A stretch of DNA of 62,745 nt, taken from contig JAHEJC010000003.1 of NCBI GenBank assembly GCA_024639065.1, positions 1 to 62,745 of the forward strand. Reading direction: 5' to 3'. A program made the position numbers and the translations under genes. Below the pieces are notes generated by a model. The model ran no database searches, had not been told where the DNA came from, and saw only the letters and a program-made list of their open reading frames with translations. Origin of the DNA: Lewinellaceae bacterium (lineage in GTDB: Bacteria > Bacteroidota > Bacteroidia > Chitinophagales > Saprospiraceae). This document shows positions 1 to 62,745 of the stretch, in pieces. How positions within the stretch are numbered: the first letter of the stretch is position 1; every line of letters starts with the position of its first letter.

Positions 1-670
1 CTTCCATACGATTGACAATACCGTCAATTTTTGAAATAATATAATTGTAAAATATTTGGAGGATAATGGCTACTATCAATCCAAATACCGTGGTCAAAAG
101 GGCCACTTTGATACCCCCTGCAACCACATCCGGTCTCAAGTCACCAACTTCTTCGATTCGCTCAAAGGCTCCAATCATCCCTATAACCGTTCCCATAAAT
201 CCAAGCATCGGAGCAATTGCGATAAATAGAGAGATCCATACCAATCCTTTTTCAAGGAGTCCCATTTGAACACTGCCATAACTCACGATCGCTTTTTCAA
301 CTGCTTCAGGGCCTTTAGCAGAAGTTCTTAGTCCTTCATACATAATACTTGCCGTAGGGCCAGGAGTAGATTTACATACTTCCATGGCGCCTTCAAGATC
401 ATTGTCTTGTAACCGCTCATCGATTCGACCTAATAATTTATCTGTATTGGTGCTCGCTATATTTAGTGTAATAATGCGCTCAATACAAAAAGCCAGTCCT
501 AAAATAAGACATACTAATACGATGCTCATAAAGAACCACCCCCCTTCAATAAAATTTTCTTTTAATACTTGGAAACCCACTGGACCTGAAGCGTCTTGGG
601 CTAAAACTTCAATAGCTCCAGATGTGGAAGCCAGAACAAATACTAGTGGTAAAACAATAACCTTTCGCAT
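1..670 (-). CDS. MotA/TolQ/ExbB proton channel family protein (C-terminus runs off the left edge)
   Basis: Reverse-strand reading from ATG at 670: MRKVIVLPLVFVLASTSGAIEVLAQDASGPVGFQVLKENFIEGGWFFMSIVLVCLILGLAFCIERIITL...APMLGFMGTVIGMIGAF; typical ExbB/TolQ motif. Not in the ORF track because it is truncated. Confidence 0.88.
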   Translation of the reverse strand, partial: MRKVIVLPLVFVLASTSGAIEVLAQDASGPVGFQVLKENFIEGGWFFMSIVLVCLILGLAFCIERIITLNIASTNTDKLLGRIDERLQDNDLEGAMEVCKSTPGPTASIMYEGLRTSAKGPEAVEKAIVSYGSVQMGLLEKGLVWISLFIAIAPMLGFMGTVIGMIGAFERIEEVGDLRPDVVAGGIKVALLTTVFGLIVAIILQIFYNYIISKIDGIVNRME

Positions 671-750
671 AACTTGATTGTATTTATGATTAGAATGAAT
701 GGATAAATTTTATATATAAATCCTTTAATTTTATTAGCTTTTCTTCCCAG

Positions 751-835
751 CGGAGAGTAAGGGATTCGAACCCTTGATCCCTCTCGGGAAACACGCTTTC
801 CAGGCGTGCGCCTTAAACCACTCGGCCAACTCTCC
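751..835 (-). tRNA. tRNA-Ser(GGA)
   Basis: Reverse complement GGAGAGTTGGCCGAGTGGTTTAAGGCGCACGCCTGGAAAGCGTGTTTCCCGAGAGGGATCAAGGGTTCGAATCCCTTACTCTCCG folds as a cloverleaf with long variable arm; anticodon GGA; GGTTCGAATCC T-loop. Confidence 0.95.
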
Positions 836-978
836 AATATGAAAGTAATTTTCGTCTCTTTTCCTTGCATGAAGAAATGCAAAAATTACAAATTAAACAA
901 ATAAATCAAAATATTTTTGGCCTGCTCATCTAATAGATTAAACTAATACTTATTTAAGGTGTGTCCAATGCAAAATAT

Positions 979-1746
979 TCATAAAATAGATGAATATAAT
1001 TGTTTTGCATTTTCAGAGGTGATCTTGGCTACTGAATCCAAAGGTACATTTTTTACCTCAGCTAATTTACTACCGACCTCTAAAATGTACGCACTTTCAT
1101 TGCGCTTCCCTCTAAAAGGTACAGGTGCAAGATATGGAGCATCTGTTTCTAGAATAATGTGTTGCAAATCAACTTCTTTCAAAACTAAATCCAAATTGCT
1201 GTTTTTGAAAGTCAATACACCACCTATGCCTAATAAAAACCCTAACTCAATGATTTTTTGAGCTTGAGCAATCGATCCGGTAAAACAATGAAAAACACCG
1301 GGCACTGACAACTCAAGATCTGTCAGAATATCAATATTTCGATCGATAGACTCTCTAGAATGAATGACAATGGGTAATTTCATCTTTTCTGCCCATCTAC
1401 ACTGAATCCTGAGTGCATCTTCTTGCTGTTGAGTGAAGGTAGTATCCCAAAAAAAATCCAAGCCAATTTCACCGATGGCACAAATAGGTCTTTCGTTTAA
1501 CCGGGCTTCCAATTGATTAAGTTGATCTAGGTAATCTTCTTTGACTGAACACGGGTGTAGTCCCACCATTGGCAAACAAGTCTCCGGATATAAATCACAT
1601 AATGCAAATAAATCATTTAAAGATTCAAGATCTATATTTGGCAAAGCGATCTTGTCAACCCCAACTGAAATAGCGCGTTCAACAGCTGCCTGACGGTCCT
1701 GGTCAAATTGTTCAACATATAAGTGTGCATGGGTATCAAACCACAT
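979..1746 (-). CDS. tatD: TatD family metal-dependent hydrolase (DNase)
   Basis: MWFDTHAHLYVEQFD...GLHPCSVKED...GEIGLDFFWDTTF...VIHSRES...VFHCFTGS...LETDAPYLAPVPFRGKRNES: TatD signature motifs. Confidence 0.93.
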   Translation of the reverse strand: MWFDTHAHLYVEQFDQDRQAAVERAISVGVDKIALPNIDLESLNDLFALCDLYPETCLPMVGLHPCSVKEDYLDQLNQLEARLNERPICAIGEIGLDFFWDTTFTQQQEDALRIQCRWAEKMKLPIVIHSRESIDRNIDILTDLELSVPGVFHCFTGSIAQAQKIIELGFLLGIGGVLTFKNSNLDLVLKEVDLQHIILETDAPYLAPVPFRGKRNESAYILEVGSKLAEVKNVPLDSVAKITSENAKQLYSSIL

Positions 1747-1783
1747 CTACCAAAAAGATTTATATTGCCGCAAAGTTAGTCTA

Positions 1784-2410
1784 ATGGCAAAGAAAAAGAA
1801 ATATTATGTGGTCTGGGAGGGTCTCAATCCTGGGATTTATGATAGCTGGGAGGCATGTAAAGCGGAAATAAAAGGTTACCCTAATGCTAAATACAAATCC
1901 TTTACGAGCAAAGAAGAAGCACTCCAAGCTCAAGGATGGGGTTATGATCAAATCGATCGAAAAAAATGGATTCTACCTAAAAACGAGCTATTAGCTAGCC
2001 AAATTATACTTCCAAGTATAAGCGTAGATGGAGCCTGTAGTGGAAATCCAGGAGTTACAGAATACCAGGGCGTAATAACCGATACCAAAGAACAGCTATT
2101 TCATGGAGGACCCTTTCAGGGTGGGTCAAATAATTTGGGAGAATTTTTGGCTTTAGTCCATGCAATCTCACTGCTTAAAAAGCAAAACAAAGAAAACATT
2201 CCTATTTATACGGATAGTAAAACGGCCATGGCCTGGTTGAGAAATCGGAAAGTAAAAACAACCATAAAACGAAATAAACTCAATGAAACCATATTTGTAC
2301 TGGTCGATCGGGCGGAAAAATGGATTCAAAATAATTCCTGGAAAAACCAAATTTTAAAATGGGAAACCAAATTATGGGGCGAGATTCCTGCCGATTTTGG
2401 AAGGAAATAA
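1784..2410 (+). CDS. rnhA: Ribonuclease H with N-terminal caulimovirus viroplasmin-type domain
   Basis: MAKKKKYYVVWEGLNPGIYDSWEACKAEIKGYPNAKYKSFTSKEEA (viroplasmin) followed by ISVDGACSGNPGVTEYQGV...GGSNNLGEFLAL...IYTDSKTAMAWL (RNase H). Confidence 0.9.
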   Translation: MAKKKKYYVVWEGLNPGIYDSWEACKAEIKGYPNAKYKSFTSKEEALQAQGWGYDQIDRKKWILPKNELLASQIILPSISVDGACSGNPGVTEYQGVITDTKEQLFHGGPFQGGSNNLGEFLALVHAISLLKKQNKENIPIYTDSKTAMAWLRNRKVKTTIKRNKLNETIFVLVDRAEKWIQNNSWKNQILKWETKLWGEIPADFGRK

Positions 2411-2421
2411 AGTTATAAGAG

Positions 2422-2576
2422 CGCTGCGCTGTGAGAAACAAGACCGCTGCACTATGAGAAGTGATTGGTGGTATTCTCGATTTTTTATTTTAAACTATTA
2501 CGCTTTAACTTCCAAAAGAGACCCACTACGCTTTGAGACCGCTTCGCTGTGAGAAAAGAGACGCTTCGCTATGAGA
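2422..2576. repeat. Degenerate direct repeats of a CGCTNCGCTRTGAGA unit (5 copies) in an intergenic region
   Basis: Copies at 2422 cgctgcgctgtgaga, 2445 cgctgcactatgaga, ~2525 actacgctttgaga, 2540 cgcttcgctgtgaga, 2562 cgcttcgctatgaga. Confidence 0.75.
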
Positions 2577-2584
2577 TGGGTAGG

Positions 2585-2604
2585 CCTGCCTCTTGTCAGG
2601 CAGG
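2585..2604. repeat. Inverted repeat CCTGCCT-cttgtc-AGGCAGG
   Basis: Perfect 7-bp arms with 6-nt loop directly after the CGCTNCGCT repeat cluster. Confidence 0.7.
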
Positions 2605-2653
2605 TGTATGATGCGATTTGTACTGGCTGTGCAATTAGATAAATGAAGTTCAA

Positions 2654-3211
2654 TTATTTTTGGAATGCTTTGACCTTGTATTCACAGTCCACAATTCCTT
2701 TTTTGATGTTATTTAGTTTTTTCTGAATTCTTCTTTTTTTAATGGGCTTCAATTTTTCAATAAACAAATCCCCTTCTAAATGATCGTATTCATGTTGAAT
2801 AACTCGAGCATTAAGATTATCAAATTCTTCGATATGCTCTTCAAAATGCTCATCCCAATATTTCAATTTAATCTTTGGTGGCCTACTTACATCCCCTCGA
2901 ATAGTAGGAATACTTAAACATCCTTCTTCATATTCCCAGAAGTCTCCTGTTTCTTCAATTTTTTCAGCATTTATAAACACTTTTTTTATCCCTTTTTCTG
3001 TTTCATGGTCTTTCAAAACTTGGTTAGAGTCCACGATAAATAAACGAATTGAAAGACCTACCTGCGGTGCTGCCAAACCAATCCCATGAGCATTATACAT
3101 AGTTTCCCACATATTTTGGATCAATAGATCCAAGTTTTGGTAATTCTCCTCAATCGGAAGGGATGATTTCTTAAGGATGGGATGACCCAATAAATAAATA
3201 GGTAAAATCAT
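2654..3211 (-). CDS. def: Peptide deformylase
   Basis: GHPILKKSS...GIGLAAPQVGLSIRLFIVD...EEGCLSIPTIRGDVSRP...ARVIQHEYDHLEGDLFIEKL: the three deformylase motifs. Confidence 0.96.
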   Translation of the reverse strand: MILPIYLLGHPILKKSSLPIEENYQNLDLLIQNMWETMYNAHGIGLAAPQVGLSIRLFIVDSNQVLKDHETEKGIKKVFINAEKIEETGDFWEYEEGCLSIPTIRGDVSRPPKIKLKYWDEHFEEHIEEFDNLNARVIQHEYDHLEGDLFIEKLKPIKKRRIQKKLNNIKKGIVDCEYKVKAFQK

Positions 3212-3397
3212 AAAATCAAAAATTCATGCAAATGTACAATTCTATAAAACAATTTGAAACTGGCTATTGGTTCAAAAATTCTTTTTGATAATTTTTATCT
3301 ACAATGTAAGGACGACCGGAAATGAACCTGGTGAAATAAAGATTTCAGGTATAATTGGAACCCTGACTAATTAGCTTTGCTATTTTTACCAAAGAAG

Positions 3398-3847
3398 TTA
3401 AATATGTCCAAGGTAATCTTGTAATATCAATACAGCACTAATTTTATCAATTAGGGCTTTGTTACGACGTTTCATCTTTTTAATTCCACTTTTATAAATG
3501 ATTTCTTTAGCTCTTTCAGAGGTAAATGCCTCATCATGATGTACGATATCCAGGTGAGGCCATTTCGCTTTGATGGAGTGAACAAGTTTCTTAATGGCCT
3601 TTAAATTTGGATGATCTTCAGGAAGTCCCACCGACGGATCACCGATAACAATTTTGTATACTTTTTCACGACAAAAATAATTTTCAAAGTATTCAATCAA
3701 AGTTTCCGTCGGAACAGTTTCCAAAGGTGACACAATAATTTCCAGCGGATCGGTTACGGCCAGACCGGTTCTTTTTGACCCATAATCAATACCTATTATT
3801 CGACCTTTCATATTCATATTAACACAAGTTCTTCGATACAGTTCCAC
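3398..3847 (-). CDS. ruvX: Holliday junction resolvase-like RuvX (YqgF)
   Basis: GRIIGIDYGSKRTGLAVTDPLEIIVSPLETVPTE...IVIGDPSVGLP...HHDEAFTSERAKEII...IDKISAVLILQDYL. Confidence 0.94.
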   Translation of the reverse strand: MELYRRTCVNMNMKGRIIGIDYGSKRTGLAVTDPLEIIVSPLETVPTETLIEYFENYFCREKVYKIVIGDPSVGLPEDHPNLKAIKKLVHSIKAKWPHLDIVHHDEAFTSERAKEIIYKSGIKKMKRRNKALIDKISAVLILQDYLGHI

Positions 3848-3886
3848 AAAAAAATGAACCCCCTCCGAACTTAACCGGAGAGGGGT
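3847..3886 (-). terminator. Rho-independent terminator downstream of the 1506-aa gene
   Basis: Minus strand ACCCCTCTCCG-gttaagtt-CGGAGGGGGT followed by TCATTTTTTT. Confidence 0.8.
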
Positions 3887-3925
3887 CCCATCCCAAAAAC
3901 AGTAAACTCTTAGAGCAAAAACAAT

Positions 3926-6900
3926 TTATTCTACTATAATCATCTTCTTCGTTGCATTGAATTGATCTGTTTCTAATTGATAGTACAATACACCGGCCAG
4001 ATTCAATTCAGATTTCGTAATATTAATCTGATTTAATCCTTTGGAGTAATTGCCTTCATAAGACTTAATCAATTTTCCGGTAACATCCATGATCTTTAAT
4101 GTAGCTCTGCTATCTTCAGGCAATACAAATCCAATAATCGTTTGTTGATTGAATGGGTTTGGACTGTTCTGCAAGAGAACAAAATCAGATGTCTGGATTT
4201 TATTTCCTGATAAGATGTCTAGTTTAACTTGTTGTACCTCCAATTGATCATCATAGGCTTCAGCGTCCGTGAGGGCCGAACTTATCTTGAACATGTCTTT
4301 AGTATTTCCAAATTCAAGGGTATTAAATACCAGCGTAAATAGTACTTCATCATTAGTAGCACTCACTGGTGAAGTGTTGTGCCAGCTTGTTGACAGTTTA
4401 CCTTCAGCCAATCGGTGAAATCCGAAATTGGAGTCAGATACATCTAACAAACCACTTTCAACTCGCTCCAGATTCAGCGCACTAGCATCAAACTCTAAGG
4501 TGAATTGGTATCCGGTAATCTGTGCAAAATTAGCCGCAGTTACTGGAACTTTAAGCTCCATCTGACTGCTGAATCGAGATTCATCAATCTGAAGAACCAA
4601 CGCTCTAGCTGATCTTATTTGAGCACCCTGTAATTCACTTGGACTTACCGTACCATTAACATCACCGACTTTCAATCCAACAAAATCAACTTTCATATCC
4701 TCTGCCAAATTAGAGATGCTATAGGCTTCCATGAAATCTTCAGTAAGCGGATTTCTAGGATCATTAAACTGGTAATCTTTAGAAACGAATCTCCATGAAG
4801 TATTCTTCACAAATGATTCATCGATACCCAAGATCAATCGGCGCAACTGAACTAAATCCAATGCAGTCACGGCACCATTATCATCTATATCAGCCGCTAT
4901 GATTTTGTATGGACTATTCAATGGTGCAATTCCAAGTATATGCTTCTGGATCAATACCAAGTCCAAAGTTGATACTCCATTAACCGGATTGATATCCTTA
5001 TCAGGAATTATTGAATAAGTGCCTCCCATGACCATATTGCCAAAGTTGAAAGATCCTTCCACTCCAGTACTCACTGGTTGAGTGCCACTGCCTTTTAATT
5101 CAACTTTTACTTTTTCAATCTTGATATTTTGTTCTGTAACCAGTTCACCGGAGATAGTAGCTGTTTGAAGTTGTAAACCAGAACAAGCACCCATGTTATC
5201 TTGAATGGTGACATCAACTACACAGAAATCCTGATTACCCCATGAGTCAGTCACCCACATCTCGACTGTCCTTACTCCAATACTATCGCAAGTGAAATCT
5301 CTATATTTATCAGTTGTATCTGCAGAGAACGAGAAGGCTACCACATCCTGCAAGCAATAAGCAAAACTACCTGCATCAAAATCTTCAGCCCATATTTGAA
5401 CCATGCCTCGGTCAAACGCATTGTCTCCATCATCATCAATTCCCATTAAACCTACAACTAAATCATTGTGACAATAAGGTGTAGGTTTTTTACAAAGATC
5501 AATTTCAAAGGTTATAGTGGTATCTCGAAGGTTTCCACATTTATCCGCAACAGAAAATTTAATTTTGTGCGGATCACCCGGTTTGCTGATTGGGAATGGT
5601 TGGTCGATTGTTGCTGAACCACCGAACTGTCTAGGTAATTCAACATACTCACCCTTTGAAAATTCATCAACAAAAATCCTCCAAACTAATTCAGCATCAG
5701 GGGTGCAATCATCAGAGGCCTCCACCACAAATCTCGCATTACCTACGCAAGTCTCCCGATCAGTAGCACATGCTATCACTTCTTCAGTCACTCTCAATTC
5801 AGGTGCTTCTTGATTTCTTACTTTAATAATTTGAGTATACTTCATGTATCCATCTCCATTATCTTTCAGACTACGATTAATATCATATCTAGTCGGAGAC
5901 GCTACACAGCTATCCAAACAAATGTCAAGGGATCTGTGGTGAACATCTGGATCGTATTCACACCAGTCAATAATTGTCCAGGTTCTAATGATCTTCAAAC
6001 AAGCGTCCTCAACAATGGTAAAGGTCTCATCAGAATAGGACATACCGATTTGCTCGCATTCATCATCAGTAACGACCGGTCTGCCTATGTTATCCGGATC
6101 TAGATCAAATGCTAGATTTGACTCACAGAATAAAGTAGTATCGGCAGGAAATTTAACTTCAAAATCCGATCGGTGTAAAACATAAACCCGTTGATGACAG
6201 GTTGTAGAATTACCACAAGCATCCCGGATAGTCCACGTACGAGTAAGTACTCCCTCTCCACAATCATCTAAGGATCCTGTAGTTGTGCTATCTATCATTA
6301 CATCTTTACAATTGTCTCCATATTCAGGAGTACGGAATAATGAAGTAGGATCAATCCTTACATCGAGGTCATCTAGTTCTAACCAATATGGACAATCAAT
6401 GCAGTTCTTGAATCCACTACCGGGTCCTATAACTATTGGGCCTGGTGCAGTTCCATAACCTCCGTGATTATTACCACATTCTGCATAATGTGCACTTTCT
6501 GCAGCTGGATTTTGGATGACCGCATCACAGTAAACCGTAACATCGTCATATGGTCGACAATAAGGATCAACCTTATCATCAACATTCACTTCCACCATAC
6601 ATTCACTGAAATAGTAAATACAAGAATCAGCCACACCAGTAATGTCGTTTAAGAAATTTGAAAGGGAATAATTTTGCGTGAGTACTTCTGCCAGTGACTT
6701 CTTATCCTGTGCAAAAGACCCTCCTGGTAAACTTTTTTTGTATGTTTCAACACAATAGAAATCATGTTCGGAATCACCATGTAAATGTGGGTCATAATAT
6801 TTATATAGGTGACACTTAGAGTATACCCTGGTTACGACCATATTGTCTTCTGAACATCCTGTAAATTCCACATAGTCATTGAAGATATTACAGTCCAACC

Positions 6901-8446
6901 AGATTTCAATCCATGCTTCCAAATCTTTGTGGTACTTGTAATAATCTGTATTCCCTAATGCTGATTTAAATTCGTTGTGCCAGAATTCACGATACATCTC
7001 TACCTCACTCATATGAGCGGCTGAAAAATGCAGTTTATCACAACAATTATCATGGCTACCATCATCAAAGGTGGTAGCATAAATTCTTGCCCAGCATTCA
7101 TTTGGATCCAAAGTAGTTCTGGTTATCTCATCACAAACCGGTGTAGGTGGGGTGGCATCTTTTACACATACTTTGAGGGTATCAATGCAATAATTACCAC
7201 ACGAATCATTCACAAATACATAGGCATCCCAGCACCCAGCCTTTGGGTATATATAAGCCCCAACGCCTGGCAAGACATCCTTATATTCGGTCACCGATTT
7301 ATTTTCATGGTGATCATAATAAGTGATTTGAACTTTTACTTTTTCTATGCCGGAGCACTCATAAATTACTTTAGGATAAGGAATTAATACGTGCGCTTTA
7401 CATTCATGTGGAGCAACAATTGCATCAATATCCGCATATTTTTCAATTTCTGGTTTAGTAGTATCCACTATTTTAATCCATTGCACGCATACAATAGTGG
7501 TGTCTCTACACCAATCAACTATTTCCCAGGTGCGTCGAATCTTTTTACCATTACCGCAAATCGCCCACTCATGTTCTTTGAAATGGGTATAAGTTTTACA
7601 AATATCGCCACTAGGGTAAAGATCTACTAAAGTATCTCTACCTGGTTTGTAATTTTCAATAAAAACTTGAGGAACACCGGTAAATGCAGGATCTATATAG
7701 CCATCATTGTCTTGATCCAACGTATCCGCCGCACTGCAATCAAACATAGTATCCCTAGGACATACTATACTGTCAAGTGGAACTCTAGCTACATAAAACG
7801 TATCTGTACATTCATAGGAATTGCCCCATCGGTCTTTAGAAAATAATTTACGTATACACAATCCAGAAAATTCAGCATTTTCTTCGCAGGTATATTCATC
7901 ACAAGTCATCTGGATCACTACGGGGAATTCTTCTACACCCCCACAATTATCCATGGCCATACCAGAAGGGAATCGATCTGTGCCGAGTTCGTATTTTTCA
8001 AGCTCAACACAGAAAATCGTATCTACAATACAATCGAGTCTGGGGCCAGCTTTGTCCTCCACATTGACGTAAGCCCAACAGCTGTTTCCAGTGGTGGCTT
8101 CGACAACTTTAGCAGTTAATTGTTGTCCTACATGGTCACAATTCACCTCATCGCCGGCGATTGGTCTTCCATATTGATCCGTTAATTCTACTGACAAAGT
8201 GGGTGCAGGACAACCTGAAGTATCTACCATAATCATTACCGGGGTAATTTGGACGGTACCACCTGTAATGGTGTCCAAGGATAAGTTCATGTTGCTACAA
8301 CCCATTGGACATTGTGCCGATAATGTAGAGAAAAATCCTACACTAATCAATGCGAACAACATCCAAAGCTTAGAGAGTTTACTGCTTCTTGGGAAAAGCT
8401 CTCCAATAGCAGAATGTGCAAAAATCGAAGAGTTAAATTTCTTCAT
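3926..8446 (-). CDS. Giant secreted Cys-rich HYR-like protein with dockerin-like module, cohesin-like domain and T9SS type A sorting domain (1506 aa; 'P1')
   Basis: Hydrophobic N-terminus ending ...GFFSTLSAQC; repeated RTWTIIDWCEYDPD / CGNS..TCHQRVYV modules; SGELVTEQNIKIEKVKVELKGSG (CarboxypepD_reg-like); dockerin-like DINPVNGVSTLDLVLIQKHILG...ADIDDNGAVTALDLVQLRRLILG (about 4818..5005); cohesin-like VPVTAANFAQITGYQFTLEFDASALNLERV; tail LLQNSPNPFNQQTIIGFVLPEDSRATLKIMDVTGKLIKSYEGNYSKGLNQINI...KKMIIVE. Confidence 0.9.
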   Translation of the reverse strand: MKKFNSSIFAHSAIGELFPRSSKLSKLWMLFALISVGFFSTLSAQCPMGCSNMNLSLDTITGGTVQITPVMIMVDTSGCPAPTLSVELTDQYGRPIAGDEVNCDHVGQQLTAKVVEATTGNSCWAYVNVEDKAGPRLDCIVDTIFCVELEKYELGTDRFPSGMAMDNCGGVEEFPVVIQMTCDEYTCEENAEFSGLCIRKLFSKDRWGNSYECTDTFYVARVPLDSIVCPRDTMFDCSAADTLDQDNDGYIDPAFTGVPQVFIENYKPGRDTLVDLYPSGDICKTYTHFKEHEWAICGNGKKIRRTWEIVDWCRDTTIVCVQWIKIVDTTKPEIEKYADIDAIVAPHECKAHVLIPYPKVIYECSGIEKVKVQITYYDHHENKSVTEYKDVLPGVGAYIYPKAGCWDAYVFVNDSCGNYCIDTLKVCVKDATPPTPVCDEITRTTLDPNECWARIYATTFDDGSHDNCCDKLHFSAAHMSEVEMYREFWHNEFKSALGNTDYYKYHKDLEAWIEIWLDCNIFNDYVEFTGCSEDNMVVTRVYSKCHLYKYYDPHLHGDSEHDFYCVETYKKSLPGGSFAQDKKSLAEVLTQNYSLSNFLNDITGVADSCIYYFSECMVEVNVDDKVDPYCRPYDDVTVYCDAVIQNPAAESAHYAECGNNHGGYGTAPGPIVIGPGSGFKNCIDCPYWLELDDLDVRIDPTSLFRTPEYGDNCKDVMIDSTTTGSLDDCGEGVLTRTWTIRDACGNSTTCHQRVYVLHRSDFEVKFPADTTLFCESNLAFDLDPDNIGRPVVTDDECEQIGMSYSDETFTIVEDACLKIIRTWTIIDWCEYDPDVHHRSLDICLDSCVASPTRYDINRSLKDNGDGYMKYTQIIKVRNQEAPELRVTEEVIACATDRETCVGNARFVVEASDDCTPDAELVWRIFVDEFSKGEYVELPRQFGGSATIDQPFPISKPGDPHKIKFSVADKCGNLRDTTITFEIDLCKKPTPYCHNDLVVGLMGIDDDGDNAFDRGMVQIWAEDFDAGSFAYCLQDVVAFSFSADTTDKYRDFTCDSIGVRTVEMWVTDSWGNQDFCVVDVTIQDNMGACSGLQLQTATISGELVTEQNIKIEKVKVELKGSGTQPVSTGVEGSFNFGNMVMGGTYSIIPDKDINPVNGVSTLDLVLIQKHILGIAPLNSPYKIIAADIDDNGAVTALDLVQLRRLILGIDESFVKNTSWRFVSKDYQFNDPRNPLTEDFMEAYSISNLAEDMKVDFVGLKVGDVNGTVSPSELQGAQIRSARALVLQIDESRFSSQMELKVPVTAANFAQITGYQFTLEFDASALNLERVESGLLDVSDSNFGFHRLAEGKLSTSWHNTSPVSATNDEVLFTLVFNTLEFGNTKDMFKISSALTDAEAYDDQLEVQQVKLDILSGNKIQTSDFVLLQNSPNPFNQQTIIGFVLPEDSRATLKIMDVTGKLIKSYEGNYSKGLNQINITKSELNLAGVLYYQLETDQFNATKKMIIVE

Positions 8447-8851
8447 GAGATCTTAGTTTTAGTTAAATAATACACTGTCTGAGGACGCCAAAGGCATACC
8501 TCATTGCAATCAATTCACACAATGACTAAATCCATAGTCAAAGATTTCTTCGATCTATTATCAGAAATTTATTAGCTGGTTAAGCTAATCAGGTATAAGG
8601 TTGAATAACTTAAAAAATGTAGGTTACTAAAATCTCTCAGGAAAATAAAAAAGTAGGTTCTTTATTATTATATGCTCGACATGTACAATACATATTAAAA
8701 CATATAGTAATGTATTGCAAATATAGAGCTTCATTGCAGAAGTAAACTAACTAAATCTGGTATTTTTTATATATCATATAAATTTAAATTATAATCATTT
8801 GATTATCAATATAATTAGATTCGTTGCCTGGCAATTTATGGCCAATATAAA

Positions 8852-8887
8852 TGAAAAAAACCCCCTTAAATAGATTAAGAGGGTTTT
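8852..8887 (-). terminator. Rho-independent terminator downstream of the 1770-aa gene
   Basis: Minus strand AAAACCCTCTTAATCTATTTAAGGGGGTTTTTTTCAT. Confidence 0.78.
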
Positions 8888-8919
8888 AACCAACGAACAA
8901 CGAACGTAAGAAGTGTCTC

Positions 8920-11900
8920 TTATTTCAGTACAATCATTTTCTTAGTAGCTATATAATCAGCTGTTTCTAGTTGATAATATAGCATACCTCCAGTAACTAT
9001 TTGATCTAGTTCTACATCCACTGTATGCAATCCTTTTTGATAGGATCCTTTGTGCTCATAAAGCAATTTACCGGATGGATCAAAAACTTTCAATGCTGCA
9101 TCTATTTGACTAGGAATATAAAACTGTATCTGAGTGCGATCTGTAAATGGATTCGGTCTGTTTTGATAAAGGACATAATCTGAACTACTTAATTCATTAA
9201 AATCAAGTAAAACATTGCCAACTCCAGCATCCGCTACGTACACTTCTGCTGGGTTTTCATTGTCTAGATGAATTAGATGGCTGAGCATCCCTTTATCCTT
9301 AGCTATGAAGGTAACTTTGTTTAAGGTCATATCTTCTTCAAAATAAGCTCCTCGGGCATACATCCAAGAATAATGGATTTTCCCTTTATCAACTGCGCTT
9401 TCAAAAAGCTCATTTTCTGAAGAGATAAGTGTCAAGTAATCTTCATCATAATCTAAAGTCCATTGCATAGCTTCCAGAGTTGCCGCTTTATTCAACTTGA
9501 ATAAGACTTCCACTTTCTCTCCCGGTTTAACTAATCTCTCGGGTGTTACCATGGTAACATTCACCTGATTACGCAGGGTTGCTTCTGAACTACCGGTTGC
9601 AACCGCGGATCCATTTACATCACCTAACTTGATAGCTACAAAATCAGTAGCCATTTCATTTTTATTCAATGGATTGTAAAGCACATGCTCCGGAAATTCA
9701 CTATGCCAAGGATTTGATTTGACAGGGAATTCAAAATTCTTATCTACAAATCGCCAACCTAGGTCTGCATCTTCTTGAATTCTACCTAAAATCATTAACT
9801 GGAGTAATGCTACATCTAAAGTAGTTACATCCCCAGATCGATTTATATCTGCAGCAATCATGGCATAAGGAGAAGGCAATAACTCAATACCTAGTATATG
9901 CTTTTGAATATCAAGCAAGTCTAGTGTAGTAACACCGTTAAAAACATTTTCATCGTGCTTTGAAGGCGTCAAAATATACTTAGTTCCCATGGTTACATTA
10001 TCGAACTGATAATGCCCATTCTCATCAGTCATGGCATATACTCCATCTTGTGAAGATGAATTGACCTGAACTTCATTAAGCTTAACTTGCTTTTCAGTAG
10101 CAATGTTTCCAGCAATGGTACCCAACAAATTAAGCGGAGGGCAAATTCCTCCATTGATCGTATCCAGCACCCTAAGCAGTGGCTGGCAAGTATCCTGATT
10201 TCCACTTAAGTCCGTAACAAATACGGTCAATACTACTACTCCTATACTATCACAACCAAAAGTTCTTACCGTATCAGCAACCGCAGTAGTAAATGAAAAC
10301 TTCAAATCTGTTGAGTCTGTAAAATTATTTCCTGTAACGCTGGATACAAATTCATGCGCAAGAACTCTTACTTCCGGCACAGGATCATCAGAAACATGTC
10401 TAAACAACTTAACACATGTAAATTGGACTGGTATTGTGTCTTTAACCTCGACAAGCATTGAATCTACATCGATATTTCCGCATGCATCTTCAGCGGTAAA
10501 AACAATTGTCGTACCACCCAAAGGAAAGAAGTCTGCAATCCGCGCACCTTGATCGTTAAAATTATTTGTTATCGTTACGTCAGGATCACAATCTCTTGCT
10601 ATAGCCGGATCAAGGGTTATAAATGAAGCAAATGAATCTATTGCTGTTGCAAAATGACATGTATCCGGAGGAACCAATAATTGTGGAGGAATCGAATCTG
10701 CAATCCGAATTACCTGCATTTTTATACAGGTGTCATGCGGAGCAGGTGTACATGTATCAACAATCTTCCAGGTTCTAGTAATCATAACATTACAGAATGG
10801 CCCTGTGCCTTGCGACGCAGATTCGTCACTAAAGAAGATCTTAAATCCATGGCATCCTCCAAAATCAGGAATAACGGGTCTGGACATTTCAATACTATCT
10901 GGATCCAGTGATGCCTCACAATCATCAAGATCAATAGTGTCTTGTTCTAAAGTAATCAAATCGCAATCAAACGGATCAGTCACATATATTACCTTGGTTG
11001 TACACACAGCGGAAGGATTACCTGAACCGTCAGCAGCGGTAAAAATCAATAATACAGTATCCAAATCACAAGGCATATCTATTCGTACCGTGTCAACCCT
11101 AAGACTTCCACCCGGACATTCTTCACTTAGCTGTGGGAATATTGAAGGCACTGGATCACCGCACATAACCGTCATATCATCTCTGCAGACTAATGTGGGC
11201 GGTGTCGTATCTTCTACTAAAATGTTAATGCTCAATGCATTCCGGTTACCACAAGAATCAACTCCGGTGAATGTCACCGTATGACTTCCTAAACCGAAGG
11301 TTCCAGTAAATTTAGCACCCCCACCTTGATCATTTGTAATTATAACATTCGGATCACAATCTGTAGCAATAACTGAATCTAATTCAACATCCGCCATACA
11401 ATCCGGACCCGAAAAAGCTGTTATATCTCTTGGGCCTGAAAGCTGGGGTGGTGTGGTATCGTTGACCGCTATAACCTGCACTGAATCCCATCTACCGGCC
11501 CCGGTCATTGGATCAAAATTACATGAATCTATTACCGTCCATTTTCTAAAAATAACTGCACAATAGGCCGGATCTGAACCTGCTGAATCTTGACTAAACA
11601 CATAAACGTCTATACAAGGAATACCGGCAGTATCTACGGTAGTTACTCCACCCGGAACCAAACCAGGCTCAGTACATTCAAATGTAACAATAGGTGTAAC
11701 CGGCCAAGTTATATTCGTCTCATCAAATAAGTTGTTTCCAACGATCGTTATCGTAACCGCACAAGTCGCTGAATTTAATGAACTATCCCAAGCTCTATAA
11801 ACCCTGGTAATGGTTCCTTTTCCACAGTCATCAAGATTAGGTGTTTCAGAAATCAATCGTACCGAATCAACTCCGCAATTATCTGAAGCTCTTGGTGTAG

Positions 11901-14232
11901 TGTCCGGTATATCATCTCCACAAGCAAGTTCAATATCAGCGCACTCGATTTCTGGAAGCTCTTCATCTACAATCGTAATTTCTATTGCCAGCGTATCAAC
12001 ATTGCCACAATCATCCTCTCCATAAAACTCGATGCGATAACTGCCTGTGGTTAATACGGTATCAATTGTATTACCACCTCCATAACTATTTGTAATTTCA
12101 ACGGCTGTATCACAATCCGTGGCGGTTACCGGTCCGATCGTTACCTGTGCCAAACAGTTAGAATCTACCGGTACCGTTTGATTCGAAGCCCCGGAAAGAA
12201 CAGGAGGCTCTGAATCGTTCACTACTATTATTTGTTCACATATCCAAACACTATCTGGCTGACATTTATCCGTAATTCGCCAAGTACGTGTAATTATAAT
12301 ACATGAATCTGGTGTAGAGCTTATTGATGAAGCTACTGCTGTATCAATATCATAACAAGCTAAATCATTCAATCCTGTAAAATCAATATCTCCAATATCC
12401 CCAGCATCACCATCGAAACAACCCTCAACAGTAATATTTCCTGGGCATAGAATATTATCTATACCAAACGGTCGAGGATTGACAATTATCACAGTTTGGA
12501 TCGCTGAGTCCATATCACCATTCAAAACATTAGTGGCAATAAATCTTTTAGTAAAGGTTCCAAGTCCACAGATATCTCTGGTATCCTCAAGGGTATCACA
12601 TCGGATATCCACTTCTGCTATACAGATAGAAGTAACAGTAGGTTCGTCAAAAATGATTGGTTGGTCACAGTTAATCGTTTTCTCTGGAGGAATACTGATC
12701 ATTAGGTCCCCCATAGGACCTATTACAGTAACTCTAAACCTACATATACTCATATTCCCCGCCTGGTCGGTGGCTTTAATCGTTACATAAGCTCGATTCC
12801 CATCTTCACAACAGAAATGAACACAATCATCATAAATCAAATCATCTTCATCATCTTCACAAAAATCTTGATTCTTACGAATCATGATATCAACAGGACC
12901 ACAGTTGTCGGTGGCGGTGAAATTGTCTAAATCCTCAATACAAATTTCCAAGATTTGATCAATATCTACAGTAACCGTAATATCTTCACATCCAATTACT
13001 GGAGGATCTTGATCCTCAATCGTAACTTTATAACTACAGGTGGTCATGTTACCACAAGGATCTGTCACTTTGTATTCAATGGTGTGCTCTCCTTTTTCGA
13101 GATTTACTACTTTCCCTGGATCAAGTTTTACGAAATCATCTAAATTCACTTCTATATCCACATCATCACCATGGCACTCATCAGAGACCGTTGGAGAGGG
13201 GATGGTATAATACCTTGCCGTACTATTTCTATTTGTACCGAGGGTAATATCCGCTGGACATTCAACTACCGGAGGATCTGTGTCCTTTACAGTGATCATC
13301 TGAACTTTTTCTTTGACGACCCAAGTACAGCAATCTGTAATCTTCCAAGTCCTCCAAATAGAAAAAGTTTTGCCACATTCTTGTCTGACAAAATCTTTGT
13401 AAGAAACTATGATCCCACAGAGGTGATCAAATGGTTTACCGTTTATGGTTGGAACCCCCGTGGCGGATGGATCTGTATCAGTATTGGGACATTCTAATAC
13501 AACATTTCCTGGAATTTGAACTGCTGACATGGGAGGTCTGGAAATATAAATAGTCTGGACACATGTATTGGAATTACCTGCTTTATCCCATACGGTCCAA
13601 TGCCTGTCAATTTGACTTGATGCACTAAAAATGGTGCAATCATTGACATCAATTTTCTTATCTACATAGCTTGTATAGATTTCAGATGTAGGTGTGCAAT
13701 TATCGGAATAAGTGATTGTGACATCCTTCAGACTTGCCTGACAGTGGACAGTCACAGGCTGGGAACAATTTATATCCGGAGCTTTGACATCTCGCACATT
13801 AGCCCAAGTACTACAAGATTCACCAGTCTTATTATTATTCACAATAATCAGCCATTTTTTGCCGGTATCCCCGCAATAAAACTTTCTTCCTCCTTTTTTG
13901 TATATATAATAATAATAATCACCTGCATTTGAAGGTGGAGATGGTAAACCTAAAACCTCTTCAAGCTTGACATAATAGGAGTTACCTTCCATTTGAATAT
14001 CAATATTTTTTACGCAATCGGTAATCATAGATTGTTGGGGCATATTTACATCATACCCATAATAGAATGACTTTTCCAAGGAAAAAGGATTACCTAAAAA
14101 TCCGGACAAATAAGGGTTCATTTCACCTTTTGTTATAGCTGGCAAGCTACTCAAGGATACCATCATACAGCCTAAAAAAAGCAGTCTGTTGAGCTGTCTG
14201 ATGGGGTTGTTCATGGTCGATAAATATCTCAT
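8920..14232 (-). CDS. Giant secreted multi-HYR protein with dockerin-like module, cohesin-like domain and T9SS sorting domain (1770 aa; 'P2')
   Basis: HYR-type repeats (DTDPPVVECPADITLGTN...GEHTIEYKVTDPCGNMTTCSYKVTIEDQDPPVI); dockerin-like FNGVTTLDLLDIQKHILG...ADINRSGDVTTLDVALLQLMILG; cohesin-like VKPGEKVEVLFKLNKAATLEAMQWTLDYDEDYLTLI; tail YQNRPNPFTDRTQIQFYIPSQIDAALKVFDPSGKLLYEHKGSY...KKMIVLK. Confidence 0.88.
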   Translation of the reverse strand: MRYLSTMNNPIRQLNRLLFLGCMMVSLSSLPAITKGEMNPYLSGFLGNPFSLEKSFYYGYDVNMPQQSMITDCVKNIDIQMEGNSYYVKLEEVLGLPSPPSNAGDYYYYIYKKGGRKFYCGDTGKKWLIIVNNNKTGESCSTWANVRDVKAPDINCSQPVTVHCQASLKDVTITYSDNCTPTSEIYTSYVDKKIDVNDCTIFSASSQIDRHWTVWDKAGNSNTCVQTIYISRPPMSAVQIPGNVVLECPNTDTDPSATGVPTINGKPFDHLCGIIVSYKDFVRQECGKTFSIWRTWKITDCCTWVVKEKVQMITVKDTDPPVVECPADITLGTNRNSTARYYTIPSPTVSDECHGDDVDIEVNLDDFVKLDPGKVVNLEKGEHTIEYKVTDPCGNMTTCSYKVTIEDQDPPVIGCEDITVTVDIDQILEICIEDLDNFTATDNCGPVDIMIRKNQDFCEDDEDDLIYDDCVHFCCEDGNRAYVTIKATDQAGNMSICRFRVTVIGPMGDLMISIPPEKTINCDQPIIFDEPTVTSICIAEVDIRCDTLEDTRDICGLGTFTKRFIATNVLNGDMDSAIQTVIIVNPRPFGIDNILCPGNITVEGCFDGDAGDIGDIDFTGLNDLACYDIDTAVASSISSTPDSCIIITRTWRITDKCQPDSVWICEQIIVVNDSEPPVLSGASNQTVPVDSNCLAQVTIGPVTATDCDTAVEITNSYGGGNTIDTVLTTGSYRIEFYGEDDCGNVDTLAIEITIVDEELPEIECADIELACGDDIPDTTPRASDNCGVDSVRLISETPNLDDCGKGTITRVYRAWDSSLNSATCAVTITIVGNNLFDETNITWPVTPIVTFECTEPGLVPGGVTTVDTAGIPCIDVYVFSQDSAGSDPAYCAVIFRKWTVIDSCNFDPMTGAGRWDSVQVIAVNDTTPPQLSGPRDITAFSGPDCMADVELDSVIATDCDPNVIITNDQGGGAKFTGTFGLGSHTVTFTGVDSCGNRNALSINILVEDTTPPTLVCRDDMTVMCGDPVPSIFPQLSEECPGGSLRVDTVRIDMPCDLDTVLLIFTAADGSGNPSAVCTTKVIYVTDPFDCDLITLEQDTIDLDDCEASLDPDSIEMSRPVIPDFGGCHGFKIFFSDESASQGTGPFCNVMITRTWKIVDTCTPAPHDTCIKMQVIRIADSIPPQLLVPPDTCHFATAIDSFASFITLDPAIARDCDPDVTITNNFNDQGARIADFFPLGGTTIVFTAEDACGNIDVDSMLVEVKDTIPVQFTCVKLFRHVSDDPVPEVRVLAHEFVSSVTGNNFTDSTDLKFSFTTAVADTVRTFGCDSIGVVVLTVFVTDLSGNQDTCQPLLRVLDTINGGICPPLNLLGTIAGNIATEKQVKLNEVQVNSSSQDGVYAMTDENGHYQFDNVTMGTKYILTPSKHDENVFNGVTTLDLLDIQKHILGIELLPSPYAMIAADINRSGDVTTLDVALLQLMILGRIQEDADLGWRFVDKNFEFPVKSNPWHSEFPEHVLYNPLNKNEMATDFVAIKLGDVNGSAVATGSSEATLRNQVNVTMVTPERLVKPGEKVEVLFKLNKAATLEAMQWTLDYDEDYLTLISSENELFESAVDKGKIHYSWMYARGAYFEEDMTLNKVTFIAKDKGMLSHLIHLDNENPAEVYVADAGVGNVLLDFNELSSSDYVLYQNRPNPFTDRTQIQFYIPSQIDAALKVFDPSGKLLYEHKGSYQKGLHTVDVELDQIVTGGMLYYQLETADYIATKKMIVLK

Positions 14233-14276
14233 TTTGAATACTTTTAAGTGAAAATCAGTTTTGTTGATTCTCGGAA

Positions 14277-17200
14277 TTAATTAACCTTAATCATTTTATT
14301 TCTCGCTGTATGCCAAAGGCTTTTCAGCTCATATATGTAGATTCCATTGTGCGGAATATGTTCGTCATTTAATTCTATTTCATGTTTGCCTTTCAACAAT
14401 GACATTTGTCTAGTATGAACTAAGCGTCCTTCCAAATTGTAAATGTTGAAATTCACATTTTGATCTTTGGGTAAGCTAAAGGCGATTTTGGTTACATTGT
14501 TAAAAGGATTGGGCTCATTCTGCTGCAATCCAAAATAATCGTTAGCTGAAGTTCTAGAATCTTCTACTAGGACTACTTGATTAATTTGATTATTGGTATA
14601 AATTTCACTAGAGAAATTATGCTTTTCCAGTTTAATCCATTCTGCAACATCATCAGTAGTTCGCGTCTGTTCAAATTGAATAGAAAACAATTTACTTGAG
14701 GTGATATTCATCTCCGTTTGAGGATTCCAACTGACTCTCAATTGTTTGAAATCTTCATGAAAATAAACATGTTCAGCGCCAAGCAAACCATCCATATTGA
14801 TCTGTAAAGAATGAGCCTGATTAAGTATATTCAATGCAAATTGAATTCCTTGAAAATCTGTCAGATCTTTCAAATAAAAATTCAGTTTAATGAAGTCCCC
14901 GTCCTTAACTTGTTGGACAAATAAATTGCTTTTGAGTTGATCATTTCGAACTGAAGCTTGAGCAAATCGATTCGGTTCTACACTATAATTTACATCTCCA
15001 AGCTTGACTCCAATAAATTCAATATTCATTTGATCAGTTAAATCCTGAATGTTGTATAAAGTTGGATAAGCTTCCTCGAACGGACTTAATGGGTTGATAA
15101 ACTCATAGGATGCGTCAATGAATTCCCAAGATTTATTATCCCTGAAATGAGGAATGATCCCTAAGATCAGTTTTCTCAAATGCACTACATCAAGCGTAGT
15201 GACACTTCCATTTTGATTGATATCCGAGGCAATAATTTGATAAGGAGATTCAAAGGGCTTGCTACCCAGGACATGTTTGGTAATGCGTACAATGTCCAAA
15301 GTCGATATACCATTAAGTGGATTAATTTCTTTTTTAGGTACAATCTGGTAATCCTGATGCATAGCTACCTGATCAAAAACAAATTTACCTCTACGGTTGG
15401 TAGTTGTCGGTACATTGTTTGTACCCTGAAGCATGGTTATGGAAACTCGCTCTACCGGCAAGTCTTTTTCAGTTTTAATCAATCCCTGCACGGTGGTTTT
15501 CTGCTCGCCTGTGAAGACCGTATTAACACATACCCCCATATTGTCTTGAATTTCAAGGGTATTGGTGGTAAAATCGAAATTACCAGCTTCATCAAAGACG
15601 TAAATCGTAACCGGATTTATCCCCAGATCGGCACAGGTAAATATGCGTACGGAGTCATCTACATTCGCTGAATAGGCATATCTCAACATGTGTACCGGAG
15701 AACAATTATCTTCGCTTTTAGACTTAAATAATCTGGCAGGAACTTCTACCATACCGCCTCCATTCATGGCCATCAGTTCGGCCACCAGGCTACCATTAAA
15801 TATGGCAGATGGTGGTTTCAGGTCTTGAACCGTAAGTAAAAAGGTTCCGTCTGATCTATTGCCACACCCATCATTGACGAATACATGAATTTTATGGGTT
15901 CCTAATGGATACATCCCACTGGCATCTTTCCCGGTGCCTTCATCCTCATAGCCACCATCATTTCCTAAATCTACTTTATAAGTGAATTGCAAATCCGTTG
16001 GCATTGTGCAATCCGTGGCACTAAATACAGGAATTGTTGCCAAAGCAGGCCCACATAGGAGCGATTCTGTACCTACCGTCAAATCCGCCAGTGGACCGAG
16101 TACCGGTGGTACTGTATCCATCACTTTTATTACCTGGGTAAAATGCCAGAATCCAGAAGATGAGCCGTAAGGATTATACTCTGAACCGTCAAATTGGCAC
16201 CAATCAAAAACTTTCCAGGTTCTTAATATTTTGTAGCAGGCATTTTCTACATATTGATATAATTCATCTGAATATCTAAAAGCAATTTGCCCACAACTGT
16301 TCTTGAGATTTATTCTTGGCGAACCCGTGTTAGCTGTATCGGTTGCTGCGTTACAAGTTTTTAAGACAACATTTTCTGGCCATTTGAGGTACGTAGTATC
16401 GGTACCGTCAAATGGATTGCGATCCCGCACGAAAATCTTATGATTGCAAGTATCCGTGAGTCCGGACGCATCCATTGCAACCCATCGCCTAATGATGCAC
16501 CCAACGTTGCATTCGTTTAAATCATAAATGGTGGTATCCAATTTTATGGTTGCTCCACTACAATTATCTGTAAAACCAGGTGTAGGTATATAACTCAAAT
16601 CCAATAAGTCATCACTGCAATCAATGGTATCTGCATCCGGGCAATCTATGACCGGAGGTGATTTGTCCAAGACTGTTACCATCAGCATAAAATCTGCATG
16701 GTTATTTGGCCGTAGGTCATCTTCGACGGTGCCTAGAGGGACAATTTTATCATAGACTCTTAATAATACCATAACCGGTGTCCCCACATCTTCACAACAA
16801 AACTTGATGTTATCGTCAAATTTGTTATCGGGATTTCCGGTATTCGCGCAGGTGAATCCAACCGGCGCATTCAGTCTTTTCACTTTGAAAAAGACATTAT
16901 ACAATTCGCATAAGTCGCGGCTTCCATTATCAAATTGGGTTGCCGGGATAGTCATCATGCTTACCCCTCCATTGAATTGGAGTTCCATATCTCTTCCCTG
17001 AGCGAGTGGGGGTGTTTTATCTTCTACTTTGAGTTCAGCCATTGCACGGCCCAAATTTGAGCATCCATCATCCGCGACATATTCTACATCATAATGACCT
17101 GGCGGTACATCAAATACTCTACCTTCAGAATCTGAGGTGGCCATAAAAAAAGGATCTCCTACTTTGGAAAATACATTGATAGTTATGGTGATATCTGCAG

Positions 17201-17909
17201 AATCAGTGCAATTATCGAACAGAGAAGCGGGAGGTGGGAAGGTGATATCAGCAGCGCACTTATCAGTTTCAATGCACTCTTCAATTGGAGTCATCAGTGT
17301 GATAACAGGATCGGTTGAATCCGTTATTTCTATAGTTTGACAAGTATCTATTACCAAAGAGTTATCACATTTATCCATGATCAACCAGTTACGCTTGAGC
17401 TTATAACTATTAGGACAACCCAAGTATGGGATAGACGTGGACACACCAATCCATAAATTGCATTGGATATGATTTTCAACAATAGGAAAGCTATCGATCA
17501 TTGGATACCCAGCCGAGGATTCAGTTGTATCCCCTAAACTGCAATCTATGATCGTATCTCCCGGAAAAGTAATGTCAGAAATATCTATCCGGGTCAGGCA
17601 TATCGTATCTTTGAATTCAAATGAATTGATACCTGCATTAATCATCCATCGTCGGTAGTATTTATAATATATGGGATTACTTGTACAATGAAAAGCCTCC
17701 GTTTCAAGAGGCTGTATTAATTCAATGGACACAACATCACAGTCTCCACCTCCCATAGGCATAATATCCGCCATAGTCACCTTGGGAAACGAATCCACAG
17801 GCACTACACAAGGAAATGTATCACGTGCAGGAAAATCAATCACACATTGAGCATTAAGGTTCGTTATTGAGTTCAGTATTAAGAATAAAAGAATCGCTAG
17901 TTCCTTCAT
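14277..17909 (-). CDS. Giant secreted HYR-like protein with dockerin-like module and T9SS sorting domain (about 1210 aa; 'P3'); internal ATG preferred over track start 17933
   Basis: MKELAILLFLILNSITNLNAQ signal peptide; RTWKVFDWCQFDGSEYNPYGSSSGFWHFTQVIKV; dockerin-like INPLNGISTLDIVRITKHVLG...SDINQNGSVTTLDVVHLRKLILG; tail LQQNEPNPFNNVTKIAFSLPKDQNVNFNIYNLEGRLVHTRQ. 44-nt gap to P2 suggests a P3-P2 operon. Confidence 0.87.
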   Translation of the reverse strand: MKELAILLFLILNSITNLNAQCVIDFPARDTFPCVVPVDSFPKVTMADIMPMGGGDCDVVSIELIQPLETEAFHCTSNPIYYKYYRRWMINAGINSFEFKDTICLTRIDISDITFPGDTIIDCSLGDTTESSAGYPMIDSFPIVENHIQCNLWIGVSTSIPYLGCPNSYKLKRNWLIMDKCDNSLVIDTCQTIEITDSTDPVITLMTPIEECIETDKCAADITFPPPASLFDNCTDSADITITINVFSKVGDPFFMATSDSEGRVFDVPPGHYDVEYVADDGCSNLGRAMAELKVEDKTPPLAQGRDMELQFNGGVSMMTIPATQFDNGSRDLCELYNVFFKVKRLNAPVGFTCANTGNPDNKFDDNIKFCCEDVGTPVMVLLRVYDKIVPLGTVEDDLRPNNHADFMLMVTVLDKSPPVIDCPDADTIDCSDDLLDLSYIPTPGFTDNCSGATIKLDTTIYDLNECNVGCIIRRWVAMDASGLTDTCNHKIFVRDRNPFDGTDTTYLKWPENVVLKTCNAATDTANTGSPRINLKNSCGQIAFRYSDELYQYVENACYKILRTWKVFDWCQFDGSEYNPYGSSSGFWHFTQVIKVMDTVPPVLGPLADLTVGTESLLCGPALATIPVFSATDCTMPTDLQFTYKVDLGNDGGYEDEGTGKDASGMYPLGTHKIHVFVNDGCGNRSDGTFLLTVQDLKPPSAIFNGSLVAELMAMNGGGMVEVPARLFKSKSEDNCSPVHMLRYAYSANVDDSVRIFTCADLGINPVTIYVFDEAGNFDFTTNTLEIQDNMGVCVNTVFTGEQKTTVQGLIKTEKDLPVERVSITMLQGTNNVPTTTNRRGKFVFDQVAMHQDYQIVPKKEINPLNGISTLDIVRITKHVLGSKPFESPYQIIASDINQNGSVTTLDVVHLRKLILGIIPHFRDNKSWEFIDASYEFINPLSPFEEAYPTLYNIQDLTDQMNIEFIGVKLGDVNYSVEPNRFAQASVRNDQLKSNLFVQQVKDGDFIKLNFYLKDLTDFQGIQFALNILNQAHSLQINMDGLLGAEHVYFHEDFKQLRVSWNPQTEMNITSSKLFSIQFEQTRTTDDVAEWIKLEKHNFSSEIYTNNQINQVVLVEDSRTSANDYFGLQQNEPNPFNNVTKIAFSLPKDQNVNFNIYNLEGRLVHTRQMSLLKGKHEIELNDEHIPHNGIYIYELKSLWHTARNKMIKVN

Positions 17910-18300
17910 TCGGTGTTGGTTAAAAGGTCTCATCTAATTAATATTTAGACAGTTATAAATGCACAGGATTAGATCCAATACATTGAATTAGGTTCTATTT
18001 ATAGCGATACTGTCTTATAGATTCTACTAGAGAATCACGTTTGGGATGAATATATTACAGAATATACTAACTTATATTTTACTGTTTAATAAAGTAATAC
18101 ATATGACAAAAATATGTAATATAATTATTTCACCTATACCTGACATCTGGTATTTTACAAAATATCAATTACATATATATACTAGTGATATGTCTAATAA
18201 CTTGTAAACCAATAATTTTTAGCCAAAAATCGAAGTTGCGAGGTGGAATTTTGAGATTCTCTTTTAGGGATATTTTTATAGTAAAATTTACTTCATCAAT

Positions 18301-18336
18301 AAAAAAGCCCCCTTGCACAAGATGCAAGGAGGCCCA
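18301..18336 (-). terminator. Rho-independent terminator downstream of the 879-aa gene
   Basis: Minus strand GGGCCTCCTTGCATCTTGTGCAAGGGGGCTTTTTT. Confidence 0.82.
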
Positions 18337-18360
18337 AATTCTTTAATATAATATTTTTTT

Positions 18361-21000
18361 CTATTTAATCAGCACCATTTTCTGGGTTGTCCGATCCGAT
18401 TTGGTCTTCAAGGTATAATAATATACTCCTCCCTGATGAAGTTTTGCACCATCTAGCTCAATTTGATGAAATCCTTTCAGCAAAGGAGTTTGATAATTCC
18501 ACACTTCTTTACCAGCAATATCATAAATAGTTAACGTCACCGGACCATCCTCCATTAAATCAAAAGGAATTATTGTATTCTTGCTAAATGGGTTTGGTGT
18601 ATTTTGATATAGTTTAAATGAACCATTTGCAATCAAGTCATTTTTGATAATTACCTGTCCATTTAAATCGTTCTGATCCACTGCTTCATTTACGTGTTTC
18701 GTCAGCTCTAGTCCGGTTTTAGAAATAGATAATAGTTTAACTTCATTGACCGATTCATTATGAGTCCATATTATTTTGGCAACTTGTTCTTCTTTAATCA
18801 TTTTAGCGTTAACATGTAATTCGGTCAACACTCCCTCTTCCAAGTTAATACTAAACATAGCGCCTTTAAATTGTTGCCCATTTTTAGTCCATAACTCGGT
18901 ATTATTTCCATTTTGTCTAGTATAGAGTTCAAGATTTGCCGGTTCTTCCTTGTTTCTCAGCGATGCTCCAGTTCGGGAAAGTGTACCATCAATATCTCCT
19001 AATTTTACACCTATAAAATTTAATGAACTCATTGGATTGGTTACCATAGCCAGATCATATGCTTCTGGAAATGGGTTTTCAAATGGATTTACTGGATTTG
19101 GAAAGACATAATTTGCATCAACAAATCTCCAGGACTTAGATCCTTCTGGCATTGCTTCTCCCCTGTTGAGAATCATAGAGCCCAATTTAAATACATCCAT
19201 TACATCAATTACACCAGAACCATCCACATCAGCAGCAATCATTTTATAAGGTGAATCCAGCTCGATATTACCAGCTACATAGTTGAAAAGCATGATGTAG
19301 TCCAGGGTAGTTACCCCATCTGTAAAATGAATATCTTTATGAGGTTTGACTACATATCCTTGGTCTTTTGCAATATCAATACTGAAATTTCCTAATTGGT
19401 CAGTCATTGTAGAAACCATTCCAACTCCTTCAAAGTTTACTAATGCTTCCTGCACGGCCATTCCACCTTCGGTAACAATATTACCACTCAAGGATACCAC
19501 TGCTTGCTCGCTTGAATCCTGAGGGCACATGCCTAAGTTATCCTGAAGTATCAATGTAGCTGTACAGAAATTTTCATTTCCAAATTCATCGATTACAAAT
19601 ATCTTTATTTCATTGGTGCCTATATCGTCACAATCCAATCTTGAAGGTTCAGCTCTAAAATCCAAATAATGGTTAGGGGTTACATTATCATAGCTCCCTG
19701 CATCAAAAAGTTTGGGATCAATTACGGTATACAGTCCATCATTGTGCCATCCAATATCCGTAACGATTTTGGTATGACAATAAGGCGTGGGCGCATGTTC
19801 GTCCCTCACCGTAATTTTTACTTTACAAGAAGTATGATTATGACATCCATCCGCTACCTTAAAAGTAACCCAATGAACACCCATAGGATAATGCCCACTG
19901 GCATCTGCACCATGGCTATCAGCATATTTTGAATCATTAGTGATATGTAACTTATCACTACAAGATCCGTCACTTAGCGAAGCGGTGGCTTCATCTAGGT
20001 CCACAAAAGCAGTTGAAGCGTTACCTGAAACAGTTACGGTTTTATCTTCTGGACACTCGATTACCGGAGCGCTTCCACCTTTTACTTTAATCAACTGGGT
20101 ATGGGTCCACTTTCCATAACTATTGCTACCGTAGCCACTATTACCATAACTGTTATGATTATAAGAATAAGCATCATAATTACACCAGTCAATTACAGAC
20201 CAGGTACGCAAAATCTTGTAGCAAAAATCAGGTTTATCATGATATCCTGTAGTAACAGGATAGAATATTTCATCATGATAAGAAATGCCTAGTTCACTGC
20301 AATTTCCTTTGTTAGAAAGGTGAGGATAACCATAGTGATCGCCTAAATATTTTGGATCTAAATCGGCTTCACACTCATCCGTCCAAAAATCAGCAGGCCA
20401 ATATTTTACAGGTGATCCATACTCATGGCCTTTAATTTTTACTAGATATTCGCAGTAATGTTGCTTTCCACATTCATCAACTATCTTCCAGGAAACTTTT
20501 ATGTGCCCAATACCACAGTTATTTAAGTGTTTTTCTTTCCAGGGACCAAAAATCTCATAATGACCATAGGAATGCACTTTTGGTTTTTTAAACTGGTAAT
20601 AATGCAAATCATCACAATAGATCCATTCATCATAAGGACATTCTATGGTGAGACTATTGGATTGATAATGGTCATTTTCTACCCAAATTTTCGTATAACA
20701 ATAATGCCATTTACCATAATGATCTTTGATCCTCCAGGTTACTTTGATGTGGCCTGAATAGCAATTTATGTGCTTATCTACCCAAGGGCCTTCAATATGA
20801 TACCCATATCCATGAACCACTGGCTTATAATGGTTATAATCGATATAATGAATATCCGAATAGTTGACATAACCATCATGAGCACATTGAATATCTAATG
20901 ATTCTTCATTATTGGCGTGACTATCAATGTTAAAACCAATCAGGATAAACCCAAGAAATAAAATGTTTTTGGAGATGTTTAATAGTAGAGATCTGTCCAT
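18361..21000 (-). CDS. Secreted His/Tyr-rich protein with dockerin-like module and T9SS sorting domain (879 aa; 'P4')
   Basis: N-terminal His/Tyr-rich tandem repeats (HGYGYHIEGPWVDKHINCYSGHIKVTWRIKDHYGKWHYCY...); RTWSVIDWCNYDAYSYNHNSYGNSGYGSNSYGKWTHTQLIKV; dockerin-like FTDGVTTLDYIMLFNYVAG...ADVDGSGVIDVMDVFKLGSMIL; tail LYQNTPNPFSKNTIIPFDLMEDGPVTLTIYDIAGKEVWNYQ. Confidence 0.88.
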   Translation of the reverse strand: MDRSLLLNISKNILFLGFILIGFNIDSHANNEESLDIQCAHDGYVNYSDIHYIDYNHYKPVVHGYGYHIEGPWVDKHINCYSGHIKVTWRIKDHYGKWHYCYTKIWVENDHYQSNSLTIECPYDEWIYCDDLHYYQFKKPKVHSYGHYEIFGPWKEKHLNNCGIGHIKVSWKIVDECGKQHYCEYLVKIKGHEYGSPVKYWPADFWTDECEADLDPKYLGDHYGYPHLSNKGNCSELGISYHDEIFYPVTTGYHDKPDFCYKILRTWSVIDWCNYDAYSYNHNSYGNSGYGSNSYGKWTHTQLIKVKGGSAPVIECPEDKTVTVSGNASTAFVDLDEATASLSDGSCSDKLHITNDSKYADSHGADASGHYPMGVHWVTFKVADGCHNHTSCKVKITVRDEHAPTPYCHTKIVTDIGWHNDGLYTVIDPKLFDAGSYDNVTPNHYLDFRAEPSRLDCDDIGTNEIKIFVIDEFGNENFCTATLILQDNLGMCPQDSSEQAVVSLSGNIVTEGGMAVQEALVNFEGVGMVSTMTDQLGNFSIDIAKDQGYVVKPHKDIHFTDGVTTLDYIMLFNYVAGNIELDSPYKMIAADVDGSGVIDVMDVFKLGSMILNRGEAMPEGSKSWRFVDANYVFPNPVNPFENPFPEAYDLAMVTNPMSSLNFIGVKLGDIDGTLSRTGASLRNKEEPANLELYTRQNGNNTELWTKNGQQFKGAMFSINLEEGVLTELHVNAKMIKEEQVAKIIWTHNESVNEVKLLSISKTGLELTKHVNEAVDQNDLNGQVIIKNDLIANGSFKLYQNTPNPFSKNTIIPFDLMEDGPVTLTIYDIAGKEVWNYQTPLLKGFHQIELDGAKLHQGGVYYYTLKTKSDRTTQKMVLIK
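20428..20898 (-). repeat. Two tandem ~75-aa His/Tyr-rich protein repeats inside P4
   Basis: LDIQCAHDGYVNYSDIHYIDYNHYKPVVHGYGYHIEGPWVDKHINCYSGHIKVTWRIKDHYGKWHYCYTKIWVE aligned to LTIECPYDEWIYCDDLHYYQFKKPKVHSYGHYEIFGPWKEKHLNNCGIGHIKVSWKIVDECGKQHYCEYLVKIK. Confidence 0.8.
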
Positions 21001-21150
21001 AGAAACACGGGTTTTAGGGTGAAAATTAATAAATGGATAAACAAATTATAAATCGGGGGGATATATCTAAGCTGAAAGATACTAATTTTTCTTCAAGTCA
21101 CCTTTTTAGCTCAATATTTTAACTTTCGCAAGATTTGTACCAAAAACAAA

Positions 21151-21187
21151 GAAAAAGCCCCCCTCCATAACTTTTTGGAGAGAGGCC
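21151..21187 (-). terminator. Rho-independent terminator downstream of the 1614-aa gene
   Basis: Minus strand GGCCTCTCTCC-aaaaagttat-GGAGGGGGGC-TTTTTC. Confidence 0.78.
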
Positions 21188-21243
21188 ATCCCAAAAACCG
21201 ATTTTTCCTTGAAAATCAGTCCAAGTCGAATCAATAGGTGTGA

Positions 21244-24200
21244 TTATTCAATCACCACCATTTTCTTAGTAGCTGTGTAATCCTGAGCATCAAGCTGATA
21301 GTAAAGTACTCCTGAAGCAGGCATGTCTTTCTTATCGACTCGAATTTCATTATATCCTTTTGTAAAGTCACCAGTATATTCCTTCACTATTTTACCCGTC
21401 ACATCGAGTATTTTCAAACTAGCACTTCCTTTCACTGGTAATACAAATCCTATGGTAGTGGTCTTGCTGAATGGGTTTGGATTGTTTTGATACAATTCAA
21501 AGTCCCCTGTTTCAACAAGCGCATCTCCTCTGGTAAATTCTACTGAAACGTTCATCACCTGACCAGCTGCATATGCTTCTGATTTGGTGATTGCAGAATT
21601 AAACTTAAAGGCTTCACTTAAATTGACATTTTGATCTGCTCGTACGACTATATAGAATAAGTCATCTGTTTTGTCGATTGATACAGGCTCAAAGCTGTTC
21701 CAAGAAGTAGTAACCAAACCTTTCTCTGAATTAATGAATCCAAAGTTGTCTTCGCTCACATTAATACTTCCAGACTGGATTTCAGTAATCGTAACGCCAT
21801 TAAGATTTATGGTGAATTGATAACCTTCCACACCTAAGAAGTTCTTAGCTCTCACGGGAATACGGAATTCTTGTCCCGCATTCAATGATTGCTCTTCAAT
21901 AGTGAAGGCCAATTTAGCACCACTTGTTCTGACACTAGCACCGAGTAAACCATTGGCGAGTGCAGTACTATTGACATCTCCGATTTTTATTCCAATCAAG
22001 TCAATCAGATTTTGACCTTCGCTCATCTTGTCGATTACCACTTCAAATGGGAATCCCCAAGGCTGAGTCCGGTCAGCGAATTGATAATCTTTGGACACAA
22101 ATCTCCAGGAGTCGTTATTTGGAAACTCATCATATAACCCAAGGATTAGTTTTCTCAATTCTACAATATCCAATGCAGTAACTGTATTAGACTTGTTAAT
22201 ATCTGCGGCAATAATCTTATATGGAGAACTCAACTTCTGAATTCCTAAGATATGCTTCTGGATAAATACAAGGTCTAACGTACTTACTCCATTGATAAAG
22301 TCATTATTTCTGACTGCTTTTACTCGGTACTGACGATCCATAGGTACACCATTGAAAGCATACAATCCATCAGCTCCAGTGGTAAAGTTTGAAAATGGAT
22401 TCGTACTGGTACGAAGATCAACAGATACATCTTGAACATTTTCACTGTTTTCTGTTGATATCACCCCGGCAATTGACGCCGCTGAGCTATCATTACAAAC
22501 ACCATTACCCTGTATTGAAAGATACGTCTCACAGAAATCATAGTTTCCTGATGCATCCCATACATAGATAGTTACTGGAATGGTACCTACTGAATCACAA
22601 GTAAACTCTCTGGATTGATCATCAATATCGTCAGAGAATGAGAAGGTCAACTCACCTTTGTCACAGTTATCAAAGCTACCCGCATCCAAATCTTTCGCCC
22701 ATACTTTAATAGCTCCTGTGGTAGGCATTAATACAGTAGCTATACCATGGTAACAGTAAGGAGTAGGCTTCTTACAATCTTTCACTTCAAAATCAACATA
22801 ACAAGTATCTTCATTTCCACACTTATCTGAAGCAATCAGATAGGCCCTATGCAATCCTACTGGGAATTGTCCTTTCAATCGATTTTGATCACTTTCTGAG
22901 CTATAGATATAATCATCTTCATCTCCACCTATGAATGGATCCACGTACCATCGGTAAGCGATCTCATCAACAGGGGTACACTCATCTGTGGCAGTACCTA
23001 ATTCGTAATCCACAATAGGTAATATACAATCTTCATCATCTATACAGATCTCAAAGGGATCAGAACAAGCCAGCGTCGGTGCATTTCCATCATATACTTT
23101 GATCACTTGTAGATAAGTCATGATACCATCACCATTATCTTTCAGTTTTCGATATATACATGGTCTTTCTTCACCAGCTCTAACTCTGTCATCAACAATT
23201 ACTTCTGCATAACGATCGTGCAAATCAGGATTGTAAACACACCAGTCAATAATTGTCCAGGTTCTGAAGATTTTATAACAAGCTTCATCCACAATATCAA
23301 ACTTTTGATCTTCATAATTTACTCCAATAAATTCACAATCATCATCACTAATGATAGGATATCCGACCCCATCCTCAGAAGCTTCGAGTATAGGACTAGT
23401 AGTACAATCTACTAATGTATCCCCAGGGAAACATACTTCAAAGTCAGAACGGGCCTTAACCACTATCTTCTGATAACATACTGAAGAATTATCACAGTAA
23501 TCGTACACCGTCCAGGTTCGGGTTAAGTAACCATTTCCACACTCATTGAGATAAGTTTTTGTATCGGTCACAATATCTTTCACTCCGCAATTATCATCAA
23601 TAACTGGTTCATCAAATTGCTCTGTAGGATCAGGCTTGCCATATGAAGGATCATCGTATCGGTCAAGTAACAACCACAGTCGGCAATAGACTGGCTCCCA
23701 GTTTACATTTTCGTAACAAGGATCATGTCCATAACTGTGATCATCTCCATAAACACTATGACCAGGACCGGCATAGTAACCATGTTTTCCACCATTCCAA
23801 GGATAATCATACGCATCCGGATTACAACAGAATGGATCTGAATGGCGCTCTACTGAAATATTTCCAAGCACCTCTATTAGATCTGAATTCCTGAGGGTAT
23901 GTAAGGTCTTCGGATTATCAAAGGTTTTAATGACTTTATCAATGGTAATAGTATCCCAATAAGGCACACCATCACAGAAGATAGTCTTATCATCCGGTGC
24001 ATCACAAATTGGAGCAACTTTATCATCTTTGATTATCTCCACCATACAGTCGTTATACAAATGTGGGAATGTGTACCTGCTTTCACACAATATTGCTAGT
24101 TCAGGATACTTAGCCAGATTTGCTTTCCATTGTAGATACAGCGCATAGTATTTGTCTGTAGGTTCCTGATGTCTCTGGAATTCACAACAAACATAATTAT

Positions 24201-26058
24201 GCTCCACTACATGCGTGTAATCACCTACTAATTTATTCTCTGCAGTATTTATTGCGAAAGTCAAAGGCAAACATTCCTCATCAAAATCATAAACTAAGTC
24301 ATCATAGTTACAACCTAAATAAGGTCGTGGACTTTCATAATGCGTATATCTATGATAATTGACTTTGAAGAAACATGCAAAGTCATCATATACATTGAAG
24401 CAGTACCAGTTATGCTTAGTTCCTTTGAATATATGCGGATCGTATAATGGAAGACCACAAGCTTCATAAACTCTCAACACAACTGTATCTCTTCCACAAT
24501 TTGACAGATCGATATAATCATTAAAAACATAACAATTAATCCAATGCTCAATGGTTTCTTCGATTTCATCTTTCTGCGCATGGTATGCATAATGTCCGAG
24601 ACATTCTTCATACTCAGTTCTCCAATGATTTCTCCAGTATTCAATAGAATCCATTGAAGCTACAGCAAAGTGCAGTTTATTACAACAATTGTCATGACTT
24701 CCATCATCAAGACTCTCAGCATATACTCGAGCCCAGCATTCTTCTGGATCAAGCGTAACTTGAGTAATTTCATCACATATCGGTGTAGGTGGTTGTTCAT
24801 CGACTACATATACAATTTGTTGTACTGTAGTTGAGTTGAGACATCCATCGATCAATATTAGATTGACGACGTGCCAGCCAGCCGGTAAGTAAATACGTTC
24901 CTTGGTCCCGGGTTTTATCTCCCCAGAATAATAGAGGCCTTGAGATACACCATGTCTGGCAGGTACTTCTACTGAGTATCTAACCGTCACCTCATCAAAT
25001 GCATTCCAGCATTCTTTGATAATAGGTGGTCGCACTAGATCCACATGAGCTTTACATTCATGCTTACTGGTATAGCCATAGATTGTATCAATTTTGGCAA
25101 GATCAACTACAGGTGCCAACGTATCAATAATCTTAATCCATTGGGTGCATACTGTGTCTTCTTTTGAACACCAATCAACAATCTTCCACTCTCTACGGAT
25201 TTTGTAAGTATGCCCACAAGCTTCAATTATATGATCTTTGTAATGGGCATAGATCTGACAGAAAGCGGTATTTGGCCATACATAGACTGTATCACCATCA
25301 TTCAATACAAATGGCGGATCTACCAGGCCAATACTGTTCCCTAACGGATCGATAATAGGTTTTGGAATTCGCTTTCCATCTACAATATCATAATACATAG
25401 TATCCTGAAGTCGTGGATCGCAACATTCCAATAGAGTATCCGGGGGACAAACCAGGCTATCCAGAGTCTCTCTTTCAATATAGAGCGTCTGGTCACAAGT
25501 TTGTGAATTTCCCCAAATGTCAAGAGCTCGTACTGTTCTTTCAATACGACCTACAAAATTTAGACTGTCACAATTATAATCGATCCAGCGATGACTGATA
25601 ATTTCAGTCCTGGCGGGATACATACAATTGTCAGTCGGTTCTATTAAAATCGCAGGATATTCTTCAGCTATAAAACAACTGATGGTATCATCCCCACACA
25701 TAATTTGGGGAGGATACTTGTCCTCGATTTTAATTCGACCCCAACAGGAATTGCCTGAAACAGTATCTCGCACTCTATAAATGAGTGTATACTGTATCAA
25801 TCGCTTGTCGACCATGTTGGGAGCCAAGTCAACTGTAAGATCTGGGTACGGATAATCTATTTCAACTACTAAGTTTGAATCAGCACAAGCTGTGAGATCA
25901 CCATTTAAAACATCAGCTACTTCGACCGTACGCATACAGGCAGAATCCATACTGATGTTAACCAAATCGTTACAATTTAATTTACATTCCTGAGCAGATA
26001 AATTATCCAACCCAATCAATGTAAAAAAAGCGGTCAATGTAAACATTAGCTTTTTCAT
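21244..26058 (-). CDS. Giant secreted Cys-rich HYR-like protein with dockerin-like module, cohesin-like domain and T9SS sorting domain (about 1604 aa; 'P5'); internal ATG preferred over track start 26088
   Basis: MKKLMFTLTAFFTLIGLDNLSAQECKLNCNDLVNIS; dockerin-like NDFINGVSTLDLVFIQKHILG...ADINKSNTVTALDIVELRKLILG; cohesin-like NAGQEFRIPVRAKNFLGVEGYQFTINL...LVTTSWNS; tail LYQNNPNPFSKTTTIGFVLPVKGSASLKILDVTGKIVKEY...KKMVVIE. Confidence 0.9.
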   Translation of the reverse strand: MKKLMFTLTAFFTLIGLDNLSAQECKLNCNDLVNISMDSACMRTVEVADVLNGDLTACADSNLVVEIDYPYPDLTVDLAPNMVDKRLIQYTLIYRVRDTVSGNSCWGRIKIEDKYPPQIMCGDDTISCFIAEEYPAILIEPTDNCMYPARTEIISHRWIDYNCDSLNFVGRIERTVRALDIWGNSQTCDQTLYIERETLDSLVCPPDTLLECCDPRLQDTMYYDIVDGKRIPKPIIDPLGNSIGLVDPPFVLNDGDTVYVWPNTAFCQIYAHYKDHIIEACGHTYKIRREWKIVDWCSKEDTVCTQWIKIIDTLAPVVDLAKIDTIYGYTSKHECKAHVDLVRPPIIKECWNAFDEVTVRYSVEVPARHGVSQGLYYSGEIKPGTKERIYLPAGWHVVNLILIDGCLNSTTVQQIVYVVDEQPPTPICDEITQVTLDPEECWARVYAESLDDGSHDNCCNKLHFAVASMDSIEYWRNHWRTEYEECLGHYAYHAQKDEIEETIEHWINCYVFNDYIDLSNCGRDTVVLRVYEACGLPLYDPHIFKGTKHNWYCFNVYDDFACFFKVNYHRYTHYESPRPYLGCNYDDLVYDFDEECLPLTFAINTAENKLVGDYTHVVEHNYVCCEFQRHQEPTDKYYALYLQWKANLAKYPELAILCESRYTFPHLYNDCMVEIIKDDKVAPICDAPDDKTIFCDGVPYWDTITIDKVIKTFDNPKTLHTLRNSDLIEVLGNISVERHSDPFCCNPDAYDYPWNGGKHGYYAGPGHSVYGDDHSYGHDPCYENVNWEPVYCRLWLLLDRYDDPSYGKPDPTEQFDEPVIDDNCGVKDIVTDTKTYLNECGNGYLTRTWTVYDYCDNSSVCYQKIVVKARSDFEVCFPGDTLVDCTTSPILEASEDGVGYPIISDDDCEFIGVNYEDQKFDIVDEACYKIFRTWTIIDWCVYNPDLHDRYAEVIVDDRVRAGEERPCIYRKLKDNGDGIMTYLQVIKVYDGNAPTLACSDPFEICIDDEDCILPIVDYELGTATDECTPVDEIAYRWYVDPFIGGDEDDYIYSSESDQNRLKGQFPVGLHRAYLIASDKCGNEDTCYVDFEVKDCKKPTPYCYHGIATVLMPTTGAIKVWAKDLDAGSFDNCDKGELTFSFSDDIDDQSREFTCDSVGTIPVTIYVWDASGNYDFCETYLSIQGNGVCNDSSAASIAGVISTENSENVQDVSVDLRTSTNPFSNFTTGADGLYAFNGVPMDRQYRVKAVRNNDFINGVSTLDLVFIQKHILGIQKLSSPYKIIAADINKSNTVTALDIVELRKLILGLYDEFPNNDSWRFVSKDYQFADRTQPWGFPFEVVIDKMSEGQNLIDLIGIKIGDVNSTALANGLLGASVRTSGAKLAFTIEEQSLNAGQEFRIPVRAKNFLGVEGYQFTINLNGVTITEIQSGSINVSEDNFGFINSEKGLVTTSWNSFEPVSIDKTDDLFYIVVRADQNVNLSEAFKFNSAITKSEAYAAGQVMNVSVEFTRGDALVETGDFELYQNNPNPFSKTTTIGFVLPVKGSASLKILDVTGKIVKEYTGDFTKGYNEIRVDKKDMPASGVLYYQLDAQDYTATKKMVVIE

Positions 26059-26473
26059 GAAACATCGGTTTTGGTTAATACAAATCATTTTTTGTCATTT
26101 AATTACTAAATAGCAGCTATCGAAAAATCCATAACTGTTTATTCGCAAAACATTCAATGATATATAAGAAAGGAAAGACAACTTTAAATCAGTGTAAATA
26201 TCCATTTATATATATCAAATATGTTTTGAGATTATTAATTATCGTAATATGTTCAAAACTTATGCCAGAAATACTTAATGTTATACATTAAGCAAAAATT
26301 TAATAAGTTTTTTCTGTAATATATAAAGGGAATAAAAAGGAAAGTTGATATTAATAATTATCTTAATATCAATTAGTTATGCATAAATGCATAATAATAA
26401 GCAGCGGTCACTTTTTGGGGATCGATACGGTGAAATAAAGGGAAATGAAATGGAATAATTTACGTGTTTAGCG

Positions 26474-27424
26474 TTATTCCTCTAGCTCCAGATCATCGTC
26501 TAGTTTTACTCGCTTTGGAGTTCGGTTAAGGCTGAGCCCAATAGTAAGTTCATGCGAACCATTGTTGTATACCTGAAAGCCTCCCAAACCTATATCATAA
26601 GAATATGAAAGTCGGAAATTGTTCACTCTAGTTCCAATTAAAAAGGCTACTTTATTTCCTGCACCTAATGAATAACCAAGCCCTCCGATAAGTTGATCAT
26701 CTAAGAAAGAAAGTTTCACATTAAGATCAGCAAAGAAAGGTGAATCTTTAAGTCTCCTTAATAGGATGGAAGGTTCTACTTTAAAATTATAATCTTCTAT
26801 GATAAATCGATGTCCGAGTAAAAGTGTAAAATACTTAAAGAACGTATTGTCTGTATCCGGAGTCATTACCGTCGCTTGATCAATCCTAGCTCGAATCAAA
26901 TTAGGTACCGAGAAACCAAAAATAAACCGTTCCTGGTATTCAGCATAGAACCCAATGGTTGCATCAAAAAATTGAATACCATCAATAGCTTCTTCCAATA
27001 CGGCATCACCCGGTTCGTAAAAATCACTCAATAAAGATCTGTTAGACAAACGATTCTGTTGAAATTCAGTTGTCAATCCAGCACTCATCTTAAATTCATT
27101 TACTTCAAATTGATACGCATATGAAAGTTGAGCTCTATATCGCTGTAGCTCACCCAAATTCTCACTGAATAACATGGCACCCAATCCAACACGATCTGCC
27201 ACTAATCCATCATAACTTAGGGTAAAGGTTTTAGGTGCATCTGCAAAGGTAGCATGTGAGTTTTTATATCCAAATAACAACTCGTGGCTACCCGAAAATC
27301 CGGTATACGCAGGATTAATAAATACCGGGTACAAATGAGCCTGAGAATAGACTCCTCTGTCCTGAGCTTGAATACTTATGATTATTCCTACTGTAAATAA
27401 AACTGAGTATATAATTTTATTCAT
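26474..27424 (-). CDS. PorP/SprF family type IX secretion system outer-membrane protein
   Basis: MNKIIYSVLFTVGIIISIQAQDRGVYSQAHLYPVFINPAYTGFSGSHELLFGYKNSH...DGLVADRVGLGAMLFSENLGELQRYRAQLSYAY: PorP/SprF hallmark (INPAYTG). 24 nt from the upstream type B CTD gene. Confidence 0.92.
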   Translation of the reverse strand: MNKIIYSVLFTVGIIISIQAQDRGVYSQAHLYPVFINPAYTGFSGSHELLFGYKNSHATFADAPKTFTLSYDGLVADRVGLGAMLFSENLGELQRYRAQLSYAYQFEVNEFKMSAGLTTEFQQNRLSNRSLLSDFYEPGDAVLEEAIDGIQFFDATIGFYAEYQERFIFGFSVPNLIRARIDQATVMTPDTDNTFFKYFTLLLGHRFIIEDYNFKVEPSILLRRLKDSPFFADLNVKLSFLDDQLIGGLGYSLGAGNKVAFLIGTRVNNFRLSYSYDIGLGGFQVYNNGSHELTIGLSLNRTPKRVKLDDDLELEE

Positions 27425-27448
27425 GGATTTATAATTACCGGTGTAAAA

Positions 27449-30007
27449 TTAATTTAGTCTTCTTAAGAGAGTAACACTGTTCTTGTATACTCTTTTGTCA
27501 TTATTGGACAATGTAACGGTCAATACCCAGAAATAGACACCGTCCGATAAATCTGTACCACTTAAATCAGTACCTCTCCAAGTATTATCATAATTAGCTT
27601 GTTCGAAAATCATTTGTCCCCAACGATCAAATATTTCTATGTTATTTTGATTTTGGGTGGCACATTGGATAAATAATTCATCATTTTTACCATCACCATT
27701 TGGGGTAATAACTTTTCTAGACTCAAAACATTCTCCAGCTATAATAACAATATTATCTTTTATTTTTTGACACCCGTTAGCATCTGTAACGGCCAAAACC
27801 AATTCTTGTCCTTCAGTCAAACCGCAAACTTTTGGAGTCGATTGATTGATGGGTTGCCATTGAAAAGTATAGGGTGCTCGTCCTCCTTGCACGATGGCAT
27901 CAGCACATCCATCCTGACTCCCACTGGGAGCCGTAACATCAACCGTTATTTGAAGTTCAGCAGGTTCACCTACAGTCACGGAACCATTAAATACATTACC
28001 GGTATTATCCGTAACAGTTACTGTATAATCTCCACCAGATAATCCGGATATGGACTGAGAAGTTGATCCTTCGCTCCAATTGAAGGTGAAAGGTGTTACC
28101 CCGTTTTGTGGAGTGGCATCTACACGTCCATTTTCATCACCATTACAGCTCACATCAGTAACATCAAACTCTACTCTAAACATTTCTTCTGGTACATCAA
28201 ACATAAATACTTGTTGACATCCATTGGCATCAGTAACCGTTACTGAGTAACTCCCTGCTTCAAGACCATCAATGTCTTGAGTAGTAGCATTGTTGCTCCA
28301 GGCATAGGTATATGCTGGTTGCCCACCACTTACCGTCAGATCAATGGCACCATTGCTACCATCCGAAACATCGGTGATATTGGCTTCTGCAGTCAACGCA
28401 GCAGGCTCAACAATTTCATAAGGGCCTCCAGTGAATGTACTACTTTGGTTATCTGTAATCGTAACGGCATAAGAACCTGATGCTAAATCAATAATATCTT
28501 CAGTAGTTGCTCCATTACTCCAAGCAAAAGAGTAAGGCGATTCACCACCGCCTACGGTAATATCTATAGCTCCGTTGGCTTCGCCTCCACAAGCTATTTG
28601 ACTTATTTCAGTTGAAACGACTTTTAATCCAAGTGACAAGGTAATATCCAGGGAAGCAGCGCATCCATTTGCATCCGTAACGGTTACACTATATGCACCC
28701 TCTCCTAAATTAGTTCTGTTGGATGTTTGGGCTCCATTATCCCATTGAATCATATAATCAGGTGATCCATTTGCGATATTTAGTGCAATTGACCCATCCG
28801 TAGCGCCTGCTGCCGACGGATCCGTGATGGTAGGAATGATCGAAATCGCCGCATCACTTAAAATTACATCTTGTCCCAATGAAACCGCACTATTATCACT
28901 ATCTGTAATAGTTACATTGTATGTTCCCGGAGGTAAATTACTAATATCCTCATCCGTAGAACCATTAGTCCATAGGTAAGTATAAGGAGGATTTCCTCCA
29001 AATACCGAAATATCAATAGAGCCATTAGCTTGACCTGAACATGGGTTGAGCGCTGATGCCAAAACCACTGAATAGGTGCAGGATCCAATTGAAACCGTTC
29101 CATTGTTTAATTGAGCATCAATGGTCATTGTTGTATTGGACACTTCAAGAACTATTGGATCTTCGGTCAGTCGAATTTGAGAGCTAGTCTCACATTCACC
29201 AATCGCCGTAAAACACAAGTCATAAATCTTAGTACCATCATCAACACTTGAACCATTCACTAAGTCATCCGCTGTCCAAACGAAGGTAATTACTCCATTG
29301 GCCGCATCCTGGGTTCCAAAAGTAAGCGCCAAGTTGCTATTAAATATAAAATTTTGAATATCGTTATATTGAAGTGCTGCCGGATCAAATTGGATACTGT
29401 GTTGAACACTAATGATGTTGCTAAAACCAGTTACTTTTACCGGTACACATATTTCACCCCCCATATTAGCCACTACATCATCCACTGAAATAGTAAAACC
29501 TCCACCACCAACAACCTCGCCTATATTTACCCGACCATCATTTTTAGTTACCGTCAATACCTGCTCCAAATCTGAAATCTCTATAGAACGGGGTTCATCG
29601 GAAAACGTAAAATCACTGAACTGACCATCATTACCTATTGCCGTAAAGCATATTTCATAAATTACTGTTCCATCTGCGAGAGAACTTCCGTTAACAAAAT
29701 CTGATGTATTCCATGACATCGTAATAATTCCTTCAGAAGCATTATTAGTACCAAAAGTTAAGCTGATAGGCGTGCTGGCAGATTCAAAAATAAAATTTCT
29801 CACTTCTTTAAATTGAAGCACTGCTGGATCAAAATTGTGGCTAAGTTGAAATGTCAAAATATTATTAAAATTTTCAACACTAACTTTTACGCATACTTCT
29901 TGACCTGGTTGAACAGTTTCTGTGGATGCATTTAATACAATTTGTGCATTCAATAAGAACGGAAATGAAAATAATGCTAGGAAAACTAATTGTCTAAATA
30001 TTTTCAT
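27449..30007 (-). CDS. Secreted protein with two N-terminal cohesin-like domains, SprB-type repeats and gliding-motility-associated (type B) C-terminal domain; ATG at 30007 preferred over track start 30094
   Basis: MKIFRQLVFLALFSFPFLLNAQ signal peptide; tandem cohesin-like VQPGQEVCVKVSVENFNNILTFQLSHNFDPAVLQFKEV... and VANMGGEICVPVKVTGFSNIISVQHSIQFDPAALQYNDI...; SprB repeats (NGSIDISVFGGNPPYTYLWTNGSTDEDISNLPPGTYNVTITD etc.); C-terminus VITPNGDGKNDELFIQCATQNQNNIEIFDRWGQMIFEQANYDNTWRGTDLSGTDLSDGVYFWVLTV. Confidence 0.9.
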   Translation of the reverse strand: MKIFRQLVFLALFSFPFLLNAQIVLNASTETVQPGQEVCVKVSVENFNNILTFQLSHNFDPAVLQFKEVRNFIFESASTPISLTFGTNNASEGIITMSWNTSDFVNGSSLADGTVIYEICFTAIGNDGQFSDFTFSDEPRSIEISDLEQVLTVTKNDGRVNIGEVVGGGGFTISVDDVVANMGGEICVPVKVTGFSNIISVQHSIQFDPAALQYNDIQNFIFNSNLALTFGTQDAANGVITFVWTADDLVNGSSVDDGTKIYDLCFTAIGECETSSQIRLTEDPIVLEVSNTTMTIDAQLNNGTVSIGSCTYSVVLASALNPCSGQANGSIDISVFGGNPPYTYLWTNGSTDEDISNLPPGTYNVTITDSDNSAVSLGQDVILSDAAISIIPTITDPSAAGATDGSIALNIANGSPDYMIQWDNGAQTSNRTNLGEGAYSVTVTDANGCAASLDITLSLGLKVVSTEISQIACGGEANGAIDITVGGGESPYSFAWSNGATTEDIIDLASGSYAVTITDNQSSTFTGGPYEIVEPAALTAEANITDVSDGSNGAIDLTVSGGQPAYTYAWSNNATTQDIDGLEAGSYSVTVTDANGCQQVFMFDVPEEMFRVEFDVTDVSCNGDENGRVDATPQNGVTPFTFNWSEGSTSQSISGLSGGDYTVTVTDNTGNVFNGSVTVGEPAELQITVDVTAPSGSQDGCADAIVQGGRAPYTFQWQPINQSTPKVCGLTEGQELVLAVTDANGCQKIKDNIVIIAGECFESRKVITPNGDGKNDELFIQCATQNQNNIEIFDRWGQMIFEQANYDNTWRGTDLSGTDLSDGVYFWVLTVTLSNNDKRVYKNSVTLLRRLN
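29085..29941 (-). other. Tandem pair of cohesin-like domains (about 2 x 145 aa), approximate coordinates
   Basis: The two segments align with each other (FDPAVLQFKEVRNFIF / FDPAALQYNDIQNFIF; VNGSSLADGTVIYEICFTAIG / VNGSSVDDGTKIYDLCFTAIG) and resemble the post-dockerin domain of P6 (AGQEVIVDVYGKNFNNIEGYQFTMNL). Confidence 0.7.
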
Positions 30008-30235
30008 ATTTTCTGAATTTGGAATTGTTCCAATCTGTATTTTAAAAATTCGTGCAAAGATACAAAATTGAATCAGATAAAATATTACTACCATTAAACG
30101 CTATAAATACTAATATCTTATACGAACTCATAACTATAATAGGTCAATTTCCAATAGAACTTATTATAGATTTCTTTAATACATCCAAAATTGTTCCAAA
30201 AAAGAAAAATCACTAATTCATAGTCAAATTAAAGC

Positions 30236-30271
30236 AAAAAAAAAGCCTGAATGCTTTCGCATTCAGGCTTT
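30236..30271 (-). terminator. Rho-independent terminator downstream of the 1854-aa gene
   Basis: Minus strand AAAGCCTGAATGCGAAAGCATTCAGGCTTTTTTT: perfect stem, T tract. Confidence 0.9.
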
Positions 30272-30288
30272 GTATATACTATGATTGT

Positions 30289-33200
30289 TTAATCGATGAG
30301 AATCATTTTCTTAGTGGCTACAAAATCTCCACTTTCCAACTGATAGTACAATACTCCAGTGGCAGCGATATCCTTTTTAGCTACTCTTATCTGATTATAT
30401 CCTTTATTAAAGTCTCCTTGATAAAGTTTAAGTACTTTACCTGTCACATCGATAATTTTCAAAGTAGCTTCACCATTTTCAGGTAAAGTAAATCCTATCA
30501 ATGATTCATTATCGAATGGGTTAGGATTGTTTTGATAAAGTGCATAATTGCTTGACTGTATAACTTTATTGTCCTGAGTAAATTCAAGCGCGACACCCAT
30601 AATACCGTTACCGTTATAAGCTTCCGCTTTGGTTACAGTAGAAGTCAGATCAATCAAATCACTAAGCTGACCTCCTTCGGTTGCAATGAATTTCAAAGTA
30701 AATAAAGCATCATCGGAAGTTGTTCCTCTGGAAGAGTTCCAACTTGTAGTTACAAGTGTTTTATCGCTTGTAAGTATTCCAAAGTTATCTTCAGTCATGT
30801 CCAGGGATGCTCCAACTACATCTGCAAATTGCAGACCTGTCAGGTTCATCGTGAACTGATAACCTTCAATGTTATTGAAATTCTTACCGTATACATCAAC
30901 AATCACTTCCTGACCAGCCTCCACAGCTTGCTCTTCAATCTGGAATGTAAGCTTATCAGCACTATTTCTAATCTGAGCATTTAGCAATGAATGCGGAATG
31001 GCTGTTTCATTAACATCTCCGATTTTCACTCCTACAAAGTCGTTGCCATCTACTTTGTCACCGCTTATGGTTATACTTTCTGCAAAACCCCATGGTTTAG
31101 TAGCGTCCGCAAATTCATAAGCTTTGTCAACGAATCTCCAACTTGTATTATTAGGAAATTCATTATAGATACCCAAGATCAACTTTCTCAATTCAACTAA
31201 GTCAAGTGCAGTCACACTGCTTGAGTTATTGATATCAGCAGCAATCATTTTATAAGGACTATCCAATTTCTGGATACCTAAGATATGCTTCTGAATAAAT
31301 ACTAAGTCTAATGTGCTTACACCATTGTCAGCTTCATCATTACGCTCGGCAGTCAAATCAAATGATTGATTCATACTTACGCCTGAGAAAGCAAACTTAC
31401 CATCTACTCCAGTTGTGAAGTCTCTAGATGCGTTAAAGGTTACTTTCGCAAATTCCACTGCTTCAGCAGTTTCAGTAGCAAGTGAACCTGTTACGGTGGT
31501 AAAGTTTCCTGAACTATCCTGACAAGCATTTTCGCCAGGCTGGATCAACAAGTATGTTTCACAGAAGTCGAAGTTACCTTCATCATCCCAAACATATACC
31601 GTCACAGTTTGCTCACCAAGATCTGCACAAGAGAATACTCTGGATGAACTACCACCAGCGCATACATTCGCGAATCCAGAAGTATTTGTTGTGAAAGTAC
31701 TATCATCTTCAGGAGGTATTTCTGAGAACGTAAATCTCAAGTCACTCATATCGGTACAGTTATCATAACTACCAGCATCAAGATCACAAGCCCAAACCGT
31801 TACTTCACCCGTATAAGGCATAATCACGGTAGCAATTCCATTATAACAATAAGGAGTTGGTTTCTTGCAATCGATAATATCAATTGTCAAGTGACAAGAG
31901 TCCTCGTTACCGCATAGATCTCTAGCGATCAAGTAAACTGGGTGACTTCCTACTGGTAATGTTTCATCCAATACGTTGCCATGACCATAAATGAAGGTTT
32001 CTCCCTCTCCAAATGCATCTATCACGTACCTGTATTGGAAATCTTCTGGATCATCAATACAAGCATCTGTTGCAGAACCTAATTCATACACTACATCTAT
32101 CTGATCACAATCCTCATCATAGATACAAGCAGTATAATCATCGGCACATACCACAACTGGTGGAACACCATCAATAATCTTGATTACTTGCAGGTAAGTC
32201 ATGTAACCATCACCATCATCTTTCAGATTACGGATCACACATGGTCTATCCGGCCCAGCAACACAGGTATCATTTACAATTACTTCTGGATGTCTAGAAT
32301 GAATATCCGGATCGTAAACACACCAGTCAATTACTGTCCATGTTCTAAGGATTTTCCTACAAGCTTCATCATTAATATCAAATTCTTGATCTTTATAGTT
32401 AATACCAATCAATTCACAATCATCATCCTTAACGGTAGGATATCCAGCACCGTCTGCGGTAGGCGTGATATCAAACCCATCATTACAATCAACCAATACA
32501 TCTTCTGGGAATTTAACTTCAAAGTCAGATCTTGGTTTGATATAAACTCGTTGGTAACAAGTCGTAGAATTGTCACATTTATCTGTAATAGTCCAAGTTC
32601 TGGTCAAAGTACCTACACCACATTCATCTAATTCTCCAGAATCTACTGAATCAATGGTATAAGTCCAACAGTTTTCAAAAACGGTTGGTGTACCGAAATA
32701 CTGATACGGATCAGGTTTAGCATAACTAGGATCATCATACTGATCCAACAATAACCAAATTGAACAGTAAATAGGCTTCCAAAGTTGTTTTGCCGAGTGC
32801 TCATCATGATCATAAATACTTAAATCATGACAGTCATAATAACCATAGTTGTAATGTGGACCATGATAGTAACCATAGCCAGCTACATCCCAACCATCCG
32901 GATCAATATCAACTTGTGCTACATATCTACTTCCGCCACAGTAATTATCATGTGTACTCACTTTATTAAATGTACTTGCTAGAATATCAGAAGCATAACA
33001 GACATCATGTGCGAATTGTGGACATGAGAAATCATAAGTTACAGTTCCCACTTTCAAGCTTCCTTCATAAGGAACACCATCACAGTAATAAATCACATCA
33101 TCAGGCACTTCACAAACCGGTGCCACTTTATCATCCTTACGGATTTCCACCATACAGTCGTTGTACTTATGCTGGAAGTAATACCTCAAATCACATATTT

Positions 33201-35853
33201 CAGGTAATTCAGGATACTCCTTCTGCAATTCTTTCCATTTATTATAATAAGGATGATCTGAATCATACTGATAATCACAACAAACACGGTTATGGAAAGG
33301 CATATGTTCTCCATTTTCACAACCACCATCCATATCATCTCCTCCATGTCCATTTTCAAAATCGCTGCTAGTTGTTACACCAGTCGGTATCATATTACAA
33401 TCACATCCTGAATCATAGACATAATTATCATACTCACAACCTAGTTCTGGTCTTGGGTTCTGATAATGTGCAAACTCATCATAATGAATCTTGAAGAAGC
33501 AAGCATAATCATCGTATAAGTTAAAACAGAACCATTGGTGCTTAGTACCTGCGAATATGTGTGGATCGTATAACGGTAATCCACAAGCTTCATATACGCG
33601 CATCACTACGGTATCCGTGCCACATTCACTTAAGTCAATGTAATCATTAAATACATAACAATTAATCCATTTTTCAATGATGTCATCGAAATTAGGCTTG
33701 TAATGATGGTAATAATACTCACCATAACATTCTTTATATACATCCGCCCAGTAATTTCTATAGTACTCGATAGAATCCATCGAAGCAACCGCATAATGTA
33801 ACTTATCGCAACAATTATCATGGCTTCCGTCATCTAAATCAATGGCATCCACCCGCGCCCAACACTCTTTTGGATCAAGAGTCACTTGCGTGATCTCATC
33901 ACAGATTGGTGAAGGAGGCGTATTGTCGTAAGCATAAACATAGTTTTCAGCATATGCTTCATTCCAACAAGGATCTCTAACCACCCAGTCTACATGAAAC
34001 CATCCAGCTGGCAGATAGATAATTTCGGTTTCATCCAGTCCCATTTCATTGGTGATAACTGTTTCCTTGCCTGGATGATCCTTGTCAAAATAGCGAATCG
34101 TATAGATAGCTCTAATTTTATTGAGCACGCTACTTTCACTAGCTCCTGTATTCTTAACCCATTTCAATCCACATTCTTCAGTAACTACCGGAGGTATCAA
34201 TTCAACATGTGCTTTACAGTCATGAGGCTTGATTGTAGTAGTTATATCTTTTGGGTGATCCACAACTGGTGGTTTCTTGTCGACAATCTTGATCCACTGG
34301 ATACAAGTAGTGTCTCTTCCTTCACACCAGTCATAAATGATCCACTCTCTTCTTATTTTATAGGTCCAAATAATTTTAGGACTCATATTGTGCATCGTAC
34401 CACATGTTGGGATGATGTGATCTTTATAATGAGCAACTATATTACATTTCCCATACGGATTATAGCTATTCTCATCATTCGGTTCATCACTATCCAAGTG
34501 CCCTATCCATCCATCATGCTGAATATATGGAGGAGGTACCAATCCTTTGCTATAGGTACTATGTTCCTTAGTTGGATCTTTTTCAATCAATACTTTTGGG
34601 TGCGCATAGCCCCACTCATCATACCAAACAAGTTCATCTTCCCACAAGTCTTCAACATCATCATTGTATGAGTCAATAGAATCCTGACAGCACTCTATAG
34701 TATATAGTGAATCAATGCAGACTAATGAATCAAGATATTCTCTTAATATATATAATCTTTGACTATCACACTGGAATGTATTTCCCCATTGGTCGGTTGC
34801 AAGTACGCTTCTTTCGATATACCCAATGAATAAAGCGCTATCACAATCATAATCGTACCATCTTTTAGATAATTCTTGTGGTGTGATTTCATAACCACAA
34901 TTATCACTGGTCGCCACTAAACCAAAGTTTTCAGCTTCCCAGCAATGAATCGTGTCATCCTCACATGTAATTTGTGGAGGAAATTTGTCTTCCACTTTTA
35001 TATAGCCCCAACACGAATTTTGAGTAATTGTATCAATTACTCTATAAATATATTCGCCGCCGACCATCCAACAATCCACCGTATCTTTATTAGGATACAT
35101 ATTTTCGAAAGATGCATATGGATAGGCTACTTCCACCACATAGTGGCAGCCGAGTGCAGCGTCAAGACCATTCATAACGTCAAAAGGAGTAAGTCCTCTT
35201 TTGCCATTGCTGCCCAAAGAAATGTTCACTAAATCATTACAATTCAATTTACACTCATCGGTGTGATCTTCTTCAATCGTGATTTCAAGAGGCACGGTAG
35301 CCAAATCAGTAGAGAACATCATTAACATGACTGTAAATCCTCTAGTACCAGAAAATTCTCTGATCTGTGCTGTAGAAAAGTTATGCCCATCACGCTGGCT
35401 ATCAAATAGAATATCCTCAGAACTAGCTATGGTTCCTGATACTGGTATGTCAGAAGTAATTCTGCCAGTACAAGAAGTATTTGCCAAATTTTCGTTAATG
35501 TAACCGTCCAGAATCATTAACCGACCGGTAACAAAACGATCATTTGCAAATCCAATTGAAAAGTTTTGAAGAAATTTTAGGTTAATAGTCTTACCCGCCT
35601 GAGGCATAATATGGGTTATAGACTTACAATGATAATAACCAGGTTCAAGTGCAATACCTGATCCGAAATTATCTACACAGTCACCTATCTGCCAGGCTCC
35701 CATCACAATGTCACCATTGTTAACATGCAACTCCTCAACTTCACACAGGCCGGCTAGCTGGTGTGTAGCTTGCTGAGCCATGAGGTTTGAAAAGAATAGC
35801 ATAAACGCTAAACTACATAGCGTACTCAAAAATGTAAAATTCGTTTTTCTCAT
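30289..35853 (-). CDS. Giant secreted Cys-rich HYR-like protein with unique N-terminal domain, dockerin-like module, cohesin-like domain and T9SS sorting domain (1854 aa; 'P6')
   Basis: MRKTNFTFLSTLCSLAFMLFFSNLMAQ; N-terminal ~175-aa extension, then CKLNCNDLVNIS shared with P5; dockerin-like ADNGVSTLDLVFIQKHILG...ADINNSSSVTALDLVELRKLILG; cohesin-like EAGQEVIVDVYGKNFNNIEGYQFTMNL; tail LYQNNPNPFDNESLIGFTLPENGEATLKIIDVTGKVLKLY...KKMILID. Confidence 0.9.
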   Translation of the reverse strand: MRKTNFTFLSTLCSLAFMLFFSNLMAQQATHQLAGLCEVEELHVNNGDIVMGAWQIGDCVDNFGSGIALEPGYYHCKSITHIMPQAGKTINLKFLQNFSIGFANDRFVTGRLMILDGYINENLANTSCTGRITSDIPVSGTIASSEDILFDSQRDGHNFSTAQIREFSGTRGFTVMLMMFSTDLATVPLEITIEEDHTDECKLNCNDLVNISLGSNGKRGLTPFDVMNGLDAALGCHYVVEVAYPYASFENMYPNKDTVDCWMVGGEYIYRVIDTITQNSCWGYIKVEDKFPPQITCEDDTIHCWEAENFGLVATSDNCGYEITPQELSKRWYDYDCDSALFIGYIERSVLATDQWGNTFQCDSQRLYILREYLDSLVCIDSLYTIECCQDSIDSYNDDVEDLWEDELVWYDEWGYAHPKVLIEKDPTKEHSTYSKGLVPPPYIQHDGWIGHLDSDEPNDENSYNPYGKCNIVAHYKDHIIPTCGTMHNMSPKIIWTYKIRREWIIYDWCEGRDTTCIQWIKIVDKKPPVVDHPKDITTTIKPHDCKAHVELIPPVVTEECGLKWVKNTGASESSVLNKIRAIYTIRYFDKDHPGKETVITNEMGLDETEIIYLPAGWFHVDWVVRDPCWNEAYAENYVYAYDNTPPSPICDEITQVTLDPKECWARVDAIDLDDGSHDNCCDKLHYAVASMDSIEYYRNYWADVYKECYGEYYYHHYKPNFDDIIEKWINCYVFNDYIDLSECGTDTVVMRVYEACGLPLYDPHIFAGTKHQWFCFNLYDDYACFFKIHYDEFAHYQNPRPELGCEYDNYVYDSGCDCNMIPTGVTTSSDFENGHGGDDMDGGCENGEHMPFHNRVCCDYQYDSDHPYYNKWKELQKEYPELPEICDLRYYFQHKYNDCMVEIRKDDKVAPVCEVPDDVIYYCDGVPYEGSLKVGTVTYDFSCPQFAHDVCYASDILASTFNKVSTHDNYCGGSRYVAQVDIDPDGWDVAGYGYYHGPHYNYGYYDCHDLSIYDHDEHSAKQLWKPIYCSIWLLLDQYDDPSYAKPDPYQYFGTPTVFENCWTYTIDSVDSGELDECGVGTLTRTWTITDKCDNSTTCYQRVYIKPRSDFEVKFPEDVLVDCNDGFDITPTADGAGYPTVKDDDCELIGINYKDQEFDINDEACRKILRTWTVIDWCVYDPDIHSRHPEVIVNDTCVAGPDRPCVIRNLKDDGDGYMTYLQVIKIIDGVPPVVVCADDYTACIYDEDCDQIDVVYELGSATDACIDDPEDFQYRYVIDAFGEGETFIYGHGNVLDETLPVGSHPVYLIARDLCGNEDSCHLTIDIIDCKKPTPYCYNGIATVIMPYTGEVTVWACDLDAGSYDNCTDMSDLRFTFSEIPPEDDSTFTTNTSGFANVCAGGSSSRVFSCADLGEQTVTVYVWDDEGNFDFCETYLLIQPGENACQDSSGNFTTVTGSLATETAEAVEFAKVTFNASRDFTTGVDGKFAFSGVSMNQSFDLTAERNDEADNGVSTLDLVFIQKHILGIQKLDSPYKMIAADINNSSSVTALDLVELRKLILGIYNEFPNNTSWRFVDKAYEFADATKPWGFAESITISGDKVDGNDFVGVKIGDVNETAIPHSLLNAQIRNSADKLTFQIEEQAVEAGQEVIVDVYGKNFNNIEGYQFTMNLTGLQFADVVGASLDMTEDNFGILTSDKTLVTTSWNSSRGTTSDDALFTLKFIATEGGQLSDLIDLTSTVTKAEAYNGNGIMGVALEFTQDNKVIQSSNYALYQNNPNPFDNESLIGFTLPENGEATLKIIDVTGKVLKLYQGDFNKGYNQIRVAKKDIAATGVLYYQLESGDFVATKKMILID

Positions 35854-36172
35854 GAGCTATAATTTGAATTATCAAATTAAACAATCAATTAGTAAAAATG
35901 TAAGTTTTGGTATTTCTAAACGGAATAAAGACTGCAAAAAGCAGACCAATTCCACTTCACAAATTTAGATTAATTTATTTCGTGGCTAATACCCACATTC
36001 GGGTATATTTCATATAGAATTAATAACAAATGCATATAGTGCTAGTAATGAATTTTTTATAGATTCTCTTGGTGTTAATATAGACGCTAAAAATGGATTT
36101 TATTAAAAAAAAAATAAATACATATATTTTTATATATGACACCATGATCAACAAAAAATTCAGATTTTGCTA

Positions 36173-36847
36173 TTAAAATTTACTCATTTGGAGCTCTAGT
36201 GCCTTTTTTATGAGGCTTGCAGTGTTATTTACCGCCAACTTTCTCATGATGTTTTTGCGATGGACGCCTACCGTTTGATCACTGATATACAGGTGATTAG
36301 CTATCTGTTTATTGGTTTTAGCATCAACGATTAATGTAAGAATTTCTTTTTCTCTTTTGGTAAGCTTATTGGCCAGATGAAATGCATCTCCCTGTAGGTC
36401 AAATGAAGATTCATGCCGAACATCAAAATTTCTTTTGAATAGTCTAACTCCTTTTCCCAAATAACTTTCTCCAATTTTAACTGCCTTAATAGCCTCGATC
36501 AATTCTTCAAAAGTATTATTCTTAAGAACATATCCGGCGGCACCATTTTGCATACAATCTTTTACGAGTTTTTCCTGAGAATAACTCGTAAGAATAATTA
36601 TATCTATAGACTTGCTTATTTTCTGAACTTCTTGAATAATTTCCGCGCCATGTATATCAGGTAAGTTTAGATCAAGAAGTACTAAATCTGGTAACTCACC
36701 TACCAATGAGTCCATAAAATCTTTGCCATTGTAAAAACATCTAATAATACGGCAAGCAACTATATCAGTCTGCTCTAAAATGTGCTTGAGAGCGATACAA
36801 AATATCGGATGATCATCAACTATACATATGCTCAATGATTTGCTCAT
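36173..36847 (-). CDS. NarL/FixJ (LuxR) family two-component response regulator
   Basis: SICIVDDHPIFCIALKHILEQ...DLVLLDLNLPDIHG...IIILTSYSQEKLVKDCMQNGAAGYVLKN...LTKREKEILTLIVDAKTNKQIANHLYISDQTVGVHRKNIMRKL. Confidence 0.95.
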   Translation of the reverse strand: MSKSLSICIVDDHPIFCIALKHILEQTDIVACRIIRCFYNGKDFMDSLVGELPDLVLLDLNLPDIHGAEIIQEVQKISKSIDIIILTSYSQEKLVKDCMQNGAAGYVLKNNTFEELIEAIKAVKIGESYLGKGVRLFKRNFDVRHESSFDLQGDAFHLANKLTKREKEILTLIVDAKTNKQIANHLYISDQTVGVHRKNIMRKLAVNNTASLIKKALELQMSKF

Positions 36848-36960
36848 AAAAAAAGGTTATCAAACGGTATTTTGAAAATCAAATATGAATAAGTGTAATG
36901 TATAAATTAGGGATAGTAATCAATAATATACTAATATTTTAGTCATTTCCCTAATTATAA

Positions 36961-37866
36961 AATACCTTTATAAAAAAAAGGATTATTATCAATTATTTAG
37001 GCTATATTTCTTTTAGATTATTAACACTAATTTTCAAATATGTTCCTTTTACAGGATTGTATCGATTTTCTAATTTTCTTGCTTATTTGCTGCAAAATAG
37101 ATTTGGTTATAGAAGGCATATAATTGAAACAAATCTCAATTATGCACTACCTAATCTAGATGCCCTTACCAAAGAACAGATAATAAAAAAATATTATCGC
37201 AACATTACGGATCTTTTAATAGAATCTATTAAAGCCTGCACATTAACCAAAAAAGAATTTGATAAACGCTTCAAAGTGGTAAATCCTTCATTGGTAGAGA
37301 GCTATTACATCAATTCAAAAAATATTATGATCGTCACTGGCCATATCGGAAATTGGGAATGGGGTGCTACTCTTATTGGGAGTTATGTACCACACTTAAG
37401 TTATGGTATTTATAAGTCTCTTTCAAATCCGCTAATTAATCGATACATATTAAAAACCCGATCTAGATACGATACGATTTTAGTTGAGATGAAGGAAACC
37501 GGCAAAATTTTCAAGCAGAATTCTTCTGAGCCTTACGCGATCATTTTAGTCTCAGACCAAAGTCCGAATAATATGGACAAGGCAATATGGGCATCTACCT
37601 TTGGCAAGTCGACTCCCTATGCCCATGGAATGGATGATATCAGCCGAGAACGAAATTTACCAATTATTTATGCAGATATAAAACAAGTGAGTCGTGGCAA
37701 ATATGAACTTACGTTTTCACTACTATTAGAAAACCCGCAAGATTTTGACCGAGGCCATGCTACCAATTTATTTTCCAAGAAAATTGAAGAACTTGTCCAT
37801 GAGCGAAATGCTGACTGGCTATGGTCTCATAAAAGATGGAAAAAAATTCAACCACCAATCTATTGA
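36961..37866 (+). CDS. Lysophospholipid/lipid A acyltransferase (LpxL/HtrB family); 5' end uncertain (track uses TTG at 37057)
   Basis: ...RHIIETNLNYALPNL...IMIVTGHIGNWEWGATLIGSYV...ILVSDQSPNN...TPYAHGMDDISRERNLPIIYADI. The open frame continues upstream of 37057 (INYLGYISFRLLTLIFKYVPFTG) to a stop at 36958-36960. Confidence 0.85.
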   Translation, partial: NTFIKKRIIINYLGYISFRLLTLIFKYVPFTGLYRFSNFLAYLLQNRFGYRRHIIETNLNYALPNLDALTKEQIIKKYYRNITDLLIESIKACTLTKKEFDKRFKVVNPSLVESYYINSKNIMIVTGHIGNWEWGATLIGSYVPHLSYGIYKSLSNPLINRYILKTRSRYDTILVEMKETGKIFKQNSSEPYAIILVSDQSPNNMDKAIWASTFGKSTPYAHGMDDISRERNLPIIYADIKQVSRGKYELTFSLLLENPQDFDRGHATNLFSKKIEELVHERNADWLWSHKRWKKIQPPIY

Positions 37867-37871
37867 TCCAA

Positions 37872-39755
37872 TTAATTTTTCAGCAATTTCCGGAATGCGG
37901 TCCTATCGCCCATTTCTAATTGGATAGTATATATACCCGGAGCCAGTTTTGAGTTAACCTCAACATTGAAGGTATTTACACCCCGAACCAGGATTTGGTA
38001 GTTTTCAGAGACTTCTTGACCAAAAACATTGGTTAAAGTGATCTTGGTATGGCCTTCGTATAGTGAATATACTTTCAAATTTATGTACGCTTCAAAAGGA
38101 GTTGGATAAGCAACCATATCCAAATGCCTTTCGGTAACAACCACTTTTGAATTTGGGAGATCTTGGTGTGGTGTAGCAATGAATACGTTCTCCTGCATCA
38201 GATCAATGTTGGTATTTCTCCTGATGATATCGGAAAACTTAGTGCTGCGTATAACTTGCTTATCATCTTCCGTTAACTTTGGATCAATTTCAAAAAAGAA
38301 TCTATCGCCATCTCTTAATTCGAGAAATTGTAATCTTAAGATTTCGTTCACGGTAGGACCAAATAAAGATTCCGGCATATGGTCTTCAGCAAGCATGCCT
38401 ACCCAAGCATCCACATCATCTACAGATGTATAAATGTCTTCCAGAATTTTAGAGACTTCTATTTTAGAAGTAATTTCATTAAAAGAAGATATTATAGGTA
38501 AGTTAAGGGAGGTTCGAACCGTTTGGTAATCCGGAATACCCCGTTCCCTACCTCTAAAAATGTTAATAGCGGCTAGGTCAAGTCCACCGTATCCAGGGCT
38601 GCCGAATAAAAAATTTCTTACTTCATCTACCACTTTACAATCAAAATCTTGCTGCAACTGTGTAGCCATCCCTTTAAATAGTGGATCGATACCTCCGCCG
38701 GTAATAAGTTCGATAGGATTAAAGAAAGCATTCCTCAATAATAAATTACCTTGGGGCATTTCACTACCGTGCTCATCCATTCTGTAAACCTGACTATTTA
38801 TTAAGGTATGGCCCATTCTAAAAGCTGCCGCTGAAAATTCATTACTAATGGAGGGATTAATACTGGGATCGTAACCATTATAAGCAGGTAATTTTATTCC
38901 CATGGCCGGCAACCACTCCTCAAAGGTTATATTTTGGATGTAACCTATTACCATTCTTCGAGCCTGTTGGTAAATATCTTCATCACTCCATGATGGATTT
39001 TTAGAAGCTATTTCAGAAGCTAATCGATTATGTTCTTTAACAAATAATATATGGGTTGCAGTTAAATATAAGTTTTCATTGGCTCTGAGGTCTCCAGCAA
39101 TCATCATTTTTTGACCGGATCTCGTATCGTCGGCCATAAACGGAGCATTTTTATCTCTTGGACTATTAAACTCTCCATCTTTTGTCTCAAAAGGTAAAAG
39201 ATCACCTGATGACAATTTCATTTTACCTCCTTCAAACGTTCTAAGCCAATCCGCTCGGGCCTGGTCTGAACCATAAATACCTGAACCATCAATAAATGCG
39301 GTTATAATATTAATATGTTCTCTGGGGACACCAGCGGCCGATCCAGTTTCTGGATCATAGGATGATCGGGTAAATGGAATGATCGAACCAAGAAAATCGT
39401 TTGGAGGTAGTACGATGGGCATAAATTCATGATCATTATTAGGCACTAAAGTAATATCGTGATCTAAGAATTGTCCAAACACCCAGACATAGGCGCTTAA
39501 GCCCAATGGATCACCGATAATTTCTTCTTGAGCAAATAATGAATTGGAAATTTCTCTAGGATTCATTCGATCCATTGGAGTCTCTACACCATCCGCATAC
39601 ATAGCGCTTCCAATCCTCTTTAATTGTTGGCCAACTGCTCCATAGCTAGGATTCTGTAAATTATTGTTCGAACCATCAAAGGCTCGAATATCATTTTGTG
39701 CAAAAACACCAAACGACAAGGCCACAAAAGTCAAGCTGAGTAACCTTCTTACCAT
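37872..39755 (-). CDS. Secreted animal-type heme peroxidase with T9SS type A sorting domain; ATG at 39755 preferred over track start 39881
   Basis: Signal peptide MVRRLLSLTFVALSFGVFAQ; FGQFLDHDITLVPNNDHEFMPI (distal His region); GVPREHINIITAFIDGSGIYGSDQARADWLRTFEGGKMKLS; SAAFRMGHTLINSQVYRMDEHG (proximal His region); C-terminal YSLYEGHTKITLTNVFGQEVSENYQ...LAPGIYTIQLEMGDRTAFRKLLKN. Confidence 0.92.
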   Translation of the reverse strand: MVRRLLSLTFVALSFGVFAQNDIRAFDGSNNNLQNPSYGAVGQQLKRIGSAMYADGVETPMDRMNPREISNSLFAQEEIIGDPLGLSAYVWVFGQFLDHDITLVPNNDHEFMPIVLPPNDFLGSIIPFTRSSYDPETGSAAGVPREHINIITAFIDGSGIYGSDQARADWLRTFEGGKMKLSSGDLLPFETKDGEFNSPRDKNAPFMADDTRSGQKMMIAGDLRANENLYLTATHILFVKEHNRLASEIASKNPSWSDEDIYQQARRMVIGYIQNITFEEWLPAMGIKLPAYNGYDPSINPSISNEFSAAAFRMGHTLINSQVYRMDEHGSEMPQGNLLLRNAFFNPIELITGGGIDPLFKGMATQLQQDFDCKVVDEVRNFLFGSPGYGGLDLAAINIFRGRERGIPDYQTVRTSLNLPIISSFNEITSKIEVSKILEDIYTSVDDVDAWVGMLAEDHMPESLFGPTVNEILRLQFLELRDGDRFFFEIDPKLTEDDKQVIRSTKFSDIIRRNTNIDLMQENVFIATPHQDLPNSKVVVTERHLDMVAYPTPFEAYINLKVYSLYEGHTKITLTNVFGQEVSENYQILVRGVNTFNVEVNSKLAPGIYTIQLEMGDRTAFRKLLKN

Positions 39756-40229
39756 CGACAAATACTTTTCATTCTCAGGATCATAAATTCGGTTGCTTAA
39801 AAAATGCTGCGGGGTAATTTGTGCCTTTTTACAGCATATTTTTATTAAAAGCAAAGATAACTTTTTTGTTGTTACCTCCATTATTGTGCCTAATTTTTTA
39901 ATGTTAAAAATAGATGTCCCAGCAGGTCTAAAACATCACAAAGATTAGTAATCCTAATTACGGGAAAGAATGCACTTACCGGTAAATATATAAACAATAT
40001 ATCTAACTTGTAAATTAATGTAGAATAATAACTTATGTTAAGAATAATCCAATATTAGTTTAATTTTTAGAGGTATAAATAATACCAAAGGTTCTGACCT
40101 AAGTATTTTTAGGAATAATTTTAACCTTGAATTGACAAAAAATTGAGAATTGAGGATTATTTATAAATAAGGCTAACATTTATTACTTTCAGCAGTTATT
40201 AATACCGAGTATTATTCAAATTAATTGAA

Positions 40230-43200
40230 TTGGCAATGAGGACTAATCTTTATGTACTATTTTTTTTGGTAAACGTGAGCTTAAATAGTCAAGAATGGAC
40301 TTTGATAAATAGTTCTGAGCAACCTAACGGAATTGAATATAATACTAAAAGTACCTTATTCAGGATAGATCCTATAAATTTTACTGACATTTTAAAGATC
40401 GAAGGTAAAACCATTTTAAACTTACCATCTCATTTGTTTAGTGAAGAAAATTTAATAGTAGAAACTTACCAAATATTTGAAGAAAATATTGCGAAAAAAT
40501 ATCATTCTATTTTCACCTTTAAAGGTAAAAAGAATCATCTTTCTGTTTACGGTTCTTCTGGCCCTAGCGGATTATATCTATTGGTTCATGATGGACCAAA
40601 AACTGCATTCATCGAACCCACTTCTACTCCTTCTATCTATCAATATATTCAGAAAAGCCGCTTGCTCAAATCCAATGCGCAAATCCTTGCACAATTTCAA
40701 TGCAACACAAAAAATGAACCTAGCGCTGTTTGGGAGGGCAAGCCATATATAAAAGGTAATCCTAGGAATCAAAAAGCTGAAAATGATCTATACAGATACC
40801 GATTAGCTATGGCAACTACCGGTGAGTTTGGCCAAGCCAAGGGCAATACCAAAATCAAGGTAATGGAGGAAATCGTTAAAATTATCAACCGTGTAAATGC
40901 GATTTTGGAACGGGATCTGGGAGTGACCCTCCAATTGATTGATAATACAGACACCTTATTTTATCTTGATGGTAACTCCGATCCTTACACGAATGGAAAT
41001 ACTGATGAGTTGATTAAGGAAAATCCATCCGTGGTTAATAATATTATTAAAACAACTAACTATGATATTGGGCACGTTTTCGGTACTAATTCAGGTGGAC
41101 AAGCATGGCTTGAAGGAGCTTGTGGTGGTCAGAAAGCTGCAGGAGCTACCGGTACCTTTGGACCTTATTCTGGCAATTTGTTTTATATTATAGTAGCGCA
41201 CGAGTTTGGACATCAGCTAGGTGCCACCCACGCATTTAATCGCTGTGATGATGAAAATGAAAGTTCTATCACTGCCTATGAACCAGGAAGTGGTAGTACT
41301 ATTATGTGTTATGCTGGTGCAAGTAATTGTGGTGTTAATTATATTCAGAATGTCAATGATGAATATTTTCACGTTGCGTCCATAGAGCAAATAAGGAATT
41401 TTACACGTTTGGGCAGCGGGAATAAATGTGCTGAAATCCTTCCAAGTGACAATACCAGTCCGATAGCGACCATCATTTCTCCTCCGATAACTCATATTCC
41501 GGTTGGGACACCTTTTGAATTGGTAGGCATAGGCAGTGATTCGGAAAATGATAATTTGAGCTTTTGTTGGGAAGAGTTTGATCTGGGCCCAAAAAGTACC
41601 TTAGGCGATCCTTCTGGAGATTCTCCTTTATTTCGTTCATTTCCTCCCGTTGATCATGGTGTGCGATCTTTCCCAAGAATAATTGATCTTCTAAATAATA
41701 AATCAGATGTAAATGAAATTATACCAACTTACGAAAGGAACTTAAGATTTCGATTTACAGTGAGAGATAACAATTCGGAAGTGGGATTGGTGGATTGGGA
41801 TGAAATAGCTTTTAAGACCCATGGAGCTTCAGGCCCTTTTGAAGTCGATTTTGCCAATGAAAGTATCGAATTAGCCGGAGGAATCCATCAGCTTGTCAAT
41901 TGGCGTACCGCCGGTACCAATTCAGCTCCAGTATCTTGTCAATATGTGCATATAATAATGTCTTACGATGGAGGTTTAAATTTTACTGATACGCTGGCAT
42001 TTGCCACAGAGAATGATGGTGCTGAGTATGTATTATTTCCTCAAATCGATGATGCTGGCTTGCGATTAAAAATCATGGCAGCAGATAATATATTTTTTGA
42101 TGTGTCCAATGCCAATTTTTCAATAAAATCTATTGCCGAACCTACCTATTCCATCAGTTTTTCTGACAATACGGTAGATCTTTGTTCCCCAGGCATAATT
42201 TCTATTAATGTTGAAAGTATTGGCATTAATGGTTTTGATCAAGATATTGCTTTAAACGTATTTCATCAAGGAACCTCCTTGGCCGTGAATTTGTCGAATG
42301 ATACCATACTCCCTGGAGCTAAAGCTTCCATAAGTTTTCAATCGGAAAGCATTAATTCTTCCATGTTGGATGTGGTTACCGTACAGGCTATTAGCTTATC
42401 GGATACGATCACCAGAGAAATAAATTTGATTAGAACACCAAGCAATTTTAGTGGATTTAAAACTACCTTTCCAATCAATGGAGCAGAAAACATAAGTAGT
42501 TTGCCTATTTTGGAATGGGTGAATAATCCGGACGCAGAATTTTATGAAGTCCAACTAGCACAAAATCCTAGATTTGATTCATTAATATCATCTGATATAT
42601 TAGCGGATACTTTCTTTAAACCTGTCTTCTCACTGAACGAGAATTCGATTTATTATTGGCGTGTCAAACCCATAAATTCATGTGCCGCAGGAAACTTCAC
42701 TAAAGTATCAGCTTTCCAAACTAAAAACATCAATTGCACTGAATTTATAAGTTCTGATACGCCCAAAACAGGGAGTAGAAAGATAGAATCAGTGATTAAA
42801 ATAGATGAAGAATTCCCTTTAGTAGATATTAACCTACCCAATATGGCTGGTCTTTTTGAGTTTGTTGGAAATATTGATGCTAAACTCATCCACAGCGATG
42901 GAACCACGATCACCTTATTTAAAGATAAATGCTCAAACCGAAGTAATTTTGACTTAGGATTTGATGACGAATCTAGCTTAGAGATTTCCTGTCCGTTGAC
43001 TGATAAAAACATACACAAACCTGAGGAAGCATTAAGCATATTTAGAGCTTCTTCAAGTCTTGGCGATTGGACATTACAAATAAATGATAATGGTGGTACA
43101 ACTGGTGGAAGTATAACTAATTGGATCCTGCAATTATGCACGGACTTAATTGTAAATCCGCCAGTCTTAACTATGCTCGATACGTTGAGAGTTAACTTTG

Positions 43201-43754
43201 GTCAACTGGCCTCTATTACATCTAATAACATAGTAATTGAAGATCTTGACACGGAGGCTGAAAATCTTTTGTTCACTATTACTCAAGTACCAAATTTTGG
43301 TTTGCTAAACAAGAATGATTTACAATTAAACATTGGAGATCAATTCAGTTATCGAGATATTCTCGATGGATCTGTTTTTTATCAACACACCGGGGATGAA
43401 CTACAACTTGATTTTTTTTCTTTTCTAATCGAAGATGGTTTTGGAGGTTGGATTCCGATTACTGAATTTCCGATTTCAATCGATCAAACCATCGGTGTAA
43501 AAGATCATAACTTTTCGAATATATTGATATTCCCAAATCCGATTAAGAGGAGTCTACACATCCATTCTAACCAAGATATATTATCTCCTGAAGTAAGCGT
43601 GTTTAATCTTCAAGGACAGCTATTATTTTTCCAAAAAATTGAAAATCTAAACAAAATAACTATCGAACTGCCTAATTTACCATCAGGTTTAGGGATTTTA
43701 AGAATATCCACCTCAGAGGCAATATTATCTAAGAAAATATTAATCTCGAACTAG
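40230..43754 (+). CDS. Secreted reprolysin-like (M12B-type) zinc metalloprotease with P/Homo B domain, CSPG/cadherin-like repeat and T9SS sorting domain
   Basis: VAHEFGHQLGATHAFNRC zinc motif; FPLVDINLPNMAGLFEFVGNIDAKLIHSDGTTITLFKDKCSNRSNFDLGFDD...SIFRASSSLGDWTLQINDNGGTTGGSITNWILQLC (P-domain); DLDTEAENLLFTITQVPNFGLLNKN...GSVFYQHTGDELQLDFFSFLIEDGFGG (CSPG-like); C-terminal FPNPIKRSLHIHSNQDI...VFNLQGQLL. Confidence 0.9.
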   Translation: MAMRTNLYVLFFLVNVSLNSQEWTLINSSEQPNGIEYNTKSTLFRIDPINFTDILKIEGKTILNLPSHLFSEENLIVETYQIFEENIAKKYHSIFTFKGKKNHLSVYGSSGPSGLYLLVHDGPKTAFIEPTSTPSIYQYIQKSRLLKSNAQILAQFQCNTKNEPSAVWEGKPYIKGNPRNQKAENDLYRYRLAMATTGEFGQAKGNTKIKVMEEIVKIINRVNAILERDLGVTLQLIDNTDTLFYLDGNSDPYTNGNTDELIKENPSVVNNIIKTTNYDIGHVFGTNSGGQAWLEGACGGQKAAGATGTFGPYSGNLFYIIVAHEFGHQLGATHAFNRCDDENESSITAYEPGSGSTIMCYAGASNCGVNYIQNVNDEYFHVASIEQIRNFTRLGSGNKCAEILPSDNTSPIATIISPPITHIPVGTPFELVGIGSDSENDNLSFCWEEFDLGPKSTLGDPSGDSPLFRSFPPVDHGVRSFPRIIDLLNNKSDVNEIIPTYERNLRFRFTVRDNNSEVGLVDWDEIAFKTHGASGPFEVDFANESIELAGGIHQLVNWRTAGTNSAPVSCQYVHIIMSYDGGLNFTDTLAFATENDGAEYVLFPQIDDAGLRLKIMAADNIFFDVSNANFSIKSIAEPTYSISFSDNTVDLCSPGIISINVESIGINGFDQDIALNVFHQGTSLAVNLSNDTILPGAKASISFQSESINSSMLDVVTVQAISLSDTITREINLIRTPSNFSGFKTTFPINGAENISSLPILEWVNNPDAEFYEVQLAQNPRFDSLISSDILADTFFKPVFSLNENSIYYWRVKPINSCAAGNFTKVSAFQTKNINCTEFISSDTPKTGSRKIESVIKIDEEFPLVDINLPNMAGLFEFVGNIDAKLIHSDGTTITLFKDKCSNRSNFDLGFDDESSLEISCPLTDKNIHKPEEALSIFRASSSLGDWTLQINDNGGTTGGSITNWILQLCTDLIVNPPVLTMLDTLRVNFGQLASITSNNIVIEDLDTEAENLLFTITQVPNFGLLNKNDLQLNIGDQFSYRDILDGSVFYQHTGDELQLDFFSFLIEDGFGGWIPITEFPISIDQTIGVKDHNFSNILIFPNPIKRSLHIHSNQDILSPEVSVFNLQGQLLFFQKIENLNKITIELPNLPSGLGILRISTSEAILSKKILISN

Positions 43755-43856
43755 TTTTTATTTTAAATTTGCCGTTGAGTAATCCTAAGTTATTTCCTTG
43801 ATCTGCTCACAGATTGTTTTCTTAATGTATATTTAAGACTAATAAAACCACCGTTC

Positions 43857-45896
43857 ATGAAGAAAAGTCAGTTACTTCAGTTAAGTTGTTTATTGGGGCT
43901 ATTTTTCTCTACCGAATTATTAAGCCAGACCATTTCCCTAAGCCCAGACAATGGAGACCCAGGAACTTCATTTACGGTTACCATATCAGGAGTAGGAACA
44001 ACCTTCAGTGTAAGTTCTACAACCACAGCAAAAATAAGCAATGGCACTGAAGAATACTCCATGACCGGGTCAGCAGCTAACAGCACCACTTTTAATGCTA
44101 CATTAACGTTGCCATCAGATGCTCCATCCGGAAGTTATGATGGGACCATTTACCAAGAAGGGAATTCAGGAACTTTTTGGTCTTGCTCTTCCTGTTTTAC
44201 TGTCAATAGTTCATGTAATTTAGATATTACCACTAGTGTCCAAAATGTGATTTGTCAGGGTGAGTCAAATGGTTCAATTAATTTGACTGTTACAGGCGCT
44301 ACAAGTCCTACCTTTTCCTGGGGTAACGGACAATCCAGTGAAGACCTACAAAACTTAAGCGCTGGAATATATACATTAACTATTACAGACGGTGCTTGTA
44401 CCCTTGACACATTGGTGGCTGTTTCCGAGCCTTCTTCTCTTGGATCAATCATAACCAGTACAGATGAGACGGCTATGGGAGCAAATGATGGCACTTCCGA
44501 AGTTAATGTTGAAGGAGGTGTCCTTCCTTATGAATATGCTTGGTCAAATGGTGGAAATACTTCTTCTATTACCGGATTACCAGGGGATACTTATACCGTT
44601 ACCATTACAGATGCTAACGGTTGCACACTAACTGATACCGCAACGATAAACACGGCTATGTGTACATTAAGTGCCGTCTTAATCAGTTCTAATACAAGTT
44701 GTAATGGAGCTGATGATGGTAGCGTTTCTGTAAATATTTCTGGAGGTAGCCCTGGCTACAATATTACTTGGTCTGATACTGCCCTAACTACTATTACCAG
44801 AAACAATCTTTCTCCTGGGATCTATCATGTTTCAGTAGCTGATGATGGAGGATGTGCGCTGAGTGACTCTATTATTATCACTGAACCGGAAGCCATCTCT
44901 ATAACTTTTGTTACGACTAATGCTACGGACGATACCACCGCTAATGGATCTGTCCAAATAAGTGCCACGGGAGGTCAAGGAACATTTGAAGTTACTGTGG
45001 ATCCCCAGACAGATACTACTGATGTAACTTTTACTGACATATTATTTAACACCAGATCCAATACAGACACACTTATTCAGATTAATGACCTGGCACCGGG
45101 AACTTATGACGTAACAATTATTGATACAGCAGGATGTAGCGAATCTTCAACCTTTGTTATTGGTAGTGATGCATGTGCGCTGAGTTTAAGTACAAGCATA
45201 CTACCTAATGTATGTTCAGGTGATTCAATGGGAGCTGCCTCGCTCATACTGTCAGGTGCTTCTGGAACTGTATCGATCTTATGGTCTAATGGTTCGACTG
45301 ATTCAACCGTGATGAATTTGAGTGCTGGAGTTTACTCAGTCAATGTATCCGATGAGAATGGATGTGAGGTAACCGACTCAATATTATTAGAGGATCCTGA
45401 AGCATTACTAGCAAATGTGGATAGTATTGTTTCTATTGGAGACAGCTCAGCCACCATTATGGTTACAGCTTTCGGTGGTTCTGGGTCGTACCAGTTTGAA
45501 TGGCAAGATTCAAGTGGGATTATTAGTTTAGATCAAAATTTAACCGTTAATTCGGGTGGCTATTACACTTTAACGCTATTTGATGATCAAGGATGTAGTG
45601 TAATTGTTGATAGTATATTTGTGAATATTTCATCCACAGCTATTTTAGATAAAGAATTATCTCATGCTATAAAATTGTACCCAACGCTGAGCCATGAGAT
45701 TATTAATATTGAGATTAACGAAGCATTCCATAAATATCCAAGTGTTTTATTTTCAAATACTGGCCAGATTATTGAACAATTTGAATTAAATCGTGGAAGT
45801 AATCGGAAAAATGTTGGCTATTTACCGCAAGGAATCTATTTCATTAAAGTACTTGGAGAAAGTGGATTTGCAATTAAAAAATTTATAAAACAATAG
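43857..45896 (+). CDS. Secreted SprB-repeat protein with T9SS sorting domain
   Basis: Signal peptide MKKSQLLQLSCLLGLFFSTELLSQ; repeated [DN]G[ST]..V...GG..PY..WS.G...[ST]I..L..G.Y.VT[IV]TD..GC units; C-terminal IKLYPTLSHEIINIEI...GIYFIKVLGESGFAIKKFIKQ. Confidence 0.87.
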   Translation: MKKSQLLQLSCLLGLFFSTELLSQTISLSPDNGDPGTSFTVTISGVGTTFSVSSTTTAKISNGTEEYSMTGSAANSTTFNATLTLPSDAPSGSYDGTIYQEGNSGTFWSCSSCFTVNSSCNLDITTSVQNVICQGESNGSINLTVTGATSPTFSWGNGQSSEDLQNLSAGIYTLTITDGACTLDTLVAVSEPSSLGSIITSTDETAMGANDGTSEVNVEGGVLPYEYAWSNGGNTSSITGLPGDTYTVTITDANGCTLTDTATINTAMCTLSAVLISSNTSCNGADDGSVSVNISGGSPGYNITWSDTALTTITRNNLSPGIYHVSVADDGGCALSDSIIITEPEAISITFVTTNATDDTTANGSVQISATGGQGTFEVTVDPQTDTTDVTFTDILFNTRSNTDTLIQINDLAPGTYDVTIIDTAGCSESSTFVIGSDACALSLSTSILPNVCSGDSMGAASLILSGASGTVSILWSNGSTDSTVMNLSAGVYSVNVSDENGCEVTDSILLEDPEALLANVDSIVSIGDSSATIMVTAFGGSGSYQFEWQDSSGIISLDQNLTVNSGGYYTLTLFDDQGCSVIVDSIFVNISSTAILDKELSHAIKLYPTLSHEIINIEINEAFHKYPSVLFSNTGQIIEQFELNRGSNRKNVGYLPQGIYFIKVLGESGFAIKKFIKQ

Positions 45897-45909
45897 TAAT
45901 TTTTTAAAA

Positions 45910-46035
45910 ATGGGAAAAGGAGATAAACGAACCAAAAGAGGTAAAATTATTAAAGGTTCTTATGGTAAAACCAGACCTAAGAAGAAAAACGCAATTGTTT
46001 CAAAACCAGCTGTTAAGAAAAAAGGTAAAAAGTAA
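45910..46035 (+). CDS. 30S ribosomal protein THX-like small basic protein (41 aa; absent from the ORF track)
   Basis: MGKGDKRTKRGKIIKGSYGKTRPKKKNAIVSKPAVKKKGKK*; matches the MGKGDKKTKRGKI..GSYGK.RP style of Bacteroidota THX. Confidence 0.88.
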   Translation: MGKGDKRTKRGKIIKGSYGKTRPKKKNAIVSKPAVKKKGKK

Positions 46036-46144
46036 AATATTCCTAATTGCCTTAATAAATATTCAAAAAATCTTTGTCCTTAATTATTAGGGTTTAAGTT
46101 TTTTCTGATTATCTTTGCGGCTCATTTTTTTGAAGTTCTTTGTC

Positions 46145-46672
46145 ATGAGTATTTTGAATGCATGCAAAATCCAAATCTCAGGTTTGAGTTTTGGGGTGCA
46201 CCAATTTGAATTTGAAATCAATAATGATTTTTTTAGTTCAATCCAGGATTCTCTAATTCATAAAGGTCATTTTCATGTAAATGCAGTTTTGGATAAAAAG
46301 CCTCGGATGCTGGTCTTGGATCTTAGCATACATGGAAGTATGAACACTTCTTGTGATCGGTGTTTAGAAGCAATATCATTACCTCTTGAAGGTAATCAGC
46401 AATACACATTTAAATATAAAACGGATATAGAAGAACAAGATTTGGATTCAGAACTAATTTTTATATCTGGCACGGAGCAAATATTAGATATATCACCATG
46501 GGTACATGAAACTATTTGCTTAGTAGTTCCAATGATTAAAGCCTATGATTGTGAAAATGATCCAGCTGCCAATTGCAATGAAGAAATATTAAATCTCATA
46601 AATACTCAGGAAAAAGAATCAAATAATAATCCCATATGGGATACATTAAGAAAAGAATTAAAAAATAAATAG
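46145..46672 (+). CDS. DUF177 / YceD-like protein (ATG 46145 preferred; track start 46115)
   Basis: Immediately upstream of rpmF (conserved yceD-rpmF pairing); DLSIHGSMNTSCDRCLEAISLPLEGNQQYTFKY...DISPWVHETICLVVPMIKAYDCENDP. Confidence 0.85.
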   Translation: MSILNACKIQISGLSFGVHQFEFEINNDFFSSIQDSLIHKGHFHVNAVLDKKPRMLVLDLSIHGSMNTSCDRCLEAISLPLEGNQQYTFKYKTDIEEQDLDSELIFISGTEQILDISPWVHETICLVVPMIKAYDCENDPAANCNEEILNLINTQEKESNNNPIWDTLRKELKNK

Positions 46673-46674
46673 AT

Positions 46675-46872
46675 ATGGCACATCCGAAGAGCAAAATATC
46701 TAAGCAACGCAAAAGAAAAAGAAGAACTCATAAGAAGCTTGGGGAGAACCAAATTGCCATTTGTCCAAATACTGGAGAACCACATTTGTGGCATAGAGCA
46801 TATTGGCATGACGGTGATATGTACTATAAAGGAAATTTAGTCATTAAAGCTGAGGATGAACTGGAAGATTAA
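46675..46872 (+). CDS. rpmF: 50S ribosomal protein L32
   Basis: MAHPKSKISKQRKRKRRTHKKLGENQIAICPNTGEPHLWHRAYWHDGDMYYKGNLVI. Confidence 0.97.
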   Translation: MAHPKSKISKQRKRKRRTHKKLGENQIAICPNTGEPHLWHRAYWHDGDMYYKGNLVIKAEDELED

Positions 46873-46913
46873 GTTTATTTAAGATAATACCCTAATTGAG
46901 ATAATCAATAAAG

Positions 46914-46955
46914 CTGTCTAGGCAAAATGAGTAGTCATTCCTAGACAGTTTTTTT
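46914..46955 (+). terminator. Rho-independent terminator downstream of rpmF
   Basis: CTGTCTAGG-caaaatgagtagtcatt-CCTAGACAG-TTTTTTT. Confidence 0.88.
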
Positions 46956-46978
46956 ATTTAATCCTTAAAAATGATACA

Positions 46979-47359
46979 ATGAAAAAGATAATTAATACGG
47001 AAAAGGCACCTGCTCCGATTGGACCTTATAACCAAGCTACTGAACACAATGGAACACTCTATATATCTGGTCAAGTTGCTATAATCCCTTCTACTGGCGA
47101 ACTAGTCAAAGGTTCCATAGAAGAAGAAACACATCAGGTCCTAAAAAATGTTGGAGCTATATTAACCGCTGCAGGATACAGTTTTCAAGATGTTTTAAAA
47201 TGTTCAGTTTTTGTAAAAGATATGCATCAGTTTAGCCGCATAAATCTTATTTATGCTGAATATTTCGGAGAAGATCAAGCACCGGCTCGCGAACTTGTAG
47301 AAGTAACTAATTTACCGAAATTTGTAAATATTGAAATTTCCGCTATTGCGGCAAAATAA
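46979..47359 (+). CDS. ridA: RidA family reactive intermediate/imine deaminase
   Basis: MKKIINTEKAPAPIGPYNQATEHNGTLYISGQVAIIPSTGELV...VLKNVGAILTAAGYSFQDVLKCSVFVKDM...APARELVEVTNLPKFVNIEISAIA. Confidence 0.95.
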   Translation: MKKIINTEKAPAPIGPYNQATEHNGTLYISGQVAIIPSTGELVKGSIEEETHQVLKNVGAILTAAGYSFQDVLKCSVFVKDMHQFSRINLIYAEYFGEDQAPARELVEVTNLPKFVNIEISAIAAK

Positions 47360-47369
47360 GTCAACTGGA

Positions 47370-48371
47370 ATGGTAGAAAAAAAGAAAATACTTTCATGCA
47401 TACAACCTACCGGCAATGTCCATTTAGGAAATTATTTTGGAGCTATTGAAAACTGGGTTAACCTCCAGGAAGGGTATGATACTTACTATGGCATTGTAAA
47501 TTATCATGCTCAGACGATGCCCTATAACCCAGCCAAGCTTCGAGAATTGACCTGGGATGTAGCTTTACGCCTGCATGCCTGTGGAATAAAAATTGAGAAT
47601 ATTTTCATTCAATCATTAGTTCCTGAACATACTGAACTTGCTTGGATATTAAGCTGTATGTGTAGCTATGGAGAGCTATCACGCATGACTCAATTTAAGG
47701 ATAAGAGCGCTCACCTAAAAGAATCGGACAAAGACTATTTTGTATCTGCCGGACTCTTTACATACCCTGTCCTTCAAGCTGCTGATATACTCATTTATAA
47801 GCCACACTTTGTGCCTGTAGGTAAAGATCAGGAACAGCATCTGGAGTTAACTCGAAATATTGCGACCCGTTTCAATTCATTGGTTGGTCAAGACTTTTTT
47901 CCGATACCCGAGGCGCTTTTCACTAAAGTTCCCAAAGTAATGTCGACCGCCGACCCCATGCGTAAAATGAGCTCCAGTATGGGTGAGAAACACAATATTG
48001 ACATGTTCGCGGATCCTGCAAAAATTACCAAACAAATAAAGTCTGCTGTTACCGATTCGGGCAATGTAACTTATCCGGACATGAGCCCAGGAGTGGAAAA
48101 TCTATTCTCAATTATGAAAGCTACAGGAGCGAATGAATTATATGATAAAATGATTAATCAATACAAAGCAGGAACTCTTCGCTATGGAGATTTAAAGAGC
48201 GATCTGGCAGAAGCCATCGTTGAATTTACGAAGCCCTTTCGAAGGAAACTAGATCAGATCTTATCTGATAAAAAACACTTTAAAAATGAGATTAAAAAAG
48301 CATCCTATCAAACCCGCCAGGTAGCTCAGGAAACATTAAAAAATGTTAGAAATATTAGTGGTCTTATTTAG
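47370..48371 (+). CDS. trpS: Tryptophan-tRNA ligase (ATG 47370 preferred; track start 47331)
   Basis: KKKILSCIQPTGNVHLGNYFGAIENWV...PVLQAADILIYKPHFVPVGKDQEQHLELTR...PKVMSTADPMRKMSSSMG (KMSKS-like). Confidence 0.95.
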   Translation: MVEKKKILSCIQPTGNVHLGNYFGAIENWVNLQEGYDTYYGIVNYHAQTMPYNPAKLRELTWDVALRLHACGIKIENIFIQSLVPEHTELAWILSCMCSYGELSRMTQFKDKSAHLKESDKDYFVSAGLFTYPVLQAADILIYKPHFVPVGKDQEQHLELTRNIATRFNSLVGQDFFPIPEALFTKVPKVMSTADPMRKMSSSMGEKHNIDMFADPAKITKQIKSAVTDSGNVTYPDMSPGVENLFSIMKATGANELYDKMINQYKAGTLRYGDLKSDLAEAIVEFTKPFRRKLDQILSDKKHFKNEIKKASYQTRQVAQETLKNVRNISGLI

Positions 48372-48445
48372 GTAAGTTTGTTCTAGTCTCCGTTATTTCT
48401 TAATTAAGAAAAGAATCTTGAAACAATTTTTTTCCAAAAAATGAA

Positions 48446-49702
48446 TCATTTCAAATCAAACGCTTCCTTCACGGCTGGAACTAGATCTAATTTCTCCCAG
48501 GTAAAAGTTTCCACGGTTTTGGATTTTGATTGTCCATTTAATCCAATAACAACCTTTTTCTTACCAGGCTTTCTTCCCATATGTCCATAAGCCGCTGTTT
48601 CAGAATAAATTGGATTTAGTAACCCAAATTTCTTTATAATTGAGGCAGGTTTTAGGTCCACTATTTGCCTGATCTTTTCTGCGATTTCACCATCTGACAT
48701 TTCCACTTTACTGGTTCCATACGTATCAATATACAACCCTACCGGTTCTGCTACTCCAATGGCGTAGGCTACCTGAACCAAGCATTGCTTTGCTAATCCA
48801 GCCGCCACCATGTTCTTGGCAATATAACGGGTTGCGTATGCGGCCGAGCGATCAACTTTCGATGCATCCTTGCCTGAAAATGCTCCACCTCCATGAGCAC
48901 CTTTACCTCCGTAGGTATCTACAATTATTTTTCGACCGGTGAGTCCGGTATCACCGTGGGGGCCACCAATTACAAATTTACCCGTAGGATTAACATGTAA
49001 TTTATATTTTGAATCAAAAAGCTTTTGATTGCGTTTATTCATTTTTTTGACAACCCTTGGCAACAATATCTGCTGTACATCCTTTTTAATTTTCGCCAGC
49101 ATCTTTTTTTCATTATCAAAATCGTCGTGCTGCGTAGACACCACAATCGTGTCGACTCTTATTGGATGATGTTGGTCATCGTATTCAATAGTTACTTGAG
49201 ATTTAGAATCAGGACGTAAATATTTCATTTGCCTCCCAGCTTTTCTTATAGCGGCAAGTTCCTTTAATATTAAGTGAGAAATCTGTAAAGGAAGCGGCAT
49301 AAAAGCAGGTGTTTCATTGGTAGCATAACCAAACATCATTCCCTGATCCCCTGCGCCCATTTCAACTTCGGCTTTCCCTACGTCTACACCCTGAGCAATG
49401 TCAGGAGATTGTTCGTGGATTGAAGACATGACCCCACATGAATCGGCATCAAACTGATATTCAGATTTGGTATAACCGATTTTTTTTATGGTATCCCTTA
49501 CGATGAGTTGAATATCCACATATGCCTTGGAGCGAACTTCGCCAGATACAACGGCCAAACCAGTGGTAACCAAAGTCTCACAAGCTACTTTAGAATTTGG
49601 ATCCTGACTTAAAAAAGCATCCAGAATGGCATCCGAAATTTGATCAGCCACTTTATCAGGATGGCCTTCAGATACCGATTCGGACGTAAATAAGTATGAC
49701 AT
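48446..49702 (-). CDS. metK: S-adenosylmethionine synthetase
   Basis: [29 protein letters not shown]...[16 protein letters not shown]...[21 protein letters not shown]...[19 protein letters not shown]. Confidence 0.98.
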
Positions 49703-49787
49703 AATTTTCTAATATTAATAATTTGCAACAAAAATAGAATTACTTTTAGATAAGTTCGTAGATCTTAAAAAGAAATAACTTATTACC

Positions 49788-50396
49788 TTATTTGATCGTG
49801 CAGGAAAACACCTTATTTTTATCTATAAATCCATCTAGTTGATCACCTATTTTCACTGGCCCCACACCAGCAGGCGTTCCGGTAAAAATTAAGTCTCCGA
49901 TATGCAACGTAAATCTGGAAGAAATATATTGTATTAAATAAGCAAAATCAAAAATCAGATCACGGGTATTTCCCTGTTGCACCAAATCACCGTTTTTAAT
50001 TAAGGAAAAATTTATATTATGAGGATCAAATTGATCAGCAGAATAAAACTTTCCTACAACTGCTGAATGATCAAATGCTTTAGCTATTTCCCAAGGGTGC
50101 CCTTTATCCTTACACAGGCGTTGAATATCTCTAGCGGTAAAATCGATGCCCAATCCAATTTTATTGTAATACTCCTGAACAAAATTTGTTTGAATATGCC
50201 GCCCATTTTTACAGATTCGCAGAACAACTTCAACCTCGTAATGAATATCATTACTGAATTCCGGGTAATAAAATGGTTTATTATTTATCAATAATGCGGT
50301 GCTGGGTTTCATGAAAATAATGGGTGTAGAAGGTACTGGATTATTAAGTTCCAGCGCATGATCTTTATAATTTCTTCCTATACATATTATTTTCAT
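49788..50396 (-). CDS. Fumarylacetoacetate hydrolase family protein
   Basis: MKIICIGRNYKDHALELNNPVPSTPIIFMKPSTALL...IHYEVEVVLRI...GLGIDFTARDIQ...GDLIFTGTPAGVGPVKIGD. Confidence 0.94.
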   Translation of the reverse strand: MKIICIGRNYKDHALELNNPVPSTPIIFMKPSTALLINNKPFYYPEFSNDIHYEVEVVLRICKNGRHIQTNFVQEYYNKIGLGIDFTARDIQRLCKDKGHPWEIAKAFDHSAVVGKFYSADQFDPHNINFSLIKNGDLVQQGNTRDLIFDFAYLIQYISSRFTLHIGDLIFTGTPAGVGPVKIGDQLDGFIDKNKVFSCTIK

Positions 50397-50579
50397 TCTC
50401 TTTATTTTCTCTGACTTATCAAGACCTTTACCATCAAAAATAATCTTGAACTTTTTTGATTAACAAATGTACTAATAGCAAACTTTTCACCTGAAAGAAA
50501 TGCATTAAATTTTTACATATATAATTAATAAGTATTCTAATCAAAAGGGTATTTTGCGTCAGATTTCAAAATATACGAA

Positions 50580-53438
50580 ATGAGTGATTTTATTTATAGA
50601 CATATCGGAATATCAGCAGTTGAAGCTGCTCAAATGTTAGAGACAGTCGGTGTCCGAGATATTGACCAATTGATTGAAGAAACGATTCCGAGTTCTATCC
50701 TATCAAATCGAGAACTGGATTTACCTCCCGCTTTGAGTGAGTATGAATATTTAAATCACATAAAAAAGATTGCGGCGAAAAACAAAGTCTTTAAATCAAT
50801 GATTGGTCATGGATTTTATGGGACGATCACGCCTGCTCCCATTCTCAGAAATATTTTTCAGAATCCAGGATGGTATACTCAGTATACGCCTTATCAAGCA
50901 GAAATCTCGCAAGGCCGATTAGAAGCATTGCTTAATTTTCAAACCATGGTTTGTGATTTAACGGGGATGCCGCTAGCAAATGCTTCATTACTGGATGAGG
51001 GTACTTCCGCCGCTGAGGCAATGGCTATGTTCTACCACTTGAGAAATAAGAAAAATAAAGCTGATTCTGTAAATAGAATCTTGGTGGCAAATAATGTTTT
51101 TGAAAGCACTAAACAAGTTTTAGCAAGCAGGGCTGGCCCCTTAGAGGTTGAGATTGCAGTACAAGATGAGGATAATTTTACTCTTGAAGATGATGTATTT
51201 GCAATCCTGATTCAATTTCCTAATAATAAAGGAGCCATTAAGGATTATAAGCAATTATGCGAAGCTGCAGCCGAAAAAGATATTTACGTAATCGTTATAG
51301 CCGATTTGATGAGTTTAGCATTGCTCACGCCTCCAGGTGAATGGGGCGCGGACGCCGTAGTAGGAAATACTCAAAGGTTCGGAATTCCAATTGGATGTGG
51401 TGGACCGCATGCTGCCTATTTTGCGACAAAAGAAGAATATAAACGTGTCATTCCAGGAAGAATCATCGGAGTTTCAATTGACGCTCATGGAAATAGTGCA
51501 TTGAGAATGGCTCTACAAACCCGGGAACAACATATAAAAAGAGAAAAGGCAACCTCTAATATTTGTACTGCTCAGGCGTTGCTTGCCATTATGGCCGGCA
51601 TGTACGCAGTGTATCATGGTCCTATTGGAATTTACAAAATCGCTCATCGAATTTTTACACTTACTTCCACCCTGGCTGAAAATTTAGTCAAAGGAGGCTT
51701 TCAAATAGTACATGAATCATTTTTTGATACATTGACTATCCAACTTTCGGAGGAACAAATCAGAAATATCCAAAGTAAAGCTATCGCTCAGGGTTATAAT
51801 TTTAATTATGAATTTGATGGAGAATTAGTACTCTCTATGGATGAGACTTGTTCATTGGATGATGTTGATCAAATATGCAAGATTTTTGGGTTGGAGGGTG
51901 TGGATCCCAATTTGATGGTCATTGATGACATTCCAGATTTTGCCAGGAGAACTTCGTCTTATCTTACCCACCCTGTTTTCACTTCGTACCATACGGAAAC
52001 CAAGTTGATGCGCTACATCAAACGGCTGGAGAACAAGGATTTGTCATTGGTCCATTCTATGATTCCTCTGGGATCATGTACGATGAAGTTAAATGCTGCA
52101 TCACAACTAATTCCAGTAAGTTGGGAAGCATTTGCTAATATTCATCCCTATGTTCCGGCTGGACAAATGGAAGGTTACCTACAAATATTCGCTGAACTCG
52201 AACAATACCTTTGCACTATCACAGGTTTTGAAGCTTGTTCTTTACAACCAAATTCAGGTGCTCAAGGAGAGTTTTCTGGTCTGATGGTCATTCGCGCTTA
52301 CCATCAATCCAAAAATGCCCATCACAGAAATATAGCATTGATCCCTCAATCAGCCCATGGAACGAATCCCGCTAGTGCTGTTATGGCTGGGTTGCAAGTT
52401 ATTGTAGTCTCCTGTGATGATCAAGGAAATATTGATCTTGATGATCTGAAACAAAAGTGTTTGCAATATCATGACACACTTGCTGCTTTGATGGTCACCT
52501 ATCCATCTACACACGGTGTTTTTGAGCCAGCAATCCAAGAAATCTGTGATACAGTTCATGCGGCTGGAGGATTAGTCTATATGGATGGTGCCAATATGAA
52601 TGCTCAAGTAGGACTGACCAATCCTGCTTTGATTCACGCAGATGTTTGCCATCTTAATCTGCATAAAACGTTTAGTATTCCCCACGGTGGTGGTGGACCA
52701 GGAATGGGACCAATCTGTGTAAACAAGAAGTTAAAAGAATTTTTACCATCTAATCCGATACATAAAACCGGTGGCTCAAACCCCATTCCGAGCATTAGTT
52801 TCGCTCCTTGGGGAAGTGCGTCAATTTTGCTCATTTCTTATGGGTATATTAGGATGTTAGGAAAATCAGGCGTAACCGAAGCTACTAAATATGCTATCCT
52901 TAATGCAAATTATTTAAAAAATAAATTGGAAAAGGAATACGAGGTACTCTATACGGGTGTGCAAGGGCGGGCTGCTCATGAATTGATTATTGATTTAAGG
53001 CCTTTTAAATCATTTGGTATATCAGCAGAAGATGTTGCCAAACGATTGATTGATTATGGATTTCATTCACCAACTCTATCATTTCCTGTGCCTGGAACCA
53101 TTATGATAGAGCCTACCGAATCAGAGGATAAAGCAGAGTTAGACAGGTTTGTTGATGCCATGTTGGAGATAAAATCTGAGATTGAAGCGATCGCTCGAGG
53201 AGAATCAGATTCCGAGGATAACGTCTTAAATAATGCGCCGCATACGTTGAGTACTGTCACCGCTGATGAATGGACCCATTCCTACACCAGGGAGAAAGCT
53301 GCTTTCCCGCTACCTTATCTCAAACAAGGTCACAAATTTTGGCCAGCGGTATCTAGAGTTAATAATGGTTATGGAGACCGAAATTTAATGTGTACATGTC
53401 CTCCAATAGAAATGTATGTCGAGTCCGAAATATCCTAG
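50580..53438 (+). CDS. gcvP: Glycine dehydrogenase (decarboxylating), P-protein
   Basis: FIYRHIGISAVEAAQML...MIGHGFYGTITPAPILRNIFQNPGWYTQYTPYQAEISQGRLEALLNFQTMVCDLTGMPLANASLLDEGTSAAEAM...HLNLHKTFSIPHGGGGPGMGPI. Confidence 0.98.
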   Translation: MSDFIYRHIGISAVEAAQMLETVGVRDIDQLIEETIPSSILSNRELDLPPALSEYEYLNHIKKIAAKNKVFKSMIGHGFYGTITPAPILRNIFQNPGWYTQYTPYQAEISQGRLEALLNFQTMVCDLTGMPLANASLLDEGTSAAEAMAMFYHLRNKKNKADSVNRILVANNVFESTKQVLASRAGPLEVEIAVQDEDNFTLEDDVFAILIQFPNNKGAIKDYKQLCEAAAEKDIYVIVIADLMSLALLTPPGEWGADAVVGNTQRFGIPIGCGGPHAAYFATKEEYKRVIPGRIIGVSIDAHGNSALRMALQTREQHIKREKATSNICTAQALLAIMAGMYAVYHGPIGIYKIAHRIFTLTSTLAENLVKGGFQIVHESFFDTLTIQLSEEQIRNIQSKAIAQGYNFNYEFDGELVLSMDETCSLDDVDQICKIFGLEGVDPNLMVIDDIPDFARRTSSYLTHPVFTSYHTETKLMRYIKRLENKDLSLVHSMIPLGSCTMKLNAASQLIPVSWEAFANIHPYVPAGQMEGYLQIFAELEQYLCTITGFEACSLQPNSGAQGEFSGLMVIRAYHQSKNAHHRNIALIPQSAHGTNPASAVMAGLQVIVVSCDDQGNIDLDDLKQKCLQYHDTLAALMVTYPSTHGVFEPAIQEICDTVHAAGGLVYMDGANMNAQVGLTNPALIHADVCHLNLHKTFSIPHGGGGPGMGPICVNKKLKEFLPSNPIHKTGGSNPIPSISFAPWGSASILLISYGYIRMLGKSGVTEATKYAILNANYLKNKLEKEYEVLYTGVQGRAAHELIIDLRPFKSFGISAEDVAKRLIDYGFHSPTLSFPVPGTIMIEPTESEDKAELDRFVDAMLEIKSEIEAIARGESDSEDNVLNNAPHTLSTVTADEWTHSYTREKAAFPLPYLKQGHKFWPAVSRVNNGYGDRNLMCTCPPIEMYVESEIS

Positions 53439-53500
53439 TCATTTGTTTTTAAAAGGTTTATTTTAGACCGCACATTGTAGGAATTTTTAGTAGGCCTAAG

Positions 53501-55093
53501 CTAGGATGAAGATGATTTCGGTACCTGGATATTGTGAAGATCATCTGTCTTTTCATAAAGATCTATGGAACCATTTTCTAATCTTAAAACACCTCGTGGA
53601 CAAACAGCCGCACAAATCCCACATCCAACACAACTAGCTCTTACAATATTTTGACCTTTTTGAGCATAACTTCTCACATCAATTCCCATCTCGCAATAGG
53701 TGGAGCAGTTACCACAGGATATGCATTGAGATCCATTAGTGGTAATTCTAAATCTAGAAAATAGCTTTTGCTGAATGCCTAATAGTGCAGCCATAGGACA
53801 TCCGAATCTACACCATACCCTAGATCCTAAAATCGGATAAAATCCAACTCCAATGATACCAGAAAAAATAGCTCCTATATAAAATCCATACCAGCTTTTT
53901 AATTTTTCACTATTGAAAAAGTAGGCAGACCCACTCCCTGAAAAATAATTGACCAAGTATAAACCCAAAATAAACAATACTGCACCTAGTATAATATAAG
54001 TAGTATTTTTTTGCTGGTCTTTTTGCTTTCTTTGAAAAAAAAGATAAGCACCAGCTGAGGCTAATAACAACGCGGTTGTAAGAATAGTAAATCCACTTCT
54101 TGTTAAGTAGTACTGATTAGGATCGTTGCCTAAATAACTGTAGATCACTGCAATGGTCATTACAAAACTGAATAATAATACAAGATGAATTACCCACCTT
54201 TCAATTCTCCAGGCACGAAGTGTTTTATCAGACAAATGCCTAAAAGAATCGCCGGCTGTCTCAGCAAGCCCTCCACATCCGCAAACCCAACTACAGTACC
54301 AGCGCTTACCAAACTTAAAAGTTAAAATAGGTGATATTACAAATATCATAAGCAGTCCGAAGATCAACATCACCGTTCCCAATTTACCAGCCAATGTCAT
54401 ATTATCCATGTGCCATTTAAAGAAAAAATCATAATCTAATGGCCACATATTCTTAAGGTCCTTATCAAACCAATTGATGTTGGTTGAAGTATTCAGTGAT
54501 TCAATTATTTCCGGAATTAAATAAGCAAAAAAAGTTTGAAAAAACATGACAGATATCGTCCTGATGACTTGGTAACGATTATGACGGTATTTCCAAATAA
54601 ATTTAATCCCAAAAATAAGTATAGCCATTGTATACAGTGTTCCGTAAACAAACCATTGACTTGCTGGAACACCTTTTAATAACTGAGATAAAGGATCAAA
54701 AAGAGCTACCAAACCGATGTTCCCAGAAGCATGGAGTCCAACTAGTTGTGGAAACCAGTATAGACATATGTAAAATCCTGTAATGACGATGCCGGCTATC
54801 CAACCGATTAATCCCCTATTGGTTAAACTCCTAAACCATACTCCATTATTTTTAACTCCCTCAGGTGAGTTTAAGTAGGTCTGATAAGCATATAGAGTCG
54901 TTCCCAGAGAAATAGTGATCAAACTGATTATAAGCCAGAACCCTTTATTCGGTAGATCTACACCCACCCAACTGACAAGTAATATTAGCAATCCCAATCC
55001 TCCGATCGCAGCAGCTATCTTTTGGACTAAATCCAAAGTAGTTGAGTCCGGATTTCCTAATGACATGCTTTGATTCGATTCACTCATATCCAT
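53501..55093 (-). CDS. Multi-pass membrane 4Fe-4S polyferredoxin (NapH/NosR-like)
   Basis: Multiple TM segments; KRWYCSWVCGCGG and RVWCRFGCPM motifs; C-terminal CISCGNCSTYCEMGIDV...CVGCGICAAVCPRG. Confidence 0.85.
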   Translation of the reverse strand: MDMSESNQSMSLGNPDSTTLDLVQKIAAAIGGLGLLILLVSWVGVDLPNKGFWLIISLITISLGTTLYAYQTYLNSPEGVKNNGVWFRSLTNRGLIGWIAGIVITGFYICLYWFPQLVGLHASGNIGLVALFDPLSQLLKGVPASQWFVYGTLYTMAILIFGIKFIWKYRHNRYQVIRTISVMFFQTFFAYLIPEIIESLNTSTNINWFDKDLKNMWPLDYDFFFKWHMDNMTLAGKLGTVMLIFGLLMIFVISPILTFKFGKRWYCSWVCGCGGLAETAGDSFRHLSDKTLRAWRIERWVIHLVLLFSFVMTIAVIYSYLGNDPNQYYLTRSGFTILTTALLLASAGAYLFFQRKQKDQQKNTTYIILGAVLFILGLYLVNYFSGSGSAYFFNSEKLKSWYGFYIGAIFSGIIGVGFYPILGSRVWCRFGCPMAALLGIQQKLFSRFRITTNGSQCISCGNCSTYCEMGIDVRSYAQKGQNIVRASCVGCGICAAVCPRGVLRLENGSIDLYEKTDDLHNIQVPKSSSS

Positions 55094-55096
55094 TCA

Positions 55097-56431
55097 TTAT
55101 TTAATAAATTCAAATACCTGATTCCAATTCCTACTCTTAGTTGAAGTCATCACTTGTCCAGAAATTTTCTCGTATTCTTGGCAAATATTTTGATGATATT
55201 CTTTATAAAATTCAGGATCAAAATTTGCCATTGCAAAATTCATAAGCACTTCTTTTATGGGGGTTTTTTCAACAATCCATTTTTCGCAAACTTCATGTCT
55301 AAACCGTGTACCCATAAAGTTAAAGCCTTTCACGTGTTGCGTTTGAGTTTCGTAATTTATGCGTATACTGGATTTCCCTCCGGGATGTTCCCAATAAAAT
55401 GTAGATTGTCCCTCTGGGACCGTAGCTGGCATTTCACCGTATACCTGGTATTCAATATCCAAAAACTTGGCAGAATTAAACCATATACCCGGATCATAAG
55501 GAACCTGCTGACCACAAATATTGTAAGCGACTACTTCCCCCATCATACGTCCCGTATACCAAATCGCTTCAACCGGCCTTCGTCCAGGTTTAGGATTTTC
55601 CATTTGTGCACAATCACCTATGGCAAAAACGTTAGGAATGTTAGTTTGAAGAAAGTCATCAACCAAAATTCCTTTCTGAATAACGAGCTGATTATCTCTT
55701 AAAAAATCTACATTAGGATGTACCCCCGCGGTCAATCCTACAAGTTGGCAGTCAATCTCTTCTTCTAGATTAGTGACTACTCCACAAGCCTTGCCACTTC
55801 CATCATCGATTATCTCTTTTAATTCAGTACCCAGCCTCAAATCGATTCCATGTTCTAAAATATGACGGTTGATCATTGCTGACTCTTCAGCAGGCATAAC
55901 AATATCCCAAAAACTTTTTTCCCGCACCAATAGAGTAACTGGTATATGCCGGGAATGTAACATCTCAGCCATTTCAATTCCGATAAGACCGCCCCCGACA
56001 ATAACAGCCCTGCGTAATCCTTGACTATATTGTTCCATTAATTGCAAATCTTGTAGAGAGTAAAGTCCCTGGACTCGATCAAGGTCTTGTCCAGGCCAGC
56101 CAAATTTGTTGGAAGAGGAACCGACAGCGATGATGAGTTTGTCATAACGCACCGGAGGCCCAGTCTGCATTTTCAATAGATTATTGCTAAAATTGACTTC
56201 CTGTACATGATCTTTTAACAGCTCAATACGGTTTTTAGACCAAAACCAATCTTCATAGGGTTGAGTATCTTTAAGCCTCATATGTCCCATGTAAATATAC
56301 ATGAGTGCTGTTCTAGAGAAAAAATAATCTGATTCAGAAGAAATGACTGTGATCTTATGATCACTTAGTTTACGGATATATCTAGCCGCTGTAATTCCAC
56401 TGACTCCATTTCCGATAATCGCTACATGCAT
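55097..56431 (-). CDS. NAD(P)/FAD-dependent pyridine nucleotide-disulfide oxidoreductase
   Basis: MHVAIIGNGVSGITAARYIRKL...AVIVGGGLIGIEMAEMLHSR...TNIPNVFAIGDCAQM. 3-nt gap to the polyferredoxin gene. Confidence 0.92.
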   Translation of the reverse strand: MHVAIIGNGVSGITAARYIRKLSDHKITVISSESDYFFSRTALMYIYMGHMRLKDTQPYEDWFWSKNRIELLKDHVQEVNFSNNLLKMQTGPPVRYDKLIIAVGSSSNKFGWPGQDLDRVQGLYSLQDLQLMEQYSQGLRRAVIVGGGLIGIEMAEMLHSRHIPVTLLVREKSFWDIVMPAEESAMINRHILEHGIDLRLGTELKEIIDDGSGKACGVVTNLEEEIDCQLVGLTAGVHPNVDFLRDNQLVIQKGILVDDFLQTNIPNVFAIGDCAQMENPKPGRRPVEAIWYTGRMMGEVVAYNICGQQVPYDPGIWFNSAKFLDIEYQVYGEMPATVPEGQSTFYWEHPGGKSSIRINYETQTQHVKGFNFMGTRFRHEVCEKWIVEKTPIKEVLMNFAMANFDPEFYKEYHQNICQEYEKISGQVMTSTKSRNWNQVFEFIK

Positions 56432-56686
56432 AATTATAATATGGTTAAAATGATTAAGGCTATAAGGTAGTTAAACCCTAATTAAAAGTGAAAATAATTA
56501 TTTTTCATTGTGGCTTCGGTCGATTGAACCTGTCTTAAAGATGACAATGCATAAACTATCTGTTTGTTAAAACTATTATAATAGTAGTGATCCTGTTGAA
56601 ATTCATAAAAATTAAACTTATTTTTAATCAACCGTATTACTATAGTTTCAATTTATATATTAAATTTGTGTGATATATAATCGCCT

Positions 56687-57355
56687 ATGGTTAAAAATTT
56701 ACTGAGCGTTTTATTATTTACAGTATTATCTCTTTCAGGTTTCAGCCAAACACTGACCCTGTCTCCTAATCCTGCAACTGCTACAGTAAATGCCAATGAC
56801 CCGGATGTTCCCGCAAAAGCAATAGTGAAAAATACTTCCGAAGAAACTAAAGAATTTAAATGGGTCCGAAATATTTTAAACATTTCTCAAGGGTGGGAAA
56901 CTGCCGTTTGTGACTTTAATTTATGCTATAATCCTAGTGTGGATTCGATGACCCTTACACTCGGTCCAGGGGAAGAATCAAATATGGATATTCATATTTA
57001 TCCAAATGGAGTAGTAGGGGAGGCTAAAATTGAATTAACTATAACCGAAGTAGGCGTAGATACGAATACAATTAAAGGCACTTACCTCTTTAATGTAACC
57101 ACTCCAGTCAAAACCGCCTATCTTGGAGAAATCGCCTTATACCCAAACCCAACCAGTGAGTATTTTCAAATAAATACGAGAGAGGTTGTGGCAAAACTAG
57201 AGGTGTATAACCTGTTTGGCGATAAACATAAGACCTTTTATGCTTATAAGAATAAAAGATATTTTATCGGAGACCTGTCCAATGGAATGTACCTGGTAAG
57301 AATGTTGGACATGAACGATGCTGTAATAAAAACACTTCGACTCAACAAGCGATAA
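56687..57355 (+). CDS. T9SS type A sorting domain-containing secreted protein (222 aa)
   Basis: MVKNLLSVLLFTVLSLSGFSQ signal peptide; C-terminal IALYPNPTSEYFQINTREVVAKLEVYNLFGDKHKTFYAYKNKRYFIGDLSNGMYLVRMLDMNDAVIKTLRLNKR. Confidence 0.85.
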   Translation: MVKNLLSVLLFTVLSLSGFSQTLTLSPNPATATVNANDPDVPAKAIVKNTSEETKEFKWVRNILNISQGWETAVCDFNLCYNPSVDSMTLTLGPGEESNMDIHIYPNGVVGEAKIELTITEVGVDTNTIKGTYLFNVTTPVKTAYLGEIALYPNPTSEYFQINTREVVAKLEVYNLFGDKHKTFYAYKNKRYFIGDLSNGMYLVRMLDMNDAVIKTLRLNKR

Positions 57356-57357
57356 TT

Positions 57358-57783
57358 CTACGCAGGAAATTCAACATAATTTCTGGGCGTTTCATATAAT
57401 CGCACCTTTAATTCTAATTTTTGTTCTAATTTTTTCCGAAGAATTTTCCAAATAACAAAACAAATATGTTCAGCCGTAGGATTTAAGTTTTTAAACTCTA
57501 CCGTATCTAGATTCAAGTTTTTATGATCGAATCGTTTCTCAACTTCCTCATAAATTATATCTTTCAATACTTTTAGGTCGATTAAATATCCCGTTTCCGG
57601 ATCTACAATTCCAGTTATTTTTACTTCAAGTTCATAATTATGACCATGGTAGTTTGGGTTGGCACAATTACCAAAAATATTTTGGTTTTTCTCATCACTC
57701 CAGACGGGATTATACAATCTATGAGCGGCATTAAAATGGGCTCGCCTAAATACCGAAACGCGCAACGGATCTTCTACTTCCAT
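57358..57783 (-). CDS. queD: 6-carboxytetrahydropterin synthase / PTPS-like (ATG 57783 preferred; track start 57852)
   Basis: VFRRAHFNAAHRLYNPVWSDEKNQNIFGNCANPNYHGHNYELEVKITG...GYLIDLKVLKDII...FDHKNLNLD...NPTAEHI...RLYETPRNYVEF. Confidence 0.9.
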   Translation of the reverse strand: MEVEDPLRVSVFRRAHFNAAHRLYNPVWSDEKNQNIFGNCANPNYHGHNYELEVKITGIVDPETGYLIDLKVLKDIIYEEVEKRFDHKNLNLDTVEFKNLNPTAEHICFVIWKILRKKLEQKLELKVRLYETPRNYVEFPA

Positions 57784-57905
57784 CTTTTTCAATGATTTAT
57801 AATATATGATGAAAACAACTTTATTCGTATAGAGTTCTAAGATAAGGTACAACTATTTGATAAAATCGTTATTTTTACGTGAAAGTCAATAGATTGACTT
57901 AATAA

Positions 57906-58001
57906 TATGATTTCAAAATAAATGGAATTGAGGAGGCAGAAATAGCATTAAATGATTTCAGAGATAATAAATTTCACTCGATAGTATTATTTGATATTTA
58001 G
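57906..58001 (+). pseudogene. Possible C-terminal remnant of a zinc-type alcohol dehydrogenase (MDR) gene
   Basis: Reading between stops: YDFKINGIEEAEIALNDFRDNKFHSIVLFDI*; resembles the ADH C-terminal pattern (I.EA...L..G...R.V...). Short, so tentative. Confidence 0.35.
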
Positions 58002-58314
58002 CTGCGGTCAGTGTCCATCAGAGAATATTAACGATCGAAAAATTATTTCGGCTTCATAAATTAAAGTTAGTATATAATAAACATTTCATAGTAAGGACTA
58101 TGAGACAAGAGTTTGGAAAGAGTAAATATTACACCTATTTCATGGCAAACCATTCATTTGCTTGATCTATGGTCATGTCAAAAATTCACTCGTGATAATT
58201 TTCAGTTTAAGCTGACTTTGTAATTAATTAATTCTACCTAATTTCTAGCTTCTTAAAACCATCGGATTGAAATCGTATTAGACTGGATATAAACAAAGAT
58301 AAGGTCTAGCTGAT

Positions 58315-59442
58315 ATGTACTTTAATGATATAAGTGGACATGTTGAACAAAAAAGACTGATACGCCAGATGGTGAATTCAGGTAGCACCCCACATGCCCA
58401 AATCTTTCATGGACCAAGTGGGATTGGAAAATTAATCATCGCCCGTGCTTTCGCTTCCTATCTTTTATGTCAAGATAAAAAAGAGGATGATTCATGTGGT
58501 GTTTGTGCAGCTTGCATCAAAAGTCATAAACTGATTCATCCTGATATTCACTTTACATTTCCCACCATAGGTGTCAACGTTTTACCCAGTCAAATGATGA
58601 CCCAATGGAGATCTCTTCTCCATGAAAATGCTTTTGCTACTTACCATGATTGGTTGAAGTCTATTGGAGGTGAGAACAAGCAAGGCAACATCAACAAAGA
58701 AGCTTGTAATCAAATGGTTAAGATTCTTGGACTTAAATCATTTGAAAGTAAACAAAAGGTATGGATTATTTGGGGTGGCGAATATTTAGGCAAAGAAGGA
58801 AACCGACTTTTAAAATTGATTGAGGAACCTCCTGACGAAACGTTCATTATTATTCTACTAGATGATATCGAACGGATTTTAGGAACGATTAGGAGTCGAT
58901 GCCAAAGCCTGAAATTGAATTATTTATCCGATGGAGATGTTGGCTATAATCTGCAAAAATGGAGTGGTGCTGATCAGGAAAAAATTAACGCCGCTGCGAT
59001 TATGTCAGATGGAAGTGTGGCAGCGGGTTTAAACATTTTAAGCGAATCAAATAGTCCATTTAATGCATTGTGGTTGGATTGGATAAAAAAAGTAATTACA
59101 GATGAGGCTTATGAGATTAGTCTGATATCTGATGAAATAGCAAAGCTTAATAAGGAACAACAAAAGTATTTCGTTCAATATGCGATATTCTTTATGCGAG
59201 AGGTATTTGTACTCAAAACAATACCAGGGCATAAATCAAAATTGGATAATATACAAGGTGCTGCTGCTGGACGTCTTGCTGAATTCTGGAAGATAGAAGC
59301 TATCGAAGAGATTATTCACCATTTGAACGATCTCCAGTTGGGTATCGTCCGGAATGGGAATATTAAGATATTATTATTTGACACGTATTTACACATTCGT
59401 GCGGTCTCTAAAAAATTAAAGGTTGCCGAAGTAAAGAATTAA
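58315..59442 (+). CDS. holB: DNA polymerase III subunit delta' family protein
   Basis: VEQKRLIRQMVNSGSTPHAQIFHGPSGIGKLIIARAFASYLLCQ...CGVCAACIKSHKLIHPDIHF...GNRLLKLIEEPPDETFIIILLDDIERILGTIRSRCQSLKL. Confidence 0.93.
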   Translation: MYFNDISGHVEQKRLIRQMVNSGSTPHAQIFHGPSGIGKLIIARAFASYLLCQDKKEDDSCGVCAACIKSHKLIHPDIHFTFPTIGVNVLPSQMMTQWRSLLHENAFATYHDWLKSIGGENKQGNINKEACNQMVKILGLKSFESKQKVWIIWGGEYLGKEGNRLLKLIEEPPDETFIIILLDDIERILGTIRSRCQSLKLNYLSDGDVGYNLQKWSGADQEKINAAAIMSDGSVAAGLNILSESNSPFNALWLDWIKKVITDEAYEISLISDEIAKLNKEQQKYFVQYAIFFMREVFVLKTIPGHKSKLDNIQGAAAGRLAEFWKIEAIEEIIHHLNDLQLGIVRNGNIKILLFDTYLHIRAVSKKLKVAEVKN

Positions 59443-59452
59443 AAAATTAACT

Positions 59453-60643
59453 ATGGGATGTGGAACATGTTCTACAAATAGTGGAGAAGCTCCTAAAGGA
59501 TGCCAAAGCAATGGACATTGTGCGACTGGTGGTTGCAACAAGATGAACACATTTGATTGGTTGGAAATGGTTGATATTGAAGATCCGAATAAGATAAATA
59601 TTATAGAAGTTGGATTTAAACAAGGTGCGAGAAAAGCATTTTTTCGAATTCAGGAACAAATGCATTTCCATACCGGGGATTGGGTCGTAGTCGATACTGG
59701 CAATGGGAGTGATGTGGGTAAAATAAGTCTTACCGGCGCATTGGTTTCATTACAAATGAAGAAAAAAAGAACAGATGCAGATCGAGTAGTAAATAAAGTA
59801 TTCAGACTTGCTTCGGATCGGGATTTGGATAGAATGAAAGAGGCTCGGAATAAAGAGCAGTCAGCTTTGGTCAGATCCAGAGCCATCGCTCGAACACTCG
59901 ATCTGAATATGAAGATTGGAGATGTAGAGTACCAGGCAGACCTTAAAAAAGCGACCTTCTTCTACACAGCTGAAGGTCGTGTTGATTTTCGTGAACTCGT
60001 CCGAAGTTATGCTAAAGAATTTAGAGTAAAAATAGAAATGAGACAGATAGGTGCTCGTCAAGAATCAGCTAGGATAGGTGGACTTGGTCCTTGCGGTCGA
60101 GAATTATGTTGTAGCACCTGGTTATCAGATTTTAAATCAGTATCAACCGTCGCAGCCAGGTATCAAAATCTGGCCATTAATCAAGCAAAGCTATCTGGCC
60201 AATGTGGAAGGCTTAAATGTTGCCTGAATTATGAATTAGATACTTACCTTGAGGCATTGGAAGAATTTCCCAAGAATGTGGATGTAATCAAAACTAAATC
60301 AGGTAAAGCAAACTTAATAAAATTAGATATTTTTAAGGGATTGATGTATTATTCAATTCAATCTGAAAAAGTGCGCGGTAAAGTAATTACATTAGGCACT
60401 GAACAGGTCTGGGAAATAAAGAAAATGAATGAAAATGGTCAATTCCCTGAAGATTTGTTGGCCTATCAGAGCAAACCTGAAAATTCATTAGACACTGAAG
60501 AAATGGATTTTGCCGATGTAACTGGCGAAATTGAACTACCTGCATTGAAAAGTAATCGGCGTAAAAAGAAAAGAAGGAATTACCGTGGAAAAAATCGTCG
60601 AAATCCTAACAGTAATCCAAAAAACAAAAACAAGCGTAACTAG
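59453..60643 (+). CDS. ricT: PSP1 domain protein RicT
   Basis: VVDTGNGSDVGKISLTGALV...GEVEYQ-type MKIGDVEYQADLKKATFFYTAEGRVDFRELVRSYAKEFRVKIEMRQIGARQESARIGGLGPCGRELCC...LSGQCGRLKCCLNYE; Cys-rich N-terminus. Confidence 0.94.
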   Translation: MGCGTCSTNSGEAPKGCQSNGHCATGGCNKMNTFDWLEMVDIEDPNKINIIEVGFKQGARKAFFRIQEQMHFHTGDWVVVDTGNGSDVGKISLTGALVSLQMKKKRTDADRVVNKVFRLASDRDLDRMKEARNKEQSALVRSRAIARTLDLNMKIGDVEYQADLKKATFFYTAEGRVDFRELVRSYAKEFRVKIEMRQIGARQESARIGGLGPCGRELCCSTWLSDFKSVSTVAARYQNLAINQAKLSGQCGRLKCCLNYELDTYLEALEEFPKNVDVIKTKSGKANLIKLDIFKGLMYYSIQSEKVRGKVITLGTEQVWEIKKMNENGQFPEDLLAYQSKPENSLDTEEMDFADVTGEIELPALKSNRRKKKRRNYRGKNRRNPNSNPKNKNKRN

Positions 60644-60647
60644 ACAT

Positions 60648-62048
60648 ATGAAATTTGATGTTGTAGTAGTTGGATCGGGTCCTGGAGGATATGTAGCAGC
60701 CATTCGAAGTGCTCAGCTGGGGTACAAAACTGCAATTGTTGAAAGGTATAACACATTGGGCGGAACCTGCTTAAATGTGGGATGTATTCCTTCAAAAGCG
60801 TTGTTGGATTCTTCTGAACATTATCATAATGCTGCCAGCACCTTTAGCGAACACGGTATAAAACTGAATAACCTAAAAGTAGATATGCCCCAGATGATCC
60901 ATCGCAAAAATGATGTAGTAACGCAAAACGTGATGGGAATAGACTACCTGATGAAAAAAAATAAAATCGAAGTATATCACGGGCATGGATCATTTAAAGA
61001 TGCACACACTATATCGATAAAATCGGAAAAGCAAGTAATCGAAATATTGGGTGATAAAATAATCATTGCAACTGGATCAAAACCAATTACTCCAGCGGCC
61101 TTTAATTATGACAAGCAACGAGTAATAACATCTACCGAAGCACTCAATTTAACCAAAGTCCCAAAACGCATGGTGATTATTGGAGGAGGCGTTATTGGTT
61201 TAGAATTAGGCTCAGTGTATGCTCGACTAGGGACTCAGATTGAAGTAGTGGAATATTTAGATGGATTGATACCTGGCATGGATAAAGATCTAGGCAAAGA
61301 GCTAGCAAGAGTTTTGAAAAAATTGGGTATGAAGTTTCATTTAAATCACATGGTTACAGCAGTAAATACAAACAAAACTGGGGTGCAAGTTGAAGTTCAA
61401 AAAAAAGATAATGAGGAAACATTCACCCTTAGTGCGGACTATTGTCTGATATCTATTGGCCGAAGAGCTTATACTGATGGTTTGGGATTAGAAAACGCTA
61501 ACGTTGAAAAAGATGAAAAAGGCAGGATAGTGGTAAATGAAGACTTGCAGACTTCACAACCTCATATTTATGCGATCGGAGATGTTATAAAAGGTGCTAT
61601 GCTTGCCCACAAAGCTGAAGAAGAAGGTGTATTCGTCGCTGAAAAAATTGCCGGCCAAAAACCACTCATTCACTATCACTTAATACCCGGAGTAGTCTAT
61701 ACCTGGCCTGAAGTAGCTGCCGTAGGGTTCACTGAAGAAGAATGCAAAGAAAAAGGGTATGAGGTCAAAGTAGGGAAATTCCCTTACAAAGCACTAGGTA
61801 GGGCCCGGGCCAGTATGGATGTGGCTGGTTTTGTGAAAATTATTTCAGATAATAAGACTGACGAAGTTCTAGGTGTTCATATAATTGGAGCCCGTGCGGC
61901 TGATCTTATACAAGAAGCTACCGTTGCTATGGAGTTTAAAGCGTCAGCTGAAGATATCAGCCGTATTAGTCACCCCCACCCCACCTATTCCGAGGCTATA
62001 AAGGAAGCGGCGCTAATAGCTACAGACAATCGGCCTATTCACTTATAG
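60648..62048 (+). CDS. lpdA: Dihydrolipoyl dehydrogenase (ATG 60648 preferred; track start 60585 overlaps ricT)
   Basis: MKFDVVVVGSGPGGYVAAIRSAQLGYKTAIVERYNTLGGTCLNVGCIPSKALLDSSE...AIGDVIKGAMLAHKAEEEGV...HPHPTYSEAIKEAAL. Confidence 0.98.
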   Translation: MKFDVVVVGSGPGGYVAAIRSAQLGYKTAIVERYNTLGGTCLNVGCIPSKALLDSSEHYHNAASTFSEHGIKLNNLKVDMPQMIHRKNDVVTQNVMGIDYLMKKNKIEVYHGHGSFKDAHTISIKSEKQVIEILGDKIIIATGSKPITPAAFNYDKQRVITSTEALNLTKVPKRMVIIGGGVIGLELGSVYARLGTQIEVVEYLDGLIPGMDKDLGKELARVLKKLGMKFHLNHMVTAVNTNKTGVQVEVQKKDNEETFTLSADYCLISIGRRAYTDGLGLENANVEKDEKGRIVVNEDLQTSQPHIYAIGDVIKGAMLAHKAEEEGVFVAEKIAGQKPLIHYHLIPGVVYTWPEVAAVGFTEEECKEKGYEVKVGKFPYKALGRARASMDVAGFVKIISDNKTDEVLGVHIIGARAADLIQEATVAMEFKASAEDISRISHPHPTYSEAIKEAALIATDNRPIHL

Positions 62049-62251
62049 CAAATTAATAATTTTTGCTACTTACTCTTCTCTTACGACAATTGGTAAATCC
62101 TACTGATATTCTACCGCTGACCATATTATAATTCCTTTAGAAGTCTTTATTCTATTTATGAAGGGTCTATAAAAAGAGAGCGGACCTTATTGATTTTCGA
62201 TTTTTGCTACGCTCAAATACATAATAGTTTCAGAACAAAATTTTTTCTTTT

Positions 62252-62745
62252 TCAGATTCTGCTAAGCTGGAAAATCTTAAATAACATGTATCCGACCAAT
62301 CCCCAAACAGCCAGAATCAATGAGCTAGTCAACAACACTAAAGATATAGGCGCATTGGCTCCTGCAGCCCAGAGTGATCTTTCATGGGTATGATCATCAA
62401 AAATAGTGGGCACACCCCAAGCAGTTGTCGTCCTTCTTTCCACTGATCCATATAGCTCGTGATCCTCAATATTAGCAACAATGGTTACTATTCCATCTTG
62501 ATCTCCTGGCAAATCGGTAGGAAATTCAAAACTAACCTTTCCATCAACGTTGGTCTTTTCACGACCAATTGGGAGAAGACTAAAGGGTCTTGTCACCAAC
62601 ATGTTCACTGGAATATCTTCCTTTGATATTTTAAGTCCTAAACTGTCTTGCTCATAAATTGAAACTTCAACAAAATTAATGCTATCTTTTTCCAATAACT
62701 CCATTTTCATGATTATGTTTGTAATCATCAACTCCGCCTCGGTAT
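62252..62745 (-). CDS. Hypothetical protein with C-terminal TM segment; frame open to the right edge (partial likely)
   Basis: Track ORF ...NMLVTRPFSLLPIGREKTNVDGKVSFEFPTDLPGDQDGIVTIVANIEDHELYGSVERRTTTAWGVPT...PISLVLLTSSLILAVWGLVGYMLFKIF; codons upstream of 62731 (TEAEL) are open with no stop. Confidence 0.6.
   Translation of the reverse strand, partial: TEAELMITNIIMKMELLEKDSINFVEVSIYEQDSLGLKISKEDIPVNMLVTRPFSLLPIGREKTNVDGKVSFEFPTDLPGDQDGIVTIVANIEDHELYGSVERRTTTAWGVPTIFDDHTHERSLWAAGANAPISLVLLTSSLILAVWGLVGYMLFKIFQLSRI

Follow-up and report, generated by a model that had tools for sequence, protein, structure and literature searches.

The C-terminal ends of six large proteins, P1 to P6, combine a dockerin with a type IX secretion (T9SS) sorting domain and, in all but P4, with a cohesin, and these proteins are encoded in one row of genes with a two-cohesin scaffold protein and a PorP/SprF-family membrane protein. 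Our preferred reading, to which we give about an even chance, is that the row specifies a non-cellulosomal, calcium-dependent dockerin-cohesin surface assembly that is built by the T9SS and anchored by PorP, docking in trans to the scaffold-class cohesins being the most likely mode of interaction. The folds, the fixed cassette, the two cohesin classes, the conserved synteny and the co-occurrence of the components, on which this reading draws, were computed here.

Results

The window (the whole stretch of DNA that was analysed, 62,745 nucleotides) is an entire contig, C483, of a draft genome of 6.77 Mb in 616 contigs. Its minus strand holds a row of eight genes in the order P6, scaffold, PorP, P5, P4, P3, P2 and P1. 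By increasing coordinate, the genes and their modules are:

3926..8446, minus strand: P1, 1506 aa, HYR-like repeats with the cassette at the C-terminal end (CPD 5012-5155, dockerin 4820-5011, conserved extension 4607-4816, cassette cohesin 4190-4612, type A sorting domain 3929-4183; AF2 model)
8920..14232, minus strand: P2, 1770 aa, HYR repeats and cassette (CPD 9976-10116, dockerin 9784-9960, extension 9568-9759, divergent cassette cohesin 9187-9564, sorting domain 8923-9174)
14277..17933, minus strand: P3, 1218 aa, cassette-bearing (CPD 15345-15491, dockerin 15156-15344, extension 14943-15146, divergent cassette cohesin 14556-14927, sorting domain 14283-14534)
18361..21000, minus strand: P4, 879 aa (CPD 19375-19488, dockerin 19165-19350, extension 18976-19140, no detectable cohesin, sorting domain 18364-18618)
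21244..26088, minus strand: P5, 1614 aa, cassette-bearing (CPD 22327-22473, dockerin 22135-22323, extension 21922-22131, cassette cohesin 21520-21921, sorting domain 21247-21501)
26474..27424, minus strand: PorP/SprF-family type IX secretion membrane protein, presumed scaffold anchor (Pfam PF11751 2.4e-47; TIGR03519 3.8e-49)
27449..30094, minus strand: scaffold protein, 881 aa, two scaffold-class cohesins (29528-29935 and 29090-29488), six SprB repeats and a CHU_C type B sorting domain
30289..35853, minus strand: P6, 1854 aa, cassette-bearing (CPD 31360-31494, dockerin 31165-31353, extension 30961-31164, cassette cohesin 30553-30963, sorting domain 30292-30546)

An earlier note on this DNA had placed its proteins within 3926-26058; P6 falls outside that interval, and 26058 is an internal ATG start of P5. 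It also overlooked a third source of cohesins, namely the two-cohesin protein at 27449-30094, which, together with the PorP gene preceding P5, fills the space from P6 to P5, all on one strand. A gene for a LuxR-type response regulator (36173-36847), directly upstream of P6 and again of this strand, possibly regulates the cluster.

In the P proteins, Pfam recognises HYR repeats, the carboxypeptidase-regulatory-like domain (CPD), the modules Dockerin_1 and Cohesin, and the type A sorting domain of the T9SS. The last of these (Por_Secre_tail/TIGR04183) exceeds the NCBIfam cut-off in P1, P5 and P6 and the Pfam cut-off in P3 and P4.

The C-terminal cassette is fixed in its order (CPD, dockerin, conserved extension, cohesin, T9SS type A sorting domain) and comprises about 410 aa. 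That the dockerin is followed by a cohesin on the same chain in P1, P2, P5 and P6, as had been claimed from inspection of the letters, is borne out by the profiles; however, the cohesin is not directly next to it, since a conserved extension (about 70 aa) and then a short junction intervene, and the separation amounts to about 80 residues in P1, P2, P3, P5 and P6. A scan of GTDB genomes with the CPD-dockerin-extension-cohesin module as query gave at least 570 relatives among at least 589 pattern matches, and among the matches listed nearly all carriers of the module are Saprospiraceae; the cassette was found in 53 of 60 genomes of this family. From the CPD to the C-terminus, it measures about 394-421 aa in the 76 loci with a complete frame (78 loci were kept). 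As a control for query bias, 40 regions were used that cover most Pfam Dockerin_1 matches in seven relatives (G001-G007). Nearly all proteins of this set that have both a cassette dockerin and a sorting domain hold a cohesin, or a cohesin-sized gap, between the two, while the regions from G003, G005 and G006 contain no cassette, their Pfam dockerins being of another kind.

The remaining modules of the cassette proteins, as seen in 24 full-length proteins scanned, are HYR, P-domain, PKD, fn3 and CUB, and no glycoside hydrolase was found among these 24. One cassette protein of the window's own genome (contig C347, L025:1296-3032) has an N-terminal AhpC/TSA (redoxin) domain, an enzyme-like cargo.

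Pfam Cohesin (PF00963) matches 49 of 67 cassette homologues at E<=0.01. In the window, the match lies above the cut-off in P1 (2e-7), reaches 28.5 bits in P2 in a six-frame search of the genome, is below the cut-off or unlisted in P3 and P5 (below it in P5) and is missing in P4. With a cassette-cohesin HMM, built like the other HMMs of the window check from other organisms only and without window sequences, scores of 134 bits for P1, 141 for P5, 137.5 for P6, 43 for P2 and 38.5 for P3 were obtained. P3 and P4 had been described as having divergent versions; this holds for the cohesin of P3, but P4, with about 119 unassigned aa between the dockerin extension and the sorting domain, has no cohesin that Pfam or the cassette HMM detects.

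Modelled alone with AF2, the cassette cohesin of P1 has a pLDDT of 95.6 and a pTM of 0.89, and the top 50 PDB matches of this model are all cohesins or cohesin-containing chains. The best of them reach a TM of up to 0.68 at an rmsd of 3.2-3.4 A, among them cohesin 6 of A. cellulolyticus ScaB, which was solved with its dockerin (5nrk, TM 0.68), and C. thermocellum Coh2 (1ohz and 1anu, TM 0.65-0.67). Searched against PDB sequences, the cohesin profile gave cohesins in 20 of 23 matches, the other three being designed Ig-like proteins.

Entropy across 75 cassettes is 0.1-1.9 bits at the outward-facing positions of strands 3 (G216, Q218, T220) and 5 (T256, S258, N260), and about 3 bits at outward positions of the opposite sheet (e.g., 201, 203, 205, 207, 229, 231, 234, 312, 314, 316), the inside and outside of the strands being assigned by strand alternation and hydrophobicity, not by coordinates. 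In the alignment with C. thermocellum Coh2 (whose sequence was checked against 1ohz), the two conserved strands fall on the stretches N-C-D-F-V and V-F-L, which presumably carry the dockerin contacts in the 1ohz complex. As judged by sequence, the conserved face corresponds to the one that binds dockerin in known complexes and may itself bind dockerin. That the domain is a mere linker or a part of the sorting module was rejected on the grounds of the profile matches and the predicted fold, and its putative dockerin-binding face is both present and conserved.

For the dockerin, Pfam Dockerin_1 (PF00404) matches P1 with 1.5e-6; P1, P2, P5 and P6 are above the cut-off, P3 is just below it, and P4 is weak. 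With a cassette-dockerin HMM from other organisms only, each of the six P proteins scores 57-109 bits, and the matches of the dockerin profile among PDB sequences are mainly dockerins (best 3.4e-8). The duplicated calcium loop-helix motif is present, with loop 2 near canonical. Loop 1 is atypical in that it has Leu or Met at position 5, and calcium binding by this loop is putative. It conforms to a consistent variant, [DN]x[DN]x[LM]NG[VI][ST]TxD (residues 55-66 of the P1 cassette), and about 100 residues after it the extension ends in an invariant KxGD[VL]N motif (residues 163-168), which may provide an additional calcium ligand or be structural; in the window, the region of the two covers about 4655-4996. 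We considered a split or circularly permuted loop 1 whose D-x-N half would come from the invariant GDVN of the extension, but rejected it as stated because loop 1 keeps Asp or Asn at positions 1 and 3 in most sequences. Positions T64, K72, H73, R106 and K107, which we take to be equivalent to the recognition positions of classical dockerins, are conserved. In the window's own genome, a near-identical paralogue pair on contigs C550 (L019:3-1226) and C447 (L020:783-5363) has a degenerate dockerin with an insertion in loop 2 and loss of ligands.

Several small proteins of about 190-360 aa stop right after the dockerin or its extension and have neither cohesin nor sorting domain (L198:2233-3204; L022:3630-4544, from the window's own genome; L157:1627-2706; L167:2928-3950); another short protein of this kind is found at L173. 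In the closed genome G075, two overlapping ORFs (L196:8142-8714 and 8593-9312), each with a CPD-dockerin and neither cohesin nor sorting domain, lie directly downstream of a four-cohesin scaffold. Since such dockerin-only proteins have no cohesin in cis, they could dock only in trans, which makes docking in trans likely. Perhaps they are carried across the outer membrane by cohesin-bearing cargo.

In a FastTree phylogeny of 136 cohesins, 56 of the 58 cassette cohesins fall into one clade (support 0.999), apart from the cohesins of multi-cohesin scaffolds and of small proteins with a cohesin and a type A sorting domain. The tree requires a single change of class, as compared to 44 on average with shuffled labels. 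A conserved cysteine pair is present in the scaffold class and missing from the cassette class. Separate clades are as expected for two specificities, and the split, which resembles the type I/II division of cellulosomes, argues against the assumption of one promiscuous pair. The cohesin of the C550 copy clusters with the scaffold class.

The window scaffold is matched by Cohesin (4.5e-18), CHU_C (8.4e-22) and TIGR04131 (3.5e-11), and 24 bp separate its gene from that of PorP/SprF. Scaffolds of relatives have 3-10 cohesins as compared to two in the window; the one scanned for this contains SprB repeats, and no CBM or SLH match was found in two scaffolds scanned. The recurrent order in relatives is a dockerin cassette gene, a protein of about 260 aa, the scaffold (CHU_C) and PorP. 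The protein of about 260 aa combines one scaffold-class cohesin with a type A sorting domain and lies directly upstream of the scaffold in many relatives (L197:8911-9687, L206:10133-10924, L207:4549-5322, L208:1373-2272, L210:558-1358, L075:11416-12210); the window has none. Phaeodactylibacter xiamenensis KD52 shows this order with about 12 cohesins split over two adjacent ORFs: cassette, small cohesin protein, the two ORFs and PorP.

Among 21 scaffolds picked by their tandem cohesins alone, dockerins being disregarded, the fetched flank contains a dockerin gene for ten (P = 2e-8 if the chance rate is taken as 5%, 1e-5 at 10%) and none for about half. In G075, a dockerin gene lies within 3 kb of two of the three scaffolds (P = 0.0046). 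Of 60 genomes, 53 have both cassettes (E<=1e-12) and cohesins of the scaffold type (E<=1e-10), and the other seven have neither; the two counts are largely, though not wholly, independent, because the scaffold-type profile also catches some cassette cohesins (in G075, most of these reach it only at about 1e-4 to 1e-11). The notion that cassette-rich genomes with weak scaffold matches lack scaffolds proved mostly wrong, since scaffolds were found in five of them, a three-cohesin type B protein of about 1040 aa in each of G002, G059, G077 and G068 and a four-cohesin one in G051. One genome, G067, has 14 cassettes and no clear tandem scaffold.

Discussion

Export of type A cargo by the T9SS with loss of the sorting domain is established in other systems. 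P1 to P6 would likewise be exported, shed their sorting domains and sit at the surface, and their dockerins would plug in trans into the scaffold-class cohesins of the type B protein (27449-30094), which the PorP/SprF partner (26474-27424) would hold at the outer membrane. Type B T9SS proteins are anchored by PorP-like proteins (PMC9143113). The cassette cohesin, which belongs to the second class and would lie nearest the membrane, probably takes further dockerins in the manner of an adaptor scaffoldin, such that branched or chained assemblies could arise through it. Dockerin binding to these cohesins, its specificity and the surface location are what we infer. As a partner for the dockerins, the scaffold is better placed than the cassette cohesin: its cohesins form a separate clade, its gene is in the same run, and it is conserved beside cassette genes in relatives. 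The cassette proteins carry adhesive or Ig-like modules and, as far as scanned, no glycoside hydrolases; an enzyme machine is a less likely product than a coat or an array of adhesins. Against this scaffold model speak the near-constant length of the junction, the atypical loop 1, the varying number of scaffold cohesins, the roughly half of the scaffolds that lack an adjacent dockerin gene, the partial overlap of the two profiles in the co-occurrence count, and G067.

The junction is at the heart of the best-surviving alternative. Between dockerin and cohesin it measures 18-20 residues in 71 of 75 sequences, whereas the spacer from the cohesin to the sorting domain varies between 25 and 39 residues. 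This points to a set arrangement of the modules within one chain and sustains the idea that dockerin and cohesin pack or stack in one chain as a rigid, calcium-stabilised stalk beside the sorting domain, without a partner in trans. The fixed module order fits this, as does the AF2 model of the P1 cassette (75 sequences; pLDDT 93.8), with its fairly high pTM of 0.78. Clear but mild dips in confidence occur only around residues 171-185 and 321-335, so that residues 1-170 (CPD, dockerin and extension) seem to form a single unit, after which come the cohesin (186-320) and the sorting domain. The cassette cohesins, moreover, have been inherited with their dockerins as one clade. However, the same dockerin occurs without a cis cohesin in the dockerin-only proteins, the outward face of the cohesin is more conserved than a passive stalk requires, and the gene linkage with multi-cohesin scaffolds would be left unexplained. 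We hold such a stalk to be rather improbable.

Slightly less probable still is the head-to-tail polymerisation proposed in the earlier note, by which the dockerin of one P protein would bind the cassette cohesin of another, of the same or a different paralogue, and form filaments or a mesh with no need of a scaffold. The proposal is partly supported: the cohesin identity of the domain and its conserved face leave room for chaining or intramolecular binding, each chain holds the two partners, and their recognition faces are conserved among paralogues as well as between species. Cassette paralogues are also numerous within a genome (14 matches in G000, 34 in G075), and G067 has its 14 cassettes without a clear tandem scaffold. 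Yet a scaffold of a different cohesin class is conserved beside the cassette genes, no cohesin can be recognised in P4, and some proteins have the dockerin alone. Characterised scaffoldin chains with both modules usually combine different types and thus avoid self-binding. The contrast that had been drawn with textbook cellulosomes was overstated, as C. thermocellum CipA (3kcp) has cohesin and dockerin on one chain.

That both folds are mere remnants, kept as generic EF-hand and beta-sandwich spacers without mutual recognition, would accord with the many non-cellulosomal cohesins and dockerins that have no known function, with the atypical loop 1 and with the degenerate dockerin of the C447/C550 pair, but is very improbable given near-invariant outward recognition positions and the co-occurrence of both partners.

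We return to the scaffold model and its relation to known systems. Many-cohesin scaffolds are known chiefly from anaerobic, cellulolytic, Gram-positive bacteria. The Saprospiraceae system would work like a scaffoldin but is not a cellulosome, an identity that was rejected for want of glycoside hydrolases in the cassette proteins scanned. It does have a multi-cohesin scaffold (its cohesins number two in the window and 3-10 or more in relatives), whereas plant cell-wall-degrading dockerin enzymes are missing among the 24 full-length cassette proteins, and in place of anchoring by SLH, sortase or CBM, the scaffolds end in CHU_C and PorP/SprF adjoins. With cellulosomal and adaptor scaffoldins (C. 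thermocellum CipA, A. cellulolyticus; PMC11557425), it shares a multi-cohesin scaffold, surface anchoring, chains with both cohesin and dockerin, and two classes; it differs in belonging to Gram-negative Bacteroidota, in type B/PorP anchoring by the T9SS and in its one fixed dockerin-cohesin cassette.

The closest likeness is to the "planctosome" proposed for freshwater Planctomycetes, whose adaptor has dockerin, HYR and cohesin on one chain (PMC6461901). Common to both are the non-cellulosomal nature, such an adaptor and a cohesin-bearing anchor protein, and the P-domains of the planctosome also occur in some Saprospiraceae cassette proteins. However, the planctosome belongs to another phylum, has the order dockerin-HYR-cohesin and a lamin-tail anchor (no lamin-tail domain was found in the proteins that we scanned) and is proposed to hold peptidases, and no T9SS sorting domain, PorP partner or multi-cohesin scaffold is described for it (PMC6461901). 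ANME archaeal proteins (PMC9012536) are likewise non-cellulosomal, some chains having a dockerin and up to five cohesins, but they are archaeal, have no T9SS, and no fixed C-terminal cassette is reported for them. The SprB/SprF type B adhesins of the T9SS (PMC9143113) share with our scaffold the type B C-terminal domain, the SprB repeats and the adjoining gene for a PorP-like anchor; SprB is a gliding adhesin, whereas the Saprospiraceae scaffold has an N-terminal cohesin array and dockerin proteins beside it. Neither this cassette nor a cohesin scaffold with T9SS/PorP anchoring is described in the openly available literature that we searched.

Tentatively, and with less conviction than for the scaffold model itself, we extend it to a calcium-dependent coat throughout the Saprospiraceae, in which T9SS type A adhesins would plug by their dockerins into a PorP-anchored multi-cohesin scaffold and into each other by means of two cohesin classes, a cellulosome-like architecture without cellulases. 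Phaeodactylibacter xiamenensis, which is cultured and has a large scaffold, makes the assembly model testable. Were it true, protein engineering would gain further cohesin-dockerin pairs, and there would be a testable explanation for the large share of coding capacity that is spent on giant HYR proteins. Saprospiraceae are common in activated sludge and in the sea; with such scaffolds family-wide, anchored by T9SS/PorP and encoded beside dockerin-bearing adhesins, the building of a cell surface or matrix would be a second major biological use of dockerin-cohesin chemistry.
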